49,600 bases of DNA. Source: a virus. Positions 1-49,600 of the stretch are shown here, one piece after another. The stretch covers positions 1 to 49,600 of IMG/VR virus record IMGVR_UViG_3300030099_006443. One strand, given 5' to 3'. Positions within the stretch are counted from its first letter, which is position 1; the number at the start of each line of letters is the position of its first letter. The position numbers were made by a program, and so were the translations under genes. The notes beneath the pieces were generated by a model. That model worked only from the letters and a program-made list of their open reading frames with translations. It made no database searches and was not told where the DNA came from.

Positions 1-100
1 CAAGTTCCATGATTGAGACGATTCCACCAATTATTTGTAGAACGCCACCTCCACTCATTCCCTCCTAAATTGTAAGTATCAATAACTGTTTCTCCTCCTG
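1..100. repeat. Terminal direct repeat, left copy
   Basis: Bases 1-100 are repeated at 49501-49600 with a single difference (T at 99, C at 49599). A gene reads straight through the joined ends, so the repeat marks closure of a circular map rather than a dispersed element. The one difference falls at the third position of a Ser codon on the coding minus strand (TCA versus TCG) and is silent. This could reflect population variation or a sequencing error. Confidence 0.95.
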
Positions 101-149
101 AAGAAACAGGAGTAGGAAAGAAAAGCCACTTATTTGGTGGGGGGGTCAT
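1..149 (-). CDS. 5' part of junction-spanning tail-associated gene (first 50 codons)
   Basis: This is the beginning of the gene whose remainder lies at 49173-49500. Reading the minus strand from the ATG at 149 (MTPPPNKWLFF...) there is no stop down to base 1. If base 1 is joined to base 49500 the frame continues to a TAA at 49173, giving about 158 residues. The start overlaps the stop of the upstream fibre-like gene as ATGA (146-149), typical of coupled phage genes. The product is rich in Trp, Asn, Gly and Ser (for example EWRWRSTNNWWNRL) and has no family I recognise. Its position among fibre genes suggests a tail component. Confidence 0.8.
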   Translation of the reverse strand, partial: MTPPPNKWLFFPTPVSSGGETVIDTYNLGGNEWRWRSTNNWWNRLNHGT

Positions 150-871
150 TCAGTGTATTCCACAGAAAATACTACATCTGTAGCAGAGGAGTTTGATGAA
201 AGAACTAAAGAAATCTCAGCATCTGCAGCTACACTTGTATTTGCAAGACTTGTTTGCTCACCACTTGAAGTTGTGACGCTTGCAGCCTTTACGATGTCAG
301 ATCCGTTTTTCAAAGTAGCCGTTACTGAACCACCATACGACTCTATATAGAACCCAGTTATTGTTCTAGCCGTTGCTACATGCGGATCAATGTAGTATGT
401 TTTATTAGATGCAGTTTCAATTTGACCGGTATATGAACCTACATTAGTAACCCCAATACCAGTTCGAATACTTGCGGCATTGTTGTAACTGATAGTTATA
501 AGACCGTCGCCGTTAACGGTGCTTGCTGCAAAACCGCTGGGTACAGCAATTGTCTTGCAACGATTGGTTACTTTTACAGAAGCAACGCCTGCTTCACTAG
601 TTGTCAACTCGCAACCTGCATCAGCAACACCTGTATTTGCAACTACGCTTTGAATAGGTGCTGCTGCAGAAGCTCGGGCATTTGTGTAATACTGATTAGA
701 ACTTCCTTCAGAAAGAGCATCAGTAGTAAGACCAGTAAGACTTGGGGTACCTTGATTAGTAGAGAGGGTAGCAGATTGTTGTGCGGCATTTGTAATACTT
801 ACAGTTTGAGCAGCACCTTGAGTAATTGTAATGGTGTGAGAGATGGTTGTGATTGTGATTGTATTAGACAT
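146..871 (-). CDS. Tail fibre-like protein with QYYTNARA motif
   Basis: A protein of 241 residues, rich in Thr, Ser, Ala and Asn, with low-complexity beta-prone sequence. The N-terminus has alternating Thr/Ile stretches (SNTITITTISHTITIT). Around residue 60 it carries SEGSSNQYYTNARA, a motif that recurs in phage tail fibres and fibre-attachment modules. The start at 871 overlaps the previous stop as TGATG. A TTG three bases upstream is possible but less likely. It sits between a small beta-type protein and the junction-spanning gene. A role in the tail fibre or adhesin is inferred from motif and position. Confidence 0.8.
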   Translation of the reverse strand: MSNTITITTISHTITITQGAAQTVSITNAAQQSATLSTNQGTPSLTGLTTDALSEGSSNQYYTNARASAAAPIQSVVANTGVADAGCELTTSEAGVASVKVTNRCKTIAVPSGFAASTVNGDGLITISYNNAASIRTGIGVTNVGSYTGQIETASNKTYYIDPHVATARTITGFYIESYGGSVTATLKNGSDIVKAASVTTSSGEQTSLANTSVAADAEISLVLSSNSSATDVVFSVEYTE

Positions 872-1236
872 CAAGTCACCCCCGGAGTTACAATCAATGC
901 ACCTTCAACAATACGAGTTTTAGACGTACCTTCAATAGCTTGAAGATCCCACACATATTTAACTGGCGCATCAAATGCAGCAGTTTGATCAGCTGTCAAA
1001 GTAACAACAACTGTATTACTTGCATTGGTATGTGTAAAAGGGGCTCCACTTTGAGCACCAGAAGCAGCACTAGTCAAGGACAACTTTTCAGTCCCCCCGA
1101 ACTTGTCCTTGACCTTCAGTGCCCAAGTTGCACCGCTGTTGAAGTTAACAGCACTACCGTCACTTGTCAGTGTTCGTACAAGGGTAAACTCAGAGGTTTC
1201 GCCTTGATTGATTGTCCAGTCAAATCTCGCGCTCAT
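871..1236 (-). CDS. Small beta-rich virion protein, fibre or appendage associated
   Basis: A protein of 121 residues beginning SARFDWTINQGET. The pattern 'WTINQGETSEFTL...' followed by 'GATWALKVKDKFGG' resembles small phage structural proteins with an immunoglobulin-like or BppU-like beta fold. That is a resemblance from memory, not a domain hit. The start at 1236 overlaps the upstream stop. It lies between the connector-like gene and the fibre-like gene, so a role in joining fibres to the tail is plausible. Confidence 0.75.
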   Translation of the reverse strand: MSARFDWTINQGETSEFTLVRTLTSDGSAVNFNSGATWALKVKDKFGGTEKLSLTSAASGAQSGAPFTHTNASNTVVVTLTADQTAAFDAPVKYVWDLQAIEGTSKTRIVEGALIVTPGVT

Positions 1237-2141
1237 CAGAACCTCCGGTAAGCAAAGAATAGATCGTCATATGCAGGGTTGTCTACAGTCTTCTTCATGA
1301 AAGACTTTCCAGTACGCATCTGGAGGTTAGCGTGATTGTCGGTCGCTGTCTTAATAGCGGAACGGTATTGTTGAAGAATCATTTGGTAATGAGATCCCGT
1401 GATCTTTCTGTAAGCACCCAACTTCAAAGCAGATCCTGCAGAAATTGCTTCGTATAAAGATTGCATACCAATAGGTGCAACCTCGTATCGAACATTCTCA
1501 CTAAGCACAGTGGTAAATGGAGTGCGAGTCACAAGTTGGCTAGTGTCAACATCATGACTTGTAATGACTCTTTCTTCTACCATGCCGCTTGAAGGAATAA
1601 CTCTTAAGATTTGTCCAGCATAAGAGTTTTCTCTTCGATCAAGACTTCCAAGATTTGGCGTGGTATCCAAAGTAAACGTCTTACGATCTGCTTCCATCTG
1701 TCCGCCATCAGCAGAATAATGGGGCATAATATCACCGCTTGGAATGTAATAGATCGTCCAAGTCTGGGTGTCCATTTTCTCGGAAAACCGAAGAGTGTTA
1801 CCTTCCAACGCCCAACCCGGACCATTTGGATGAAACTCATTTCTAGGTTTAAAGTCTTCAATGATGTCACCGTCACTATCTCTACGGCAAACCCTTGAAA
1901 CTTCGCCAATGCTGGGGGGCAGTTGGTAGTATTCAGTGTTCTTGTCAACATCAATATCAAGTCGCAGCACGACAGGATTATCAAGATTCATGTTGATGCG
2001 AGATAGCACATCAACCATAGTAGGGCTGATGATGTGACGAATGAGAAAGTCATTGTCGTACTTAGCGTCAAAGTCGGGGTCATCAAGATAACCCCGAATT
2101 CGCTCAAGCACGGTGTATAGGAATGAGCCTGTACTGTGCAT
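1236..2141 (-). CDS. Head-tail connector / adaptor-like protein
   Basis: A protein of 301 residues with a helical N-terminus (LYTVLERIRGYLDDPDFD), a central beta region and a helical C-terminal part (SLYEAISAGSALKLGAYRKI). Size, position after the capsid genes and this alpha-beta-alpha layout fit the adaptor or gatekeeper proteins of short-tailed phages such as T7 gp11. I see no diagnostic motif, so the call is by analogy. Its ATG at 2141 coincides with the end of the upstream gene. Confidence 0.7.
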   Translation of the reverse strand: MHSTGSFLYTVLERIRGYLDDPDFDAKYDNDFLIRHIISPTMVDVLSRINMNLDNPVVLRLDIDVDKNTEYYQLPPSIGEVSRVCRRDSDGDIIEDFKPRNEFHPNGPGWALEGNTLRFSEKMDTQTWTIYYIPSGDIMPHYSADGGQMEADRKTFTLDTTPNLGSLDRRENSYAGQILRVIPSSGMVEERVITSHDVDTSQLVTRTPFTTVLSENVRYEVAPIGMQSLYEAISAGSALKLGAYRKITGSHYQMILQQYRSAIKTATDNHANLQMRTGKSFMKKTVDNPAYDDLFFAYRRF

Positions 2142-2416
2142 TATCGTCTCCGGTTACGTCCCGACAAAAGTTCCATAAGTTCCAACAGTTTTTCTGCTGC
2201 GGGCGACCGTTTCATCTTTCCAGACATCTCATCTAAGACAAACAGGGGAATACCTGCTTCTTCTAAAATCATGTCAAGGTGGTCTTGGGCTTCAACCATT
2301 GCACCCATATCCGAAGTTCGAGCAGAACTACGAATAGCCTTGGAAGCAGGGCCTCTTTGTTTTACGCCCGGACCCATGCCTAAGCGACTGATTTCTCGAA
2401 GGATATTTGCTTTCAT
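2141..2416 (-). CDS. Small helical protein of unknown function
   Basis: A protein of 91 residues with a basic start (MKANILREISRLGMG), a predicted helical middle (MVEAQDHLDMILEEAG) and an Arg-rich end (GRNRRR). Both this and the next gene upstream end with an Arg-rich tail and a Leu/Glu-rich helix (LLELMELLSGR here, LEELQMLIELITKAGRR there), so they may be diverged duplicates. No family recognised. It lies in the late operon just ahead of the connector-like gene. Confidence 0.65.
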   Translation of the reverse strand: MKANILREISRLGMGPGVKQRGPASKAIRSSARTSDMGAMVEAQDHLDMILEEAGIPLFVLDEMSGKMKRSPAAEKLLELMELLSGRNRRR

Positions 2417-2427
2417 GGCTTACCTAT

Positions 2428-2751
2428 TTATCGTCTTCCAGCCTTAGTGATAAGTTCGATGAGCATTTGGAGTTCTTCCAACTCGACAATTCTTTGAAGT
2501 TCTTCCAACTCGCCAATATCGCCGGGGTCAGGTCCTACATATCCAAAAGGATAATCGCCTTCATTTTCGTAAAGCCCTTCTCGGCGACCCTTAAATCCTG
2601 CTCGTCTTGCATCCTTGAGCTCAGCCATACTTTTAGGGCTTCTACCTTTAGAAAGACCCCGGACAATAGCTTTGTTTGTAAGAGAATCACCCCCTCCTTT
2701 TTTAGCAAGCATCATGAGAAGATTTCGAATACCGAGAGCGTTAATAGCCAT
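2428..2751 (-). CDS. Small Leu/Glu-rich late protein
   Basis: A protein of 107 residues. The N-terminus is hydrophobic-basic (INALGIRNLLMMLAKKGGG) and the C-terminus has a repeated Glu-Leu helix (ELEELQRIVELEELQ) before a basic tail. A GGTGGA sequence lies just upstream of the ATG at 2751. No family recognised. Position suggests a minor virion or assembly protein. Confidence 0.65.
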   Translation of the reverse strand: MAINALGIRNLLMMLAKKGGGDSLTNKAIVRGLSKGRSPKSMAELKDARRAGFKGRREGLYENEGDYPFGYVGPDPGDIGELEELQRIVELEELQMLIELITKAGRR

Positions 2752-2753
2752 TA

Positions 2754-3302
2754 TTATTTTCCACCCGTGATTATGCGACCTTTGGCTGAATTGAGGAGAT
2801 CCTGCTTAAATTCTCCAAACTCATCGTTGTCATTGTTGCCCCATTTTTTATTACGTATAGACATAGACACTTCTTCGTGGCCTTGACGTTTAAGCCAATC
2901 TGCAACACCGTGTTTCTCTTCAATAGCCTCTCTCTCAGCAACCCTCTTAGCCTTAGCCCGCTCCCGGATACCATTTCTCATAGCCTCCGCTATCTCTTGG
3001 GCAGGACGAAGACGCTCCCTCATCCAGTCTTGAGTGGGGGGATGCCAGTTGGGGGGACTATCAAACGCTTCCAACTCCATAAGAATTCCTACACCGTCCT
3101 TCTTAGGATGATAGATCCATTTTGATAAAACAAAAGTATTTGCCGCTTTATGGTGATAGACAAAAAGGTCATCAATACCACTAAAACGTCTAGCCCACAG
3201 AATCCAATCTGAATCAGGAAGAACCTTATGATCTTCACCCAAAACAAGACCCATATCTGCGGCATGAGCTTTTGCGTCAAAGATGATTTCCATTTCAGAC
3301 AT
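2754..3302 (-). CDS. Conserved-looking late hypothetical protein, Trp-rich
   Basis: A protein of 182 residues with many aromatic positions (DSDWILWARRF, NTFVLSKWIYHPKKDG, DSPPNWHPPTQDW) followed by a long charged helix (about residues 105-150). I chose the ATG at 3302 because GAGG lies 9 bases upstream; an ATG at 3317 is possible. The start overlaps the stop of the sigma-like gene. The Trp-rich first half may bind a partner, but no function can be assigned. Two copies of the G6 motif lie in this gene (3034 and 3051 regions). Confidence 0.7.
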   Translation of the reverse strand: MSEMEIIFDAKAHAADMGLVLGEDHKVLPDSDWILWARRFSGIDDLFVYHHKAANTFVLSKWIYHPKKDGVGILMELEAFDSPPNWHPPTQDWMRERLRPAQEIAEAMRNGIRERAKAKRVAEREAIEEKHGVADWLKRQGHEEVSMSIRNKKWGNNDNDEFGEFKQDLLNSAKGRIITGGK

Positions 3303-3807
3303 GTCGTTCAACCTCATTGTTCATTTTTTCTCTAATCCTTTTCATCATTTTATAAATGTTATGAATTGATTTGCCAATGCTATTAGATATTTCGCGGTAC
3401 TTCTTGCCGTTAAACCGCATAAGAATGATATCAACTTCTTCACTGTTTAGAGAATTAGGTAGTTCTAGTTTGATGGGATCTTCAAATAGAGCATTGGTTT
3501 CATCTAATAACTCGAACTCAAGAGTTACCCATTTACCTTTTCGATATCTCCAACCGTGATATTTACCATAAGCATATGCTACACGCGACCATAAAAAATA
3601 GGCAAGGTAAGTGCTTACCGTGCCCATTTCGGGTTTATAATTACGCTTTAGAAGATCAGAAGCAGTTACATACGCTTGGTTAAAAAGTTCGTCGTGGTCC
3701 CAAAGTTCGAAGTGACCCCGTCTTTTTTTCTCTCCAACCCAACGCCAAAGAAGACCAATATGGTCATTTATGTCCTTACTTCGATTTCTTGCGTTGCCAT
3801 GAGACAC
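3295..3807 (-). CDS. Sigma-70-family-like transcription factor
   Basis: A protein of 170 residues read from a GTG at 3807 with AAGGG upstream. The middle resembles sigma region 2 (DELFNQAYVTASDLLK, then MGTVSTYLAYFLWSR). The C-terminus resembles region 4, a helix-turn-helix with the typical pattern ILMRFNGKKYREISNSIG followed by IYKMMKRIREKM. Such factors redirect host RNA polymerase to phage promoters, and no phage RNA polymerase is visible here. It lies inside the late operon, so it may act late, feed back on late genes, or be packaged. The start is uncertain because the frame is open further upstream into the preceding small gene. Confidence 0.75.
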   Translation of the reverse strand: MSHGNARNRSKDINDHIGLLWRWVGEKKRRGHFELWDHDELFNQAYVTASDLLKRNYKPEMGTVSTYLAYFLWSRVAYAYGKYHGWRYRKGKWVTLEFELLDETNALFEDPIKLELPNSLNSEEVDIILMRFNGKKYREISNSIGKSIHNIYKMMKRIREKMNNEVERHV

Positions 3808-4039
3808 GGCCCGGCCCTTTCTTAGCTGATGTGCCTTTTCGAGTACACATAGCTTTAGTAGGGCGGCAAGCAGGATATGGACGTTTACTACTACCTTTAG
3901 CAGATTTACGACCACAAGGCTTACCTGTCTTACAATCAATCCACCCTTTGCCCTTGTTACGGGAAAACCATCCGTGCAAGCCTTTCTTTTTTTCAGCAGA
4001 GAAGTTTGCTTTCTTACGAGTTGTTTTCTTCTTTGCCAT
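3776..4039 (-). CDS. Small basic Cys-containing phage protein (CKTGKPCGR / YPACRPT type)
   Basis: A protein of 87 residues, very rich in Lys, Ser and Gly, with four cysteines (DCKTGKPCGRKSA, YPACRPTKAMC). The core KGWIDCKTGKPCGR...KRPYPACRPTKA is a recurring small protein of marine phages and large DNA viruses that I recall as DUF5872. Function is unknown. Its charge suggests nucleic-acid binding, perhaps inside the capsid. The ATG at 4039 overlaps the preceding stop as TAATG. Confidence 0.85.
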   Translation of the reverse strand: MAKKKTTRKKANFSAEKKKGLHGWFSRNKGKGWIDCKTGKPCGRKSAKGSSKRPYPACRPTKAMCTRKGTSAKKGPGRVSWQRKKSK

Positions 4040-4104
4040 TAGCACTTACACTCCGGCCATTTTTTACCGCAACGAGGACAAGTCATTTCAGAAGCAGGAA
4101 TCAT
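4039..4104 (-). CDS. 21-residue zinc-ribbon-like micro-protein
   Basis: A tiny open frame encoding MIPASEMTCPRCGKKWPECKC. It has two Cys pairs (CPRC and CKC), enough to hold one zinc ion. Its ATG overlaps the upstream stop as ATGA and its stop overlaps the next ATG as TAATG. Coupling on both sides strongly supports real translation. No family assigned. Confidence 0.65.
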   Translation of the reverse strand: MIPASEMTCPRCGKKWPECKC

Positions 4105-4211
4105 CTCTTCTTCTTAAGAAATGCAGGCTTCTTACCACCCCTCTTCTTGCCCATAACCTTCTTCTTGCCCATGACCTTTTTCTTGCCCATTCCATTTCGC
4201 TTACCTGGCAT
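4101..4211 (-). CDS. 36-residue Lys-rich repeat micro-protein
   Basis: Encodes a protein that is half Lys, Arg and Gly, with a tandem repeat of GKKKVM (MGKKKVMGKKKVMGKK) and a KKPAFLKKKR tail. The ATG at 4211 lies inside the end of the upstream gene and its stop overlaps the next start (ATGA). It could bind DNA or RNA by charge alone. Its place in a series of coupled basic micro-genes supports it as a gene. Confidence 0.65.
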   Translation of the reverse strand: MPGKRNGMGKKKVMGKKKVMGKKRGGKKPAFLKKKR

Positions 4212-4713
4212 TGTGTTGCCTTTCACGACGGCTAGTAACATACTCCAAGAACTCCGCCGTGCAGTTCTTGTAGTAGTCTTGATGCTCCAACTTTTTGCTG
4301 GCAGCATTTACGACTGAAAGCCTTTGAATAAATACCATTGAATAAGGATCATCAATTAGATGATCCCAATCTTCTAATTCTTCTTCTGGTTGTCCCGGAG
4401 AAACACCATCATCTTCATGACAAAAAGCCATAAGAGTTAAATCATCATTTGATAGTTGGTCATTTTCGGCTTCACACCAACTATCAATATCCCCCCACTT
4501 TGGATCTTCTACAACAACAATCAACAATTCAATGTCATCATTCCAGTTAATGCAGTTTTTGATGACTTCCTTTTTGCCCCCAAAGTCAATCTTAACTTTG
4601 TTTGTAAGCCAAGCCTTACGAGCAAAAGGGCAAGGAGGAAAACCATTGTAGTGGTCTGAAGATCGTTCAAGCACTTGCTTACTCCATTGTTTGATTTCAG
4701 CAACTACTTTCAA
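4201..4713 (-). CDS. Hypothetical late protein with FPPCPFARKAW motif
   Basis: A protein of about 170 residues starting at a TTG (4713), with a possible longer TTG start at 4761. The N-terminal NGFPPCPFARKAW segment resembles a conserved phage hypothetical family known from cyanophages and other marine phages. The rest is acidic (DDIELLIVVVEDPKWGDIDSW, PEEELEDWDHLIDD). Function is unknown. It is the one acidic, mid-sized gene inside a run of tiny basic genes. Confidence 0.75.
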   Translation of the reverse strand: MKVVAEIKQWSKQVLERSSDHYNGFPPCPFARKAWLTNKVKIDFGGKKEVIKNCINWNDDIELLIVVVEDPKWGDIDSWCEAENDQLSNDDLTLMAFCHEDDGVSPGQPEEELEDWDHLIDDPYSMVFIQRLSVVNAASKKLEHQDYYKNCTAEFLEYVTSRRERQHNAR

Positions 4714-4730
4714 TCTCCATTTTGGAGATC

Positions 4731-4889
4731 CTACTTTTTCTTTTTGCCACCTGTACCCCAATTTTTAGCTCCCTTTTTTCTACACTTGACAAGGGCTCCA
4801 GAAGCATACGCAGAAGGCCATTTTTTATAACGGCTTTTCACCTTATGGTAACAAGCATCTTTTTTTCCGCCAGACTTTTTTTTAGCCAC
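4731..4889 (-). CDS. 52-residue basic protein of the CYHKVKSRYK-WPSAYASGALVKCR family
   Basis: Starts with GTG at 4889, overlapping the previous stop by 8 bases, and reads MAKKKSGGKKDACYHKVKSR and on through KWPSAYASGALVKCRKKGAK to a Gly/Lys tail. This core is a widespread short motif in phages and giant viruses; its function is unknown. The two Cys residues are about 22 apart and could pair or bind metal. Shorter than most annotation cut-offs. Confidence 0.8.
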   Translation of the reverse strand: MAKKKSGGKKDACYHKVKSRYKKWPSAYASGALVKCRKKGAKNWGTGGKKKK

Positions 4890-4974
4890 GACGTTTTCCT
4901 TTTTTAGGTGCAGCTTTTTTACGAGGTTTAGTCATCTTATGCTTGCATCCGCAACCAGTTTTTTTATGCGCCAT
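4882..4974 (-). CDS. 30-residue Lys/Cys micro-protein
   Basis: Encodes MAHKKTGCGCKHKMTKPRKK followed by a Lys/Pro-rich tail ending KRRG. CGC-type Cys pairing (GCGCKH) resembles metal-binding knuckles. It lies 1 base after the DUF6321-like gene and overlaps the next gene by 8 bases. Support comes from tight packing and composition shared with its neighbours. Confidence 0.6.
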   Translation of the reverse strand: MAHKKTGCGCKHKMTKPRKKAAPKKGKRRG

Positions 4975-4975
4975 G

Positions 4976-5275
4976 TTAACACTTCCATCGTTTTCTAGCC
5001 TGTCTAAGACGACTGTTTGGATTCTTAGCTGCTTTAGGAAACTTTTTCATTTGTCCGGCACTTCGAGCACAAAAAGACTTTCTCCTCTTGGCTGCTTTAC
5101 TGCCTTTTTTTACTTTACCAGTTACGGCGGTTTTTAATTTGCTACCGGGGTTTTGTCTTCGATATTTAGCCACCCCTTTTGCAGTCATGCCAGCACCAGA
5201 CTTGGTGGGCCGCTTGTCTCCGGACTTTTGCGTAAACCCTTTCATTGACCCTTTTTTCCTCTTCGGCGTTGGCAT
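4976..5275 (-). CDS. DUF6321-like small basic protein
   Basis: A protein of 99 residues, strongly basic, with the segments GMTAKGVAKYRRQNPGSKLK, KKGSKAAKRRKSFCARSAG and SRLRQARKRWKC. This is the pattern I know from phage proteins annotated DUF6321, seen in many marine phages near structural genes; function is unknown. AAGGA lies 7 bases upstream of the ATG at 5275. High charge suggests a DNA-binding or packaged protein. Confidence 0.85.
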   Translation of the reverse strand: MPTPKRKKGSMKGFTQKSGDKRPTKSGAGMTAKGVAKYRRQNPGSKLKTAVTGKVKKGSKAAKRRKSFCARSAGQMKKFPKAAKNPNSRLRQARKRWKC

Positions 5276-5277
5276 GG

Positions 5278-5526
5278 TCAATCCTTTAAGTTCTTGACAA
5301 TCGAATACATCTTGTCGCCGTGGTTGTCTACTTTATTCAGTATGTAGTCAATGTCTTTTATAAATTGACGAGAATCTGTAACTTGAAGATCTCTTAAACC
5401 TTCTACCTTTTTGTCCAACTCGCTGACCTTGTGGCTAATTTTCCAAACAAACCCAATGAGTCCTATTAATGCACTGCCCAACAGTGTCATCAAAATATCA
5501 ATAAGGTTACTTTCCAACCCTTCCAT
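5278..5526 (-). CDS. Small membrane protein with coiled coil, holin-like
   Basis: A protein of 82 residues. Residues about 8-27 form one hydrophobic helix (DILMTLLGSALIGLIGFVW), followed by a charged coiled-coil segment (SHKVSELDKKVEGLRDLQ). One membrane helix plus a cytoplasmic coil fits several small holin or antiholin families, and also minor virion membrane proteins. A GGGGGG run sits just upstream of the ATG as a possible ribosome site. It directly follows the capsid gene and its hairpin. Confidence 0.65.
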   Translation of the reverse strand: MEGLESNLIDILMTLLGSALIGLIGFVWKISHKVSELDKKVEGLRDLQVTDSRQFIKDIDYILNKVDNHGDKMYSIVKNLKD

Positions 5527-5541
5527 AATCCCCCCAAAATG

Positions 5542-5571
5542 TTGGGGTGGGGGTTTACGCCCCCACCCCAA
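5542..5571 (-). terminator. Perfect 12-bp hairpin after major capsid gene
   Basis: The arms at 5542-5553 and 5560-5571 pair perfectly over 12 mostly G-C base pairs around a 6-base loop. It lies just after the stop of the capsid gene. There is no clear T-tract on the minus strand, so it may attenuate or stabilise the 3' end of capsid mRNA rather than stop all transcription. Confidence 0.7.
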
Positions 5572-5578
5572 TAATAAA

Positions 5579-7150
5579 TCAATCACCGTAGATTGTGTCA
5601 GTGGTAACACCAGTCAACTTCAGGCCTGCAGGTTGATCGGGAATCAACTGCATTCGAAGCATACCGGGCATCTGAACGGCTTCAGTCATCTTGTTGCCGT
5701 TGTTAAGAAGATACGGGAACTTCACGCTAGTACCACCAGTGAGGGCCGGAACCACAAACCGGAATGGAACATAAGCGTCGGCTTCACCCATAGACTGAAG
5801 ACCAGCATAATCCGGCGGAACATACCGCTTCCAGTTCTGACCAGAAGTCTTGACACCGTAGACAGAGCCATCTTCAACATACTGCGAAGTGTGACCCTTG
5901 TAGGTGCGACCTTCAAACGTGAACGCAAAGCCCTCAGCAGAACCCTGATTATTCAAGTTTGAAAGGTTGCCAGAACGTTCAATCTGATACTGGCCAATCT
6001 TCTGTGCTTCGTAAGAAAGCCACACACCGTCCGAAGCCACGAGGCTGTCAATGGTTTGACCCAACTTCGACTTAGCAACGTGGAAACGACGGAGGTACTG
6101 ACGCAACTTGTGTTCCGTCAAAACGCCAACGCCACTCTTGAAGAACGACTTGAACTCCGGATGCTCATCGACATCAATGGCGTTCGTGCCGTGGGCTTCA
6201 GAACCAAGCAGACTACCCGTACTCTTGAGCCACGAGTTGATACCCGCGATGCCCGTGAACGCGGCGGTTTCTTCCTTGTTTCGCTCTTCGCCACTGTTGG
6301 CGTAAACGATGAGCATGCCCGAAGCAATGTCAGCATTGAGACCCGCGGGGGTTACGATGACGACTTCACCCTTGAGGTCGTCAACGCTTGCGACGTAGCA
6401 AGGTTTGTAACCATCAGCACTGCCATCGCCATCGTCATTAATACGAACAGCACCTGCGGAGTTGTAGATGTCCACACGCTGACCCGTAAAGAAGCGGTCG
6501 TAGGCTCCTTCGGTGGTGTTGATGCGGATCGACTTAATGCTGCCTGCGGTATCGGTTGCACCACCGGAACCATTAGTCGTGGTGTGGCCGGTAGCAAGAG
6601 TGCCAACCGTACCAAGGCGGTACGAGTCGTTCTGGCTTAGGTACCAATAGTTGCACAGGGTGTGCGAAAGGTTCTGAGCAAAGCCCTGAAGGATCGGCGA
6701 AATCACCGAATCCACGACTGCCGGGGTTGCATCCATCTGCATCTCACCAAGGGTGAGCGACAGGTTGGTGTACATGGCCCGCATAGCTACGGTCATTCGG
6801 AAGGTCTTCTGCTTAGGACCATCCAGCGGATCGGGGAAGGAGTTGGTGACCGAGTTCCTACGAAGGCGGCTACCCATATCGGTATCATCCGCATCACCGT
6901 AGAGGAAGAAGTCCTCGACGGGGGCACCCTGCTCGATCACGCCGGTCATGCCGGTGCGATAGAGTTTGTTGACCTCGAAGTCCTTCGAGAATTCGTTGAC
7001 AGAGCCAACGCCCTGAGAAGTGACAACAGTGTCACGCCAAATTGGATCCATGGTCGGCAGAAAAGTGTCAATCTGCTTCGACAGGATCTCTTCAATACGG
7101 GTACTTTCCTTATCGAAAAGCTGTCCCGTTGTTGCGCCATTATTAGGCAT
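5579..7150 (-). CDS. Major capsid protein
   Basis: A protein of 523 residues following a scaffold-like gene and preceding a strong hairpin, the usual setting for a major capsid protein. The sequence has a helical N-terminal part (STRIEEILSKQIDTFLPTMD), a long central beta region with a Thr/Gly-rich insertion (about residues 185-210), and a conserved-looking C-terminal beta end. I infer an HK97-type fold; there is no short diagnostic motif. Codons favour C or G in the third position much more than neighbouring genes, as expected for the most abundant protein. No G6-motif copy lies inside it. Confidence 0.85.
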   Translation of the reverse strand: MPNNGATTGQLFDKESTRIEEILSKQIDTFLPTMDPIWRDTVVTSQGVGSVNEFSKDFEVNKLYRTGMTGVIEQGAPVEDFFLYGDADDTDMGSRLRRNSVTNSFPDPLDGPKQKTFRMTVAMRAMYTNLSLTLGEMQMDATPAVVDSVISPILQGFAQNLSHTLCNYWYLSQNDSYRLGTVGTLATGHTTTNGSGGATDTAGSIKSIRINTTEGAYDRFFTGQRVDIYNSAGAVRINDDGDGSADGYKPCYVASVDDLKGEVVIVTPAGLNADIASGMLIVYANSGEERNKEETAAFTGIAGINSWLKSTGSLLGSEAHGTNAIDVDEHPEFKSFFKSGVGVLTEHKLRQYLRRFHVAKSKLGQTIDSLVASDGVWLSYEAQKIGQYQIERSGNLSNLNNQGSAEGFAFTFEGRTYKGHTSQYVEDGSVYGVKTSGQNWKRYVPPDYAGLQSMGEADAYVPFRFVVPALTGGTSVKFPYLLNNGNKMTEAVQMPGMLRMQLIPDQPAGLKLTGVTTDTIYGD

Positions 7151-7161
7151 TTGAGATTACC

Positions 7162-8055
7162 TCACGCTTTAGAGTCGCCACCGGTATCGGAAAGCGACCG
7201 AAGAAGTTGATCAGAAGTCCAGTCACGCAACTGGCCTTCAACGTCACCGAAGGACTTGCCCTTAGTATCAGGCAACTTAACAGGGTCCTTGCGGTACAAG
7301 TTCTCGGTCTGCTCCGCCGTTTCCGAGACACGTCCAATCTTGGAAGTATCGCCGATTACCGTGAGCATATCCTTGGCAACCTTGGTTGCCGCTTTATTCA
7401 CCTCTTCCCCAACCCAAGCATCTTCAAAAGATCCGGCGTGGTTTCGTCGTTGACGAAGGTTTTCAAGGGCCTGAGCCCTGACTCTCTCCGTCAGACTTTC
7501 CTTTGCCGCATCAAGATCCGTGCCTTCACGATTGGCATTAAGCCAATCCATCAATACTTTCCCATCTGAAGCCCGATCAAGTGCAGTAGAAACTTCTTTT
7601 TCCATATTTTGTTGAAGAAGTTGTGCACGAACACGAAGAAGTTCTTCGTTTGTTCGGTTTGAGTTTTGAAGAGCTTCTTGAGCCAGAGGCTCTTGTATAG
7701 GTTCAGAAGGAGTTTGTTCTTCAGTCATTTCAGGTTTCTCATCGTAAATTTTCAGCCACTCTTCTACTTGTTGGGGAGAGTAATTTGATGCTAAAAGAAT
7801 GCTTTTAGCGTCTCTCTTTTTAACTTCAGGATCAGTATCTGGATTCATGAGCCTCATTGTGGCATCACGAAAACCTTCGAGGTTCTCCACGTTTTCACGC
7901 ATGAGGTCATAGTTTTTGACCTTTTCAGCCAGTTCCGTAGCGGAATATTCTTCTCCCCCTACTGAGATCTTTTGATCAAGATCAATCGGTTCGGGGGTTT
8001 CCGGGGTTTCCGTAACGGGGGCTTCTGTAGTAACTTCGTTAGTTTCTTCCGACAT
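7162..8055 (-). CDS. Scaffold-like protein
   Basis: A protein of 297 residues with a very acidic, Thr/Pro/Glu-rich start (EETNEVTTEAPVTETPETPE) and then long charged helices. This composition and its place between portal and capsid genes are typical of head-assembly scaffolds that are lost or cleaved after assembly. No protease motif is seen. The ATG at 8055 overlaps the end of the portal gene by 17 bases. Confidence 0.8.
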   Translation of the reverse strand: MSEETNEVTTEAPVTETPETPEPIDLDQKISVGGEEYSATELAEKVKNYDLMRENVENLEGFRDATMRLMNPDTDPEVKKRDAKSILLASNYSPQQVEEWLKIYDEKPEMTEEQTPSEPIQEPLAQEALQNSNRTNEELLRVRAQLLQQNMEKEVSTALDRASDGKVLMDWLNANREGTDLDAAKESLTERVRAQALENLRQRRNHAGSFEDAWVGEEVNKAATKVAKDMLTVIGDTSKIGRVSETAEQTENLYRKDPVKLPDTKGKSFGDVEGQLRDWTSDQLLRSLSDTGGDSKA

Positions 8056-10039
8056 TCATTGCTCCTTGAGTCATACCGGGACCGGGCTGCGGTCCTCTTT
8101 GTGGTGGTTGTTCCGCAAATATTGCTGCAGAATCTGGGTTAGGCACCATCGCAGGCAATGATGCACCCATGAATTGAATTAATGATTCACGATACTTTTT
8201 AAACTCATCAACAACAAGAGGGTCAGCCTTTGTCATCAAAGGGCTAGACATAAATGAGGACAAGACCCTCAACTGCAATTCAGGACGACTTGTGTGGGGG
8301 GTAATGACCACTTGACCTGCATCAGTACCATTACCATACAACGTAAGGATATTTTGTACAACCTGCTCATATCCTGCCTGATCTTCGTCGATCCACATTG
8401 CAAAGTCAAGACCTTCTTTCAATGCAAACAACTTGAAGCCGTCAGGGTCCATGAGTCCCGACTGCAACATTTGAAGAGCTTCCTGCTTTCGGACAACCTC
8501 GGATCGAGGGTTAACTTGTTTTACCGCAAATGTGAGGTGAGCCACATTGGGGATAGGGTTGTTTTCGAACGAAATCTGACTTGAATCGAAATCCAAAACA
8601 GCACCAGCAAGGTTCAAATCAAACGCCTTGACTGGAATGGGTCGGGGCTTCAACACCAATTCACGACTGGCATTTGCAACCATACTCCTATACATCTTGC
8701 CAAAGGCTTGAACAACGCCCATGGTTGGATTGGTCATGGCTCGATTGATCTGCTCATCGAGGAACTGAAGTCCTGTTGCAGAGTCAACTCGACCCTTCTC
8801 AGCAATGAGATCCTGTACGGGATTGATTCCCTGCATCAACTGCTTAGCAAATGCTGCCGTCTTTCCGGGCACATCTCCCGCGTTATGGGGTGAAATCATG
8901 AAGGGACTGAACTTTTCGTTGAGAGGGTCTGGCTGGTATGAAATCATACGCAGTCCATTACCTACTTCTCGAAGCACAGATCTCTCATTGAATGATCCCT
9001 GCGGCATAACAACCACGCCATATCTGTCCATGTCCCGGATGTTGTTGAACAGAGACTTCAGCATCTTCTCCATCTCACGATTGATGGAGAAAAGGAGGTC
9101 AAAGAGACCTGCACCGTGGAAAGAACCATTTTCCATAAACCGAGAGAACCCAATAGGGCAATAGGTTTGTGTGGAAGAAAGATCTTGATCGTCAATCAAA
9201 TAGTCGCCCGAACAAATAATGTACCTTGAACAAGTGCCGCGAGGACCATCAATCCAAAGTTCTCGGACCCTTACAACTGTCATTGACTCGGAAGGCCCGG
9301 TGGTTGTAATAGGCCGATCATTGAACGGATTTACTGAAAGTTCGGGGTCGTAGGAATCCGATGGGTCTTCGAGAGAATCACCAACTTGAATGTCGTAATA
9401 CTCGCAGTCTTCAAGATTGTTCTTGACCCTCTTGCCAAACTTATCAATCAGAGTCTCAAGGGGAACAATCCGCTGTCTAATTATCCCTGCTTGTTTTGTA
9501 TAGTCTTGCCCAAGAGAGGGGAAGGGTAGAAGTTCTTTGGGGTGAATGACTTCGAGGTCGGCAGTGAGTCCAATTGTTTCGTGGTCAAGGATGTGACCTT
9601 GAATACCGCAGGACCCCAACGAGGTGAATATATGAGCAAACTTCGTGGAAATCTCTGCAATCTGTTCGTCCGAAACCAAGGAATCAGCAAGAAGTTGAGC
9701 TGTTGCTCTTTGGCGAATCATAGGAAGACTGGTTCCAGTCCTCATGATCTTGGGCCGAAGGTCCATAGAAGAAAGCCGGGCAGAAGCACGGTCAATCGCT
9801 GACATCATCTCCTGACTCTGAAACTCCAGATTCCCTTCCTCGTCAAGATAGTGGGGGGATAGGTGACCAGATTCAGGGTTAAAAACATCAAATCGACGCA
9901 TACCGTTTAGGTAGTAGTACGTCAAAAGCCAAGTAACCCTTCTATAAGACAGACGGGAGATTTCTTTTTCGGCGTGTTCTCTTACAACTTGACAGATTTC
10001 ACGCTTATTCTTCGGGAGTTTGAACTTCTGGTGTGACAT
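8039..10039 (-). CDS. Portal protein
   Basis: A protein of 666 residues located between terminase and scaffold. Size and long helical segments (for example REMEKMLKSLFNNIRDMDRY) fit the 12-fold portal ring through which DNA is packaged. The C-terminus is Pro/Gln/Gly-rich (PPQRGPQPGPGMTQG). I identify it mainly by position and length; a podovirus-type portal is likely. Confidence 0.85.
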   Translation of the reverse strand: MSHQKFKLPKNKREICQVVREHAEKEISRLSYRRVTWLLTYYYLNGMRRFDVFNPESGHLSPHYLDEEGNLEFQSQEMMSAIDRASARLSSMDLRPKIMRTGTSLPMIRQRATAQLLADSLVSDEQIAEISTKFAHIFTSLGSCGIQGHILDHETIGLTADLEVIHPKELLPFPSLGQDYTKQAGIIRQRIVPLETLIDKFGKRVKNNLEDCEYYDIQVGDSLEDPSDSYDPELSVNPFNDRPITTTGPSESMTVVRVRELWIDGPRGTCSRYIICSGDYLIDDQDLSSTQTYCPIGFSRFMENGSFHGAGLFDLLFSINREMEKMLKSLFNNIRDMDRYGVVVMPQGSFNERSVLREVGNGLRMISYQPDPLNEKFSPFMISPHNAGDVPGKTAAFAKQLMQGINPVQDLIAEKGRVDSATGLQFLDEQINRAMTNPTMGVVQAFGKMYRSMVANASRELVLKPRPIPVKAFDLNLAGAVLDFDSSQISFENNPIPNVAHLTFAVKQVNPRSEVVRKQEALQMLQSGLMDPDGFKLFALKEGLDFAMWIDEDQAGYEQVVQNILTLYGNGTDAGQVVITPHTSRPELQLRVLSSFMSSPLMTKADPLVVDEFKKYRESLIQFMGASLPAMVPNPDSAAIFAEQPPQRGPQPGPGMTQGAMNVGRN

Positions 10040-10301
10040 TAGGACGTTCCTTGGCGGCTACACCGCCGGGCTTCCAGTGAGAGGGTACATCTAAAGGATC
10101 GAACATTACGTCCTTAAAGTTCATATTCCCCCCACTAACGGGTGGGGTTTCTACTGGAATATCGGTATTACGTGGGTGCGAATAATAGGCTCTTGCCATT
10201 GCTTCATAAAGAAAATAAGGAATTGTGACCGGTTGGTTAGCGGGATTAGACCCGACTTCCTCCGTCAGGTGGTGCATCTGCGGCTCTTGCGAGGAGTTCA
10301 T
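10005..10301 (-). CDS. Small gene between large terminase and portal
   Basis: About 98 residues if started at 10301; ATGs at 10340 and 10277 are alternatives and none has a good ribosome site. It overlaps the end of the terminase gene and the start of the portal gene. The middle (TIPYFLYEAMARAYYSHPRN) looks structured and the rest is Pro-rich. No family recognised. Small genes here often encode packaging or head-completion helpers. Confidence 0.6.
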   Translation of the reverse strand: MNSSQEPQMHHLTEEVGSNPANQPVTIPYFLYEAMARAYYSHPRNTDIPVETPPVSGGNMNFKDVMFDPLDVPSHWKPGGVAAKERPNVTPEVQTPEE

Positions 10302-12186
10302 TGACAAAATCCGGTGATATGTTTTGGAGTTTGTAGGCAAGAGGAGTCCCTACATCATCTACCAACTCCCCGTCCAGAAGACGCTCTTCTGTAGTTCGAT
10401 CATCTTCAATGTTTTCTGGGTTACGATTTACACGACCTTTGAGGATATTACCTGACATTGAGATTGTGTCTAGGTGATCATCCTTGGCAAGACCGCCATC
10501 AGCCACTTCAGGGTTGAACTGCTCAATCTGATCAAACAACATTGACCAATGGCGATCCATTCTTTTCTCAAGTGGAAACTTGATAAGTCCGTTTTCAAAC
10601 CGGAATTGAAGAGCACCAATTCGAGCAGATTTAGAGATCATCCCAACCTTGAGAGGCACGATTTTTGGCATGTGGGCAACTCCAAACATATCAGTTGCTC
10701 GTTGCTTCACCAAACTGTCAAGGTTTTGATAGAGAGCAATGCTCTGGCGGACCACTTCAGGATGGATTGAAGGAACCTGCCACTTGTCTGCAATCTCAAA
10801 AATGTTCTTGATGAGGGTGTTTTCATCACACTGAGCCCCCCAAATATCCAACACAAACAGTTCGTTGTCGGGGGTGGCTGCCATAACGGTGCAGACCTTG
10901 AAGTCTGAGTCACCTGTAGAAGTCCATGACGTATCAACCGTCATAAACATCCAAGAGTCACGAAGAAAATCACAAATAGGCATCGACTTCGTGTTGCCTT
11001 CAAGGTCCTTCCAATTGATGAGCGTTGATGATTCACGGGGACTCAATCCATAAGCAGCATCAACCGATGAAAGCCACCATCTGTGTGAGTCATCAAGTTC
11101 AGGGAAGAATTGATCTTCGCTAGAGCCGGGGTCAGCCATGTACTCAGATGAAAAGTTAGCAGAACCAATCTGCTCCTTGATTTCCTCAAGGCTGATACGT
11201 TCTTTGAGTCGAGGGTCTTCTTCTTTTTGCTTACGATCTACCGGCCACATTTCAGGCCAACAAGAAATCAACTTGTCTTGCTTATCCTTATATGCAGCCT
11301 TGATGATCATTCGGGACCAGTGGTCAAACCGGGGATCACGAGCCTTCAGGCCAAGTTCTGATTCTTGAGTCTCCATGGCGTACCACGCATAGTGGCGGCG
11401 ACTCACAAAGGTCGCCAGCCATCGAAGGCTTGTGCCGGGGCGAGTAATCATCGGCATGACAACCTTAAACAGCAAAGTATCCATGTAGGATCTAAGGACC
11501 GACATGGAAGTAGATGCTCTGGGATCGTACTCGGGGTCATCAAGGACGTAGCATCTGGGACGGCCACCACGCTGCCGTGACTCTGACGAGATCGCCCGGA
11601 ACCAAGATCCATTCTTCAAGTACATCAACTCGATACCAAACGATGCTTCGCCACGACGTGGCACAATCCGATTGTCGTCAAATTCAGGTGCCCAATCATC
11701 AAAGATGCGAGAGTTCTGTTGGAACTGAGTCTTGATGATTTGACCAGTCTGTTTTGCGTTGTCGTTGGTTGATGTTGCGTAGATAAAGGAGTAACCGGGC
11801 CTCGTTAACATTTGAAGGAGGATGGACTTACGAATGCAGTTGGACTTGGCAAACCCTCGGGGTGCGATGGCAATGGACGCTCGGTTCTGTGCCCACTCTT
11901 TGTAAATACCAAGGTGCCCGTCCGGTAGAGGTACGGGATCCTCGTCGTAAAACATGGGGTTAAAATCGTCTGCTTCATCTGGACAAAGATACCAATGATC
12001 GAAAAACAACATGGATCCAATAAAACGATCCGCCTTGTCTTGCGGACTCGTTACAGGAACCAGCCATTGACGGCAGGCATTGACGCGGGCTTCTCTTTGC
12101 CCGTCTTCCGTCAACTCCATGTAATCATGAGGAAGAGGAAACAGTTCGTTTCCTTCTTCTCTTGTTTCAATCCTTTTTATTCTCAT
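10246..12186 (-). CDS. terL: Terminase large subunit (packaging ATPase and nuclease)
   Basis: A protein of 646 residues from the ATG at 12186. The ATPase half has a Walker A-like loop APRGFAKS (residues 108-115) and a Walker B CYVLDDPE (about 212-219), followed by coupling-type sequence. The C-terminal RNase H-like nuclease is suggested by MTVDTS and AKDDHLD acidic motifs. It cuts concatemeric DNA and pumps it into the procapsid through the portal. The start overlaps the upstream gene by 20 bases. An alternative start 12 codons upstream adds a non-typical leader. Confidence 0.95.
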   Translation of the reverse strand: MRIKRIETREEGNELFPLPHDYMELTEDGQREARVNACRQWLVPVTSPQDKADRFIGSMLFFDHWYLCPDEADDFNPMFYDEDPVPLPDGHLGIYKEWAQNRASIAIAPRGFAKSNCIRKSILLQMLTRPGYSFIYATSTNDNAKQTGQIIKTQFQQNSRIFDDWAPEFDDNRIVPRRGEASFGIELMYLKNGSWFRAISSESRQRGGRPRCYVLDDPEYDPRASTSMSVLRSYMDTLLFKVVMPMITRPGTSLRWLATFVSRRHYAWYAMETQESELGLKARDPRFDHWSRMIIKAAYKDKQDKLISCWPEMWPVDRKQKEEDPRLKERISLEEIKEQIGSANFSSEYMADPGSSEDQFFPELDDSHRWWLSSVDAAYGLSPRESSTLINWKDLEGNTKSMPICDFLRDSWMFMTVDTSWTSTGDSDFKVCTVMAATPDNELFVLDIWGAQCDENTLIKNIFEIADKWQVPSIHPEVVRQSIALYQNLDSLVKQRATDMFGVAHMPKIVPLKVGMISKSARIGALQFRFENGLIKFPLEKRMDRHWSMLFDQIEQFNPEVADGGLAKDDHLDTISMSGNILKGRVNRNPENIEDDRTTEERLLDGELVDDVGTPLAYKLQNISPDFVNELLARAADAPPDGGSRV

Positions 12187-12466
12187 GCAGAGTACCACCC
12201 CCCAACATTTCCACTGTAGCAACTCGACCCATAGTAGCTACAAATGAGATGGGGTTGTGCTTTACCATAGAATGCTTGTAGATCGAATCCCAAATACGAA
12301 AGAAGTTCTTAGTGGGTTGATCTTTATCAATAAAGTAACTATAGATCAACGCACCAAATCTTTCTCGGGTTCCAACAACCCCATCAATATCGCTAATCGC
12401 TAAGTCGAATAGTACCTGACCCGCCGATCTCGCCATTCCCATGGGGCCTGTCTGCTTCATCTGCAT
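12167..12466 (-). CDS. Small packaging-module gene between the terminase subunits
   Basis: About 99 residues from the ATG at 12466, which has GGAAGAG about 8-10 bases upstream. The frame is also open to 12589, but that part overlaps the small terminase in another frame and looks like a shadow. The body (GQVLFDLAISDIDGVVGTRE, then FRIWDSIYKHSMVKHNPISF) is helical. It overlaps both neighbours, so tight coupling with packaging genes is likely. Function unknown. Confidence 0.65.
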   Translation of the reverse strand: MQMKQTGPMGMARSAGQVLFDLAISDIDGVVGTRERFGALIYSYFIDKDQPTKNFFRIWDSIYKHSMVKHNPISFVATMGRVATVEMLGGGTLHENKKD

Positions 12467-12854
12467 CAGAATCTCTTCCTGCTGGGGGGAGATACTGGGC
12501 TGCAAAGTCGGGTTTTTCCGGGAGGTTTGAACGGTGCGTTGTGGCTTTGAGGTTCGAGAGTAACTTTTGGTTGCGGGTGATTCGGACACTCTTGTTGCCC
12601 TCCTTGTCTGTTTGCGTGAACTCTTGAGTGGTAATCAAACCGTTTGCTTTAGCCACCTCATTGAGGACACGACGAAGTTGGTTGTGGGCTCGGAGTGCAA
12701 TCTTAGCATCTGGATCTCTCATGTGTTGTATGAGAGTAGAAACTTCTTCCTCAATACTAAATGAGTTCATCTCCAATGCTTTTGCCGCGGCATCAGCATC
12801 AAAGAAAGACAACACCTTACCCGAGTCTCCTTGGTGTTCCCACTGTGCTTCCAT
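12393..12854 (-). CDS. terS: Terminase small subunit candidate
   Basis: A protein of 153 residues from an ATG with AAGG just upstream. It is helical and charged (SIEEEVSTLIQHMRDPDAKI, ALRAHNQLRRVLNEVAKANG), then has a beta-like stretch (TTQEFTQTDKEGNKSVRI). Length and position before the large terminase fit the DNA-recognition subunit. The last 25 residues overlap the next gene in another frame. The call is from context, since small terminases are poorly conserved. Confidence 0.7.
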   Translation of the reverse strand: MEAQWEHQGDSGKVLSFFDADAAAKALEMNSFSIEEEVSTLIQHMRDPDAKIALRAHNQLRRVLNEVAKANGLITTQEFTQTDKEGNKSVRITRNQKLLSNLKATTHRSNLPEKPDFAAQYLPPAGRDSDADEADRPHGNGEIGGSGTIRLSD

Positions 12855-12855
12855 A

Positions 12856-14220
12856 TTACCTTGATTCCTTAAGTGCAGCAGCAATAGCAAGAAGCGGTAG
12901 CGACTTGATAGATCTAATTCTAGGAGTTCGCCCCTTGGACAAAAGTCTTTGTCTCAACTCAAGTGCTTCTCTTTCTTTAGCGTATTGAGAGGCTGCTTTT
13001 TGTATTTGATTTGGAGACTTGCCCTTGACAACGGGCTTATCTTTTACCTTGTTTGCTTCTCGAACAAGCCTACGCCTCTTTGCTTCCGCCATGTTTTGCA
13101 TTTCTTCAGAGGCTTTCGGTGAAACTGAAGTTTCACGATACTGTTTTCGAAGTCTTTCAAGTGCCGTCTTTGTTTGCTTATCCGTTCTTCCAAATGCAGA
13201 AAGGAACTCAGGACTACTCAACAAAGCCCCCAGCTTCGGGTTGAATCTTGCCTTTTCGAAAAGACTCGCCGCACCAATGTAACGAACAGCAGTACCTCCG
13301 TCTTTTGCAAGAACTGTTTTTCCTACAGCCTTACTCAACCTGTTCAAACTATCTTTTGTAAATTTAAGAGGCTTTCCGGTCTTGACGTTTCTTCGGGTAA
13401 TTTCAAATGCGCTTGCAGCCTTGCCTGTTTGCGGAGTAAATACAAACTCCGAGTAATTACCTTGGTCAACAATACGGAACGAACCTCGTTTCTTCAAATC
13501 AGCAACTCTTTGCTGCCTTCTTCCTGTTTCGTCTGTTTTAAATGTTCCAATCGCAGGGACTTCTTTCTTTCCTATGAGGTCTTCGGACTTGTGAATCTTT
13601 TCAGACTCAGGTACAAGTCGAGGAATTTCTCTACGCTGTCTTTGCTCAACAGCAAACTGCTCACGAAGATCTTCAACTCTCTTCTTTGCAGCAGTTTCGT
13701 CAAGACCTGAATCAACCAGTTCTTGAATAAAGTCTTGTTCTATTACAAGCATGTCCTTCTGAGAAAGGTTTCTTACTTGAGCTAACTTTTCAAGCTTTGT
13801 TCCCCCCACTACTTCGGATGCACGGGGAGCATCTCGAAGGAATGCTTGCTTAAGAAGACGTTGGTTTTTTGCAGATTGTTCTTGGGGAATCAAGACTTCT
13901 GACTTAAGAGGACCCTTAATTGATTCAGGCAATTCTTCAAGAGCCCTTCGCTCAAGATCGGCAGGAACATTTCTTCCACGCCTTACTGCTTCCGCAAGTT
14001 CTTCGATGGCGGAAAGAGGATCACCCTTTGGAATTTTCGCTTTTCGTATTCGTTTGCTTTTTCCGCCCTTTTTAGTTTTAGGGGCAATATCTCCTATTTG
14101 AGACATAACAGCAATGTCGTCAACCCCTCTACCCGATTCTTCTAAAAGAAGAATTAGTTGATTCAAAGTATCGTCAAGGTCAGGGCGGACAATTTTTAAA
14201 TTTGGTTTTTTCTTAGCCAT
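12856..14220 (-). CDS. Large basic coiled-coil protein, first gene of the late block
   Basis: A protein of about 454 residues (ATG at 14220; a TTG at 14232 would add four residues). It is rich in Lys, Arg, Glu and Ala with long helices and several basic patches (KKGGKSKRIRKAKIPK). No enzyme motif seen. It is the first gene of the late block, directly downstream of the divergent promoter region and upstream of terminase. A virion DNA-binding or assembly role is possible but not shown. Confidence 0.75.
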   Translation of the reverse strand: MAKKKPNLKIVRPDLDDTLNQLILLLEESGRGVDDIAVMSQIGDIAPKTKKGGKSKRIRKAKIPKGDPLSAIEELAEAVRRGRNVPADLERRALEELPESIKGPLKSEVLIPQEQSAKNQRLLKQAFLRDAPRASEVVGGTKLEKLAQVRNLSQKDMLVIEQDFIQELVDSGLDETAAKKRVEDLREQFAVEQRQRREIPRLVPESEKIHKSEDLIGKKEVPAIGTFKTDETGRRQQRVADLKKRGSFRIVDQGNYSEFVFTPQTGKAASAFEITRRNVKTGKPLKFTKDSLNRLSKAVGKTVLAKDGGTAVRYIGAASLFEKARFNPKLGALLSSPEFLSAFGRTDKQTKTALERLRKQYRETSVSPKASEEMQNMAEAKRRRLVREANKVKDKPVVKGKSPNQIQKAASQYAKEREALELRQRLLSKGRTPRIRSIKSLPLLAIAAALKESR

Positions 14221-14240
14221 TGTCTTACTCAATGCTCTTC

Positions 14241-14269
14241 ACTGTAAATTATTACTGTTTTGTTTTCAA
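14241..14269 (-). promoter_or_regulatory. Candidate sigma70-type late promoter
   Basis: On the minus strand a -35 TTGAAA (14264-14269) is followed after 17 bases by TACAGT (14241-14246). Transcription would start near 14234, just before the first late gene. The -10 box matches the consensus at four of six positions. This is the only sizeable gap ahead of the whole minus block, so a promoter is needed here. Confidence 0.45.
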
Positions 14270-14281
14270 TTGAACCAATGT

Positions 14282-14310
14282 TTGCGTCATTGAAGGGTAA
14301 TCGGTATAAT
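14282..14310 (+). promoter_or_regulatory. Candidate sigma70-type early promoter
   Basis: TTGCGT (14282-14287), 17 bases, then a perfect TATAAT (14305-14310), pointing toward the helicase gene. Transcription would start near 14317, leaving a leader of about 110 bases. It faces away from the minus-strand candidate, making 14221-14426 a divergent control region. Confidence 0.6.
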
Positions 14311-14426
14311 TGCCAGACACGCAAGACTGCATATTCTTGCGGATTATTTGTACGTTTAGAGGAGCATATAAAGAGTTTGTTGGAATTCTTGGCATACGCA
14401 TTTAACTTTTACTGGAGTATTTCATC

Positions 14427-15815
14427 ATGACTAACCGGACGCAATCACCTACTCTCGCGTCCCCTGAGCCTATGCAGGTAGCACGCTTCCTGCTGAACAC
14501 AAGATTCTCCACTCCAAATAATCGAAACGGATTGTGGTATTGGCGTGGTAATTTTTACGAGTGGTATGCAGAAAAATGGCAAACTCGTGATATTGAATGG
14601 GTTGAAAGTACCCTTTGGGTAGCCCTTGAGAACGAAACATTTCAACAAGCAACTCAAAATGGACAGAGACAGACTCGATACGCCCCATCTATTGAGAAAG
14701 TGAGAGGCGTTCTTAGAGCTCTTCAAGCGTTGCAAACATTGCCACATGAGAAGAGTCCTGTTTGGCTGACCGCACCTAAAACTAAAGAATGCAGAAGTCT
14801 TGTTTCATTTCAAGATATGGTGCTTGACGCTAAAGATGGTAGCAAGTTTTCTAGGGATGAGACATTTTTTGACCCTCATGTATTGCCTGTTAATTTTGAT
14901 CCTTCCGCAAAATGTCCAACGTGGCATCGTTGTTTAAAAGAATGGAGCGGAGAAGACCCTGAATGGTCAAAGTTGCTTCAGAGGATGTTTGGTTATTGCT
15001 TATTGCCACACCGGGACTACGCCAAGTGGTTCCTTATGTACGGTAAGATCCGTGGAGGCAAAGGCACAATCATGTCTGTGCTTAAAGCTCTTCTTGGCGA
15101 AGGCTATATGGGTACTTGTTTAGAGGATATCGCAAGCCAGTTTGGGCTTTGGGGCATTGAACAGGCGAAGGTGATGGCAATCAATGAAGTATCAGAGATT
15201 TCAAATCGTGAAGGCGAAGCCGCATGTCGAGTCATTAAGTCGATTGTTGGCAGGGACCCCATCTCAATTAACCGGAAGTTTGAGCAACCGCTTAGGAACG
15301 TGGTCGTGGACTCCGTCCCGATCATGCAGTCCAATGAAATCCCCAAACTCCCCAACAAGGGGCTCGGGTTGTCTGGGAAAATGGTGCTTTTACCCTTCAC
15401 AGTAAGTTTTTTAGGCCGTGAAAACTACCGTCTAGCTGAAGAGTTAATGTCAGAATTGCCCGGTATTGCATACTGGGCATGGCAAGGTGCAAGGGCATTG
15501 GAAGAAGAGGAAGACTCAAAGAAGAAGTTCCCCATGCCCGAAGGTTCAAATGCCCTGATTGAAGAGTACCACACCGTCAACAACCCAATTGATGAGTTTT
15601 TGAATGCTCGTTTTGAGGTTCGAGAATCGGGGTTTGTTAGTTCAGACGTTCTGTTCCACCATTGGAAGGAATGGAGCAAGGGCCTCCGTGTCTCCCCACT
15701 TAGCCAGAACCAATTGGTCTACAAGTTGGTACAGGAAACCACTTGGGACCTAAAGAGGACTCGTATTGGCGGGGGCGGCAAACGAGGGCTTAGAGGGCTT
15801 AGTCTCAAGGGTTAG
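14427..15815 (+). CDS. SF3 helicase of the P4/D5 primase-helicase family (helicase part only)
   Basis: A protein of 462 residues. A D5-type N-terminal region is followed by a Walker A loop GKIRGGKGT (residues 206-214), a Walker B-like KVMAINE (about 248-254) and a later IMQSNEIP segment, the pattern of phage and plasmid P4-family SF3 helicases. Full-length members are often 700-800 residues with a catalytic primase domain at the front; none is visible here. It probably unwinds DNA at the origin. It is the first plus-strand gene and lies next to an array of short repeats. The ATG at 14427 is the first in frame. Confidence 0.9.
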   Translation: MTNRTQSPTLASPEPMQVARFLLNTRFSTPNNRNGLWYWRGNFYEWYAEKWQTRDIEWVESTLWVALENETFQQATQNGQRQTRYAPSIEKVRGVLRALQALQTLPHEKSPVWLTAPKTKECRSLVSFQDMVLDAKDGSKFSRDETFFDPHVLPVNFDPSAKCPTWHRCLKEWSGEDPEWSKLLQRMFGYCLLPHRDYAKWFLMYGKIRGGKGTIMSVLKALLGEGYMGTCLEDIASQFGLWGIEQAKVMAINEVSEISNREGEAACRVIKSIVGRDPISINRKFEQPLRNVVVDSVPIMQSNEIPKLPNKGLGLSGKMVLLPFTVSFLGRENYRLAEELMSELPGIAYWAWQGARALEEEEDSKKKFPMPEGSNALIEEYHTVNNPIDEFLNARFEVRESGFVSSDVLFHHWKEWSKGLRVSPLSQNQLVYKLVQETTWDLKRTRIGGGGKRGLRGLSLKG

Positions 15816-15819
15816 GTGC

Positions 15820-16059
15820 GTACCAGACGTACCACAGGTGTACCATATCTGTAGGTGGATGTGGTACACCGTAACCCCTTTGTTTATAGAACATTACATT
15901 ATTTGTACCAGACGTACCATACTTAGACATATTAAGTGGGGTATAAGGGTAGGTATATAATGCCCACAGGTATGGCACATGTGGTACATGTGGTACAAAC
16001 AAGGCTGACGGTAGCAAAAACGCCAATATGGGCGTACCACATTTGTACCAGACGTACCA
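15820..16059. repeat. GTACCA repeat cluster, candidate replication origin
   Basis: The 15-base word GTACCAGACGTACCA occurs exactly three times (15820, 15905, 16045). The hexamer GTACCA or its complement TGGTAC occurs 11 times in 240 bases (forward at 15820, 15829, 15840, 15905, 15914, 16034, 16045, 16054; reverse at 15862, 15982, 15991). GGTGTACCA at 15837-15845 and TGGTACACC at 15862-15870 form an inverted repeat. AT-rich stretches lie between. No gene fits here. Iterons beside a helicase gene suggest an origin, but operator sites for a regulator are equally possible. Confidence 0.85.
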
Positions 16060-16093
16060 GAGCAAAAAATTTTGATACGGAAAGGGTCTTTCT

Positions 16094-16246
16094 CTGTTGT
16101 TAACAACAGCCACCGAGGGGCCACGGGGGGGTACCCAACACACCCCACCCTAGACACATCTACCGTATCACTACCTCTAACGCCTACTCAGTCTAACAAG
16201 TACCCCTGTTGCCCCCTTCCTTCGTCAGGGGGGACAACAGTTGTCC
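16094..16246. promoter_or_regulatory. Two palindromes and an intergenic hairpin upstream of 16281
   Basis: CTGTTGTTAACAACAG at 16094-16109 is a perfect 16-base palindrome. GGACAACAGTTGTCC at 16232-16246 is a second one with 7-base arms; both share the CAACAG half-site. Just before the second, 16208-16238 can form an imperfect hairpin with the loop sequence CCTTCGTC, shared with later hairpins at 17347 and 17754. These could be operators for a phage repressor-like protein. The rest of the 15816-16280 gap shows nothing else. Confidence 0.6.
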
Positions 16247-16280
16247 TCTCTAATCATTGTTCTCTTTGGAGTTCCTTCCA

Positions 16281-16538
16281 ATGCGTGAAGTTACCGAAAC
16301 CCGTTACGTCGCTGACCTGCTCCTGACCACCAACACCCCCAAGTCAAGGGAGGTGCAAACCCAATACGGTGCCAAAACGATCAAGGAGTTCGACCTCAAG
16401 GACAGCGTCGTAAAAATCAACGACGAGGACTGGGAGTTCAACGTCTGGACCCCCAAGGACGGCAAGCCCAAGATCAGCCTTCAGCGATGGGTGAACAACT
16501 TTGAAGCAAACGCGGAAACCGCAGACGAAATCGTCTGA
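16281..16538 (+). CDS. Small early protein of unknown function
   Basis: A protein of 85 residues starting MREVTETRYVADLLLTTNT, highly charged, ending acidic (AETADEIV). TTGGAG lies upstream of the ATG at 16281. It is followed at once by a classic intrinsic terminator, so it probably forms a separate, strongly expressed transcript. No family recognised. Confidence 0.8.
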   Translation: MREVTETRYVADLLLTTNTPKSREVQTQYGAKTIKEFDLKDSVVKINDEDWEFNVWTPKDGKPKISLQRWVNNFEANAETADEIV

Positions 16539-16547
16539 TCTCTCCCA

Positions 16548-16580
16548 AGGTGGGTCGCTTCGGCGGCTCACCTTTTTTTT
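16548..16580 (+). terminator. Intrinsic terminator with TTCG loop
   Basis: An 11-base-pair stem (16548-16558 with 16563-16573, two wobble pairs) closed by a TTCG tetraloop and followed by eight T. This is a textbook rho-independent terminator, just after the stop at 16538. Confidence 0.95.
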
Positions 16581-16636
16581 ATGCGCATAGCAATGCCGCT
16601 ATCGCATCTATGGCATATGCCACGAAAGGAACCACG

Positions 16637-17002
16637 ATGAACAACGATTTCACCCGCATCTATCGGTCCTGCCGCAACCACGGAAACAGCAGGCCCTTTG
16701 CCCTCTTCACCGCCGCCCGAATGTGGCGTTCCGTAAAGGAAGCGAGGGACAATAGTTACCCTGTTTTCTGGAAGCCCTGCGGCGAATTAGACGAGTATAG
16801 TCCGGCACACCCGGACATCGTAGCATCTTGGAACTACTACTCAGTAGTTCCAACACGAAAAGGCTGGGTCCCTGCCCCGTGGTTGGGCACCAGCGACAAC
16901 TGGCTGTGCGCCGGGTGCGATACCCTCGCTGCCAACGATGCAATAAATGGTGTGTTTGCCGACGCTGATGAAGCGTTGGCTTGGTTTCATGCAAACTACT
17001 GA
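16637..17002 (+). CDS. Early protein with CAGC motif
   Basis: A protein of 121 residues from the ATG at 16637 with GAAAGGA upstream. It is Trp/Asn-rich and contains WLCAGCDTLAANDAINGVFA; other cysteines at SCRNHG and KPCGE could complete a metal site. No family recognised. It starts a series of small accessory genes. Confidence 0.8.
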   Translation: MNNDFTRIYRSCRNHGNSRPFALFTAARMWRSVKEARDNSYPVFWKPCGELDEYSPAHPDIVASWNYYSVVPTRKGWVPAPWLGTSDNWLCAGCDTLAANDAINGVFADADEALAWFHANY

Positions 17003-17017
17003 TTGGGAGAACAATCA

Positions 17018-17320
17018 ATGAACGACGAAATGCAACTGAAGTCGGACTTGTGTCTGGAGAAGGCACAAGAATCCCTCGCACAAGCCCAGCATGAGGGCCA
17101 TCGAGCCTTCATCTCCTGCATTATTTATGAGAGCGTTGTAGTAGGGTTTGAAGTCCTCTACTGGAACAACACTCCCATCCTGACACCAGAAGGAGAGAAA
17201 GACGACGAGATTGGTTGGGATAACTACTCACAGATTTACTACATCCAAGACACGGAGATCCCGGTTGAAAAGAGTTTGAAGGAACAATGGATCGAACACA
17301 TGAACTGGAGGTACACATAA
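17018..17320 (+). CDS. Small early hypothetical protein
   Basis: A protein of 100 residues with a helical first part (LCLEKAQESLAQAQHEGHRA) and an acidic end. GGGAG precedes the ATG at 17018 at good spacing. No family recognised. A hairpin follows at 17347. Confidence 0.75.
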   Translation: MNDEMQLKSDLCLEKAQESLAQAQHEGHRAFISCIIYESVVVGFEVLYWNNTPILTPEGEKDDEIGWDNYSQIYYIQDTEIPVEKSLKEQWIEHMNWRYT

Positions 17321-17346
17321 AGAAGTTCAGTCTGATCTGACAACCC

Positions 17347-17377
17347 GGGATAACCCTCCTTCGTCGGGAGTTATCCC
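17347..17377 (+). terminator. Intergenic hairpin with CCTTCGTC loop
   Basis: GGGATAAC (17347-17354) pairs with GTTATCCC (17370-17377), with further G-C pairing inside. No T-tract follows. It belongs to a set of hairpins after nearly every gene of this region. Confidence 0.7.
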
Positions 17378-17401
17378 AATTGTCATTTAAGGAGACATAG
17401 T

Positions 17402-17743
17402 ATGAAGGTTATCATTGCAGGTGGTCGTACGTTTTACGACATGGAAAAGATGAATGAAGGTATGAATGCGTATCCCGGTCATGTCACAGAAGTAGTTTGT
17501 GGCATGGCTGTGGGGGCTGATAGCTGTGGGAAATATTGGGCTGAAGGTAAAAACATACCCGTTACCAAGTTTCCCGCTCAGTGGGATAAACATGGTAGGT
17601 CCGCTGGTTTTAAACGCAATGTTGAGATGGCTGAGTATGCCGATGAGGCTGTCGTATTCTGGGATGGGCGGTCTCGTGGCTCGATGCACATGATCGCCGT
17701 AATGAACGAGATGGGCAAGCCTGTCACTGTTGTTAGGTATTGA
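17402..17743 (+). CDS. DUF2493 / YspA-type SLOG-domain protein
   Basis: A protein of 113 residues starting MKVIIAGGRTFYD, the hallmark of the DUF2493 (cpYpsA-related SLOG) family. Further features are a Gly-rich segment (VVCGMAVGADSCGKYWAEGK), VTKFPAQW and the end GRSRGSMHMIAVMNEMGKP. SLOG domains are Rossmann-like and bind nucleotides or related ligands, often in stress or phage-defence signalling. In phages their role is unproven; binding a nucleotide signal of the host is a reasonable guess. AAGGAG precedes the start. Confidence 0.9.
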   Translation: MKVIIAGGRTFYDMEKMNEGMNAYPGHVTEVVCGMAVGADSCGKYWAEGKNIPVTKFPAQWDKHGRSAGFKRNVEMAEYADEAVVFWDGRSRGSMHMIAVMNEMGKPVTVVRY

Positions 17744-17753
17744 ACGACCTCTC

Positions 17754-17782
17754 GGATACCCCTCCTTTGTCGGGGGGTATCC
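17754..17782 (+). terminator. Intergenic hairpin with CCTTTGTC loop
   Basis: GGATACCCC (17754-17762) pairs perfectly with GGGGTATCC (17774-17782). The loop resembles that of the hairpin at 17347. No T-tract. Confidence 0.75.
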
Positions 17783-17809
17783 TCGTTGTCGTCAACTTTA
17801 GGAGATCAA

Positions 17810-18280
17810 ATGAACAGACTCATTCTTATCCGGGGTGTACCCGGCACGGGCAAGTCAACGCTTGCCAACCTCATCAGTGAAAACGTTTACGAAACTGATG
17901 ATTTCTTCATCAACAGTAATGGGGAGTATTACTTTGACCCCACTAACCTCTCCTCATACCACAGGCTTAACCAAGTTAGGGTTAAACAAGGTATGAATGC
18001 GGGTCAAGAAACCATCGCTGTTTCAAACACATTCTCCCAAGTCTTGGAGATGCAGCCATACATTGATATGGCACGAGAGAGTGACTATGAGCTCATAGTC
18101 ATTTCGTTGGTGGGTCTTCACCCCAACATTCACGACGTACCCCAAACAGTCATCGATGTGATGACTGATCGTTGGGAACCATATCAAGGAGAGTTTATTT
18201 ATGAGTCATGTGGTCAAACGCCGAAAGAACAAGCCGTTGATGTCACGGATCAAGTGGGGGGAACACGTCCACTGTCCTGA
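17810..18280 (+). CDS. P-loop kinase (zeta-toxin / polynucleotide-kinase-like)
   Basis: A protein of 156 residues with a Walker A loop GVPGTGKS at residues 9-16 and a following DD pair (YETDDFF) that fits the acidic site of AAA_33 type kinases. The later segment VSNTFSQVLEMQPYIDMARE is the typical 'protect the response' region of small ATP-dependent kinases. It may phosphorylate a nucleotide, RNA end or other small substrate. AGGAG precedes the ATG at 17810. The last 27 codons overlap the next gene. Confidence 0.85.
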   Translation: MNRLILIRGVPGTGKSTLANLISENVYETDDFFINSNGEYYFDPTNLSSYHRLNQVRVKQGMNAGQETIAVSNTFSQVLEMQPYIDMARESDYELIVISLVGLHPNIHDVPQTVIDVMTDRWEPYQGEFIYESCGQTPKEQAVDVTDQVGGTRPLS

Positions 18281-18521
18281 CACGGACGATGCGATTGAAC
18301 ACCGTAGCCACATGGTAGTTACGGTAGACAAGGACTCATACCGTATTGAGTCTGTCATTGCGTCAAATGGAAGACGCACATTCATGACTGAAACAAACAT
18401 CTACAAGATGTTCGGTCCCAACTCATGGAACCATGTATCACTAAGGAGAACAACGCCTGCAAAAATATGCAAAGCAGACATCAAAGATTTCTTTATCAAT
18501 TACATCATGGGTACCCCCTAG
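18201..18521 (+). CDS. Small basic early protein
   Basis: A protein of 106 residues with a basic start (MSHVVKRRKNKPLMSRIKWG). It begins inside the kinase gene (80-base overlap) after AAGGAG. The middle shows alternating beta pattern (HMVVTVDKDSYRIESVIASN). No family recognised. A G6-motif copy lies in the overlap at 18254. Confidence 0.7.
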   Translation: MSHVVKRRKNKPLMSRIKWGEHVHCPDTDDAIEHRSHMVVTVDKDSYRIESVIASNGRRTFMTETNIYKMFGPNSWNHVSLRRTTPAKICKADIKDFFINYIMGTP

Positions 18522-18551
18522 ACCTCCGGGGGGGCAGTGCCCCCGGAGGTC
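18521..18551 (+). terminator. Perfect 12-bp intergenic hairpin
   Basis: Arms 18521-18532 and 18540-18551 pair perfectly with a 7-base loop and begin at the last base of the preceding stop codon. No T-tract follows, so it may protect mRNA ends or attenuate. Confidence 0.8.
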
Positions 18552-18586
18552 GGGGGTAACTAAACTTTTATCAAAGGAAAAAGAAA

Positions 18587-19201
18587 ATGAGTTGGCTTGA
18601 CGAATTCTCAGAGGACCTGCTGGTCCCGAACGTAACGGAAGTTTGCTTGACTGGTATCTATGCAAGCAAAAATAATCCTGAAACCACCGTGTTTGTCTTC
18701 AGCGACCCAGAGGATGTAGCTAATGATCGTGCAAACGTGTACGAAAACATTGTTTGGGCGTACACCCCATCTGCACGACTCAACCCCAATGACATCGCAC
18801 TGGAGGACGGCACTATCAAGCGTCGTCGCATCAACATTGGGAGGATTCAACTTTGTTCTCTTCTTCTTGCATTACAAGAAGAAGATGTACGGGATGTCAT
18901 GGCGATGGGTCGTGATGACTTGGTTCAACACTGTCAGAAGTACATGGGGCTTTGCGTTACCTGCCCCATGACTGGCAGAGTCATGAGCAAAGACGGAAAT
19001 ACACGTGTTCAGTTCAAGTTCCCGGATCTTGACTTCGATGATCCGCATGACTTCGCTGCATCGGTGGAGGAACAGAGGCACGTCTTCGGTTCCTCCGATC
19101 TTGACATGCATATCCACGGTGAGCGTGTCAAAACAAAGATGACCAGACCTGACAACGCGGTAGTTCCCGTCGGAGCAGACGACGGTGACGAAATTCTCTG
19201 A
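18587..19201 (+). CDS. Early hypothetical protein with central CVTC
   Basis: A protein of 204 residues from an ATG with AAAGGA upstream. Part one is acidic and beta-like. Around residues 125-130 lies GLCVTCPMTGR, a possible metal pair. The C-terminus is acidic (GADDGDEIL), as in some single-stranded DNA-binding proteins, but no OB-fold can be claimed from sequence alone. Flanked on both sides by strong hairpins. Confidence 0.8.
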   Translation: MSWLDEFSEDLLVPNVTEVCLTGIYASKNNPETTVFVFSDPEDVANDRANVYENIVWAYTPSARLNPNDIALEDGTIKRRRINIGRIQLCSLLLALQEEDVRDVMAMGRDDLVQHCQKYMGLCVTCPMTGRVMSKDGNTRVQFKFPDLDFDDPHDFAASVEEQRHVFGSSDLDMHIHGERVKTKMTRPDNAVVPVGADDGDEIL

Positions 19202-19214
19202 CAATAATGGAATT

Positions 19215-19240
19215 GAGGTAGGGGCTTCGGTCCCTACCTC
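19215..19240 (+). terminator. Hairpin with TTCG tetraloop
   Basis: An 11-base-pair stem (19215-19225 with 19230-19240) with a TTCG loop; outer AATAAT and ATTATT extend the pairing. It follows the stop at 19201. Confidence 0.85.
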
Positions 19241-19261
19241 ATTATTACAAGGATGTAATAA

Positions 19262-19774
19262 ATGACAGTGATCCGTATGCACGATATACGGGAGTGCGAT
19301 GTCCATGAGTCTGCTGGAATGAGCAACATCCCATGGGAGTATGAGTACGGCTTCCAGAAGCAGGAAGATCCGCAGGACAGTCAGTCTGATGTGCTGGATG
19401 AGATCTACAACTACGAGTCTCAAACACAAAGCGAAGGTATCCTCGATGGTTTATCACCCGACCGCGACGGACTGTTCCTCACAACAGTCAGGGTGCGACG
19501 TAACGGAGAAGAACTCCACGTTAGGTACTCCCGTGAACGTCTCATCCAATTGGCGAATGATCTACTTGAAAAAGCCACTATCGACATTGCGATTGCGGTA
19601 CAAAGAGAACACGTCCACAAAGGTCCTCATGTTGAAGTCACTTACGAGTTCTGCAAAGAAGCAGACCCCGTCAAGTGCATCATCATCGGGGACGATGCCT
19701 ACCCCATCCGTCAGATCTTAGACCTTCGTGGTACCCAGTCCATCGGTAGAATGGACTGGGTGGATGCTGATTGA
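19262..19774 (+). CDS. Early hypothetical protein
   Basis: A protein of 170 residues. The first 60 are acidic and Gln/Ser-rich (KQEDPQDSQSDVLDEIYNYE). The rest alternates beta and helix (FLTTVRVRRNGEELHVRYSR, IQLANDLLEKATIDIAIAV). It ends overlapping the next gene by 11 bases. No family recognised. Confidence 0.75.
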   Translation: MTVIRMHDIRECDVHESAGMSNIPWEYEYGFQKQEDPQDSQSDVLDEIYNYESQTQSEGILDGLSPDRDGLFLTTVRVRRNGEELHVRYSRERLIQLANDLLEKATIDIAIAVQREHVHKGPHVEVTYEFCKEADPVKCIIIGDDAYPIRQILDLRGTQSIGRMDWVDAD

Positions 19775-19961
19775 ATTCAAGATCACAAGACGCAACGACA
19801 AAATCGTAGGGATCAAATCAACAGACAATGATCTTGTTGATATACCACCTGATCTCCCCCCACATACGACAGACAGAATCGCTGTCTCTATTCACTTCAT
19901 GCCTCCTGATGTTTCGAGGCATTACTACACAACTCTAGTTCGACAAATGAGGAAGGACTGA
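19764..19961 (+). CDS. Small early protein
   Basis: A protein of 65 residues from ATG 19764 (MLIEFKITRRNDKIVGIKST); an earlier in-frame start at 19728 is possible. It overlaps its upstream neighbour and ends one base before the next start. No family recognised. One G6-motif copy at 19856. Confidence 0.65.
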   Translation: MLIEFKITRRNDKIVGIKSTDNDLVDIPPDLPPHTTDRIAVSIHFMPPDVSRHYYTTLVRQMRKD

Positions 19962-19962
19962 C

Positions 19963-20154
19963 ATGGAAAAAGTAATGATGCCTTCATGCGTTGAGGAAGA
20001 ACACCTCATCTTCTTGGATGAACTTCGTGAGAGTGGAGCAACCAATATGTTTGGTGCTTCATCTTATCTCGAATCATACTTTGACATTGACTCAAAGACA
20101 GCAAGGATCATCCTCTCTTACTGGATGCAGTCCTACAGCGAACGACACGCTTGA
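19963..20154 (+). CDS. Conserved small phage protein (FLDELRESGATNMFGA type)
   Basis: A protein of 63 residues containing FLDELRESGATNMFGASSYL and ILSYWMQSYSERHA. I recognise this as a short protein found in many phages, with the same order: Leu-rich helix, ESGxTNM, then a C-terminal WM helix. Its function is unknown. It lies one base after the previous stop. Confidence 0.85.
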   Translation: MEKVMMPSCVEEEHLIFLDELRESGATNMFGASSYLESYFDIDSKTARIILSYWMQSYSERHA

Positions 20155-20179
20155 CAATCCCTCAATAGAGGTACACATC

Positions 20180-20683
20180 ATGATTTCGATAAGAGCTAAA
20201 ACTGGGTTTTTACCAGTCTGTTATTTAGAAACTGATATTTGTGTCTGGATAGACTTCCTCGATTCCATTCAGATAAAGCTAAAGGAGGACATGAAAGACA
20301 CAGAGAAAATGTTGATAGAAGGAGGAGATCGCAAAACTATGTCAGCTTTGTGTAAAAAGTATGAAGCATCAGACCAAGAAGCAACAAATGCTTTTTCCTC
20401 AATGCACACCCTGAAGTGCGTTATATCAGAAGAAAAAATTTCCACTGTAACAGCGGGGAAACTGATTGATGCACTCAACACGCTTCAGGCTATCTTTAGC
20501 GATAGATTGATAGGTCAAGGGGATCAAGTGTCCCTAAGACGTAGGGACGGAGAACTTAAAAAATACAGAATTCTTGAGATGCTGAAGAGCCCGTCACTCT
20601 TAATTTCAAAGTTGATGAAGCTAAACAGAGATGATGAACTTCAGGTTGAAATAATTGAAGAAAAGGACGATATGATCAACTGA
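20180..20683 (+). CDS. Early helical protein of unknown function
   Basis: A protein of 167 residues from ATG 20180. It has long charged helices (IKLKEDMKDTEKMLIEGGD, TAGKLIDALNTLQAIFSD) and ends acidic. The gene is richer in A and T than its neighbours. A terminator follows 12 bases after the stop, closing this accessory operon. Confidence 0.7.
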   Translation: MISIRAKTGFLPVCYLETDICVWIDFLDSIQIKLKEDMKDTEKMLIEGGDRKTMSALCKKYEASDQEATNAFSSMHTLKCVISEEKISTVTAGKLIDALNTLQAIFSDRLIGQGDQVSLRRRDGELKKYRILEMLKSPSLLISKLMKLNRDDELQVEIIEEKDDMIN

Positions 20684-20694
20684 ATACTCAGTTG

Positions 20695-20730
20695 AGGTGA
20701 CACTGATATCCGTCGGTGTCACCTTTTCTT
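20695..20730 (+). terminator. Intrinsic terminator
   Basis: AGGTGACAC (20695-20703) pairs with GTGTCACCT (20716-20724), followed by TTTTCTT. It ends the accessory run, so genes after 20888 probably use their own promoter or readthrough. Confidence 0.85.
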
Positions 20731-20777
20731 ATCACGAACAATCAGTAAGAGCCGACATAAAATTGCACCTTGCGACA

Positions 20778-20839
20778 GACCGCCGCGCCCTACGGGCGGC
20801 GGTCAGTTCGCTAAATGTAAGATCAGTTCACATGATCTT
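20778..20839 (+). promoter_or_regulatory. GC-rich hairpin plus inverted repeat upstream of 20888
   Basis: A 9-base-pair GC-rich hairpin (20778-20786 with 20796-20804) is followed by AAGATCA (20819-20825) and TGATCTT (20833-20839), a perfect 7-base inverted repeat with 7-base spacing that looks like an operator. I see no convincing -35/-10 pair in this gap. Confidence 0.55.
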
Positions 20840-20875
20840 TATTACAACTCTGGATATTCCATGGGAAGGATAACC

Positions 20876-20887
20876 ATGGAGTTCTGA
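20876..20887 (+). CDS. Three-codon mini-cistron directly before 20888
   Basis: ATG GAG TTC TGA at 20876-20887 has GGAAGGA 5 bases upstream and its stop touches the next ATG (TGAATG). The strongest ribosome site of this gap thus serves a three-codon frame, which could deliver ribosomes by coupling to the following gene. It may also be accidental. Confidence 0.35.
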   Translation: MEF

Positions 20888-21169
20888 ATGATTGGTAAAG
20901 AAAGCAAAGCTAACTTCAAAACATTAATGAAGGCTGCAAAAAACGAAGACGTATCAATTGTGTCTTGCAAAGATGCAAAAGGTAGAGAATTTCAAACTAT
21001 ATGTGTTTTAGCAATGGTAGAACCAGATAAACCAACATACGCATATCTCCCTTTTGCTTTAATGATGACACCTTCTTTGTACTCTCTAATGAACAAACTA
21101 GAACCCCCTAAGAACTTGAAAGGGGAATGGGTGTGGAACGATGACAATGATGACTTGCACATTGCCTAA
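20888..21169 (+). CDS. Small early protein
   Basis: A protein of 93 residues, MIGKESKANFKTLMKAAKNE, then a beta-like stretch and an acidic Trp-containing end (GEWVWNDDNDDLHIA). It overlaps the glycosylase gene by 29 bases. No family recognised. Confidence 0.75.
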   Translation: MIGKESKANFKTLMKAAKNEDVSIVSCKDAKGREFQTICVLAMVEPDKPTYAYLPFALMMTPSLYSLMNKLEPPKNLKGEWVWNDDNDDLHIA

Positions 21170-21824
21170 ATTTCCTTCGCATTCTTCATGCACTAAATGT
21201 GAGTTGCATCAAGAAGCTAAAAACATAGGTGTTCCCACACGGTTCCATGAACTTTCAGCACCGGTTACATCTAACCCGCTGATTGTTGTAGGAATGAATC
21301 CCGGTGTTGTTGAAGACCGTGAAAACAAATGTTTCTCTGGTCCATCTGGAAAACTTTTGACCAATGTCTACCTGAACCACGAAGAAATTATTGAACACCC
21401 AGTGTTCCTCACAAATGCAGCACGATGCCCAACTCTAGGTAACAACGAAAAGCCAAAACGTAAACACTACAACGCTTGTTTCAATTACCTAGACAACGAC
21501 ATCAACTCAATACTCAAATCTCATTCCCCCCACAAAGCCTTCATACTTTGTCTCGGTGCAGACTCATACGACACAATCTCTCGGCATTATCTCGGTAAAT
21601 CACAATCATTGCGGCATGGTTTCAACAATCAAGGACAACCAAATACTGTTGGCCCCGTTGGAATGCTACGCATCTATACCACCTTCCATCCAGCAGCAAT
21701 ACTCCGCAACAAAAAGTATTTGTATCCTGTTTCTGACCACGTTGAATTGCTCGCTAATGCAATGAATGGTAAAATTCCTTCCCCATCATTGCCCAAAATA
21801 GAGAAGCCCAGATGGCCAGACTGA
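21141..21824 (+). CDS. Uracil-DNA glycosylase superfamily protein, family 4-like
   Basis: A protein of 227 residues. It has CTKC (Cys17, Cys20), GMNPG (51-55), FSGPSGKLL, TNAARCPTLGNN (Cys96), NACFNYL (Cys113) and THP-type TFHPAAILRN (181-190). These are the motifs of family 4-like glycosylases, which remove uracil from DNA and hold a 4Fe-4S cluster through four Cys residues; all four are present. The MNPG motif has Asn where many family 4 members have GExPG, so activity may differ. It sits ahead of the polymerase gene, so a repair or nucleotide-selection role in replication is likely. Confidence 0.88.
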   Translation: MTMMTCTLPKFPSHSSCTKCELHQEAKNIGVPTRFHELSAPVTSNPLIVVGMNPGVVEDRENKCFSGPSGKLLTNVYLNHEEIIEHPVFLTNAARCPTLGNNEKPKRKHYNACFNYLDNDINSILKSHSPHKAFILCLGADSYDTISRHYLGKSQSLRHGFNNQGQPNTVGPVGMLRIYTTFHPAAILRNKKYLYPVSDHVELLANAMNGKIPSPSLPKIEKPRWPD

Positions 21825-22009
21825 AAGAATTAAACAACCCTGAAAAAGTTGTAGAGTTGATGGCAGAAGCAATCAAAGAAGATATGAAAAAGTATGATCT
21901 ATCGTGCGCAGAAGTTCTTGCTATATGGCAAATTGGCGTGAAAAGATATACGAAAACATTGGGCTTTAAAGAAGAAGAGAAAACAAACAAACATGAAAAG
22001 CACACTTGA
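21812..22009 (+). CDS. Small helical early protein
   Basis: A protein of 65 residues (MARLKELNNPEKVVELMAEA), helical and Lys/Glu-rich, with one possible hydrophobic face (SCAEVLAIWQIGVKRY). It overlaps the glycosylase end by 13 bases and the next gene by 17. No family recognised. Confidence 0.7.
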   Translation: MARLKELNNPEKVVELMAEAIKEDMKKYDLSCAEVLAIWQIGVKRYTKTLGFKEEEKTNKHEKHT

Positions 22010-22268
22010 AAGAGAATTTGAAATTGAAACTGAAATGGGTACCGTTAAAGGAACAGTCGTTTTAGATTCAACTTGTGGTTCAACTAATGTAGTAAAGGTC
22101 TATCTTGATAACGTAAAAGATATCCTTGATGGTTTAAAGGATCTTGTTAAAAACGAAATTGAAGTTGATCCAAATTATGAACCGCAAAATATTGAGTATG
22201 AAGAAATAGATCAACTAAAAGATGAAGATGCAGAATCACAAAGAGAACAAGATTTACTCGGAGATTGA
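21993..22268 (+). CDS. Small acidic early protein
   Basis: A protein of 91 residues. It starts MKSTLEREFEIETEMGTVKG and ends with a strongly acidic tail (EEIDQLKDEDAESQREQD). Overlaps both neighbours by a few bases. Location directly before the polymerase suggests a replication accessory, but nothing in the sequence proves this. Confidence 0.7.
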   Translation: MKSTLEREFEIETEMGTVKGTVVLDSTCGSTNVVKVYLDNVKDILDGLKDLVKNEIEVDPNYEPQNIEYEEIDQLKDEDAESQREQDLLGD

Positions 22269-22270
22269 AA

Positions 22271-24397
22271 GTGAACGTCCTCAGCCTCGATATCGAAACC
22301 TATGGGGCTGCAAAATCAAATCACATTGGACTTCTGCTGCCCAAACAGACAGCATTCCATCCGAAGAAGTCTCAGTATCTCGACAATGTAGCAAACGAGA
22401 ACATGGTGTTGACAGTAGCAGTGACACTACCGACTACTCAAATATCTCAAACCTTGAACTTCAAATCGCTCTCCTCGCTAGATCCCGGTTCGACGTTGGT
22501 GTTTCAAATGCACAAACGAGAACACAAGGAAATGCTGAAAGCATGGATCAAGCAAGCCGATGTGATACTCGGGATGAACCTCCAGTTTGACATTCAATAC
22601 TTGAAGTTCATTGGGATAGATATTCCCCCCACTAAAAATCTTGTTGATCTCTCAGTCCTCAACTATCTCCACTCGGAACTGCGAGAAGAACGAAGCCTCA
22701 AGTCTTTGGGTCCTATCCTTGGTACCCATGCGTATTCAGAAACCCTCAAAACTTCTCGATTCAAGAAAGCAACCGACGAGAAACTTCTATCCTACAACGC
22801 CCAAGACACACACAACACAATGCTTGCCATTGCTGAATTGTCGAAGCGATTGCTGAAGGAAAAGTTTGATAACTCAAATGAGTTCGGTGAATACAGTCTT
22901 TCTTTCTACAGCCAAAGCATATGGGCCACCATTGTCATGTCAGAGAATGGTGTGCCCATGTCGTCGCTCAAACTCCAACAACTGTTTGAGAAACTAGACA
23001 TCAAGGCAGAAGAGGCAGTCAATCAAGCCAAACAATATGACTTGATTCTGCAAGGCGAAGGGTCCGCCTTGTCCAAAGACAAGTTTCTTGATGAGGTCAT
23101 TCGACTCATCGAACAAACGTCTGACCCCGACATCATGGACAAACTTGATGTCACACCCAAGACAAAGAAAGTGTCCTTCACCAAGAAGAACAGAACGACT
23201 CTCCTCGAATATCTGCCTGATGACGATGAAAGCAGCGACTACCGCAAAGCACTAGGTCTTGCCAACGACCACGCTGAAGCACTCAAGATCATCTCTTCTT
23301 ACTGTTATCCTCTCCTGTACCACAGGAGAAACAAACCAGAAGACATGTCTTCTGTCATCATTCCTCTCAACTACATACCGCTGCCCATCCATAAGCCCGA
23401 AGAGGTAACCCTCTTCACTACTCCGGGAGAGAGAGTGGATGCCGCAGCCAAAGACATGTCCTTATTCGTGAAGAACCGTATGACCCACAGGTTCTCAGGA
23501 ATGAGGGTCACAAGAAAAGCGGACGCAGTGGCCTACCCAACGTGGTATGTCACACCCTCCCACATCAAAAATGACACTGGCAGTGCAGGCGGCACAATCC
23601 AAGGTCGTATCACCTGCAAACAACCAAGTGCCCAAACGTTCCCAAAGATCATAAAGTCTTGTATACGCTCACGTTACGACGGGGGCAAAATCGTGGCAAT
23701 GGATTTGTCACAAGCAGAACTCCGGGTTGCAGCTCTGCTGTCAGGCGAGACAAGCATGATCAATGCCTACAACGAAGGACGTGATCTACATGCCGAAAGA
23801 GCCCGAACACTTTGGGGGGACTATGATCAATCTGAAAAACTTCAGCACCAAAGACGACAAGTTGGAAAGATGATGAACTTTGCCGACTTGTTTCTTTCGT
23901 CAGCCAACACCATGAAGGAACAAGTGTATGCTCAATCTAACGGAGATATCGATATACCCCTTTCCTTCTATCAAGATGTGGTGAAACTACGAAAAAAAGT
24001 AAGGCCTCAATTGTCCAATTGGCAACTAAGTTTGCTCCACAAAGCCAAGGTAGACCATCGGATTATGCTGCCACTGACTGGACAATCCCGCACCTTCTTT
24101 GGTGATCTTGGCAAGTCCCGATCAGAAATCGTAAACTTCCCTGTCCAAACGACAGCAGGTAACGTAACTCTAGCTATACAGCACGCACTTTTCCCTCGTC
24201 TGGAATTGTGTGAGCGGATGTTCTTGCAGATTTATGACGCAATTTATATTGAGTGTCCCAAAGATCATGTACAATCTGTTCAAGACAAAGTGAATGATGC
24301 CGTTGATGAAGTAGTGACTCAAGGATACTGGTCAAAACTTGAGGAATTCTACGGTAGATCCGTGACTCTCAAACATGACATGGAGGTTTGGGACTGA
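22271..24397 (+). CDS. polA: DNA polymerase, family A, with 3'-5' exonuclease
   Basis: About 708 residues from a GTG at 22271 that has GGAG 8 bases upstream; a TTG at 22265 is possible. The exonuclease shows DIE near residue 8, GMNLQFDIQYL near 102 and YNAQDTHNT near 178. The polymerase shows motif A (MDLSQAELR, Asp near 478), motif B (RQVGKMMNF with Lys near 533, then ADLF) and motif C (QIYDAIYIE, Asp near 655). The residue matching E. coli Phe762 is Phe. Motif C has Tyr before Asp where His is usual. There is no 5'-3' exonuclease domain. This is the phage replicase. Confidence 0.95.
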   Translation: MNVLSLDIETYGAAKSNHIGLLLPKQTAFHPKKSQYLDNVANENMVLTVAVTLPTTQISQTLNFKSLSSLDPGSTLVFQMHKREHKEMLKAWIKQADVILGMNLQFDIQYLKFIGIDIPPTKNLVDLSVLNYLHSELREERSLKSLGPILGTHAYSETLKTSRFKKATDEKLLSYNAQDTHNTMLAIAELSKRLLKEKFDNSNEFGEYSLSFYSQSIWATIVMSENGVPMSSLKLQQLFEKLDIKAEEAVNQAKQYDLILQGEGSALSKDKFLDEVIRLIEQTSDPDIMDKLDVTPKTKKVSFTKKNRTTLLEYLPDDDESSDYRKALGLANDHAEALKIISSYCYPLLYHRRNKPEDMSSVIIPLNYIPLPIHKPEEVTLFTTPGERVDAAAKDMSLFVKNRMTHRFSGMRVTRKADAVAYPTWYVTPSHIKNDTGSAGGTIQGRITCKQPSAQTFPKIIKSCIRSRYDGGKIVAMDLSQAELRVAALLSGETSMINAYNEGRDLHAERARTLWGDYDQSEKLQHQRRQVGKMMNFADLFLSSANTMKEQVYAQSNGDIDIPLSFYQDVVKLRKKVRPQLSNWQLSLLHKAKVDHRIMLPLTGQSRTFFGDLGKSRSEIVNFPVQTTAGNVTLAIQHALFPRLELCERMFLQIYDAIYIECPKDHVQSVQDKVNDAVDEVVTQGYWSKLEEFYGRSVTLKHDMEVWD

Positions 24398-24921
24398 AAC
24401 GAGAGTACGTCATCCTTCAGGATACACGGGAGAAGAAGCCTTTGATCTTCCCTGAGACGCTATCGTTTCTTGATACATCCAAGCCTCCTTGGCACAGAAA
24501 ATCTATCCGCGTTCGCATACGAGTACAGTCTCATCCTCTCAAGACTGGTGACTACTGTCTTCTTGACCACGAAGATAATGTCCTCATCGAACGCAAGGGG
24601 TCCCTACGAGAAGTTGCAGGCTATTGCCTGCGTAAAGATGGGTGCAGACGATTCATATCTCAGATCGACCGCCTGAAATCTGAATGTGAAAAACCCTTTC
24701 TCCTTCTCGAAGGGACTCCTCTTGATCTTCAAAGACCTACGAAATATGTGGAAAATCCGGGTCTAGCATTGGATTCTTTTCACAGAATCCTTTTTGAAAG
24801 GCAAGTGCCTCTCATTTTACTCCCTGCAGCCACTACCACAGCTAGAAAATCTGTTGGTGAATGGGTTGCTAGACTTCTCATAAATGGATCATTGACACAT
24901 GGCATGGAAGATCACAACTAA
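24388..24921 (+). CDS. ERCC4-domain nuclease
   Basis: About 177 residues from a TTG at 24388 overlapping the polymerase stop. It has QDTREK (11-16), GDYCLL (54-59) and IERKGSLREV (67-76), the GDxn-ERK nuclease core of the XPF/ERCC4 family. Such nucleases cut branched or flap DNA. Placed right after the polymerase, it may process replication or recombination intermediates. GGAGG lies only 1-2 bases from the TTG, so the exact start is unsure. Confidence 0.85.
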   Translation: MGLKREYVILQDTREKKPLIFPETLSFLDTSKPPWHRKSIRVRIRVQSHPLKTGDYCLLDHEDNVLIERKGSLREVAGYCLRKDGCRRFISQIDRLKSECEKPFLLLEGTPLDLQRPTKYVENPGLALDSFHRILFERQVPLILLPAATTTARKSVGEWVARLLINGSLTHGMEDHN

Positions 24922-25165
24922 AACGTTTGCCTCCTCAGATAGCCCTTACACATACGAATCCGCAGGTCAATATCCCAAAATTATTATTCAGGCTGGATCT
25001 GCGTCTACCACCATTCAAGGTTCGATGGATGGAACTAACAAAGCAGCTGATGTCAATCCTTCAGCAGATACCCCTACTGTGATGGACAATTTCCCAAAGA
25101 TTGTTTTCACTAATGGATCCGGGGATACCGTTCTCATCGCTGAACGTGTGGCAGATCCATCATGA
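24899..25165 (+). CDS. Small beta protein with IQGSMDGTN motif
   Basis: A protein of 88 residues starting MAWKITTKTFASSDSPYTYE. The segment TTIQGSMDGTNKAADV resembles short phage structural proteins with an 'IQGSlDGtn' beta strand. The next gene has a matching CVIQGSINNSDFVSL, so the two may be paralogs. They sit in the early block, away from the structural genes. Overlaps the nuclease gene by 23 bases. Confidence 0.7.
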   Translation: MAWKITTKTFASSDSPYTYESAGQYPKIIIQAGSASTTIQGSMDGTNKAADVNPSADTPTVMDNFPKIVFTNGSGDTVLIAERVADPS

Positions 25166-25500
25166 AATTTGTAAAGATTAAAGAAGGGTTTGCATCACCA
25201 GCGGGACTTGTTACTACTAGCTTTGAAGTACCTAGTTCCCAAGCCTTATTTATCTCCCACTCTGTTGGATTGACAGGAAGATCTAATCCTTCCTGTGTAA
25301 TACAAGGATCAATAAACAATTCTGACTTTGTTAGCTTGCCATCTAGCGAAATACTAAGTGGGGGAGGAAATATAACTAGTGATGCAGGAATAGAAAATAG
25401 AACAATAGCTTTTCCTCATATGAGGATTTTAAATGGAGGAGGAAAAGAACTAAAATTTGACATCTATGCCATACTTGATTTAGAAGAGGAAGATGAATGA
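25162..25500 (+). CDS. Small beta protein, likely paralog of the preceding gene
   Basis: A protein of 112 residues with IQGSINNSDFVSLPS and Gly-rich strands, ending acidic (LDLEEEDE). Its start overlaps the previous stop as ATGA and its stop overlaps the next start the same way. It looks like a virion or appendage protein by fold pattern. No family assigned. Confidence 0.7.
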   Translation: MKFVKIKEGFASPAGLVTTSFEVPSSQALFISHSVGLTGRSNPSCVIQGSINNSDFVSLPSSEILSGGGNITSDAGIENRTIAFPHMRILNGGGKELKFDIYAILDLEEEDE

Positions 25501-26150
25501 GTAGGGTCCTCGTTATTGGGGACCTTCATTGTCCTGCTGATTTAACAAAATATCGGCAGCACTGTCAACGTATTCGAGACAAATATAAAACCAACAAGAC
25601 TGTATTCATTGGTGATATCGTTGATGCCCACCAATGGGGTAGATGGGATCCTGACTACGAAGCAGACTCACCGCAATCAGAATACAAAAAGACATTGAAG
25701 CGTGTTGCTTGGTGGCACGAAAACTTCAAAGATGCTGTTGTCACAATTGGCAATCACGATGAAAGAGCAGTAAGACAAGCACGCATTGCTGGTGTGCCCG
25801 ATGGTCTTGTAAAAGATTACGCAGACGCATGGCAAACTACTTCATGGGAATGGGTGAACACAGTCGAGATCGACTCGGTCCGATATTTCCATGGAGAAGG
25901 TTTCAGTGGTAAGTACCCGCATGTCAATGCTTGTCTTACAAGTTTAAAGTCTACAGTAATGGGACATATTCACAGTGTTGCAGGTTTGCAGTGGGTGAAT
26001 AAAGCAGGCGGAAAATTCTTTGGGATGGCTGTTGGTTGTGGCGTAGATATATCACACCCATTTATGAGATATGCTGAAAAACATCCAACAAAACCAATCG
26101 TATCTTGCGGTGTAGTTATTGATGGACATCCTTATTTGGAAACTTTGTGA
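25497..26150 (+). CDS. Calcineurin-like metallophosphoesterase
   Basis: A protein of 217 residues with all signature motifs in order: GDLH (8-11), GDIVD (39-43), GNHDE (85-89), HGEG (132-135) and GHIH (156-159). These bind two metal ions and cleave phosphoesters. Phage members may act on nucleotides, RNA ends or DNA intermediates; the substrate cannot be told from sequence. Coupled by ATGA to its upstream neighbour. Confidence 0.93.
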   Translation: MSRVLVIGDLHCPADLTKYRQHCQRIRDKYKTNKTVFIGDIVDAHQWGRWDPDYEADSPQSEYKKTLKRVAWWHENFKDAVVTIGNHDERAVRQARIAGVPDGLVKDYADAWQTTSWEWVNTVEIDSVRYFHGEGFSGKYPHVNACLTSLKSTVMGHIHSVAGLQWVNKAGGKFFGMAVGCGVDISHPFMRYAEKHPTKPIVSCGVVIDGHPYLETL

Positions 26151-26389
26151 TGTCAGAAAAAAAAACAGATCTTCAAATTGTTCGAGATATAATTGGAAAT
26201 TTAATTGAGGAAGCCGGTGCGGATGCTGCAGTTGTTGTTTATTCCAAGGTACTTAAAGGAAAAACAGAAACTCATCTAATTCCCTACGGTAACGCACATA
26301 CATGCAATGCATTAATTGATTATGCATATGAAAACTTTGGTCCCCCCACACCAGAAGATATTGAACTAGAAGAAGATATTGATGAGTGA
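26150..26389 (+). CDS. Small acidic early protein
   Basis: A protein of 79 residues with a helix (LQIVRDIIGNLIEEAG), a strand pair and an acidic end (EDIELEEDIDE). The start overlaps the previous stop (TGATG). One G6-motif copy at 26342. No family recognised. Confidence 0.7.
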   Translation: MSEKKTDLQIVRDIIGNLIEEAGADAAVVVYSKVLKGKTETHLIPYGNAHTCNALIDYAYENFGPPTPEDIELEEDIDE

Positions 26390-26645
26390 TACAAGTTCCC
26401 AACGTATTTCAGCGGTCACAAATGTATTGCAACTTGGAGTGCTTGTTATCGGAGTAGGAGGAGTTTTTTTTGCACTTGGCGGAAGAGATGAAGTGATTAG
26501 GGATGCTGTTCATGAAATCTCAGAACTCAAATCAATTTCTTCCGATCTTGTCAAAGCTCAAGTTTTATCTCAAGCAAAAAATGGCGAACAAGATAGAATG
26601 CTTGCGGATATACTTAGGCGACTCGAACGAATTGAAGAAAGATGA
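26382..26645 (+). CDS. Small membrane protein with coiled coil
   Basis: A protein of 87 residues. Residues about 16-34 are a membrane helix (VLQLGVLVIGVGGVFFALGG), followed by a helical coil (LSQAKNGEQDRMLADILRRL). The layout resembles small holins, XhlA-like proteins and inner-membrane spanins. It lies just before a gene with a lipoprotein-like start, and the pair could be a lysis or cell-envelope unit. Confidence 0.7.
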   Translation: MSDTSSQRISAVTNVLQLGVLVIGVGGVFFALGGRDEVIRDAVHEISELKSISSDLVKAQVLSQAKNGEQDRMLADILRRLERIEER

Positions 26646-27228
26646 ACAAGATGCATTTCTTTTTTTGGAAAGAAGAATCTGGTTCCTCAACTCCATCATC
26701 TTTGGAATTACGGCTTTTGTTTCATTTGCTTGTTCACCTACGAAGAGAATTGCGAAGGCCACGACCGGCATCAACGACGCGGCAACATCGTCGAAGAATC
26801 GTTTCTCCAATATCTACGATGAGGCTTCAACGTCATCGCCAAACATTCCACTGATAAAAGAAGAGGCAGTGGGGGGACAAGGAGAACAAGATTACATCTT
26901 AAGCATGACAAGGCAAGTACACGAAGCTCTGCCTTCAGTCGAAGATCAAGTTCCTGCTTGGATGAATACTCTTCAATACGGAATAATTGTGGTAGGGATC
27001 GTGGCTGTTGCTTGGATCCTTTGGTACACAGGTATTGGCAGCATAATCAAAAGGCTGCTAGGATTTATCCCAAAGGCCAAACGTCGTGAAGCAGATCTAG
27101 CAACTATGGTGTTAGACAAAAATAACCCTGCGACTATTAGGGAGTTTATTGCAGCTCGACGTGCATCAGATCCGGAGTTTGATAAAGCATATGAACGGGC
27201 TCACAGAAAGGCAGTTGCAAAAGATTGA
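26632..27228 (+). CDS. Two-helix membrane protein with lipoprotein-like N-terminus
   Basis: About 198 residues from a TTG at 26632 (another TTG at 26665; an ATG at 26581 inside the upstream gene). A basic start is followed by a hydrophobic stretch ending FVSFACSPT, a weak lipobox. A second membrane helix lies near residues 115-135 (YGIIVVGIVAVAWILWY), then a basic helical tail. No family recognised. With its neighbour it may form an envelope or lysis complex; that is inference. Confidence 0.65.
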   Translation: MKKDEQDAFLFLERRIWFLNSIIFGITAFVSFACSPTKRIAKATTGINDAATSSKNRFSNIYDEASTSSPNIPLIKEEAVGGQGEQDYILSMTRQVHEALPSVEDQVPAWMNTLQYGIIVVGIVAVAWILWYTGIGSIIKRLLGFIPKAKRREADLATMVLDKNNPATIREFIAARRASDPEFDKAYERAHRKAVAKD

Positions 27229-27439
27229 ACGATTCGCTTTAATGAGGGACCCGTTGCCGGGATCTGATATTTGGATCCAACAAGCGTCAGAACTTCTTCT
27301 CGACATTGTACGCATTACAAGGACACAAAAATGTTGCATCTTGCATCCCTCGAATCCTTCCTCGGATCTCTCTGGTTTGGAGGACTTACCCTCGCAGTCG
27401 GATATATCGCAGGGCATATCTTTCCAATCAACAAGTTGA
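27194..27439 (+). CDS. Possible small overlapping gene
   Basis: A frame of 81 residues starting MNGLTERQLQKIERFALMRD, which looks like true helical coding sequence up to about LLLDIVRITRTQK. Its last third overlaps the small membrane protein at 27331 in another frame and looks less natural. It may end early in reality, be a real overlap, or join the next frame by slippage at a run of five A near 27327-27331. Confidence 0.4.
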   Translation, partial: NGLTERQLQKIERFALMRDPLPGSDIWIQQASELLLDIVRITRTQKCCILHPSNPSSDLSGLEDLPSQSDISQGISFQSTS

Positions 27440-27465
27440 CTGGTCTCTTCAACAAGAACCGTTGA
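27331..27465 (+). CDS. 44-residue membrane peptide
   Basis: Encodes MLHLASLESFLGSLWFGGLT, then LAVGYIAGHIFPINK and a basic end (LFNKNR). One membrane helix with a positive tail. AAGGA is 8 bases upstream of the ATG. Too short for usual annotation, but supported by the start context and the hairpin after its stop. Confidence 0.55.
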   Translation: MLHLASLESFLGSLWFGGLTLAVGYIAGHIFPINKLTGLFNKNR

Positions 27466-27491
27466 CATAAGCAATACTCTTAATCGCCTGA

Positions 27492-27522
27492 CCTCCCACC
27501 CCCGGCTTCGCGGGGTGGGAGG
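27492..27522 (+). terminator. GC-rich 11-bp hairpin
   Basis: CCTCCCACCCC (27492-27502) pairs perfectly with GGGGTGGGAGG (27512-27522). No T-tract. It separates the membrane-gene run from the next operon. Confidence 0.75.
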
Positions 27523-27549
27523 CAGTCTATTACTTGGAGTGGAAACACA

Positions 27550-27837
27550 ATGCCTGAAATTTACAACGACCTATTTTCTTTCATCACATTTGCAGAAGAA
27601 ATGGTCGAAGACCAGATCAATCAAGAACAAATCAAAGAAAAGAAAATTATCCTTTTACTAGGTAACAAATACGATTTGATAGAAGTGCGAGAAAAGATAG
27701 CAGAAGGTCTTGCCCGAGAATTCAATGGTGAAATCACTGAGATCTTCCAAAAGTACATCAACAAGCACCAGTATTGGAAGAGTGATTTGCAGGAAGCACT
27801 CGACAAAAAAATTGAAGAGTTGGAGGACAATGAATGA
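27550..27837 (+). CDS. Small acidic helical protein
   Basis: A protein of 95 residues, Glu/Gln/Ile-rich and helical (EEMVEDQINQEQIKEKKIIL). TTGGAGTGG precedes the ATG. Its stop overlaps the next start as ATGA. No family recognised. Confidence 0.75.
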   Translation: MPEIYNDLFSFITFAEEMVEDQINQEQIKEKKIILLLGNKYDLIEVREKIAEGLAREFNGEITEIFQKYINKHQYWKSDLQEALDKKIEELEDNE

Positions 27838-28073
27838 CTGACTACAAATTCTTTCGTAACCTTACACCTGAACAAGAAGAAGAATTTCGACAATGGGCAA
27901 GATCAAATTATGTAATTGGAGATCCTATTGATTCTTCATGGCATCCAGTTACAGTAGATGAATGTATGAATATGCTTATTGGGAGACTCGAAAATGTGGT
28001 TAGCGAAAAACGATCCGAAATGGGACAAGTATCAAAAACAGTGGGAAGAAAAGATGGAAATGGAAATGATTGA
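27834..28073 (+). CDS. Small hypothetical protein
   Basis: A protein of 79 residues starting MTDYKFFRNLTPEQEEEFRQ, helical, with SSWHPVTVDECMNMLIGRL. Coupled to its upstream neighbour by ATGA and overlapped at its end by the next gene. No family recognised. Confidence 0.7.
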   Translation: MTDYKFFRNLTPEQEEEFRQWARSNYVIGDPIDSSWHPVTVDECMNMLIGRLENVVSEKRSEMGQVSKTVGRKDGNGND

Positions 28074-28350
28074 GAAACACCATGAACCTGATCCACAATG
28101 GGAGGCTGCTATCAGAGGAGATACTGAAGCACTCTTTTTAGAGTTAGAATACATTGCACGTCTTGTAGATAAGATAAGCCAAAAAGCAGAAGTTTTGCAA
28201 AGGACAATACATGACCTTAGAAGAGGACTGGAACAGCACTCCACCTCAAATAAATACGACGAGCCCACGACCAAAGAACTTAGGTCGGGAAGCCTACGAG
28301 TATCTACAGACATTCGGGATAAACGCAATAATCCCCCCACTACGCAGTAG
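27994..28350 (+). CDS. Small charged helical protein, long overlap with next gene
   Basis: About 118 residues from ATG 27994 with GGGAG upstream (MWLAKNDPKWDKYQKQWEEK). It overlaps the previous gene by 80 bases and the nuclease gene by 140. The last third looks less gene-like, so the frame may simply lack an early stop. No family recognised. Confidence 0.6.
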   Translation: MWLAKNDPKWDKYQKQWEEKMEMEMIEKHHEPDPQWEAAIRGDTEALFLELEYIARLVDKISQKAEVLQRTIHDLRRGLEQHSTSNKYDEPTTKELRSGSLRVSTDIRDKRNNPPTTQ

Positions 28351-29536
28351 TGACTTTAGCACTTGCTTGAGCGATCCATTCGCTTACTTCATGGCACGAA
28401 GACTAGGTATTGTCCCAGCCATGAAGTGGTCCAAAGCCATGAACCGTGGCACTTGGATGCATCTTCGCTTTCAAAACTACCACCGTTCTCTTACTGATGC
28501 TCGTGGCCGACTAGAAGAAGCCCTGTCGGTCAGGTTTGATGAACTTAGAACATCATGTGAAGAGATTGGTGTGGTTGGGTCAGGAGTAAACGCCATCTTA
28601 GAACGCGAAGAACGTGACATGCGTTCTTCTTTGGCTTGGTACGAAGCAGCACGATCTATATCCTGCTTGGACGGCCAGACGTTTGAAGATGTCCTGCTCA
28701 ACCCCAAATGGCATCGGATGGGTACCGAGTATCGACTCGTCACGTCTATCAAGACTGACGATAGATCTCGGCCTATCCGGTGCATTTGTCAACCTGACCT
28801 TCTTCTTTACAACAAAGAAGACAACACAGTCTGGATCGTAGATCTAAAAACCACAGCCATTTCACCGAAGGCAAGACTTACGTCGGTACCCATTGAGTTC
28901 CAATGCGAACACTACATGTTCTCTGTCAATGAGTTAATGAAAACAGGACAAATTCAAAAAGCATTTAAGATACCTAAAGACTCTACGCTTGGTGGCATGA
29001 TGCATTTGGCTGTCCGTAAACCAACTATTGATTTTGGCATGAGGGACAGAGATTATACCTACGACATGACACTTCTAAAATCAGGGCCTCGAAAAGGATT
29101 ACCTAAAAACAAAAAAATATACGAAGGCGAACCACGATTTGACAACTACCTCCTTCGATGCAGCGACTGGTACCACGCTAGGGGGGACTATGAAGACAAA
29201 AAAGCGGAATGGGACGAAGACCCACCAGTCAATATTTCCATCACAAACGCATCTTTGACTCTTGACAAAGCAATCAACAAACGTTATCGTGACCGTGTAA
29301 GGCTTGTCCAGCAGTACGCCCTCTGCAATCCATATCCCGAGAACTTCCCAATGCCAGATCGTGTGGCACACATGGGGCGATTCTCAACATACTCTCCTTT
29401 CATGCTTTCGCCTGTAGGAGATTGGCCATCGCTGATACAAAGTGAAGGCTTTACACTTCGACGTAGAGATGATCCCATCCCAGAAGAAATTGAGTTTGAT
29501 GTGATTACAGAACCCGGTTCGGAGTTTGACGAATGA
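28211..29536 (+). CDS. PD-(D/E)XK nuclease, RecB/Cas4-like
   Basis: A protein of 441 residues. An SxCL motif near residue 50 (DFSTCLSDPFAYF) is followed by GTEYRL (171-176), CICQPDLLLY (191-200) and VWIVDLKTT (207-215), the E...PD...DxK core of RecB-type nucleases. The family trims or resects DNA ends in recombination. With the Sak4-like and SSB-like genes just downstream it probably forms a recombination module. AAAGGA precedes the ATG at 28211. Confidence 0.88.
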   Translation: MTLEEDWNSTPPQINTTSPRPKNLGREAYEYLQTFGINAIIPPLRSSDFSTCLSDPFAYFMARRLGIVPAMKWSKAMNRGTWMHLRFQNYHRSLTDARGRLEEALSVRFDELRTSCEEIGVVGSGVNAILEREERDMRSSLAWYEAARSISCLDGQTFEDVLLNPKWHRMGTEYRLVTSIKTDDRSRPIRCICQPDLLLYNKEDNTVWIVDLKTTAISPKARLTSVPIEFQCEHYMFSVNELMKTGQIQKAFKIPKDSTLGGMMHLAVRKPTIDFGMRDRDYTYDMTLLKSGPRKGLPKNKKIYEGEPRFDNYLLRCSDWYHARGDYEDKKAEWDEDPPVNISITNASLTLDKAINKRYRDRVRLVQQYALCNPYPENFPMPDRVAHMGRFSTYSPFMLSPVGDWPSLIQSEGFTLRRRDDPIPEEIEFDVITEPGSEFDE

Positions 29537-29913
29537 CAGATAGCAGCTTTGAAAAAGATGTAGCAGAACTTGTAATCAGACCCAAGTTGCAAAAGATTTA
29601 TGCAAATAACCCCTTCATCAAAAGTAAAACAGAACTGAGACAACTTTTTATTGAAGAAGAAGGCTACCCCATTTCAGCCGCAAAGTTTGATGAGTATCTC
29701 AAAATGCTAGATATTTACTTTGAAAAGACGGTAGTTCTTCGTGGTCTTTACAATGAACCCACTAACAACTTAAACGTTGCGGCAGCCCGGCAGCAGGCCG
29801 GGCCCGCCGACAACGACGAAGTTGTCTTTGACAATGAAGATACAAATCTTGTAAATGAAGTTATAGATCAGCGTTCGGGACGTAACCGAAACGACATGTT
29901 TGGTCTTGCATGA
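29533..29913 (+). CDS. Hypothetical protein between nuclease and Sak4-like ATPase
   Basis: A protein of 126 residues, coupled by ATGA to the nuclease. The first part is helical with KTELRQLFIEEEGYPISAAK, which could be a helix-turn-helix. A Gln/Ala/Gly-rich linker and an acidic end follow. No family assigned. Confidence 0.75.
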   Translation: MTDSSFEKDVAELVIRPKLQKIYANNPFIKSKTELRQLFIEEEGYPISAAKFDEYLKMLDIYFEKTVVLRGLYNEPTNNLNVAAARQQAGPADNDEVVFDNEDTNLVNEVIDQRSGRNRNDMFGLA

Positions 29914-29942
29914 CGCATACCACTTTCATGAAAGGGGAACCG

Positions 29943-30809
29943 ATGGGCTTTACCAAACTCGGCTTCTCAGGACAGCGGATGAAGTATCCGCTCAACGCAC
30001 TATTCGGCATGGTTGTCGGAGAACAGAACACAGGTAAGTCGTACCTGTTTCAGTCAAACCCTGATGCATTCATCATCAACCTTGACCTTTCGTCAACAGT
30101 CACACCTGAATGCAGGGCTACCATCTGGCCCGGTGTTGACGATGCCGGTCTGCCAATCGACATCAACAACAAACATCTCGTCCTGACGTGGGACAAGGTG
30201 CTAGAGAAGAAGCAGCAACTCATCGACATGGCTAAGGCCAACGAGCCTCGACCCAAGTGCGTGGTCCTTGACACCATCACACCCTGCGTCCGACTCCTCA
30301 AGCCCTACATCGCCAAGAAGATGGACCGCACATCCTTCGAGCAGGCACATGGCCCAGCCGCCTACGACAAACTATTCGACGAGATCCTGTCGTTCGCGTT
30401 TGATCTCCGGCAGGTCGGCTACGGGGTGTGGTTCATTGCACACCTAAGCCGTGAGTTCCTGCAAGTCTCAGACGACGGTGCCAAGCAAGAAGAGTTGACG
30501 CTCAATCTCTCTGCTGGTATGGTACGCCGCCTTACTCCAGCAGTAGAAATGATTGCACCCGTCTGTTGTGATCGGAAATCTACAACTGTCATGGAAACCA
30601 AGACTGTAAAGTCTGGAACCAAAAACATTGAACGCAAGGTTCCTATCGAAAAGATTATCTTTGATCGTAAACTTGCATTCGATGATCCACGTTTTTCCCG
30701 TATCATCCGTACTCGTACAACGAATCGGATGCCCAATGTCCCCCTAGATCCTGTTGATCCATGGGGATCTTTTGAAACCGCGTTCGAGAACGCAAACAAG
30801 GAATCCTGA
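29943..30809 (+). CDS. RecA-fold ATPase, Sak4-like recombinase
   Basis: A protein of 288 residues from ATG 29943, which has GAAAGGGG upstream (an earlier in-frame ATG at 29910 is less likely). It has a Walker A loop GEQNTGKS (26-33) and Walker B CVVLDTI (106-112), then VWFIAHLSREF. This is the pattern of phage Sak4-type single-strand annealing or strand-exchange ATPases. It works with single-stranded DNA-binding protein, here encoded next door. The gene is clearly richer in G and C than its neighbours. Confidence 0.88.
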   Translation: MGFTKLGFSGQRMKYPLNALFGMVVGEQNTGKSYLFQSNPDAFIINLDLSSTVTPECRATIWPGVDDAGLPIDINNKHLVLTWDKVLEKKQQLIDMAKANEPRPKCVVLDTITPCVRLLKPYIAKKMDRTSFEQAHGPAAYDKLFDEILSFAFDLRQVGYGVWFIAHLSREFLQVSDDGAKQEELTLNLSAGMVRRLTPAVEMIAPVCCDRKSTTVMETKTVKSGTKNIERKVPIEKIIFDRKLAFDDPRFSRIIRTRTTNRMPNVPLDPVDPWGSFETAFENANKES

Positions 30810-30810
30810 T

Positions 30811-31323
30811 ATGAGTATCAAGAGAGCCGTATTCGACAACTTCGAAGCCGACTTCGCTGCAGCAGAAGTCTCTGAAGGCTACAATGACTGGTTCCCCGAA
30901 GACGGAACCTACGAATGCATGATGACCAGCATTGTGCAAGTAGACTGCCCATTCAAAGAAAAGGATGGTACTATTCATGATGGTACTCTCATCAAATTCA
31001 ACTATCGTCTCCTTCAGGACGACGACCAGCCCGACAACCCCCGATCATTCGAGGGTGGTCCCATGGTCTTCCCAGACTGTGGTAAAGCAGGCCTCAAGAC
31101 TGAAGGCGGCCAGATCCGTGTAGACATTGCCCTCAAGACTCTCAAGGGTCTTCTGTCAAACGTCCTCGGTGATGTGGCATCAATGGGTGCAGGTCTTGAG
31201 CAAATTGAAGATTTGTTGGCAACTCAAGAAGTTCCCGTTCGTGTTCGTTGCAAGTCGCGGACCGGCAATAATGGTAAAGTCTACGGTAGCGAAACCGTGA
31301 TCGAACGTCTCATTGAATCCTGA
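30811..31323 (+). CDS. Single-stranded DNA-binding-like protein (DUF669 type)
   Basis: A protein of 170 residues from ATG 30811 with AAGGAA upstream. Features are YNDWFPEDGTYECMMTSIVQ at the start, FNYRLLQDDDQPDN, and VRVRCKSRTGNNGKVY near the end. This resembles DUF669/DUF2815-type phage proteins that often serve as SSB next to Sak4. The identification is by pattern and gene neighbourhood. The last strand of its operon is followed by four hairpins. Confidence 0.75.
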   Translation: MSIKRAVFDNFEADFAAAEVSEGYNDWFPEDGTYECMMTSIVQVDCPFKEKDGTIHDGTLIKFNYRLLQDDDQPDNPRSFEGGPMVFPDCGKAGLKTEGGQIRVDIALKTLKGLLSNVLGDVASMGAGLEQIEDLLATQEVPVRVRCKSRTGNNGKVYGSETVIERLIES

Positions 31324-31333
31324 ACCAACTCAG

Positions 31334-31537
31334 CCTTCTCTCCTCAGTCTTCATGTTTCCTTGTTTGGGGAGAGAAGGTATTTTTTATAATTAAATGAGA
31401 ATATCTTGTGGGGAAATTGGATATTCTCTTTACCAAACTAGTCCCCCCACTTTCGGCGTGGGGTTTCCGTTGCCACGGGCCCCACGCCTTATCTCTTTCT
31501 CCTTGGTCCTGCACTTCTTACAATAGAAGTGCGGGAC
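31334..31537 (+). terminator. Four consecutive hairpins in one 233-base gap
   Basis: Between the stop at 31323 and the next start at 31557 are four inverted repeats: 31334-31343 with 31369-31378 (followed by TATTTTTT, a real terminator), 31397-31405 with 31420-31428, 31455-31463 with 31480-31488, and 31506-31518 with 31525-31537. One G6-motif copy in its fully symmetric form AGTCCCCCCACT lies at 31440-31451. No gene fits this gap. Confidence 0.85.
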
Positions 31538-31556
31538 TGTTTATAAGGAGAGTACC

Positions 31557-32015
31557 TTGACAGATTATTCTTTATGGGCTACTCTTTTTCCTGTACGAGA
31601 TCGGGACCACATTGACGCGGCTATCAGGATCCGCGTTACCCAAGATCTTGAAGGTGTTCCAGTTCCGTCAAAGGACAAGCAGAATCTTACTCCAAAAGGA
31701 TTCTGGAGACAGAAAGGAACGCTTTCCGTCATTGACCACAATGGGCAGTGGTTAGTGGCAAAGGTTGGAGAGGGCCATGGGCCTGAAAATTCGCTTAATC
31801 GTGAAGTCGTGATAGCGTTTCGTCAGGTCCGTGGCTCCCTCAAATTCCTAGATTTTCACATCACTAAAGAACATAAAACAGAGCTAAGGGGATATTTTTC
31901 CCCCCACCAAATGAACATACTTACACCGGGAAGAATACCGGTGGGGCTTCGTTACGCTTACCCAGATAACTACGAAGTTTGGATTCCACTTGGAGATAGA
32001 AATGACAATATATGA
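31557..32015 (+). CDS. Early hypothetical protein
   Basis: A protein of 152 residues from a TTG at 31557 with AAGGAG just upstream. It is beta-rich (LSVIDHNGQWLVAKVGEG, VVIAFRQVRGSLKFLDFHI). The TTG start may lower its level. No family recognised. It overlaps the next gene by 14 bases. Confidence 0.75.
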   Translation: MTDYSLWATLFPVRDRDHIDAAIRIRVTQDLEGVPVPSKDKQNLTPKGFWRQKGTLSVIDHNGQWLVAKVGEGHGPENSLNREVVIAFRQVRGSLKFLDFHITKEHKTELRGYFSPHQMNILTPGRIPVGLRYAYPDNYEVWIPLGDRNDNI

Positions 32016-32229
32016 AATTCAATCAGATGAATTCCAACGTAACCCGGTTGTAACAAATCGGGTTTTTCATTGGGAACACCTTCCGCAAAAAACCCAAAAT
32101 CAGATCATCACAACAATCAATAATGTAATTGATAATGAGATATCAGAGAATTTATCGCCCGGCTCGGACATCATTGAAGCAGAAGTAGTTGTTCAAGTTA
32201 CTATTCACACTCAAGTTGCGGAATATTAA
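32002..32229 (+). CDS. Small acidic protein
   Basis: A protein of 75 residues from ATG 32002 with TGGAG 6 bases upstream. Mixed helix and strand (QIITTINNVIDNEI, IIEAEVVVQVTIHTQVA). It ends directly against the next ATG. No family recognised. Confidence 0.7.
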   Translation: MTIYEIQSDEFQRNPVVTNRVFHWEHLPQKTQNQIITTINNVIDNEISENLSPGSDIIEAEVVVQVTIHTQVAEY

Positions 32230-32460
32230 ATGGCTAAAAAGAAAAAGACAATAAAAAAAGAACCTGCCTGTTTTCCGCATAAAGACTTGACTGCAATTGT
32301 TGTATTGAGTGATGGTGAAACATGGGCAACTTTAGATGCTTGTTGCATTTCAATAGTAAATAGAGAGCAGTTAGAGCAGATCAAATGTGGAGAAAAAGAC
32401 CCATCGGATCTCAACAATGTTTTAGATATTGGACTTAACCAACACTTTTCAGTAGAATAG
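32230..32460 (+). CDS. Small protein with basic start
   Basis: A protein of 76 residues, MAKKKKTIKKEPACFPHKDL, then beta strands around ATLDACCISIVN. Three Cys residues. The ATG follows the previous stop without a gap. No family recognised. Confidence 0.7.
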   Translation: MAKKKKTIKKEPACFPHKDLTAIVVLSDGETWATLDACCISIVNREQLEQIKCGEKDPSDLNNVLDIGLNQHFSVE

Positions 32461-32470
32461 GAAGGATCAA

Positions 32471-33457
32471 ATGGCACACGAAATCACTAGCACAGACGGC
32501 CTCGTACTCCACAAGGAGAAAGCATGGCACGGACTCGGTACCATCGTCGAAGATGCACCGACTCCAGACGAAGCCCTAAAGATTGCAAACCTTGACTGGC
32601 TTGTTCTGCAAACCAATGAAGTCTATGGCGTTACTTCCAATGCAAGCGTCAAGTCAGACAAGTGGCAACTCAACTACAGAAGCGACACCAAGGAAGTTCT
32701 TGGTTGTGTGACGAGTGGGTACCAGCCTATTCAGAATTACGAACTCGCCAAGTTCTGCGAAGAACTGTCGATGGACACTGTCGTCAAAGTAGAGTCGGCA
32801 GGTTCACTGTTTGGCGGCAAGCGACTTTGGTTCCTGTTGAAGGCTGACACCTTTGACCTCGGCAAGAACGGCAGAGAAGACCCGGTTGTACCCTACGTCT
32901 TGGTGTCCAACGGCCACGACGGATCGCTCTCGTTCTCAGCTCGACCCACCTCTATCAGGGTTGTCTGCAACAACACGTTGTCATGGGCAATGCAGAAGAA
33001 GAACAATGTCTTCAGTCTGCGTCACACCCAAAACATATTGTCACGAGTAGATGAAGCACGAGATCAGATGCAAAAGTATCTGGGGGGACTAAACAACTTT
33101 GAATCTGCGTGCAATCACCTAAGGAACACCACTGTTTCACGCGATGACTTGCAGAAGTTCTTCCATCAGATGTACTGCAAGTGCGTTGAACCCATTCCCA
33201 CAGAGCCCAAGAACGAAGACGAAAAGCGTATTGTTGTCAGAGCTACCAAGGGCATTTGGGAAGTCTGTACAAACTTTGATACGGATTTGGGTGTAGCAGG
33301 CCAGACCTATTGGAATGCATTCAACGCTTCTAGTCAATGGCTTCAAAACCGACAGAAGAGTCGTAGCGAAGACACCCGTAACTTCAACAAGGTCATGGGT
33401 GCTGCCAACGACAACACCACCAAGGCATTCAACCTTGCCTTGGCTGAAGCAAAGTAG
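32471..33457 (+). CDS. DUF932 phage/plasmid-like protein (TIGR03299 type)
   Basis: A protein of 328 residues. The start MAHEITSTDGLVLHKEKAWHGLGT and the later TSIRVVCNNTLSWAM are hallmarks of the DUF932 / phage-plasmid-like family. Members are common in phages and plasmids, often near replication or recombination genes; the role is unknown. AGGAAGGA precedes the ATG. It is the last plus-strand gene and is richer in G and C than the genes before it. Confidence 0.92.
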   Translation: MAHEITSTDGLVLHKEKAWHGLGTIVEDAPTPDEALKIANLDWLVLQTNEVYGVTSNASVKSDKWQLNYRSDTKEVLGCVTSGYQPIQNYELAKFCEELSMDTVVKVESAGSLFGGKRLWFLLKADTFDLGKNGREDPVVPYVLVSNGHDGSLSFSARPTSIRVVCNNTLSWAMQKKNNVFSLRHTQNILSRVDEARDQMQKYLGGLNNFESACNHLRNTTVSRDDLQKFFHQMYCKCVEPIPTEPKNEDEKRIVVRATKGIWEVCTNFDTDLGVAGQTYWNAFNASSQWLQNRQKSRSEDTRNFNKVMGAANDNTTKAFNLALAEAK

Positions 33458-33469
33458 TCATCCTTCCCA

Positions 33470-33505
33470 GCCCCCGCCCCTTTAACGATTCGGGGGGGCG
33501 GGGGC
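33470..33505. terminator. Bidirectional terminator at block convergence
   Basis: GCCCCCGCCCC (33470-33480) pairs perfectly with GGGGCGGGGGC (33495-33505). It lies in the only convergent gap (33458-33529). T-tracts are short on both sides, but the position fits a shared terminator for both blocks. Confidence 0.8.
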
Positions 33506-33529
33506 ATCCTTTAAACTTCATTTTAGTTT

Positions 33530-33892
33530 TCAAGGGTCAAATCTTCGTCTTGACTTGCGAGACACAAAAAAGGCCGCTGCAAGCAATGGCAATGCACCCG
33601 GAGCAGGAATGTTACGGGCCTGAGTCAAGTCGCCTGCAGCGTTCTTAAATTCACCAATAGACTTGATCCATTCGGTGACGGTATCCAGTGCCTCTTTACC
33701 AAAGATCGCAGCAATCCCAATCGCAATCATCGTCAAGACGAAGACACGTTTGTTCAGTTTCTCAATCGCCTTATCTTTGACACGACCGCTGTTCTTGCAC
33801 TCATGCAAAGCGTTACGAAGTTGTTGGGTTTCTTTCTTCGCACAGACAGGGCATGAAGCAGGCTTCTCTTTAGTTGTTTGTTCTGGCCCCAT
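33530..33892 (-). CDS. Membrane protein with CxxC start and PEP-CTERM-like C-terminus
   Basis: A protein of 120 residues, the last gene of the late block. It has CPVC at 14-17, a membrane helix at about 50-64 (VFVLTMIAIGIAAIF), and at the very end PAPG (96-99), a short hydrophobic stretch (100-110) and RKSRRR (112-117). The end matches the PEP-CTERM sorting-signal layout used with exosortase, with the PAPG variant I associate with planctomycetes. It could also be a holin or other lysis membrane protein. The start overlaps the previous stop as TAATG. Confidence 0.75.
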   Translation of the reverse strand: MGPEQTTKEKPASCPVCAKKETQQLRNALHECKNSGRVKDKAIEKLNKRVFVLTMIAIGIAAIFGKEALDTVTEWIKSIGEFKNAAGDLTQARNIPAPGALPLLAAAFFVSRKSRRRFDP

Positions 33893-36800
33893 TATTCAGT
33901 AACCGCAGAGTACGGGTCGTAAGTTTCAAAGGTGGAAGGCAACACTCGCATCTTCTCCTTGGCACTCAGATCCAACTCCTCTGGGGTGCGGGCCTTAAGA
34001 CTCTCAAGCCGCTCTTCGAGGTACGGTCTGACAACTGGCCTGAAGTCCTTTGAGATTCGCTGGTACATGCGTTCCTTCAGTGGGATCTCCCTCAACTGAA
34101 GTGCCCTATCTACTTGTTCCTTAGTGACAGACAGCGGGAACTTGAAGCGTTTCTCAAAGTTCACTTTGATACGGTTTGCCTTTTCCATGTTGTTGCCCAA
34201 CATGGCATCCATGTACTTACGGCGTTCGTCAATAACAGCCTGACGGTTCTTGACGAGGAAAGAGTTGAGTTCCTGATCCGTCTTGAACATGTAGGTGTTG
34301 AGACCCAAAGCACCCAACACCGTCTTGGCCGCAGATCGGTACTCCAGCAAACTGCCGTCAGCCCGGTAGATAGGCACCTGACCCTGTTGATCCATAGACG
34401 ACCAGTCAGCAGACTCCCTCTGGAGACCCCCGGCAAATCCTCTGGGCTCAAATACGCGGGGGGCTGCGTTGAGGAGCCTAGAAGCCGCTATGCCGCCCGG
34501 AACAAATCGGGGGGCCATGGCCCCCAAAAGGCTCACATCGTCCTCTGTGACGGCATTAAAAGCGTCTGAGATGATGTCAAAAGCAGGAGACATAGGCAGG
34601 TTGTAGGCGAGATCAGAATCAGGCTCCAACAACATCGGCCCAACAATCGTTGATTCGTAGAGAGTCTGTCCGGGGAGGCCCCTAGACAGGTCCACTCCCG
34701 CAAGGTTTTTGCCAATTTCGTAGGCAATAGCCCCAGTACCCATCATTCGCATAAAGTCGTGAGACATGGCAGTCCAGCGACCTTGCGTCTCAAAGCCCGT
34801 CAACCCCCAAGTACGGCGACCTTGATTCACCATGGGAGCCGTATCGGTCCACGCCGTCAAAGTACGGAGCGGGAACGTAAAGAACTGGCGTACCCACGGA
34901 ATACCAAACCCCGTCCTCTGGAACAGGTCAGGACTGTTAATGAGGTCAGATCCGAACTGAGTATTCTGAACCATCTCCTTTACATTCTCAGCTACCTCAA
35001 CATCGGCAAACTTTCCTCCCCCCACAATGCGGTGAGGGGTGCCGAGGCCAGACTCAGCAAGGTCCTTGATACGGCCCGCTTTCTTCAACTGACCCAACAT
35101 TGCCTCGCCGGTCACGACACGGTTGAAGATTTCAGTATGCGTAAACAACTTCATGGGCACTTCAGAAGCCCAGAAGTCCAGTCCCCCCTGCTTCTTCAGG
35201 TTGGCGGCAGAAGAAAATGCAAATGAATCCAAGATTTCATGGTCAGTTGCACGGATGTCCAAAAGATCTAAGCCCAAAGGGCGATCACCAGTCTCAACGT
35301 TTGAGAGACGGAAATGTTTGGCCCTCAACTGATCCACCAGCAACTTGTCCGCATTAAATGGCATCTTCAAGCGTTCTTGGATATATCCAAAATACTGCTT
35401 CAAGCCTTGGCCGTAAGCCTTGATCATCACATCTGGATCCATCCATGTTGCCGCATACATCAAAGGCTGCATGAGGTTCAACATTGCGGATGGAAGATTC
35501 AAACCAAGGTGGGACACATAAAACGTTTTGGTAATGCCGCGACCAAGAGAACTACCACTAGCATCTTCAAGTGTCATGTCTCCATAGTTGCGAAGACTCT
35601 TTACGAACTTCTCTGGGATACCACCCATACCCTCAAGTTTTTTGAAGGCTTTACTATCAGACATCCTCTTTGCCATGTCTAGGGCTTGAAGAGTAACAGT
35701 CTCACTCACCAAATCCCGCATAGGCATGGCACCACGCATACGTTCTACAAGGCTACCCATGATGTATTCACGGGCTCTTTCACCACCAGCCTTACCAATC
35801 TCATCATCAACGCCAGCAATAACATCTGTTACCGCACGAAGATAGTCATAGCGACTGCGACTTGGACCAAACAAGTCTCGTTCTGACTTGCGCCGAAGAC
35901 CCACTTTCTGACCTTTAAGAGTCTGCTTAAACTCGGCATCAGTCTTGGCCCTCCGAATAAACCTGTCTTTCGTAGCATCATCAATGTGAAGAGCAACATC
36001 ATTACGAGTCTGCTTCAGGTAACGGTTGAAGGAGGTGAGCCAATCAAGATTCATTACCTGAGTACGACCAAACTCCCTCGTAGAAGGATTGGTGAGTTCG
36101 TATTCTCTCGCTCTACCTACTCTCTGCCTCAGCTTTTCAGATGAAATGCCCTTGCGTTCATAGTCTTGAAGAAGAACACTCAAGTCATCCGAGTCAATGT
36201 GGGGGTCATAAATGTTTCGCTCGTTTACCCGACCCGACAAATGAGCAACCCGGTCCTTGCGGTTGACTCGAACACTATCCGTCCTACGCTTGAGAGGTTC
36301 AGCCCCCTCTATATCGTCAACATAAGACCAGACATTTCGGGACATGAAGTGTTCTTGGTCGTCTGCTTCACTACGAACATCACGAAGGATTTTCTTGAAC
36401 TGGTCTGGAGTCATCTTGACTCGACCACGCTCGTCAGGAGTCATCGCTTTAACGATTTTCTTGTAGCCTTCGTTGCCTACAAACCCCTGCAACTCCTTGT
36501 GCAGGACGTTGGAAATTTCTTCTGCTGTCCTTGCACTGGTGTTGCTTGACAGACTGACAAATATACGAGTCAACTTGTCGTCATCAAACTCAAAATTGCC
36601 AGTCCTGTCGTAGAGTTCCTTGTTACCAAAGAGATCGGCATACCGCCCCTTCATCATAGAACGGCTTTGGTCAAGAAGAGGCATAAAACCCTCTCTCGAC
36701 AACCACTGACCGCTGATATTGTCGGTGTCAATGGCTTCAACAACTTCACTCTCAGTCAATACACGGAAAGGTGCTTCACCCTTTTGGTAGGAAGCGTCAC

Positions 36801-37818
36801 TCGCCCTAGTGGGGGTGTAAGAAACACCCGCCTTGTAGTCAACCGTCTGACCTATGTCGTATTGATCTTCAAGATACTTGGCTCGCTTCTTGGCCTGATT
36901 GATAATTAAACGATCAATCTTTTCAACCTCAGGAACATCACCTATCTTGTCTGCATCAATACGGTTTCTTTTCAAACCGTTAATCGTGCTTTGGAACTTT
37001 GCAAGTTTGTCTTGCTGGGCAGGGTCGAGATCGAAAGCAAGACTTTCTCCAGTCTCTGTCTTTACAACAACCTTGGCGTTTTCGACAATACGAGAAGAAG
37101 AACGAACCAAATTCCTGTTCATGCCTGACATGTGCATGTAGGCATAGGTATTGAACTTCTTCAGGTATTCCCGCAACGATACCACTTCACCATCAATAGT
37201 GGCAGTGGCAACTCCTGCATCGTTGGGATCAAGACTCCTGACGTTAGTGCCGAACTTCTTGGAGATATTCTCCAAAGCATCGTCGAAGAATGGCTTCATG
37301 GCAAGAGTGTCTTGTCGAGTCAACTCACTGAAACGAGTCGAAAACGAATGAAGCACAGAACTCAGAGGAGTACCAGCACCATACTGGTGAGCGTTGAGCA
37401 GCCCCAGCATACTAGTGACAGGATTGTACCTGCCGGTAAGGAACTTGAAGAACTCCTTGCCCTCACTGTCAACAGAAGGAACCTTGGAGCGAAGGCCCGA
37501 AAACAACTTCCCCCCACTTTTTAGAGCGGCTCCTCCAGCAGGCGATGTGACAAACATAAACCACACAAAAGGGTTCGTGCCTACATCAATCAAAGCATTT
37601 GTCAGCGGGTTGTTGCCCGTTGACATTTTAAGACGAGACGAGAAGGAGTCCCGCTCTGCCGGTGAAAGCGAGGCGGGATCCAAGAAAGTATCTCGTAGGC
37701 TCCTAAAGGATGCCTCCCCCTCAAACATCTGTGACAACGCCACCATGGGCGCATCGTAGATCTTGATGGGGTCAAACGATCCTGCGACAAAGCCTTCCTC
37801 GTCGAAGCGTTCTGACAT
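33892..37818 (-). CDS. Very large internal virion / ejection protein candidate
   Basis: A protein of 1308 residues, the longest here. It is mostly helical and charged, with a hydrophobic patch near the start (NALIDVGTNPFVWFMFVTSP) and more near residues 770-800. No peptidoglycan-cutting motif is obvious to me. Length and position after the tail genes match the internal core proteins that short-tailed phages eject into the cell. The C-terminal part (RKYMDAMLGNNMEKANRIKV) resembles structural proteins of marine phages. Two G6-motif copies (35018, 37510). Confidence 0.8.
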   Translation of the reverse strand: MSERFDEEGFVAGSFDPIKIYDAPMVALSQMFEGEASFRSLRDTFLDPASLSPAERDSFSSRLKMSTGNNPLTNALIDVGTNPFVWFMFVTSPAGGAALKSGGKLFSGLRSKVPSVDSEGKEFFKFLTGRYNPVTSMLGLLNAHQYGAGTPLSSVLHSFSTRFSELTRQDTLAMKPFFDDALENISKKFGTNVRSLDPNDAGVATATIDGEVVSLREYLKKFNTYAYMHMSGMNRNLVRSSSRIVENAKVVVKTETGESLAFDLDPAQQDKLAKFQSTINGLKRNRIDADKIGDVPEVEKIDRLIINQAKKRAKYLEDQYDIGQTVDYKAGVSYTPTRASDASYQKGEAPFRVLTESEVVEAIDTDNISGQWLSREGFMPLLDQSRSMMKGRYADLFGNKELYDRTGNFEFDDDKLTRIFVSLSSNTSARTAEEISNVLHKELQGFVGNEGYKKIVKAMTPDERGRVKMTPDQFKKILRDVRSEADDQEHFMSRNVWSYVDDIEGAEPLKRRTDSVRVNRKDRVAHLSGRVNERNIYDPHIDSDDLSVLLQDYERKGISSEKLRQRVGRAREYELTNPSTREFGRTQVMNLDWLTSFNRYLKQTRNDVALHIDDATKDRFIRRAKTDAEFKQTLKGQKVGLRRKSERDLFGPSRSRYDYLRAVTDVIAGVDDEIGKAGGERAREYIMGSLVERMRGAMPMRDLVSETVTLQALDMAKRMSDSKAFKKLEGMGGIPEKFVKSLRNYGDMTLEDASGSSLGRGITKTFYVSHLGLNLPSAMLNLMQPLMYAATWMDPDVMIKAYGQGLKQYFGYIQERLKMPFNADKLLVDQLRAKHFRLSNVETGDRPLGLDLLDIRATDHEILDSFAFSSAANLKKQGGLDFWASEVPMKLFTHTEIFNRVVTGEAMLGQLKKAGRIKDLAESGLGTPHRIVGGGKFADVEVAENVKEMVQNTQFGSDLINSPDLFQRTGFGIPWVRQFFTFPLRTLTAWTDTAPMVNQGRRTWGLTGFETQGRWTAMSHDFMRMMGTGAIAYEIGKNLAGVDLSRGLPGQTLYESTIVGPMLLEPDSDLAYNLPMSPAFDIISDAFNAVTEDDVSLLGAMAPRFVPGGIAASRLLNAAPRVFEPRGFAGGLQRESADWSSMDQQGQVPIYRADGSLLEYRSAAKTVLGALGLNTYMFKTDQELNSFLVKNRQAVIDERRKYMDAMLGNNMEKANRIKVNFEKRFKFPLSVTKEQVDRALQLREIPLKERMYQRISKDFRPVVRPYLEERLESLKARTPEELDLSAKEKMRVLPSTFETYDPYSAVTE

Positions 37819-38270
37819 CAGAAGGGACGAGTGTGATACCGAACAGTCAGAACAAGATTAACAATTCCAGCAGGAGCAGCAGCACCTTCAAGAACAAGAA
37901 GAGATCCCGCAGGAACCTTGTTTGCATCTTGAGAAGTAGACAGACCCTTGGCTGAAACAGTAGTGTTGTCACCCATGTCAGAGTCAAGACTGCCAGTCAC
38001 GGTAACAGTGTTTGCGGCTGCCGCAGCAGAACCCGATGGGACATAAGCAAGATGGAAAGTGGTGTCATCAGTAGAGTCTGTAGTGGCTCTTGCAGTAACC
38101 GAATCAATATAAATATCCCGGTCAGTAACCATAAGGGCTGCAATCTTGTTGGTGTCAAGAGCAACGCCCGCAGCCGCAAGAGGGCCAAAGTGAAGAACAC
38201 CAAATTCATCGGGGAACTGGCTGTCAGCCTTGGTGTTAGTAACGTCGAGGTTGTGTTCAAGAACGCTCAT
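37818..38270 (-). CDS. Small Ala/Thr-rich virion protein
   Basis: A protein of 150 residues with beta-like, Ala/Thr/Ser-rich sequence (DRDIYIDSVTARATTDSTDD) resembling small phage decoration or fibre-base proteins. GTG and TTG starts are not needed; the ATG at 38270 is the first in frame. It lies between internal-protein genes. Its composition shows more G and C than the flanking genes. Confidence 0.7.
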   Translation of the reverse strand: MSVLEHNLDVTNTKADSQFPDEFGVLHFGPLAAAGVALDTNKIAALMVTDRDIYIDSVTARATTDSTDDTTFHLAYVPSGSAAAAANTVTVTGSLDSDMGDNTTVSAKGLSTSQDANKVPAGSLLVLEGAAAPAGIVNLVLTVRYHTRPF

Positions 38271-38281
38271 AATTCAAATTC

Positions 38282-38773
38282 CTACGAGACGAGAGAGGAG
38301 AAGTCCTCTGGGGACGAGGAGGTGCCCATTGCGTAGGCGAGTTCCTCCATAAGATCTTGCCGCCTTGGACCTCCCAAGACGACGGCACCTTTAGGCAAGA
38401 TACGACCTGCCATAACTTGGTTGAAGAGATGGGGATCACGATTGGCAACAATTGCCATATTTCGCTGCACCATCTGTTCTATTCGTTGAGATTGAAGAGT
38501 TTGAGTTATCTTGTTATTCAGTGACTGTTGGTAGTTGTCATACCTACGGCCAGTTATTCCTGAGTAGTCATCATAAATTGATGGTATAGGAGAGGCATCA
38601 TAAGCACCCCGAGCAATAGGGCCGACAATTTCAGAACCGAGAAAACCTGCTGCAGGAACACCAAGTCCAAGAGCAATTAAAGGATTGCTAGCAGCAAGGC
38701 TCCTTGCAGACTCTTCAGGACCAATGCCAGCAGTAGACTTAAGGAAGTTTTTAATTGCCCTCAGTTTACTCAT
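38282..38773 (-). CDS. Late protein with one hydrophobic segment
   Basis: A protein of 163 residues with a basic start (MSKLRAIKNFLKS) and a hydrophobic stretch near 30-50 (NPLIALGLGVPAAGFLGSEI), then a Gln/Asn-rich helix. Coupled to the upstream gene by an overlap at 38773. It may be an internal protein that enters the host membrane on ejection. Confidence 0.65.
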   Translation of the reverse strand: MSKLRAIKNFLKSTAGIGPEESARSLAASNPLIALGLGVPAAGFLGSEIVGPIARGAYDASPIPSIYDDYSGITGRRYDNYQQSLNNKITQTLQSQRIEQMVQRNMAIVANRDPHLFNQVMAGRILPKGAVVLGGPRRQDLMEELAYAMGTSSSPEDFSSLVS

Positions 38774-39366
38774 TAGAGAAGCCCTACCCTTGCATATGCT
38801 TCCTTGACAGAAGGCTTGGGTTGGTGCCTTGCTTTAAGAAGTTCTTTTATGTCAGAGTCTCTAATAATCTCCATGAGTTCTGGAGAAATTTCAGGCGATC
38901 GATTTTTAATCATGGCTACTCTAGCCGCTTCGCTAGAAACACCTAGCCTGTCACCTGCAAGAAGATTACTCAAAGACTCTTCAACTCTGCCTCCATAACC
39001 AGCACGAGATGCAGCCATGTTTCGTTGACTAGATTGAGCAGACTCGTTAATAGAAGAAAGGAGGTCAAGTATAAGAAGAACATTACCTACAACACCCGCA
39101 CCGTAAAGAAGTTTCTTACCAAGACCGATAGGGACCTTGCCAAGAATGTCCCTTGCCCCAGCAGCATTGGGGGGACGAGTAGGAAGACCAGTAGAACCAC
39201 GAGGAAAACCAAGTGCGGTGCTTTCTGAACGAGAAGGATTTACCGTAAACTCCGCATCGATAACTTCATCAACAGGAGAGCGTTCCCTCGCATAAGGATT
39301 ACGACGGCTAAGAGCTTTCCCCCCACTACCGGGAGGAAGCAGTCCTCTAATTATTCTTCTAGCCAC
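38773..39366 (-). CDS. Late protein with central membrane helix
   Basis: A protein of 197 residues: an Arg-rich start (MARRIIRGLLPPGSGGKALS), a hydrophobic helix near residue 85-105 (LLYGAGVVGNVLLILDLLSS) and a charged helical end. Like its neighbour it could form part of an ejected trans-envelope channel. No family recognised. Confidence 0.65.
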   Translation of the reverse strand: MARRIIRGLLPPGSGGKALSRRNPYARERSPVDEVIDAEFTVNPSRSESTALGFPRGSTGLPTRPPNAAGARDILGKVPIGLGKKLLYGAGVVGNVLLILDLLSSINESAQSSQRNMAASRAGYGGRVEESLSNLLAGDRLGVSSEAARVAMIKNRSPEISPELMEIIRDSDIKELLKARHQPKPSVKEAYARVGLL

Positions 39367-39685
39367 AAGTAATCCTTTCTACAACGTCTTTGCTGGTGAC
39401 CGTTCCCAAAGAAACAATCGAAACATTCTTGTCTTCATCATAACGAGAAACCACAAATGCGCGATCTCTTTTAGATTTTCGGTTGTTTCTATTATCCCAC
39501 AAAAACCGCCGAACGTCCTTGGCATTTATATCGTCACCCTCAAACTCTTCGGAAGTGTCATCATGGATAAACTCCTCTGCCTCTTCAGGAAGATACTCCC
39601 AAGGAACGTGGGGGGACTCAAGAAGCACACGCCCTCCGGGATGAAGAGCCTCAACCTTCTTTGCTATGACTTTCCAATTCCTCAA
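39359..39685 (-). CDS. Small acidic late protein
   Basis: A protein of 108 residues, MRNWKVIAKKVEALHPGGRV, with an acidic middle (EEAEEFIHDDTSEEFEGDD) and a basic part (NNRKSKRDRAF). It overlaps both neighbours by 4-8 bases. No family recognised. One G6-motif copy at 39608. Confidence 0.7.
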   Translation of the reverse strand: MRNWKVIAKKVEALHPGGRVLLESPHVPWEYLPEEAEEFIHDDTSEEFEGDDINAKDVRRFLWDNRNNRKSKRDRAFVVSRYDEDKNVSIVSLGTVTSKDVVERITCG

Positions 39686-41379
39686 TTCGTAGCCTTCATA
39701 TCAACAAGAAGTTTCTTAATTGCTTCGATCCGTGCACGTTGCTCTGCGGCTTCTCTTTGAACTTCTGCTCTACCTACGCCACGAGCCTCTTTCTTCCTAG
39801 CCTCTTCGAGGGTTTCCTCAAGGGCTTTAACTTCATCCTTTCCAGCAATTAGCTCTTCAGCCATAGCAATAACTTCTTCCATGCCTTCTCTTGGCTGAAC
39901 AATGCCATCACCATCTACATCAATAAAACCTCGATCCCCAATAATGTCCATGATATTTTCACTGCTAATATCATCTCTTTGCAAAGCATCAATACGAACA
40001 AGAATTTCATCAGTAGTGGTTGCAGCACTGCCAAGAGAAAGAATTCCTGAAACATTCTTTTGAGTATACCACTTAGAACCAACAAAGTGGTCAAATTGAC
40101 GACTCATGTTTTGGCCTTCTCTTGCACCAGAACGAGTAGTCATTACATCCGGTTCGATATCTTCTAGGGTCATACCCGCCCAACCACCTTTGAGATATTC
40201 GTTAGTTCTTGCACTGACATCATTCTTAACACCAGAAAGAACATTGCCAAGAACAGCAGGGTTAATCCCATATGCAGCAGCGGCATTATTAAGCTCACCC
40301 ATAATTTCAGGAAGAGCTCGGGCTCTTTCCTTTCTAGTCTTGTTTGAGAATTCAGAAGCACGTCTAAACGCACGAGCAATGTCTTGAGAGAATAGAGCTG
40401 CTTTTTCTGGATCAGCAGTGATTAGACCAGAAGCAATTTCTCTAGCATAATCTTGCTCAAGACGCACACCAAGGTCATCTATTCTTTGAGTGTTGTAAGG
40501 AGTAAACCCTCCTGTACCATCAGTGTCGTGATCAATAAGACCTGTTGCAGGAGTATCTTCTCCTATAGCACCCAAAATTGCAGTATCTCTAGAATCTAGA
40601 GCTCCTGTAAATGCACCAACAAGACCAAAAAGACCATAAGGATTTGTGATTCCAGAGTCTGCAATAGCCCCCCTAATAGGGGCTTCTTGTCCGCCGTAAG
40701 TTCTAACGTGCATGTAGTGGTTATCACCGTCCATGCTCCCTGCAATTCTAGACATTGCGGAATCAGAAAACTCTGTAAGACCAGAAACTTGATCCCCAAT
40801 ATTTTTGAGATGTTGAGGAAGAAATCGACGAAAATCTTCTGATTTGCCCTGTATGTCTGCATGAGCCCTAACGAGATTCGATTGATGTTGTGAAATCTCC
40901 TTTTCCAACTCCGTAAGAATTTTCATTTCTTCTTGACTTGCTTCAAGTCCCTTTTCAGCAATTGAAAGTTCCTTTTCAATCTTTAGCTCTTCTAGTCTTT
41001 GAACCTTTTCATATTGTTTTATTTGCAACTGCCTGTCAAGATCGTATTGACGCTTCTCTTCTTCAAATTGCTTTTGAGAAAGCTCACGACTAAGTTTATC
41101 GCTTTCAACTCGAATCCGTCTATTTTCCTCTGCGTCATAGGCAGCCTGAGCCATCCGATCATAAGCAATATCTCTTTCCATCCGACGATTAAGTTGATCA
41201 GAAATATTCCTTTGTTTCTGGCCTTCCCGTTCAACTTGCATTCTTTGACGAGCAATTTGACCTCGCTGAGCACGATCAGCAGCCTCTTGATTCAACTTCT
41301 GTTGAGCAAGATTCATTTCTCCACCAATCTTCATAGATTGAATGGACTCAGGAGTTACAGCAGAATTAAGTCGAGTCAT
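39682..41379 (-). CDS. Coiled-coil internal virion protein with an EF-hand-like loop
   Basis: A protein of 565 residues. The first third is a long coiled coil rich in Arg, Gln and Glu (about residues 20-180). Near residue 495 it has DVDGDGIVQPRE, a perfect EF-hand calcium-loop pattern (D-x-D-x-D-G-x-I/V-x-x-x-E). Its C-terminus is a second coil. It lies between the nozzle region and the largest internal protein, so a core or ejection role is likely; calcium binding is inferred from the loop only. Confidence 0.75.
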   Translation of the reverse strand: MTRLNSAVTPESIQSMKIGGEMNLAQQKLNQEAADRAQRGQIARQRMQVEREGQKQRNISDQLNRRMERDIAYDRMAQAAYDAEENRRIRVESDKLSRELSQKQFEEEKRQYDLDRQLQIKQYEKVQRLEELKIEKELSIAEKGLEASQEEMKILTELEKEISQHQSNLVRAHADIQGKSEDFRRFLPQHLKNIGDQVSGLTEFSDSAMSRIAGSMDGDNHYMHVRTYGGQEAPIRGAIADSGITNPYGLFGLVGAFTGALDSRDTAILGAIGEDTPATGLIDHDTDGTGGFTPYNTQRIDDLGVRLEQDYAREIASGLITADPEKAALFSQDIARAFRRASEFSNKTRKERARALPEIMGELNNAAAAYGINPAVLGNVLSGVKNDVSARTNEYLKGGWAGMTLEDIEPDVMTTRSGAREGQNMSRQFDHFVGSKWYTQKNVSGILSLGSAATTTDEILVRIDALQRDDISSENIMDIIGDRGFIDVDGDGIVQPREGMEEVIAMAEELIAGKDEVKALEETLEEARKKEARGVGRAEVQREAAEQRARIEAIKKLLVDMKATN

Positions 41380-41386
41380 AATTACC

Positions 41387-42445
41387 TCAAGCTATCATTG
41401 AACCAGATGAACCGGGAATGTAATCAGAGAAGAAACTCTCATCAATATCAAACTCACCTGAACCCGGAGTTTGAGTGTATTGAAACATCGCCATAATCGT
41501 AGGAAGTAGTGCTACAGGACTATAGGGATTAGATAAAACTATATTGGCTACACCGCTCATTCCTTGAGCTTCAAAGTTTGCAGCAGTTGAAATTGCACTT
41601 TGCTGCATAGCCATACCGGTCTTACCCATTTCATCGGCCCTTGCTTCATAAGAAGACTTAAGGCCAGCAGCTGACTGGATCACTCCTTCGCGTTGGAACT
41701 TTGCACTCATGATTGCATCTGCTGCTTGGGTACCAAGACGAGCAGATTCTTGCATGTAGTGTTCGTTCTCGGCTTGCTCAAATTTCATCAAAGCCTGAGA
41801 TGCTTCAGGTTTTCCTGCCTTCGCTTCGGCTTCAATCTGTTGACGAGTTTGGCTGTTAGTCTGTCTGCGGGCGAGTCCCGTTGAAAGTTCCGCAGGCAAC
41901 CGCTCCATACGTTCTTTGGCATACTCATCCACCATTTCACCGGTACGAGTTACAGTGTCGTCGTACATCTGTTGGCCTTCGGCTCGGGACCCTTCTGCCA
42001 AAGTATTCATATAATCAAAAGCATCTTGGCCTCCGGTGCGAATATCTTCAGCCCCCCCAACAACGGACTGGCGAACGTCATCAATTGCTCCCCGTCCTTC
42101 TTGGTAGTTCTGATTTGTAGCATCAAGGAAGTTCATGAAATCTTGAAATGCCGCTTGCCCCATAATATTTGCGCCTTGGGGCTGATCTTCAAAATGGGAT
42201 CGACTAAGAATTTTACCAATGCCGGGACCTATTGAAACAAAGCTATCTGGTTCTCCCTTCATCGGTACAAAACCCATGGATTTAGCTCTATCAACAGGAT
42301 CCATAGAATCAGGATTAACGAAGAAATTCATGAAATCATTGGGGTTAGAAGGTCCGCCCTGAGAATAGCCCCCTGAAGGAGCAGACCCTGAGCCCGGACC
42401 TTGATTAATAAGATTCATATATTCATTACCACCGTATGCACTCAT
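41387..42445 (-). CDS. Internal virion protein candidate
   Basis: A protein of 352 residues. The first 40 are Gly/Ser/Asn-rich and flexible; the rest is helical (ERMERLPAELSTGLARRQTN, ALMKFEQAENEHYMQESARL). There is a short hydrophobic end (PVALLPTIMAMFQY). It overlaps the nozzle gene by 4 bases (ATGA). No family recognised, but the setting fits a core protein. Confidence 0.7.
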   Translation of the reverse strand: MSAYGGNEYMNLINQGPGSGSAPSGGYSQGGPSNPNDFMNFFVNPDSMDPVDRAKSMGFVPMKGEPDSFVSIGPGIGKILSRSHFEDQPQGANIMGQAAFQDFMNFLDATNQNYQEGRGAIDDVRQSVVGGAEDIRTGGQDAFDYMNTLAEGSRAEGQQMYDDTVTRTGEMVDEYAKERMERLPAELSTGLARRQTNSQTRQQIEAEAKAGKPEASQALMKFEQAENEHYMQESARLGTQAADAIMSAKFQREGVIQSAAGLKSSYEARADEMGKTGMAMQQSAISTAANFEAQGMSGVANIVLSNPYSPVALLPTIMAMFQYTQTPGSGEFDIDESFFSDYIPGSSGSMIA

Positions 42446-45400
42446 GGTATATTCCTGTCTCCGGTATCAGTTCCGGTTGTTCTACCCCTGCAAATCAAAG
42501 CCATCAATTTATAATCAAGGTCTGGTACGAAAGTCTCAAATCCGGGATTAAGAGCACTATCCTGAATGCCGTGTTTTCCGGTAGTAGTAAGGCCAGTTGC
42601 AGTAAACGCTGCGTAATCATCAGATTCCCCATTCTTAATAGAATCTCCAATAATACTACCTGAAAAATCTAAAGGAAATGCAGTTACTGCAGCAGAATCT
42701 GTTGCTGTATTGTAAACCTGTCCTTGGAAAAACTTGTAACCAGTGACCCCCCCACTAACGTCTGTAAAGTGGCAGCCTACCGAAGAAATTTGCTTGTTCT
42801 GGAACATATCAAAAGACGTAATAACTTTTTTGTCTTCGCTGCGAATCATTGGCAAAGCCCCACCTATATAACGAACCTTCATAGGGCTAATCGTAATTAC
42901 GTCATCAACAGCAATGTTACTAAATTTATTGGTGACAATATCAATGCTTCCACTGCCATCAGCATTCACAGTGCCTTTGTCGTGTTTAAAAATTGTCTCG
43001 TTGGTGCCTACATTTTCTGGAGTTGAAGAAGACAATATGTACATTTGAGAACCTACTAGATCTCCAAGCAAACTACTGTTATGGCTGAGATTCTTAGTTC
43101 CAGTAGTTCCGCTTTTTAATCCAATAGTAGTGATACCTGAACCTTGAGTTACAGAGTGAACTGTAAAAATAGAATCACCCGGACAATCTAAAGTTCGAAG
43201 CATCGGTTTGCCATCAGAAATATCGGTGCTTCCTACCAAAACTTTGTTTCGATCAATATCTAAAATATAGACTCGTGGTCTCCAATCATCAGTAATACTA
43301 CTGGCAGTAGTCGTTGGATGATTTTGGAGAAAGAAAGACCTCTCCACCATTACTGTAGAAGTAGTAGGAGTAGGAGTAGTGTTGTCGTAGGAATTTCGAG
43401 TATACGTTTTTGGCCACATGCCAGAACGTATATCAGTGAAATTTGTGTCGTGAATTTCCGTGATCCTGCCAGTATTAAACCACATGCAAGCAGTTTGATT
43501 GGCAATAGGATTCATAATAAAAAGACACGAAGCGTACGGATCATATGCCATACGAAGATCTGAAAGATTAGATTTCCAATCTTCCATAATCAAATTGTCA
43601 AGGGCTTGAACATCGTCTAGTTGACCATTGTTGGCGATTGCTTTCAAACCTTTTGACGTAATAAAGTAACAAAGAGGACCAGCAGAAGCGAAAGCGTCTT
43701 GAGCAGCAAGACCATATCCTGCATGCATATCTTCTATTTTAAGATAAACGCCATTACGACGAATGTGATAAATGCGATCAGAACTAAAACCTACTACAAA
43801 CTCACCAGCTTTAGCTAGACGTTCAACCCTATTCTGATAAACGTCAGGCGTATACTTGTTGTTGATAGGGAACAGTTCAGGGCTTCTTTCGGTCAATGAT
43901 GACCAACGAATCTCCCCAATGTTGCGAGTACGAGAATCAAGGTTAGCAGTAAGAAGTTCAGTTTCACCTTCGGGGTCAGAAACTAAAAGAGTACCGTCAT
44001 AAGCAACACCAGATCCTGCAAACGGCATATCTTTTTCACCTTCATTCTTGTCCAAATATATGTCTTGCATCGCAAGAGACAAGTCAGGAAGTTGGTAGAA
44101 ACACTCGTAAACACGATAGCCTGCTGTCCGATAGTTACCAGAAACAACATTCCCCCCACTAAATGCTGCGGGGGGATTAGATGAACACATAGTGTCCCAG
44201 TTGCTTGTGTGGGAAATTGTGGTATCCCCCAAACCAACAACCGCCTGCGTCATCGAGATCTTTCCTGCGGTCGAATCTCCATTGGCTACAACTGTGATGG
44301 TCCCATTGTGACCATTGGCCCCATTGACAAGAGCAGCAAAGTTCGTAGCACACTCTGAAATACTGCTACCTTCATTAAACTCTAGGTTCGAAGCAACAGC
44401 ACCAGTGTTTTTGATTTTATAAGTCTTTGAAGTTCCTGCTGCATCTTCAAGAGTAATGGTCTCGTTTTCATGAGCTCCAAAGTCAGAGCCGAAAACAAAA
44501 GATGCAGTTGCACCAGATACAGGGGTTGATTCAGTAATGCCTTTATACGAAGCATTATTCTTAGTGCCAGTATCGCCTTCTGAATCAGAGATATTGTAAA
44601 TGGTATCAAGATGGAGAATAGACCCTGCATAGGTCCCCCCCACTTGCTGAAGTTTGACTGATCTAAACAAATAAATCTGATCATACTTATTGATGTCTAC
44701 TTCAGCTTCCATGCTAATGTATTCACCACTAGTGTCCCATGCAGAGCCTTGGGTTTGAGAAGATTGCCTGTTGGAAATAGAACTAAGAAGACTTCGACGG
44801 CCAGTATGACTGTCGTGAAGAAAATAAGCAAAGCTGTAATCCCCCGGAGATAACCTTACAAAGTGAGGTGCATCATTATTGGGAGTGCTATTTGCAGGAG
44901 TGCTAGTAGTATTGAGGAGTTCGCCAAACGGAATAACAGTAGATGGAAAGGAAGTGCTTCTAGGAATAGAAACAGGAGTAGTATCGCCAAAGCCTCGAAC
45001 AATAGGGGCAGGTCCCGGTCCTCCATTTACAACTTGATGGGTATAAGTGGAAGTACCGTCAAAGTCAATATAGAAAACACGAGGAACCCGACCCTTGACA
45101 AGTGTAATTACATACTTGCCCATCGATACGACATCCATTTTGTCGTTGCTAGAAACATGACCTCCCGCAGACGAACTGTGATCGCTGATCAAAACAGTAC
45201 GCCAACCAGTAGCACCGTCTACTGTATTAGTTGGACAAAAATCCATGTAAATACCTGAGTCGGTATTAAGTATATTTTTTACTCGATAAACAAACCCGTG
45301 GCCAAATTCGCCCTCTCGGATTTGAAAACTAACTGGAAAACAATCAGTGACAGTAGAAGTCTTCGCCTGAGTGGGGGGAGCCACAGAAGAGAATGCACGA

Positions 45401-45606
45401 GCACCAGAACTACTAAAGTCCTTATAGATGTCAAGGGTGTGAGCAAGACGAAATCCAGAAGAAGGACGGCAACCAAAACGCCTACTACCGTCAACTCCTA
45501 CAACTTCATGAGCCGTGCCTTCTCCAGAAAGAGCAGTGCGTTCAATACCCTTGTTTTGGGATGCAGTAACTGTGGGATAAACCCATCTTCTATTAACTTC
45601 AGGCAT
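42442..45606 (-). CDS. Large tail nozzle-like (tail tubular B-like) protein
   Basis: A protein of 1054 residues with repeated beta motifs. Conserved-looking segments are FVVGFSSDRIYHIRRNGVYL, GPLCYFITSKGLKAIANNGQ and LRMAYDPYASCLFIMNPIAN, a style typical of phage nozzle or stabilisation proteins with a propeller-like fold (compare T7 gp12). Ser/Thr-rich insertions make it longer than T7 gp12. It would extend the tail below the adaptor. Three G6-motif copies plus one nearby (42748, 44152, 44636, 45371). Confidence 0.75.
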   Translation of the reverse strand: MPEVNRRWVYPTVTASQNKGIERTALSGEGTAHEVVGVDGSRRFGCRPSSGFRLAHTLDIYKDFSSSGARAFSSVAPPTQAKTSTVTDCFPVSFQIREGEFGHGFVYRVKNILNTDSGIYMDFCPTNTVDGATGWRTVLISDHSSSAGGHVSSNDKMDVVSMGKYVITLVKGRVPRVFYIDFDGTSTYTHQVVNGGPGPAPIVRGFGDTTPVSIPRSTSFPSTVIPFGELLNTTSTPANSTPNNDAPHFVRLSPGDYSFAYFLHDSHTGRRSLLSSISNRQSSQTQGSAWDTSGEYISMEAEVDINKYDQIYLFRSVKLQQVGGTYAGSILHLDTIYNISDSEGDTGTKNNASYKGITESTPVSGATASFVFGSDFGAHENETITLEDAAGTSKTYKIKNTGAVASNLEFNEGSSISECATNFAALVNGANGHNGTITVVANGDSTAGKISMTQAVVGLGDTTISHTSNWDTMCSSNPPAAFSGGNVVSGNYRTAGYRVYECFYQLPDLSLAMQDIYLDKNEGEKDMPFAGSGVAYDGTLLVSDPEGETELLTANLDSRTRNIGEIRWSSLTERSPELFPINNKYTPDVYQNRVERLAKAGEFVVGFSSDRIYHIRRNGVYLKIEDMHAGYGLAAQDAFASAGPLCYFITSKGLKAIANNGQLDDVQALDNLIMEDWKSNLSDLRMAYDPYASCLFIMNPIANQTACMWFNTGRITEIHDTNFTDIRSGMWPKTYTRNSYDNTTPTPTTSTVMVERSFFLQNHPTTTASSITDDWRPRVYILDIDRNKVLVGSTDISDGKPMLRTLDCPGDSIFTVHSVTQGSGITTIGLKSGTTGTKNLSHNSSLLGDLVGSQMYILSSSTPENVGTNETIFKHDKGTVNADGSGSIDIVTNKFSNIAVDDVITISPMKVRYIGGALPMIRSEDKKVITSFDMFQNKQISSVGCHFTDVSGGVTGYKFFQGQVYNTATDSAAVTAFPLDFSGSIIGDSIKNGESDDYAAFTATGLTTTGKHGIQDSALNPGFETFVPDLDYKLMALICRGRTTGTDTGDRNIP

Positions 45607-45865
45607 TTTTGTTTTCCTTGCTCGGGAAAGCGTCGTTCAAAGCCTTCCTTCTTTTTCCGCAACCGCATCCCTTTTTACGTTTAATGGTCTTAAAAGCTCT
45701 TTGAATACCTGTTGCCTTTAAGACTTTTTCAACTTTGTCGCCAAGGCCTCTATCAGGACCTTTGTATTTTTCGCAAATACCACAGTCTTCTTCTAAAGGC
45801 TTTCCTTCAAACTCGCCAATACGACATCGACCATTCTTTAAAATGTAATACTTGCACTGGATCAT
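45599..45865 (-). CDS. Small Cys-rich conserved phage protein (GCGCGKRRKALN type)
   Basis: A protein of 88 residues. It has CKYYILKNGRC, EDCGICEKYKGPDRGLGD and GCGCGKRRKALNDAFPSK, a set I recognise from many marine phages and related environmental sequences as a short conserved protein of unknown function. Seven cysteines suggest metal binding. It overlaps the nozzle gene start by 8 bases and the Cys-rich tail gene by 4. Confidence 0.85.
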   Translation of the reverse strand: MIQCKYYILKNGRCRIGEFEGKPLEEDCGICEKYKGPDRGLGDKVEKVLKATGIQRAFKTIKRKKGCGCGKRRKALNDAFPSKENKNA

Positions 45866-47829
45866 GGTACGTCCAATACTCCATCTTCACAACTACTTCC
45901 CGGGACTTCGTTATCAGGAATGCATTCAAGACTTATAACTGATTCGCTAATGCTGTAATCAACAGATATATCTCTAGTTCCAGAATCTACATTTGGAATA
46001 GATTGAGATGTTGCAGGAGAAGGCAGTTGAAAACTCCAAATTGGTTCGCCGTCTCGAACTAAATTACAAGCATAATTTCGACTACCATCAAAATTTATAT
46101 GAGCGAGTCCTGCTTCTGGGTCAAGATAAGCACCATCAAGAACACCATTATTTAAACCAAAGCCTGCACCAAATCCCCAAGCATTTGCAGAGTCATCCCA
46201 AAGACGTTGTAAATCTCCACCGTCTTTATATTGCCTATCGAAATCACAACCATTAACTGCAAGAGATGTTTCATCAGCACCATTCCAACTCAATGCAGTA
46301 GTGAGCTCTGCGATTGAAGGAAAATCTGTCCAATACATAGAATTGTATTCAGGGGTGTCATCACAACAACACATTTCTTTAGCATCATCTTGAAGCATAG
46401 CGGTTGTTATGCCAATAGGAACTGTGCTTATAACTGGACCAATTATAGTCTCATCAGTTGTACCACCAGCATCTGTAAATGTAGACTTGTATGTTGCGGT
46501 TAATTGAAGATACAACTCTCCACAATTCAAATAATTCATAATGCATTGATCAATGGCAATATCTAAAGGACAAACTTGATTATTTGGATTTGGTGTTCCC
46601 GAACATTCAGCACCGTCTTCATACAAACAAATTCTTTTTTCGAGCCTTGCTTCGGTAATGAGAGGAGGCCTAGTTGTAGAAGGCGTTCCTTGATCAACTA
46701 AAGAAATTGAAGCATTAATCATTTCATCTTTAGCAACTTCCACACTTAGTATTGAACCAGAACATCCGGGTCCCGAAAATGTAGTGCGTGTAGAAGTCGC
46801 TAAAAAATTCCATGTGTGACTGAAACTTACATTGTCAATAACGACACAAGGGTTCTTTGCATGTTCGCTTAAAATTATTGGTACAGGATCAGATGAATCT
46901 CCTGTTGACTGATTTCCTTGCATGTAAACCGTGTAATCAATAATTACTTGAATATCAAAGTTGTAGTCTGAAGTGGCAATCGTCTTTGACGTATTAACAC
47001 AGTTTTCAATGTTTTGATTAATGTTCCAGTTGTTGAATGTGACAGTCTTTCTTCCTTTGTACTCCAGCTTGGAAGGATTGGAAGATCCCGTTCGATTACA
47101 TTCTTGGGTTCTACATTCAACACAAGCAGGATCATTGCAACCCCCCGACTTCAAAACAAAAGTCATACCGCTAGTGCTGTTGCAATTAGTACAACCAATA
47201 ACTTGAACATCATCTGTATCAGGAGAACATTTTTCACATGGGGGAGTGTTATCTGGATGAGAACTGTCAAAACAAAGATTAGAAGTTGACCCATTGTTTT
47301 TTAGAGTGCCACAAAATTTGTGACAAGGATCACCTTCAATAGGATCACCGTTGTCGTCTACATGACAACAAGGATCTCCATCAGTCCTAGTAAATTCCCA
47401 AGTCCCTGCATAACTAGATGGATTGCTAGAATCAATTGTTATGCTAAGAAGGTCATTCCAAACATCCGCAACTGCGGCCATTGTATAAGTATTGCAGGCT
47501 TCATTGCAGGGAGTAAAAAAGTAGTATGGTTCAGGGCAATCGTCGTCATCACAATCATCTTGTTTTTCAAACCCCCCACTAGGTGCGGGGCTTCCGCCTG
47601 CAAAAGCAGTTTGCAATTTACCGCAATAAACGCAAGGTATTTCTCGATTACCATTGTCGTACTTATAAACATCATCTTCTTGGGGAGTTTGTCCGAGAAT
47701 TGTTTCCCATTGACTTTTTGTAGCAAAGAAAGTGTCCGCGCAAGGATCAGTGCCCGGACATGGCACAAAGAAAAATACAGTATCAGGGTCAATACAACAA
47801 CAACTAATAACCGGACCTGTCACGGACAA
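45862..47829 (-). CDS. Very cysteine-rich tail protein
   Basis: A protein of 655 residues with 39 Cys (6%); 24 lie in the first 240 residues, in clusters such as SCCC, CVYC, DPCCHV, CEKC, CTNC and CVECRTQEC. Between them are Asp/Ser/Thr-rich beta segments. Such a pattern in a phage tail protein suggests many disulphides or bound metals. It sits between a fibre-like protein and the nozzle, so it may form the receptor-binding tip or a stiff spike. No family recognised. Confidence 0.8.
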   Translation of the reverse strand: MSVTGPVISCCCIDPDTVFFFVPCPGTDPCADTFFATKSQWETILGQTPQEDDVYKYDNGNREIPCVYCGKLQTAFAGGSPAPSGGFEKQDDCDDDDCPEPYYFFTPCNEACNTYTMAAVADVWNDLLSITIDSSNPSSYAGTWEFTRTDGDPCCHVDDNGDPIEGDPCHKFCGTLKNNGSTSNLCFDSSHPDNTPPCEKCSPDTDDVQVIGCTNCNSTSGMTFVLKSGGCNDPACVECRTQECNRTGSSNPSKLEYKGRKTVTFNNWNINQNIENCVNTSKTIATSDYNFDIQVIIDYTVYMQGNQSTGDSSDPVPIILSEHAKNPCVVIDNVSFSHTWNFLATSTRTTFSGPGCSGSILSVEVAKDEMINASISLVDQGTPSTTRPPLITEARLEKRICLYEDGAECSGTPNPNNQVCPLDIAIDQCIMNYLNCGELYLQLTATYKSTFTDAGGTTDETIIGPVISTVPIGITTAMLQDDAKEMCCCDDTPEYNSMYWTDFPSIAELTTALSWNGADETSLAVNGCDFDRQYKDGGDLQRLWDDSANAWGFGAGFGLNNGVLDGAYLDPEAGLAHINFDGSRNYACNLVRDGEPIWSFQLPSPATSQSIPNVDSGTRDISVDYSISESVISLECIPDNEVPGSSCEDGVLDVP

Positions 47830-49169
47830 ATGGCCTTAATTTGAGAAGGTCCTGCAAATACCCAACGATTAGAAGAAATCTGTTGAACTAAAACAATATC
47901 ACTAACAGAATAGGGAGCATAAACCAAAGTTGCACCCGAATCAGTCAGGCTAGTTGGATTCTTATGAACGTAACCAATATTAGGCGTTATGACTTGATTA
48001 AAAGAGTTAAAGCCAAAATCCCAAATCTCTTTGCCTGTAACATGAGAAAAATTTGAGGATGAGTTACCCAAGCCATCTGCAGTACCAACACTTGCTTTGT
48101 ACTTATAGTAATAAACCAATACGCCCAAGATATTAATGCTTGAAATACCTCCTTCAATGCTAAGGTCTTCAGTAATCCTTGCAAGTTGAGTACCAAAGCC
48201 TGCATGAGGAACTGGAGTTAAAGAAAAACGAACTTCGTCAGTTCCTCCCGGAGAAGCATTGTTGCCATCAATTACGAGAACATCTTTGACAACTGTATTT
48301 GTAGTGTTGTTGGTGAGCTTAAGAGTTTGATTTTTTTCGTCCGCAGATATCGACGTATCATCAGTTTGAATTGTAGAATAAGAATGAATAGCTTCAGTTA
48401 ATCCAACTGTTATAGTGCTACCAGAAGCCTCTGTACTAATTCCAGTACCACCTGCAATGTCAAGAGTTGAATTTTGTGCGCTTGCAGTTAAAACATTACT
48501 GTCATCAGAAGTAAAGTTTTCAAATAGATTTCGTTTGAACTCTACCTTTAATGTATCTGCGCCTGATTTATCAGTATTGATATATGAACCTGAACCTTGA
48601 GGGTCAGTAGAATTATAATCACCCGCAATGTTTATGTTGTCGTCAGGACCACTAGCATTAATTGAATTACCACTATTATCTACAACAATACCAAAACCAT
48701 CTGAAGCAGCATTTGACTCTGCTGCTTGGACTGCATTCTCAAACTGAGTAGTGTCTAAACTAACTACATAATCTTTACTGTCAGTGTCATCAGCTGCAGG
48801 ACTAACGGTGACAGGATTGTAATCTGTCCCGCCAATCGTAAGTTGAGAAGCACCTGCCGTTACTGTAGCAAAGTGAGTGTTAGCTCCTCCTCCCCCCACA
48901 TTATCAATATTGAAAATTGTGGGGCTAAAGATTTGTTGGTTTATCTCTGGGGTATTGTTAAACCTATTGCCGTCACTAAAGTTCGTTGCTCGACTTTGAG
49001 AGTTAGGTAGTCTTAAAGAATACGGGGTATCTGAGATAGTCCCTGACATACGAGTTACTTGACTAAAACCATTCAAAATAGTTTTAGGCCAAGTCTTTAA
49101 TGTAACAGGGTAACTATCACCGGGAACTAAACCATAAGGCTGACTTCTACTTGTTGTATTGATGTACAT
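47820..49169 (-). CDS. Tail fibre / spike-like protein
   Basis: A protein of 449 residues, Asn/Ser/Thr/Asp-rich with beta-repeat character (TVTAGASQLTIGGTDYNPVT, GISTEASGSTITVGLTEAIH). The C-terminal part (YYKYKASVGTADGLGNSSSN) looks like a fibre-tip segment. No chaperone or enzyme motif seen. It overlaps the Cys-rich gene by 10 bases. Fibre role inferred from composition and location. Confidence 0.75.
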   Translation of the reverse strand: MYINTTSRSQPYGLVPGDSYPVTLKTWPKTILNGFSQVTRMSGTISDTPYSLRLPNSQSRATNFSDGNRFNNTPEINQQIFSPTIFNIDNVGGGGANTHFATVTAGASQLTIGGTDYNPVTVSPAADDTDSKDYVVSLDTTQFENAVQAAESNAASDGFGIVVDNSGNSINASGPDDNINIAGDYNSTDPQGSGSYINTDKSGADTLKVEFKRNLFENFTSDDSNVLTASAQNSTLDIAGGTGISTEASGSTITVGLTEAIHSYSTIQTDDTSISADEKNQTLKLTNNTTNTVVKDVLVIDGNNASPGGTDEVRFSLTPVPHAGFGTQLARITEDLSIEGGISSINILGVLVYYYKYKASVGTADGLGNSSSNFSHVTGKEIWDFGFNSFNQVITPNIGYVHKNPTSLTDSGATLVYAPYSVSDIVLVQQISSNRWVFAGPSQIKAICP

Positions 49170-49172
49170 GGT

Positions 49173-49600
49173 TTAACTCGGGTCTACAAGTTCAATTTTT
49201 ACTGCATCTGCCTGATCCCATCCCCAGTTACCACCACTTTCCATGTCAGAAGAACTGAAGGTTACAGTATTGCCACCACTATCCACCCAATTCCAAATTG
49301 AATCACCTGCACCTGCATTACTACCACGAAGAGTCGTTTTTACTCCACCAGTAGAAGGGGTAATAGTTACTCTAATTTCCCAATCAGAACCTAAGCCTGC
49401 TTGATCAGGATCGCCAGCAGAAAACAAAACGCCTGTTGTAGAAATGCGACTACCAGAATCTATCTTAAGATGTGATCCTGTGGTAGAGCTTGAAGAGGTC
49501 CAAGTTCCATGATTGAGACGATTCCACCAATTATTTGTAGAACGCCACCTCCACTCATTCCCTCCTAAATTGTAAGTATCAATAACTGTTTCTCCTCCCG
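49173..49600 (-). CDS. 3' part of the junction-spanning tail-associated gene
   Basis: Bases 49173-49500 encode about 108 residues that continue the frame started at 149; 49501-49600 is the repeated copy of the first 100 bases and stays in the same frame. The product ends IELVDPS at a TAA. The C-terminal half is beta-like (SDWEIRVTITPSTGGVKTTL) and Trp/Gly-rich. Its stop lies 3 bases before the next gene's start. Confidence 0.8.
   Translation of the reverse strand, partial: GGETVIDTYNLGGNEWRWRSTNNWWNRLNHGTWTSSSSTTGSHLKIDSGSRISTTGVLFSAGDPDQAGLGSDWEIRVTITPSTGGVKTTLRGSNAGAGDSIWNWVDSGGNTVTFSSSDMESGGNWGWDQADAVKIELVDPS
49501..49600. repeat. Terminal direct repeat, right copy
   Basis: Identical to bases 1-100 except C at 49599 for T at 99. 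It shows that the sequence closes on itself, giving a unique length of 49500 bases. Confidence 0.95.

Follow-up and report, generated by a model that had tools for sequence, protein, structure and literature searches.

Gene content of the window

The window, by which we mean the whole stretch of DNA analyzed, is a virus record of 49,600 bases from IMG/VR with a G+C content of 45.2%. Genes were called by a simple longest-ORF rule, which performs poorly in G+C-rich genomes. Late genes run leftward, whereas the early genes (14427-33457) run rightward. The large terminase (10246..12222, minus strand; phrog_38, 3e-42) was used as the basis of the family tree and as the reference for orientation. 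The early genes include a D5-type helicase (14427..15815, plus strand; D5_N, DUF5906, and Pox_D5), DNA polymerase A (22265..24397, plus strand; PF00476, 1.6e-24), an ERCC4 nuclease, a uracil-DNA glycosylase, a PD-(D/E)XK nuclease, and a Sak4-like recombinase. Among the family matches listed for the window there was no AEP or TOPRIM primase domain, the D5 protein consisting of the helicase part only, and no family of the RecBCD inhibitors Gam or Abc2; for PHROGs the list covered 25 of 32 families, and the phage may carry inhibitors of other kinds. The window also encodes a protein with a match to a family of phage sigma factors (phrog_1740, Sigma70_r4_2). Beside the terminase lies a minus-strand ORF of 458 codons (12856-14232) that had no family match and whose sole relative found is in the near-identical record G001.

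The PD-(D/E)XK nuclease (28211..29536, plus strand; PF12705, 3e-9; phrog_1218 exonuclease) has the fold of the RecB/AddB nuclease domain. Its predicted structural model (pLDDT of 87) is closest to the nuclease chains of AddAB and RecB, with AddAB chain B as the best PDB match. The adjoining Sak4-like recombinase belongs to the RecA superfamily (29910..30809, plus strand; phrog_124, 2.5e-10; AAA_24, 3e-14). It is followed by a small protein (30754..31323, plus strand) that is conserved in 19 of the 22 family records described below and for which no family match was found; judging from its position, we would guess at a single-strand-binding role.

A G-rich word is over-represented in the window

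By exact counting on both strands, the window contains 26 copies of GTGGGGGG (8 on the plus strand and 18 on the minus strand) and 21 copies of the longer GTGGGGGGA (6 plus and 15 minus). The totals and the 18-to-8 excess of the C-rich form on the top strand agree with a preliminary description made by eye. Plus-strand copies of GTGGGGGGA lie at 3034..3042, 9851..9859, 18254..18262, 26869..26877, 39608..39616, and 45371..45379. Minus-strand copies lie at 4490..4498, 10127..10135, 13801..13809, 19855..19863, 21525..21533, 22624..22632, 26341..26349, 28332..28340 (within the nuclease gene), 31442..31450, 31899..31907, 35017..35025, 37509..37517, 39318..39326, 44151..44159, and 48891..48899. In the remaining copies of GTGGGGGG, the octamer is followed by G rather than A (137..144, plus; 42748..42755 and 44636..44643, minus) or by T (8294..8301, plus; 47572..47579, minus). 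The related word GGGGGGACTA occurs five times, at the four positions already reported (3051, 23814, 29181, and 33082) and on the minus strand at 31439. The symmetric form AGTCCCCCCACT is present once, at 31440, as reported, and includes the intergenic copy at 31442..31450. Forms of the word rank first among the 8-, 9-, and 10-mers of the window, TGGGGGGA (27 copies) standing beside GTGGGGGG among the 8-mers.

Synonymous-codon shuffling within each gene yielded a mean of 2.4 copies of GTGGGGGG (maximum of 6 in 60 shuffles) and of 1.3 copies of GTGGGGGGA (maximum of 5), which puts the Poisson probability of the observed excess at about 1e-18. The preliminary estimate of well under one expected 9-mer was too low against this null, because the shuffles keep the glycine codons that the sites themselves supply. 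Words of similar composition were not equally frequent: each single-base variant of GTGGGGGGA has 0 to 4 copies in the window, compared to 21 for the word itself. When reversed, the word has no copy in the window and few in relatives.

Given that most sites are genic and many encode glycine, the word might be suspected of arising from base composition, codon use, or motifs in the proteins. This explanation is already contradicted, and we consider it extremely improbable: the enrichment outlasts the codon-preserving shuffles (26 copies versus 2.4), the near variants are scarce, and the sites occupy all three frames and both strands (12 sense, 10 antisense, and 4 outside gene calls), the diversity of frames and the intergenic copy having been pointed out before. 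Copies are also conserved above background, and sister clades with overlapping G+C contents differ in their word (see below). The word is therefore real, and the earlier argument that codon choice or a protein motif does not explain it holds.

Each lineage of an uncultured phage family has its own word

The window is a member of a family of uncultured phages in IMG/VR with genomes of about 50 kb. We found 74 relatives by terminase and at least 97 by nuclease; no INPHARED phage was related to the window in terminase, nuclease, or Sak4. Three relatives carry exact end repeats of 127 bases, like closed assemblies, and are about 51 to 54 kb in size. Our first set consisted of 22 records, including the window, of 26 to 54 kb (family records are mostly not proven complete), and four records (G439, G440, G441, and G443) were added later.

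Each of the 22 first-set records had a G-rich word as its top 8-mer relative to codon-preserving shuffles, and three of the four later records (G440, G441, and G443) repeated the enrichment; genomes of the same clade are not independent, so these counts overstate the evidence. Long family genomes contain 17 to 63 copies, and all of the long relatives examined, whose terminases share 52% identity or more, have a single G-rich word as their top 8-mer. Of the other contigs with the nuclease module and a length of at least 7 kb, nearly all ranked a word of this class first or close to first, those without a clear word being L564 (9.5 kb) and the outgroup contig L632. In the outgroup G439 (terminase, 44%), the nuclease and Sak4 have homologues, but a strong G-rich word is missing. 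Words of the CGGATGGGACT type are repeated there (L675 and L676) in place of a G-rich octamer.

The spelling of the word differs between clades. The consensus is AGTGGGGGGA in the window clade, GTGGGGGGGA in G009 and G443, CGTGGGGGGAC in G016, G019, G020, and G034, CTAGCGGGGAA in G029 and G037, and CTAGTGGGGAA in G035. A sister clade (G021, G023-G026, G028, G032, G036, G440, and G441) has the consensus GGCTGGTGGGG, which includes the E. coli Chi sequence within its letters; likewise, AGCGGGGA includes the B. subtilis Chi, AGCGG. Mapped onto a 60-row terminase tree, the word labels require four changes, the minimum for five labels, compared to 19.8 for shuffled labels. The word is thus inherited along the tree. 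Across the family, GTGGGGGG is seen at G+C contents from 41 to 61%, and a word that stays constant over such a range is not a product of composition. In two contigs of the G009 clade (L570 and L571), we also observed strong enrichment of the palindrome TGCCGGCA (8 copies versus 0.3 expected and 10 versus 0.7), perhaps a modification or binding site.

Conservation, turnover, spacing, and orientation

The preliminary description had asked whether copies are conserved in position or only in number, and both occur. At orthologous codons, word copies were mostly conserved 2 to 5 times as often as the remaining 8-mers in those genes. When the window was compared with G033, 9 of 19 copies were conserved, compared to 12% of all 8-mers and 22% of other G/C-rich 8-mers; between G036 and G024, 14 of 20 were conserved, compared to 20%. 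The excess was smaller in close pairs and absent in two distant pairs (window versus G019 and G003 versus G033). Many copies are lost and regained elsewhere, so that the number is held while the positions turn over. Whether one clade's word replaces another's in place is unproven: word-type B stood in the place of word-type C at 14 of 244 sites, compared to 1 of 244 for permuted words, but the change from A to B showed no excess (8 versus 11 for permuted words), and conserved glycine stretches, which would also suit a by-product reading, explain part of the A-to-B co-location.

Sites were spaced more regularly than random in 18 of 19 genomes, with mean intervals of 0.8 to 2.6 kb. Relative to the terminase, the G-rich strand was favored 2:1, the sign being shared by 21 of 22 genomes. 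The bias is equal in early and late genes and follows the polarity of the genome, not transcription, which indicates a signal acting on DNA. We had also considered strand polarity as proof of a Chi site. The bias, which the preliminary description had noted, was abandoned both as such proof and as separate evidence, because codon shuffles show an equal bias (71%, compared to 67% observed) and the general G skew reproduces it.

Regular spacing and strand bias could reflect replication, with a primase or a D5-helicase replisome starting lagging-strand synthesis at the word. The intervals resemble Okazaki fragment lengths, and some phage AEP primases, such as that of NrS-1, use a specific 8-base site. 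We nevertheless consider a priming site quite improbable, since no primase domain was detected among the matches listed for the window and the D5 protein is a helicase part only. One-third of the sites are also oppositely oriented, and 9 to 11 bases is long for such a site. The primase site proposed in the preliminary description is so far not supported.

A protein of any kind that requires G-rich sites scattered in a set orientation would leave the same pattern. The word might be the binding site of an abundant protein of the phage or the host, for example a KOPS-like guide for the packaging motor, a nucleoid site, or a modification site, and the constancy of the bias relative to the terminase is in line with this. 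Such a role seems improbable to us: the bias lies within the G skew, the sites do not cluster near the terminase, and no methyltransferase occurs among the family matches listed. The packaging and modification signals suggested earlier thus find no support so far.

A nuclease-recombinase cluster accompanies the word

Long genomes of the family keep the nuclease, Sak4, and the small third gene together as a conserved cluster. The nuclease was found in 17 of the 22 records, including the window; the five records lacking it (G001, G002, G006, G023, and G037) are each shorter than 38 kb. An apparent absence from the clade with the enriched core TGGTGGGG proved to be a gene-calling artifact in G+C-rich DNA, as tblastn recovered the nuclease.

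We infer that the nuclease is a candidate for a phage-borne reader of the word. Together with the Sak4-like recombinase, it would read the word and pause or stop there, leaving 3' tails for recombination-dependent replication, and the word would drift with the nuclease. Several observations are consistent with this: the conserved cluster, the presence of the family word on nearly every nuclease-found contig of 7 kb or more, the resemblance of the fold to AddAB and RecB nuclease chains, a word that follows the phage tree with minimal changes while G+C varies, and the lack of visible enrichment outside the family. In addition, lambda exonuclease shows sequence-specific pausing, at GGCGA (PMC7496540). 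On the other hand, the nuclease has a single domain, without a helicase or the Chi-binding part of RecC/AddB; the outgroup G439 has homologues of both proteins and no such word; and the power to detect unrelated carriers was low. The linkage is inseparable from ancestry, because nearly all long family genomes carry the nuclease and Sak4 genes. Overall, we regard a phage-borne reader as a minority possibility, on the unlikely side. The fuller version, in which nuclease and Sak4 form a Chi system of the phage's own that acts independently of the host, with a coevolving spelling that marks "self" ends, is doubtful to a slightly greater degree. If the reader is phage-borne, the family would have a self-marking system; we know of no phage with a system of this kind. 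The nuclease is small enough for a direct test.

Search for a host and for carriers outside the family

The sole cellular genome with a family phage was a Myxococcales metagenome-assembled genome (MAG; G038). Three of its contigs hold 29 of its 36 word copies; two of these are shown to be family members, and the third (C72) is word-rich. The word is not enriched on the other contigs of this MAG, and it did not reach Chi-like density in 141 Myxococcota genomes. Contigs C7, C18, and C72 look like pieces of one family phage, and the word positions on C18 agree with those in the IMG/VR record from which L179 derives (G189). We rejected Myxococcota as the host: the tetranucleotide correlation between phage and MAG was 0.43, compared to 0.92 to 0.98 among the MAG's own contigs, and the terminase was found in only 1 of 379 genomes, this one MAG.

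Scans for close pairs of the word in unrelated phages had low power, and only family members stood out; the negative result weighs little, because only 1 of 154 family loci contains such a pair. Among the matches listed in a scan for opposite-strand pairs, most seemed to be hairpins. Enrichment of the word outside the family was not seen in these low-power scans. An unrelated viral contig (L430, 10261-11414) contains an array of regularly spaced GTGGGGGGA pairs, which is probably a tandem repeat. None of the papers searched contained the family words.

A proposed Chi-like site and its relation to known systems

Of the roles listed in the preliminary description, a Chi-like site fits best, and the suggestion is borne out by a word that is G-rich, asymmetric, 8 to 11 bases long, over-represented beyond composition and codon use, dispersed, evenly spaced, and kept by selection. 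With about as much confidence as doubt, we propose that the word is a Chi-like site, maintained by selection throughout the family, that limits how far a RecBCD/AddAB-type enzyme degrades phage DNA ends. The reader would most likely be the host's RecBCD- or AddAB-type helicase-nuclease. With copies every 0.8 to 2.6 kb, an enzyme degrading inward from a DNA end would meet one early; on reading it in the correct orientation, the enzyme would halt degradation and pass the 3' strand to a recombinase. Such a halt would protect the ends and could aid the building of concatemers for packaging, and the changes of word between clades may track shifts in host Chi specificity. What we infer from the pattern is who reads the word, that the reader stops and loads, and that the phage gains from it.

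This proposal agrees with what is known of phages and bacteria. Phages equipped with a recombinase but lacking a RecBCD inhibitor over-represent Chi, the T5-like and P1-like ones most strongly (PMC3784561), and a Chi-like role suits the window phage because it encodes a Sak4-like recombinase, with neither Gam nor Abc2 among the matches listed. It also fits because shortness, asymmetry, and richness in G are shared by the known Chi words, namely, GCTGGTGG in E. coli, AGCGG in B. subtilis, and GAAGCGG in S. aureus (PMC8022716), and because one sister-clade word holds the E. coli Chi. Against it stand an orientation bias no stronger than in codon shuffles and the outgroup G439 without a strong G-rich word. 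A host Chi is further opposed by the low density of the word in the MAG (a weak link) and the 141 Myxococcota genomes and by the pair scans, which had little power and found no unrelated phage sharing the word.

To our knowledge, Chi sequences have been determined for few bacteria, and almost nothing is known of how their spelling evolves. The family places no fewer than six related spellings on a single tree, its gains, losses, and conservation of sites can be counted, and it is thus a natural record of the evolution of a Chi-like signal. If the word is read by the host, it predicts the Chi words of uncultured hosts.

Among phage replication enzymes, NrS-1-type PrimPol also reads an 8-base site, but no primase domain was found in the window, and its word is dispersed genome-wide. 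Lambda exonuclease, a phage enzyme that works by itself and pauses at a G-rich word, is a precedent for a phage-borne reader, although the window nuclease is RecB/AddB-like; the lambda text consulted places GGCGA at the left cos end and makes no claim of genome-wide enrichment (PMC7496540). The family words share with bacterial Chi their richness in G, asymmetry, and shortness (PMC8022716). The sister-clade core TGGTGGGG nevertheless differs from the E. coli GCTGGTGG, and AGTGGGGGGA of the window matches no Chi listed in that source. A further close parallel is the phage Chi of Bobay et al. 2013 (PMC3784561), likewise an octamer that is dispersed and over-represented where a recombinase is present and a known RecBCD inhibitor is not. 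Those phages have a known host with a known RecBCD and a single, fixed host word, whereas in this family the word takes at least six forms along the phage tree.
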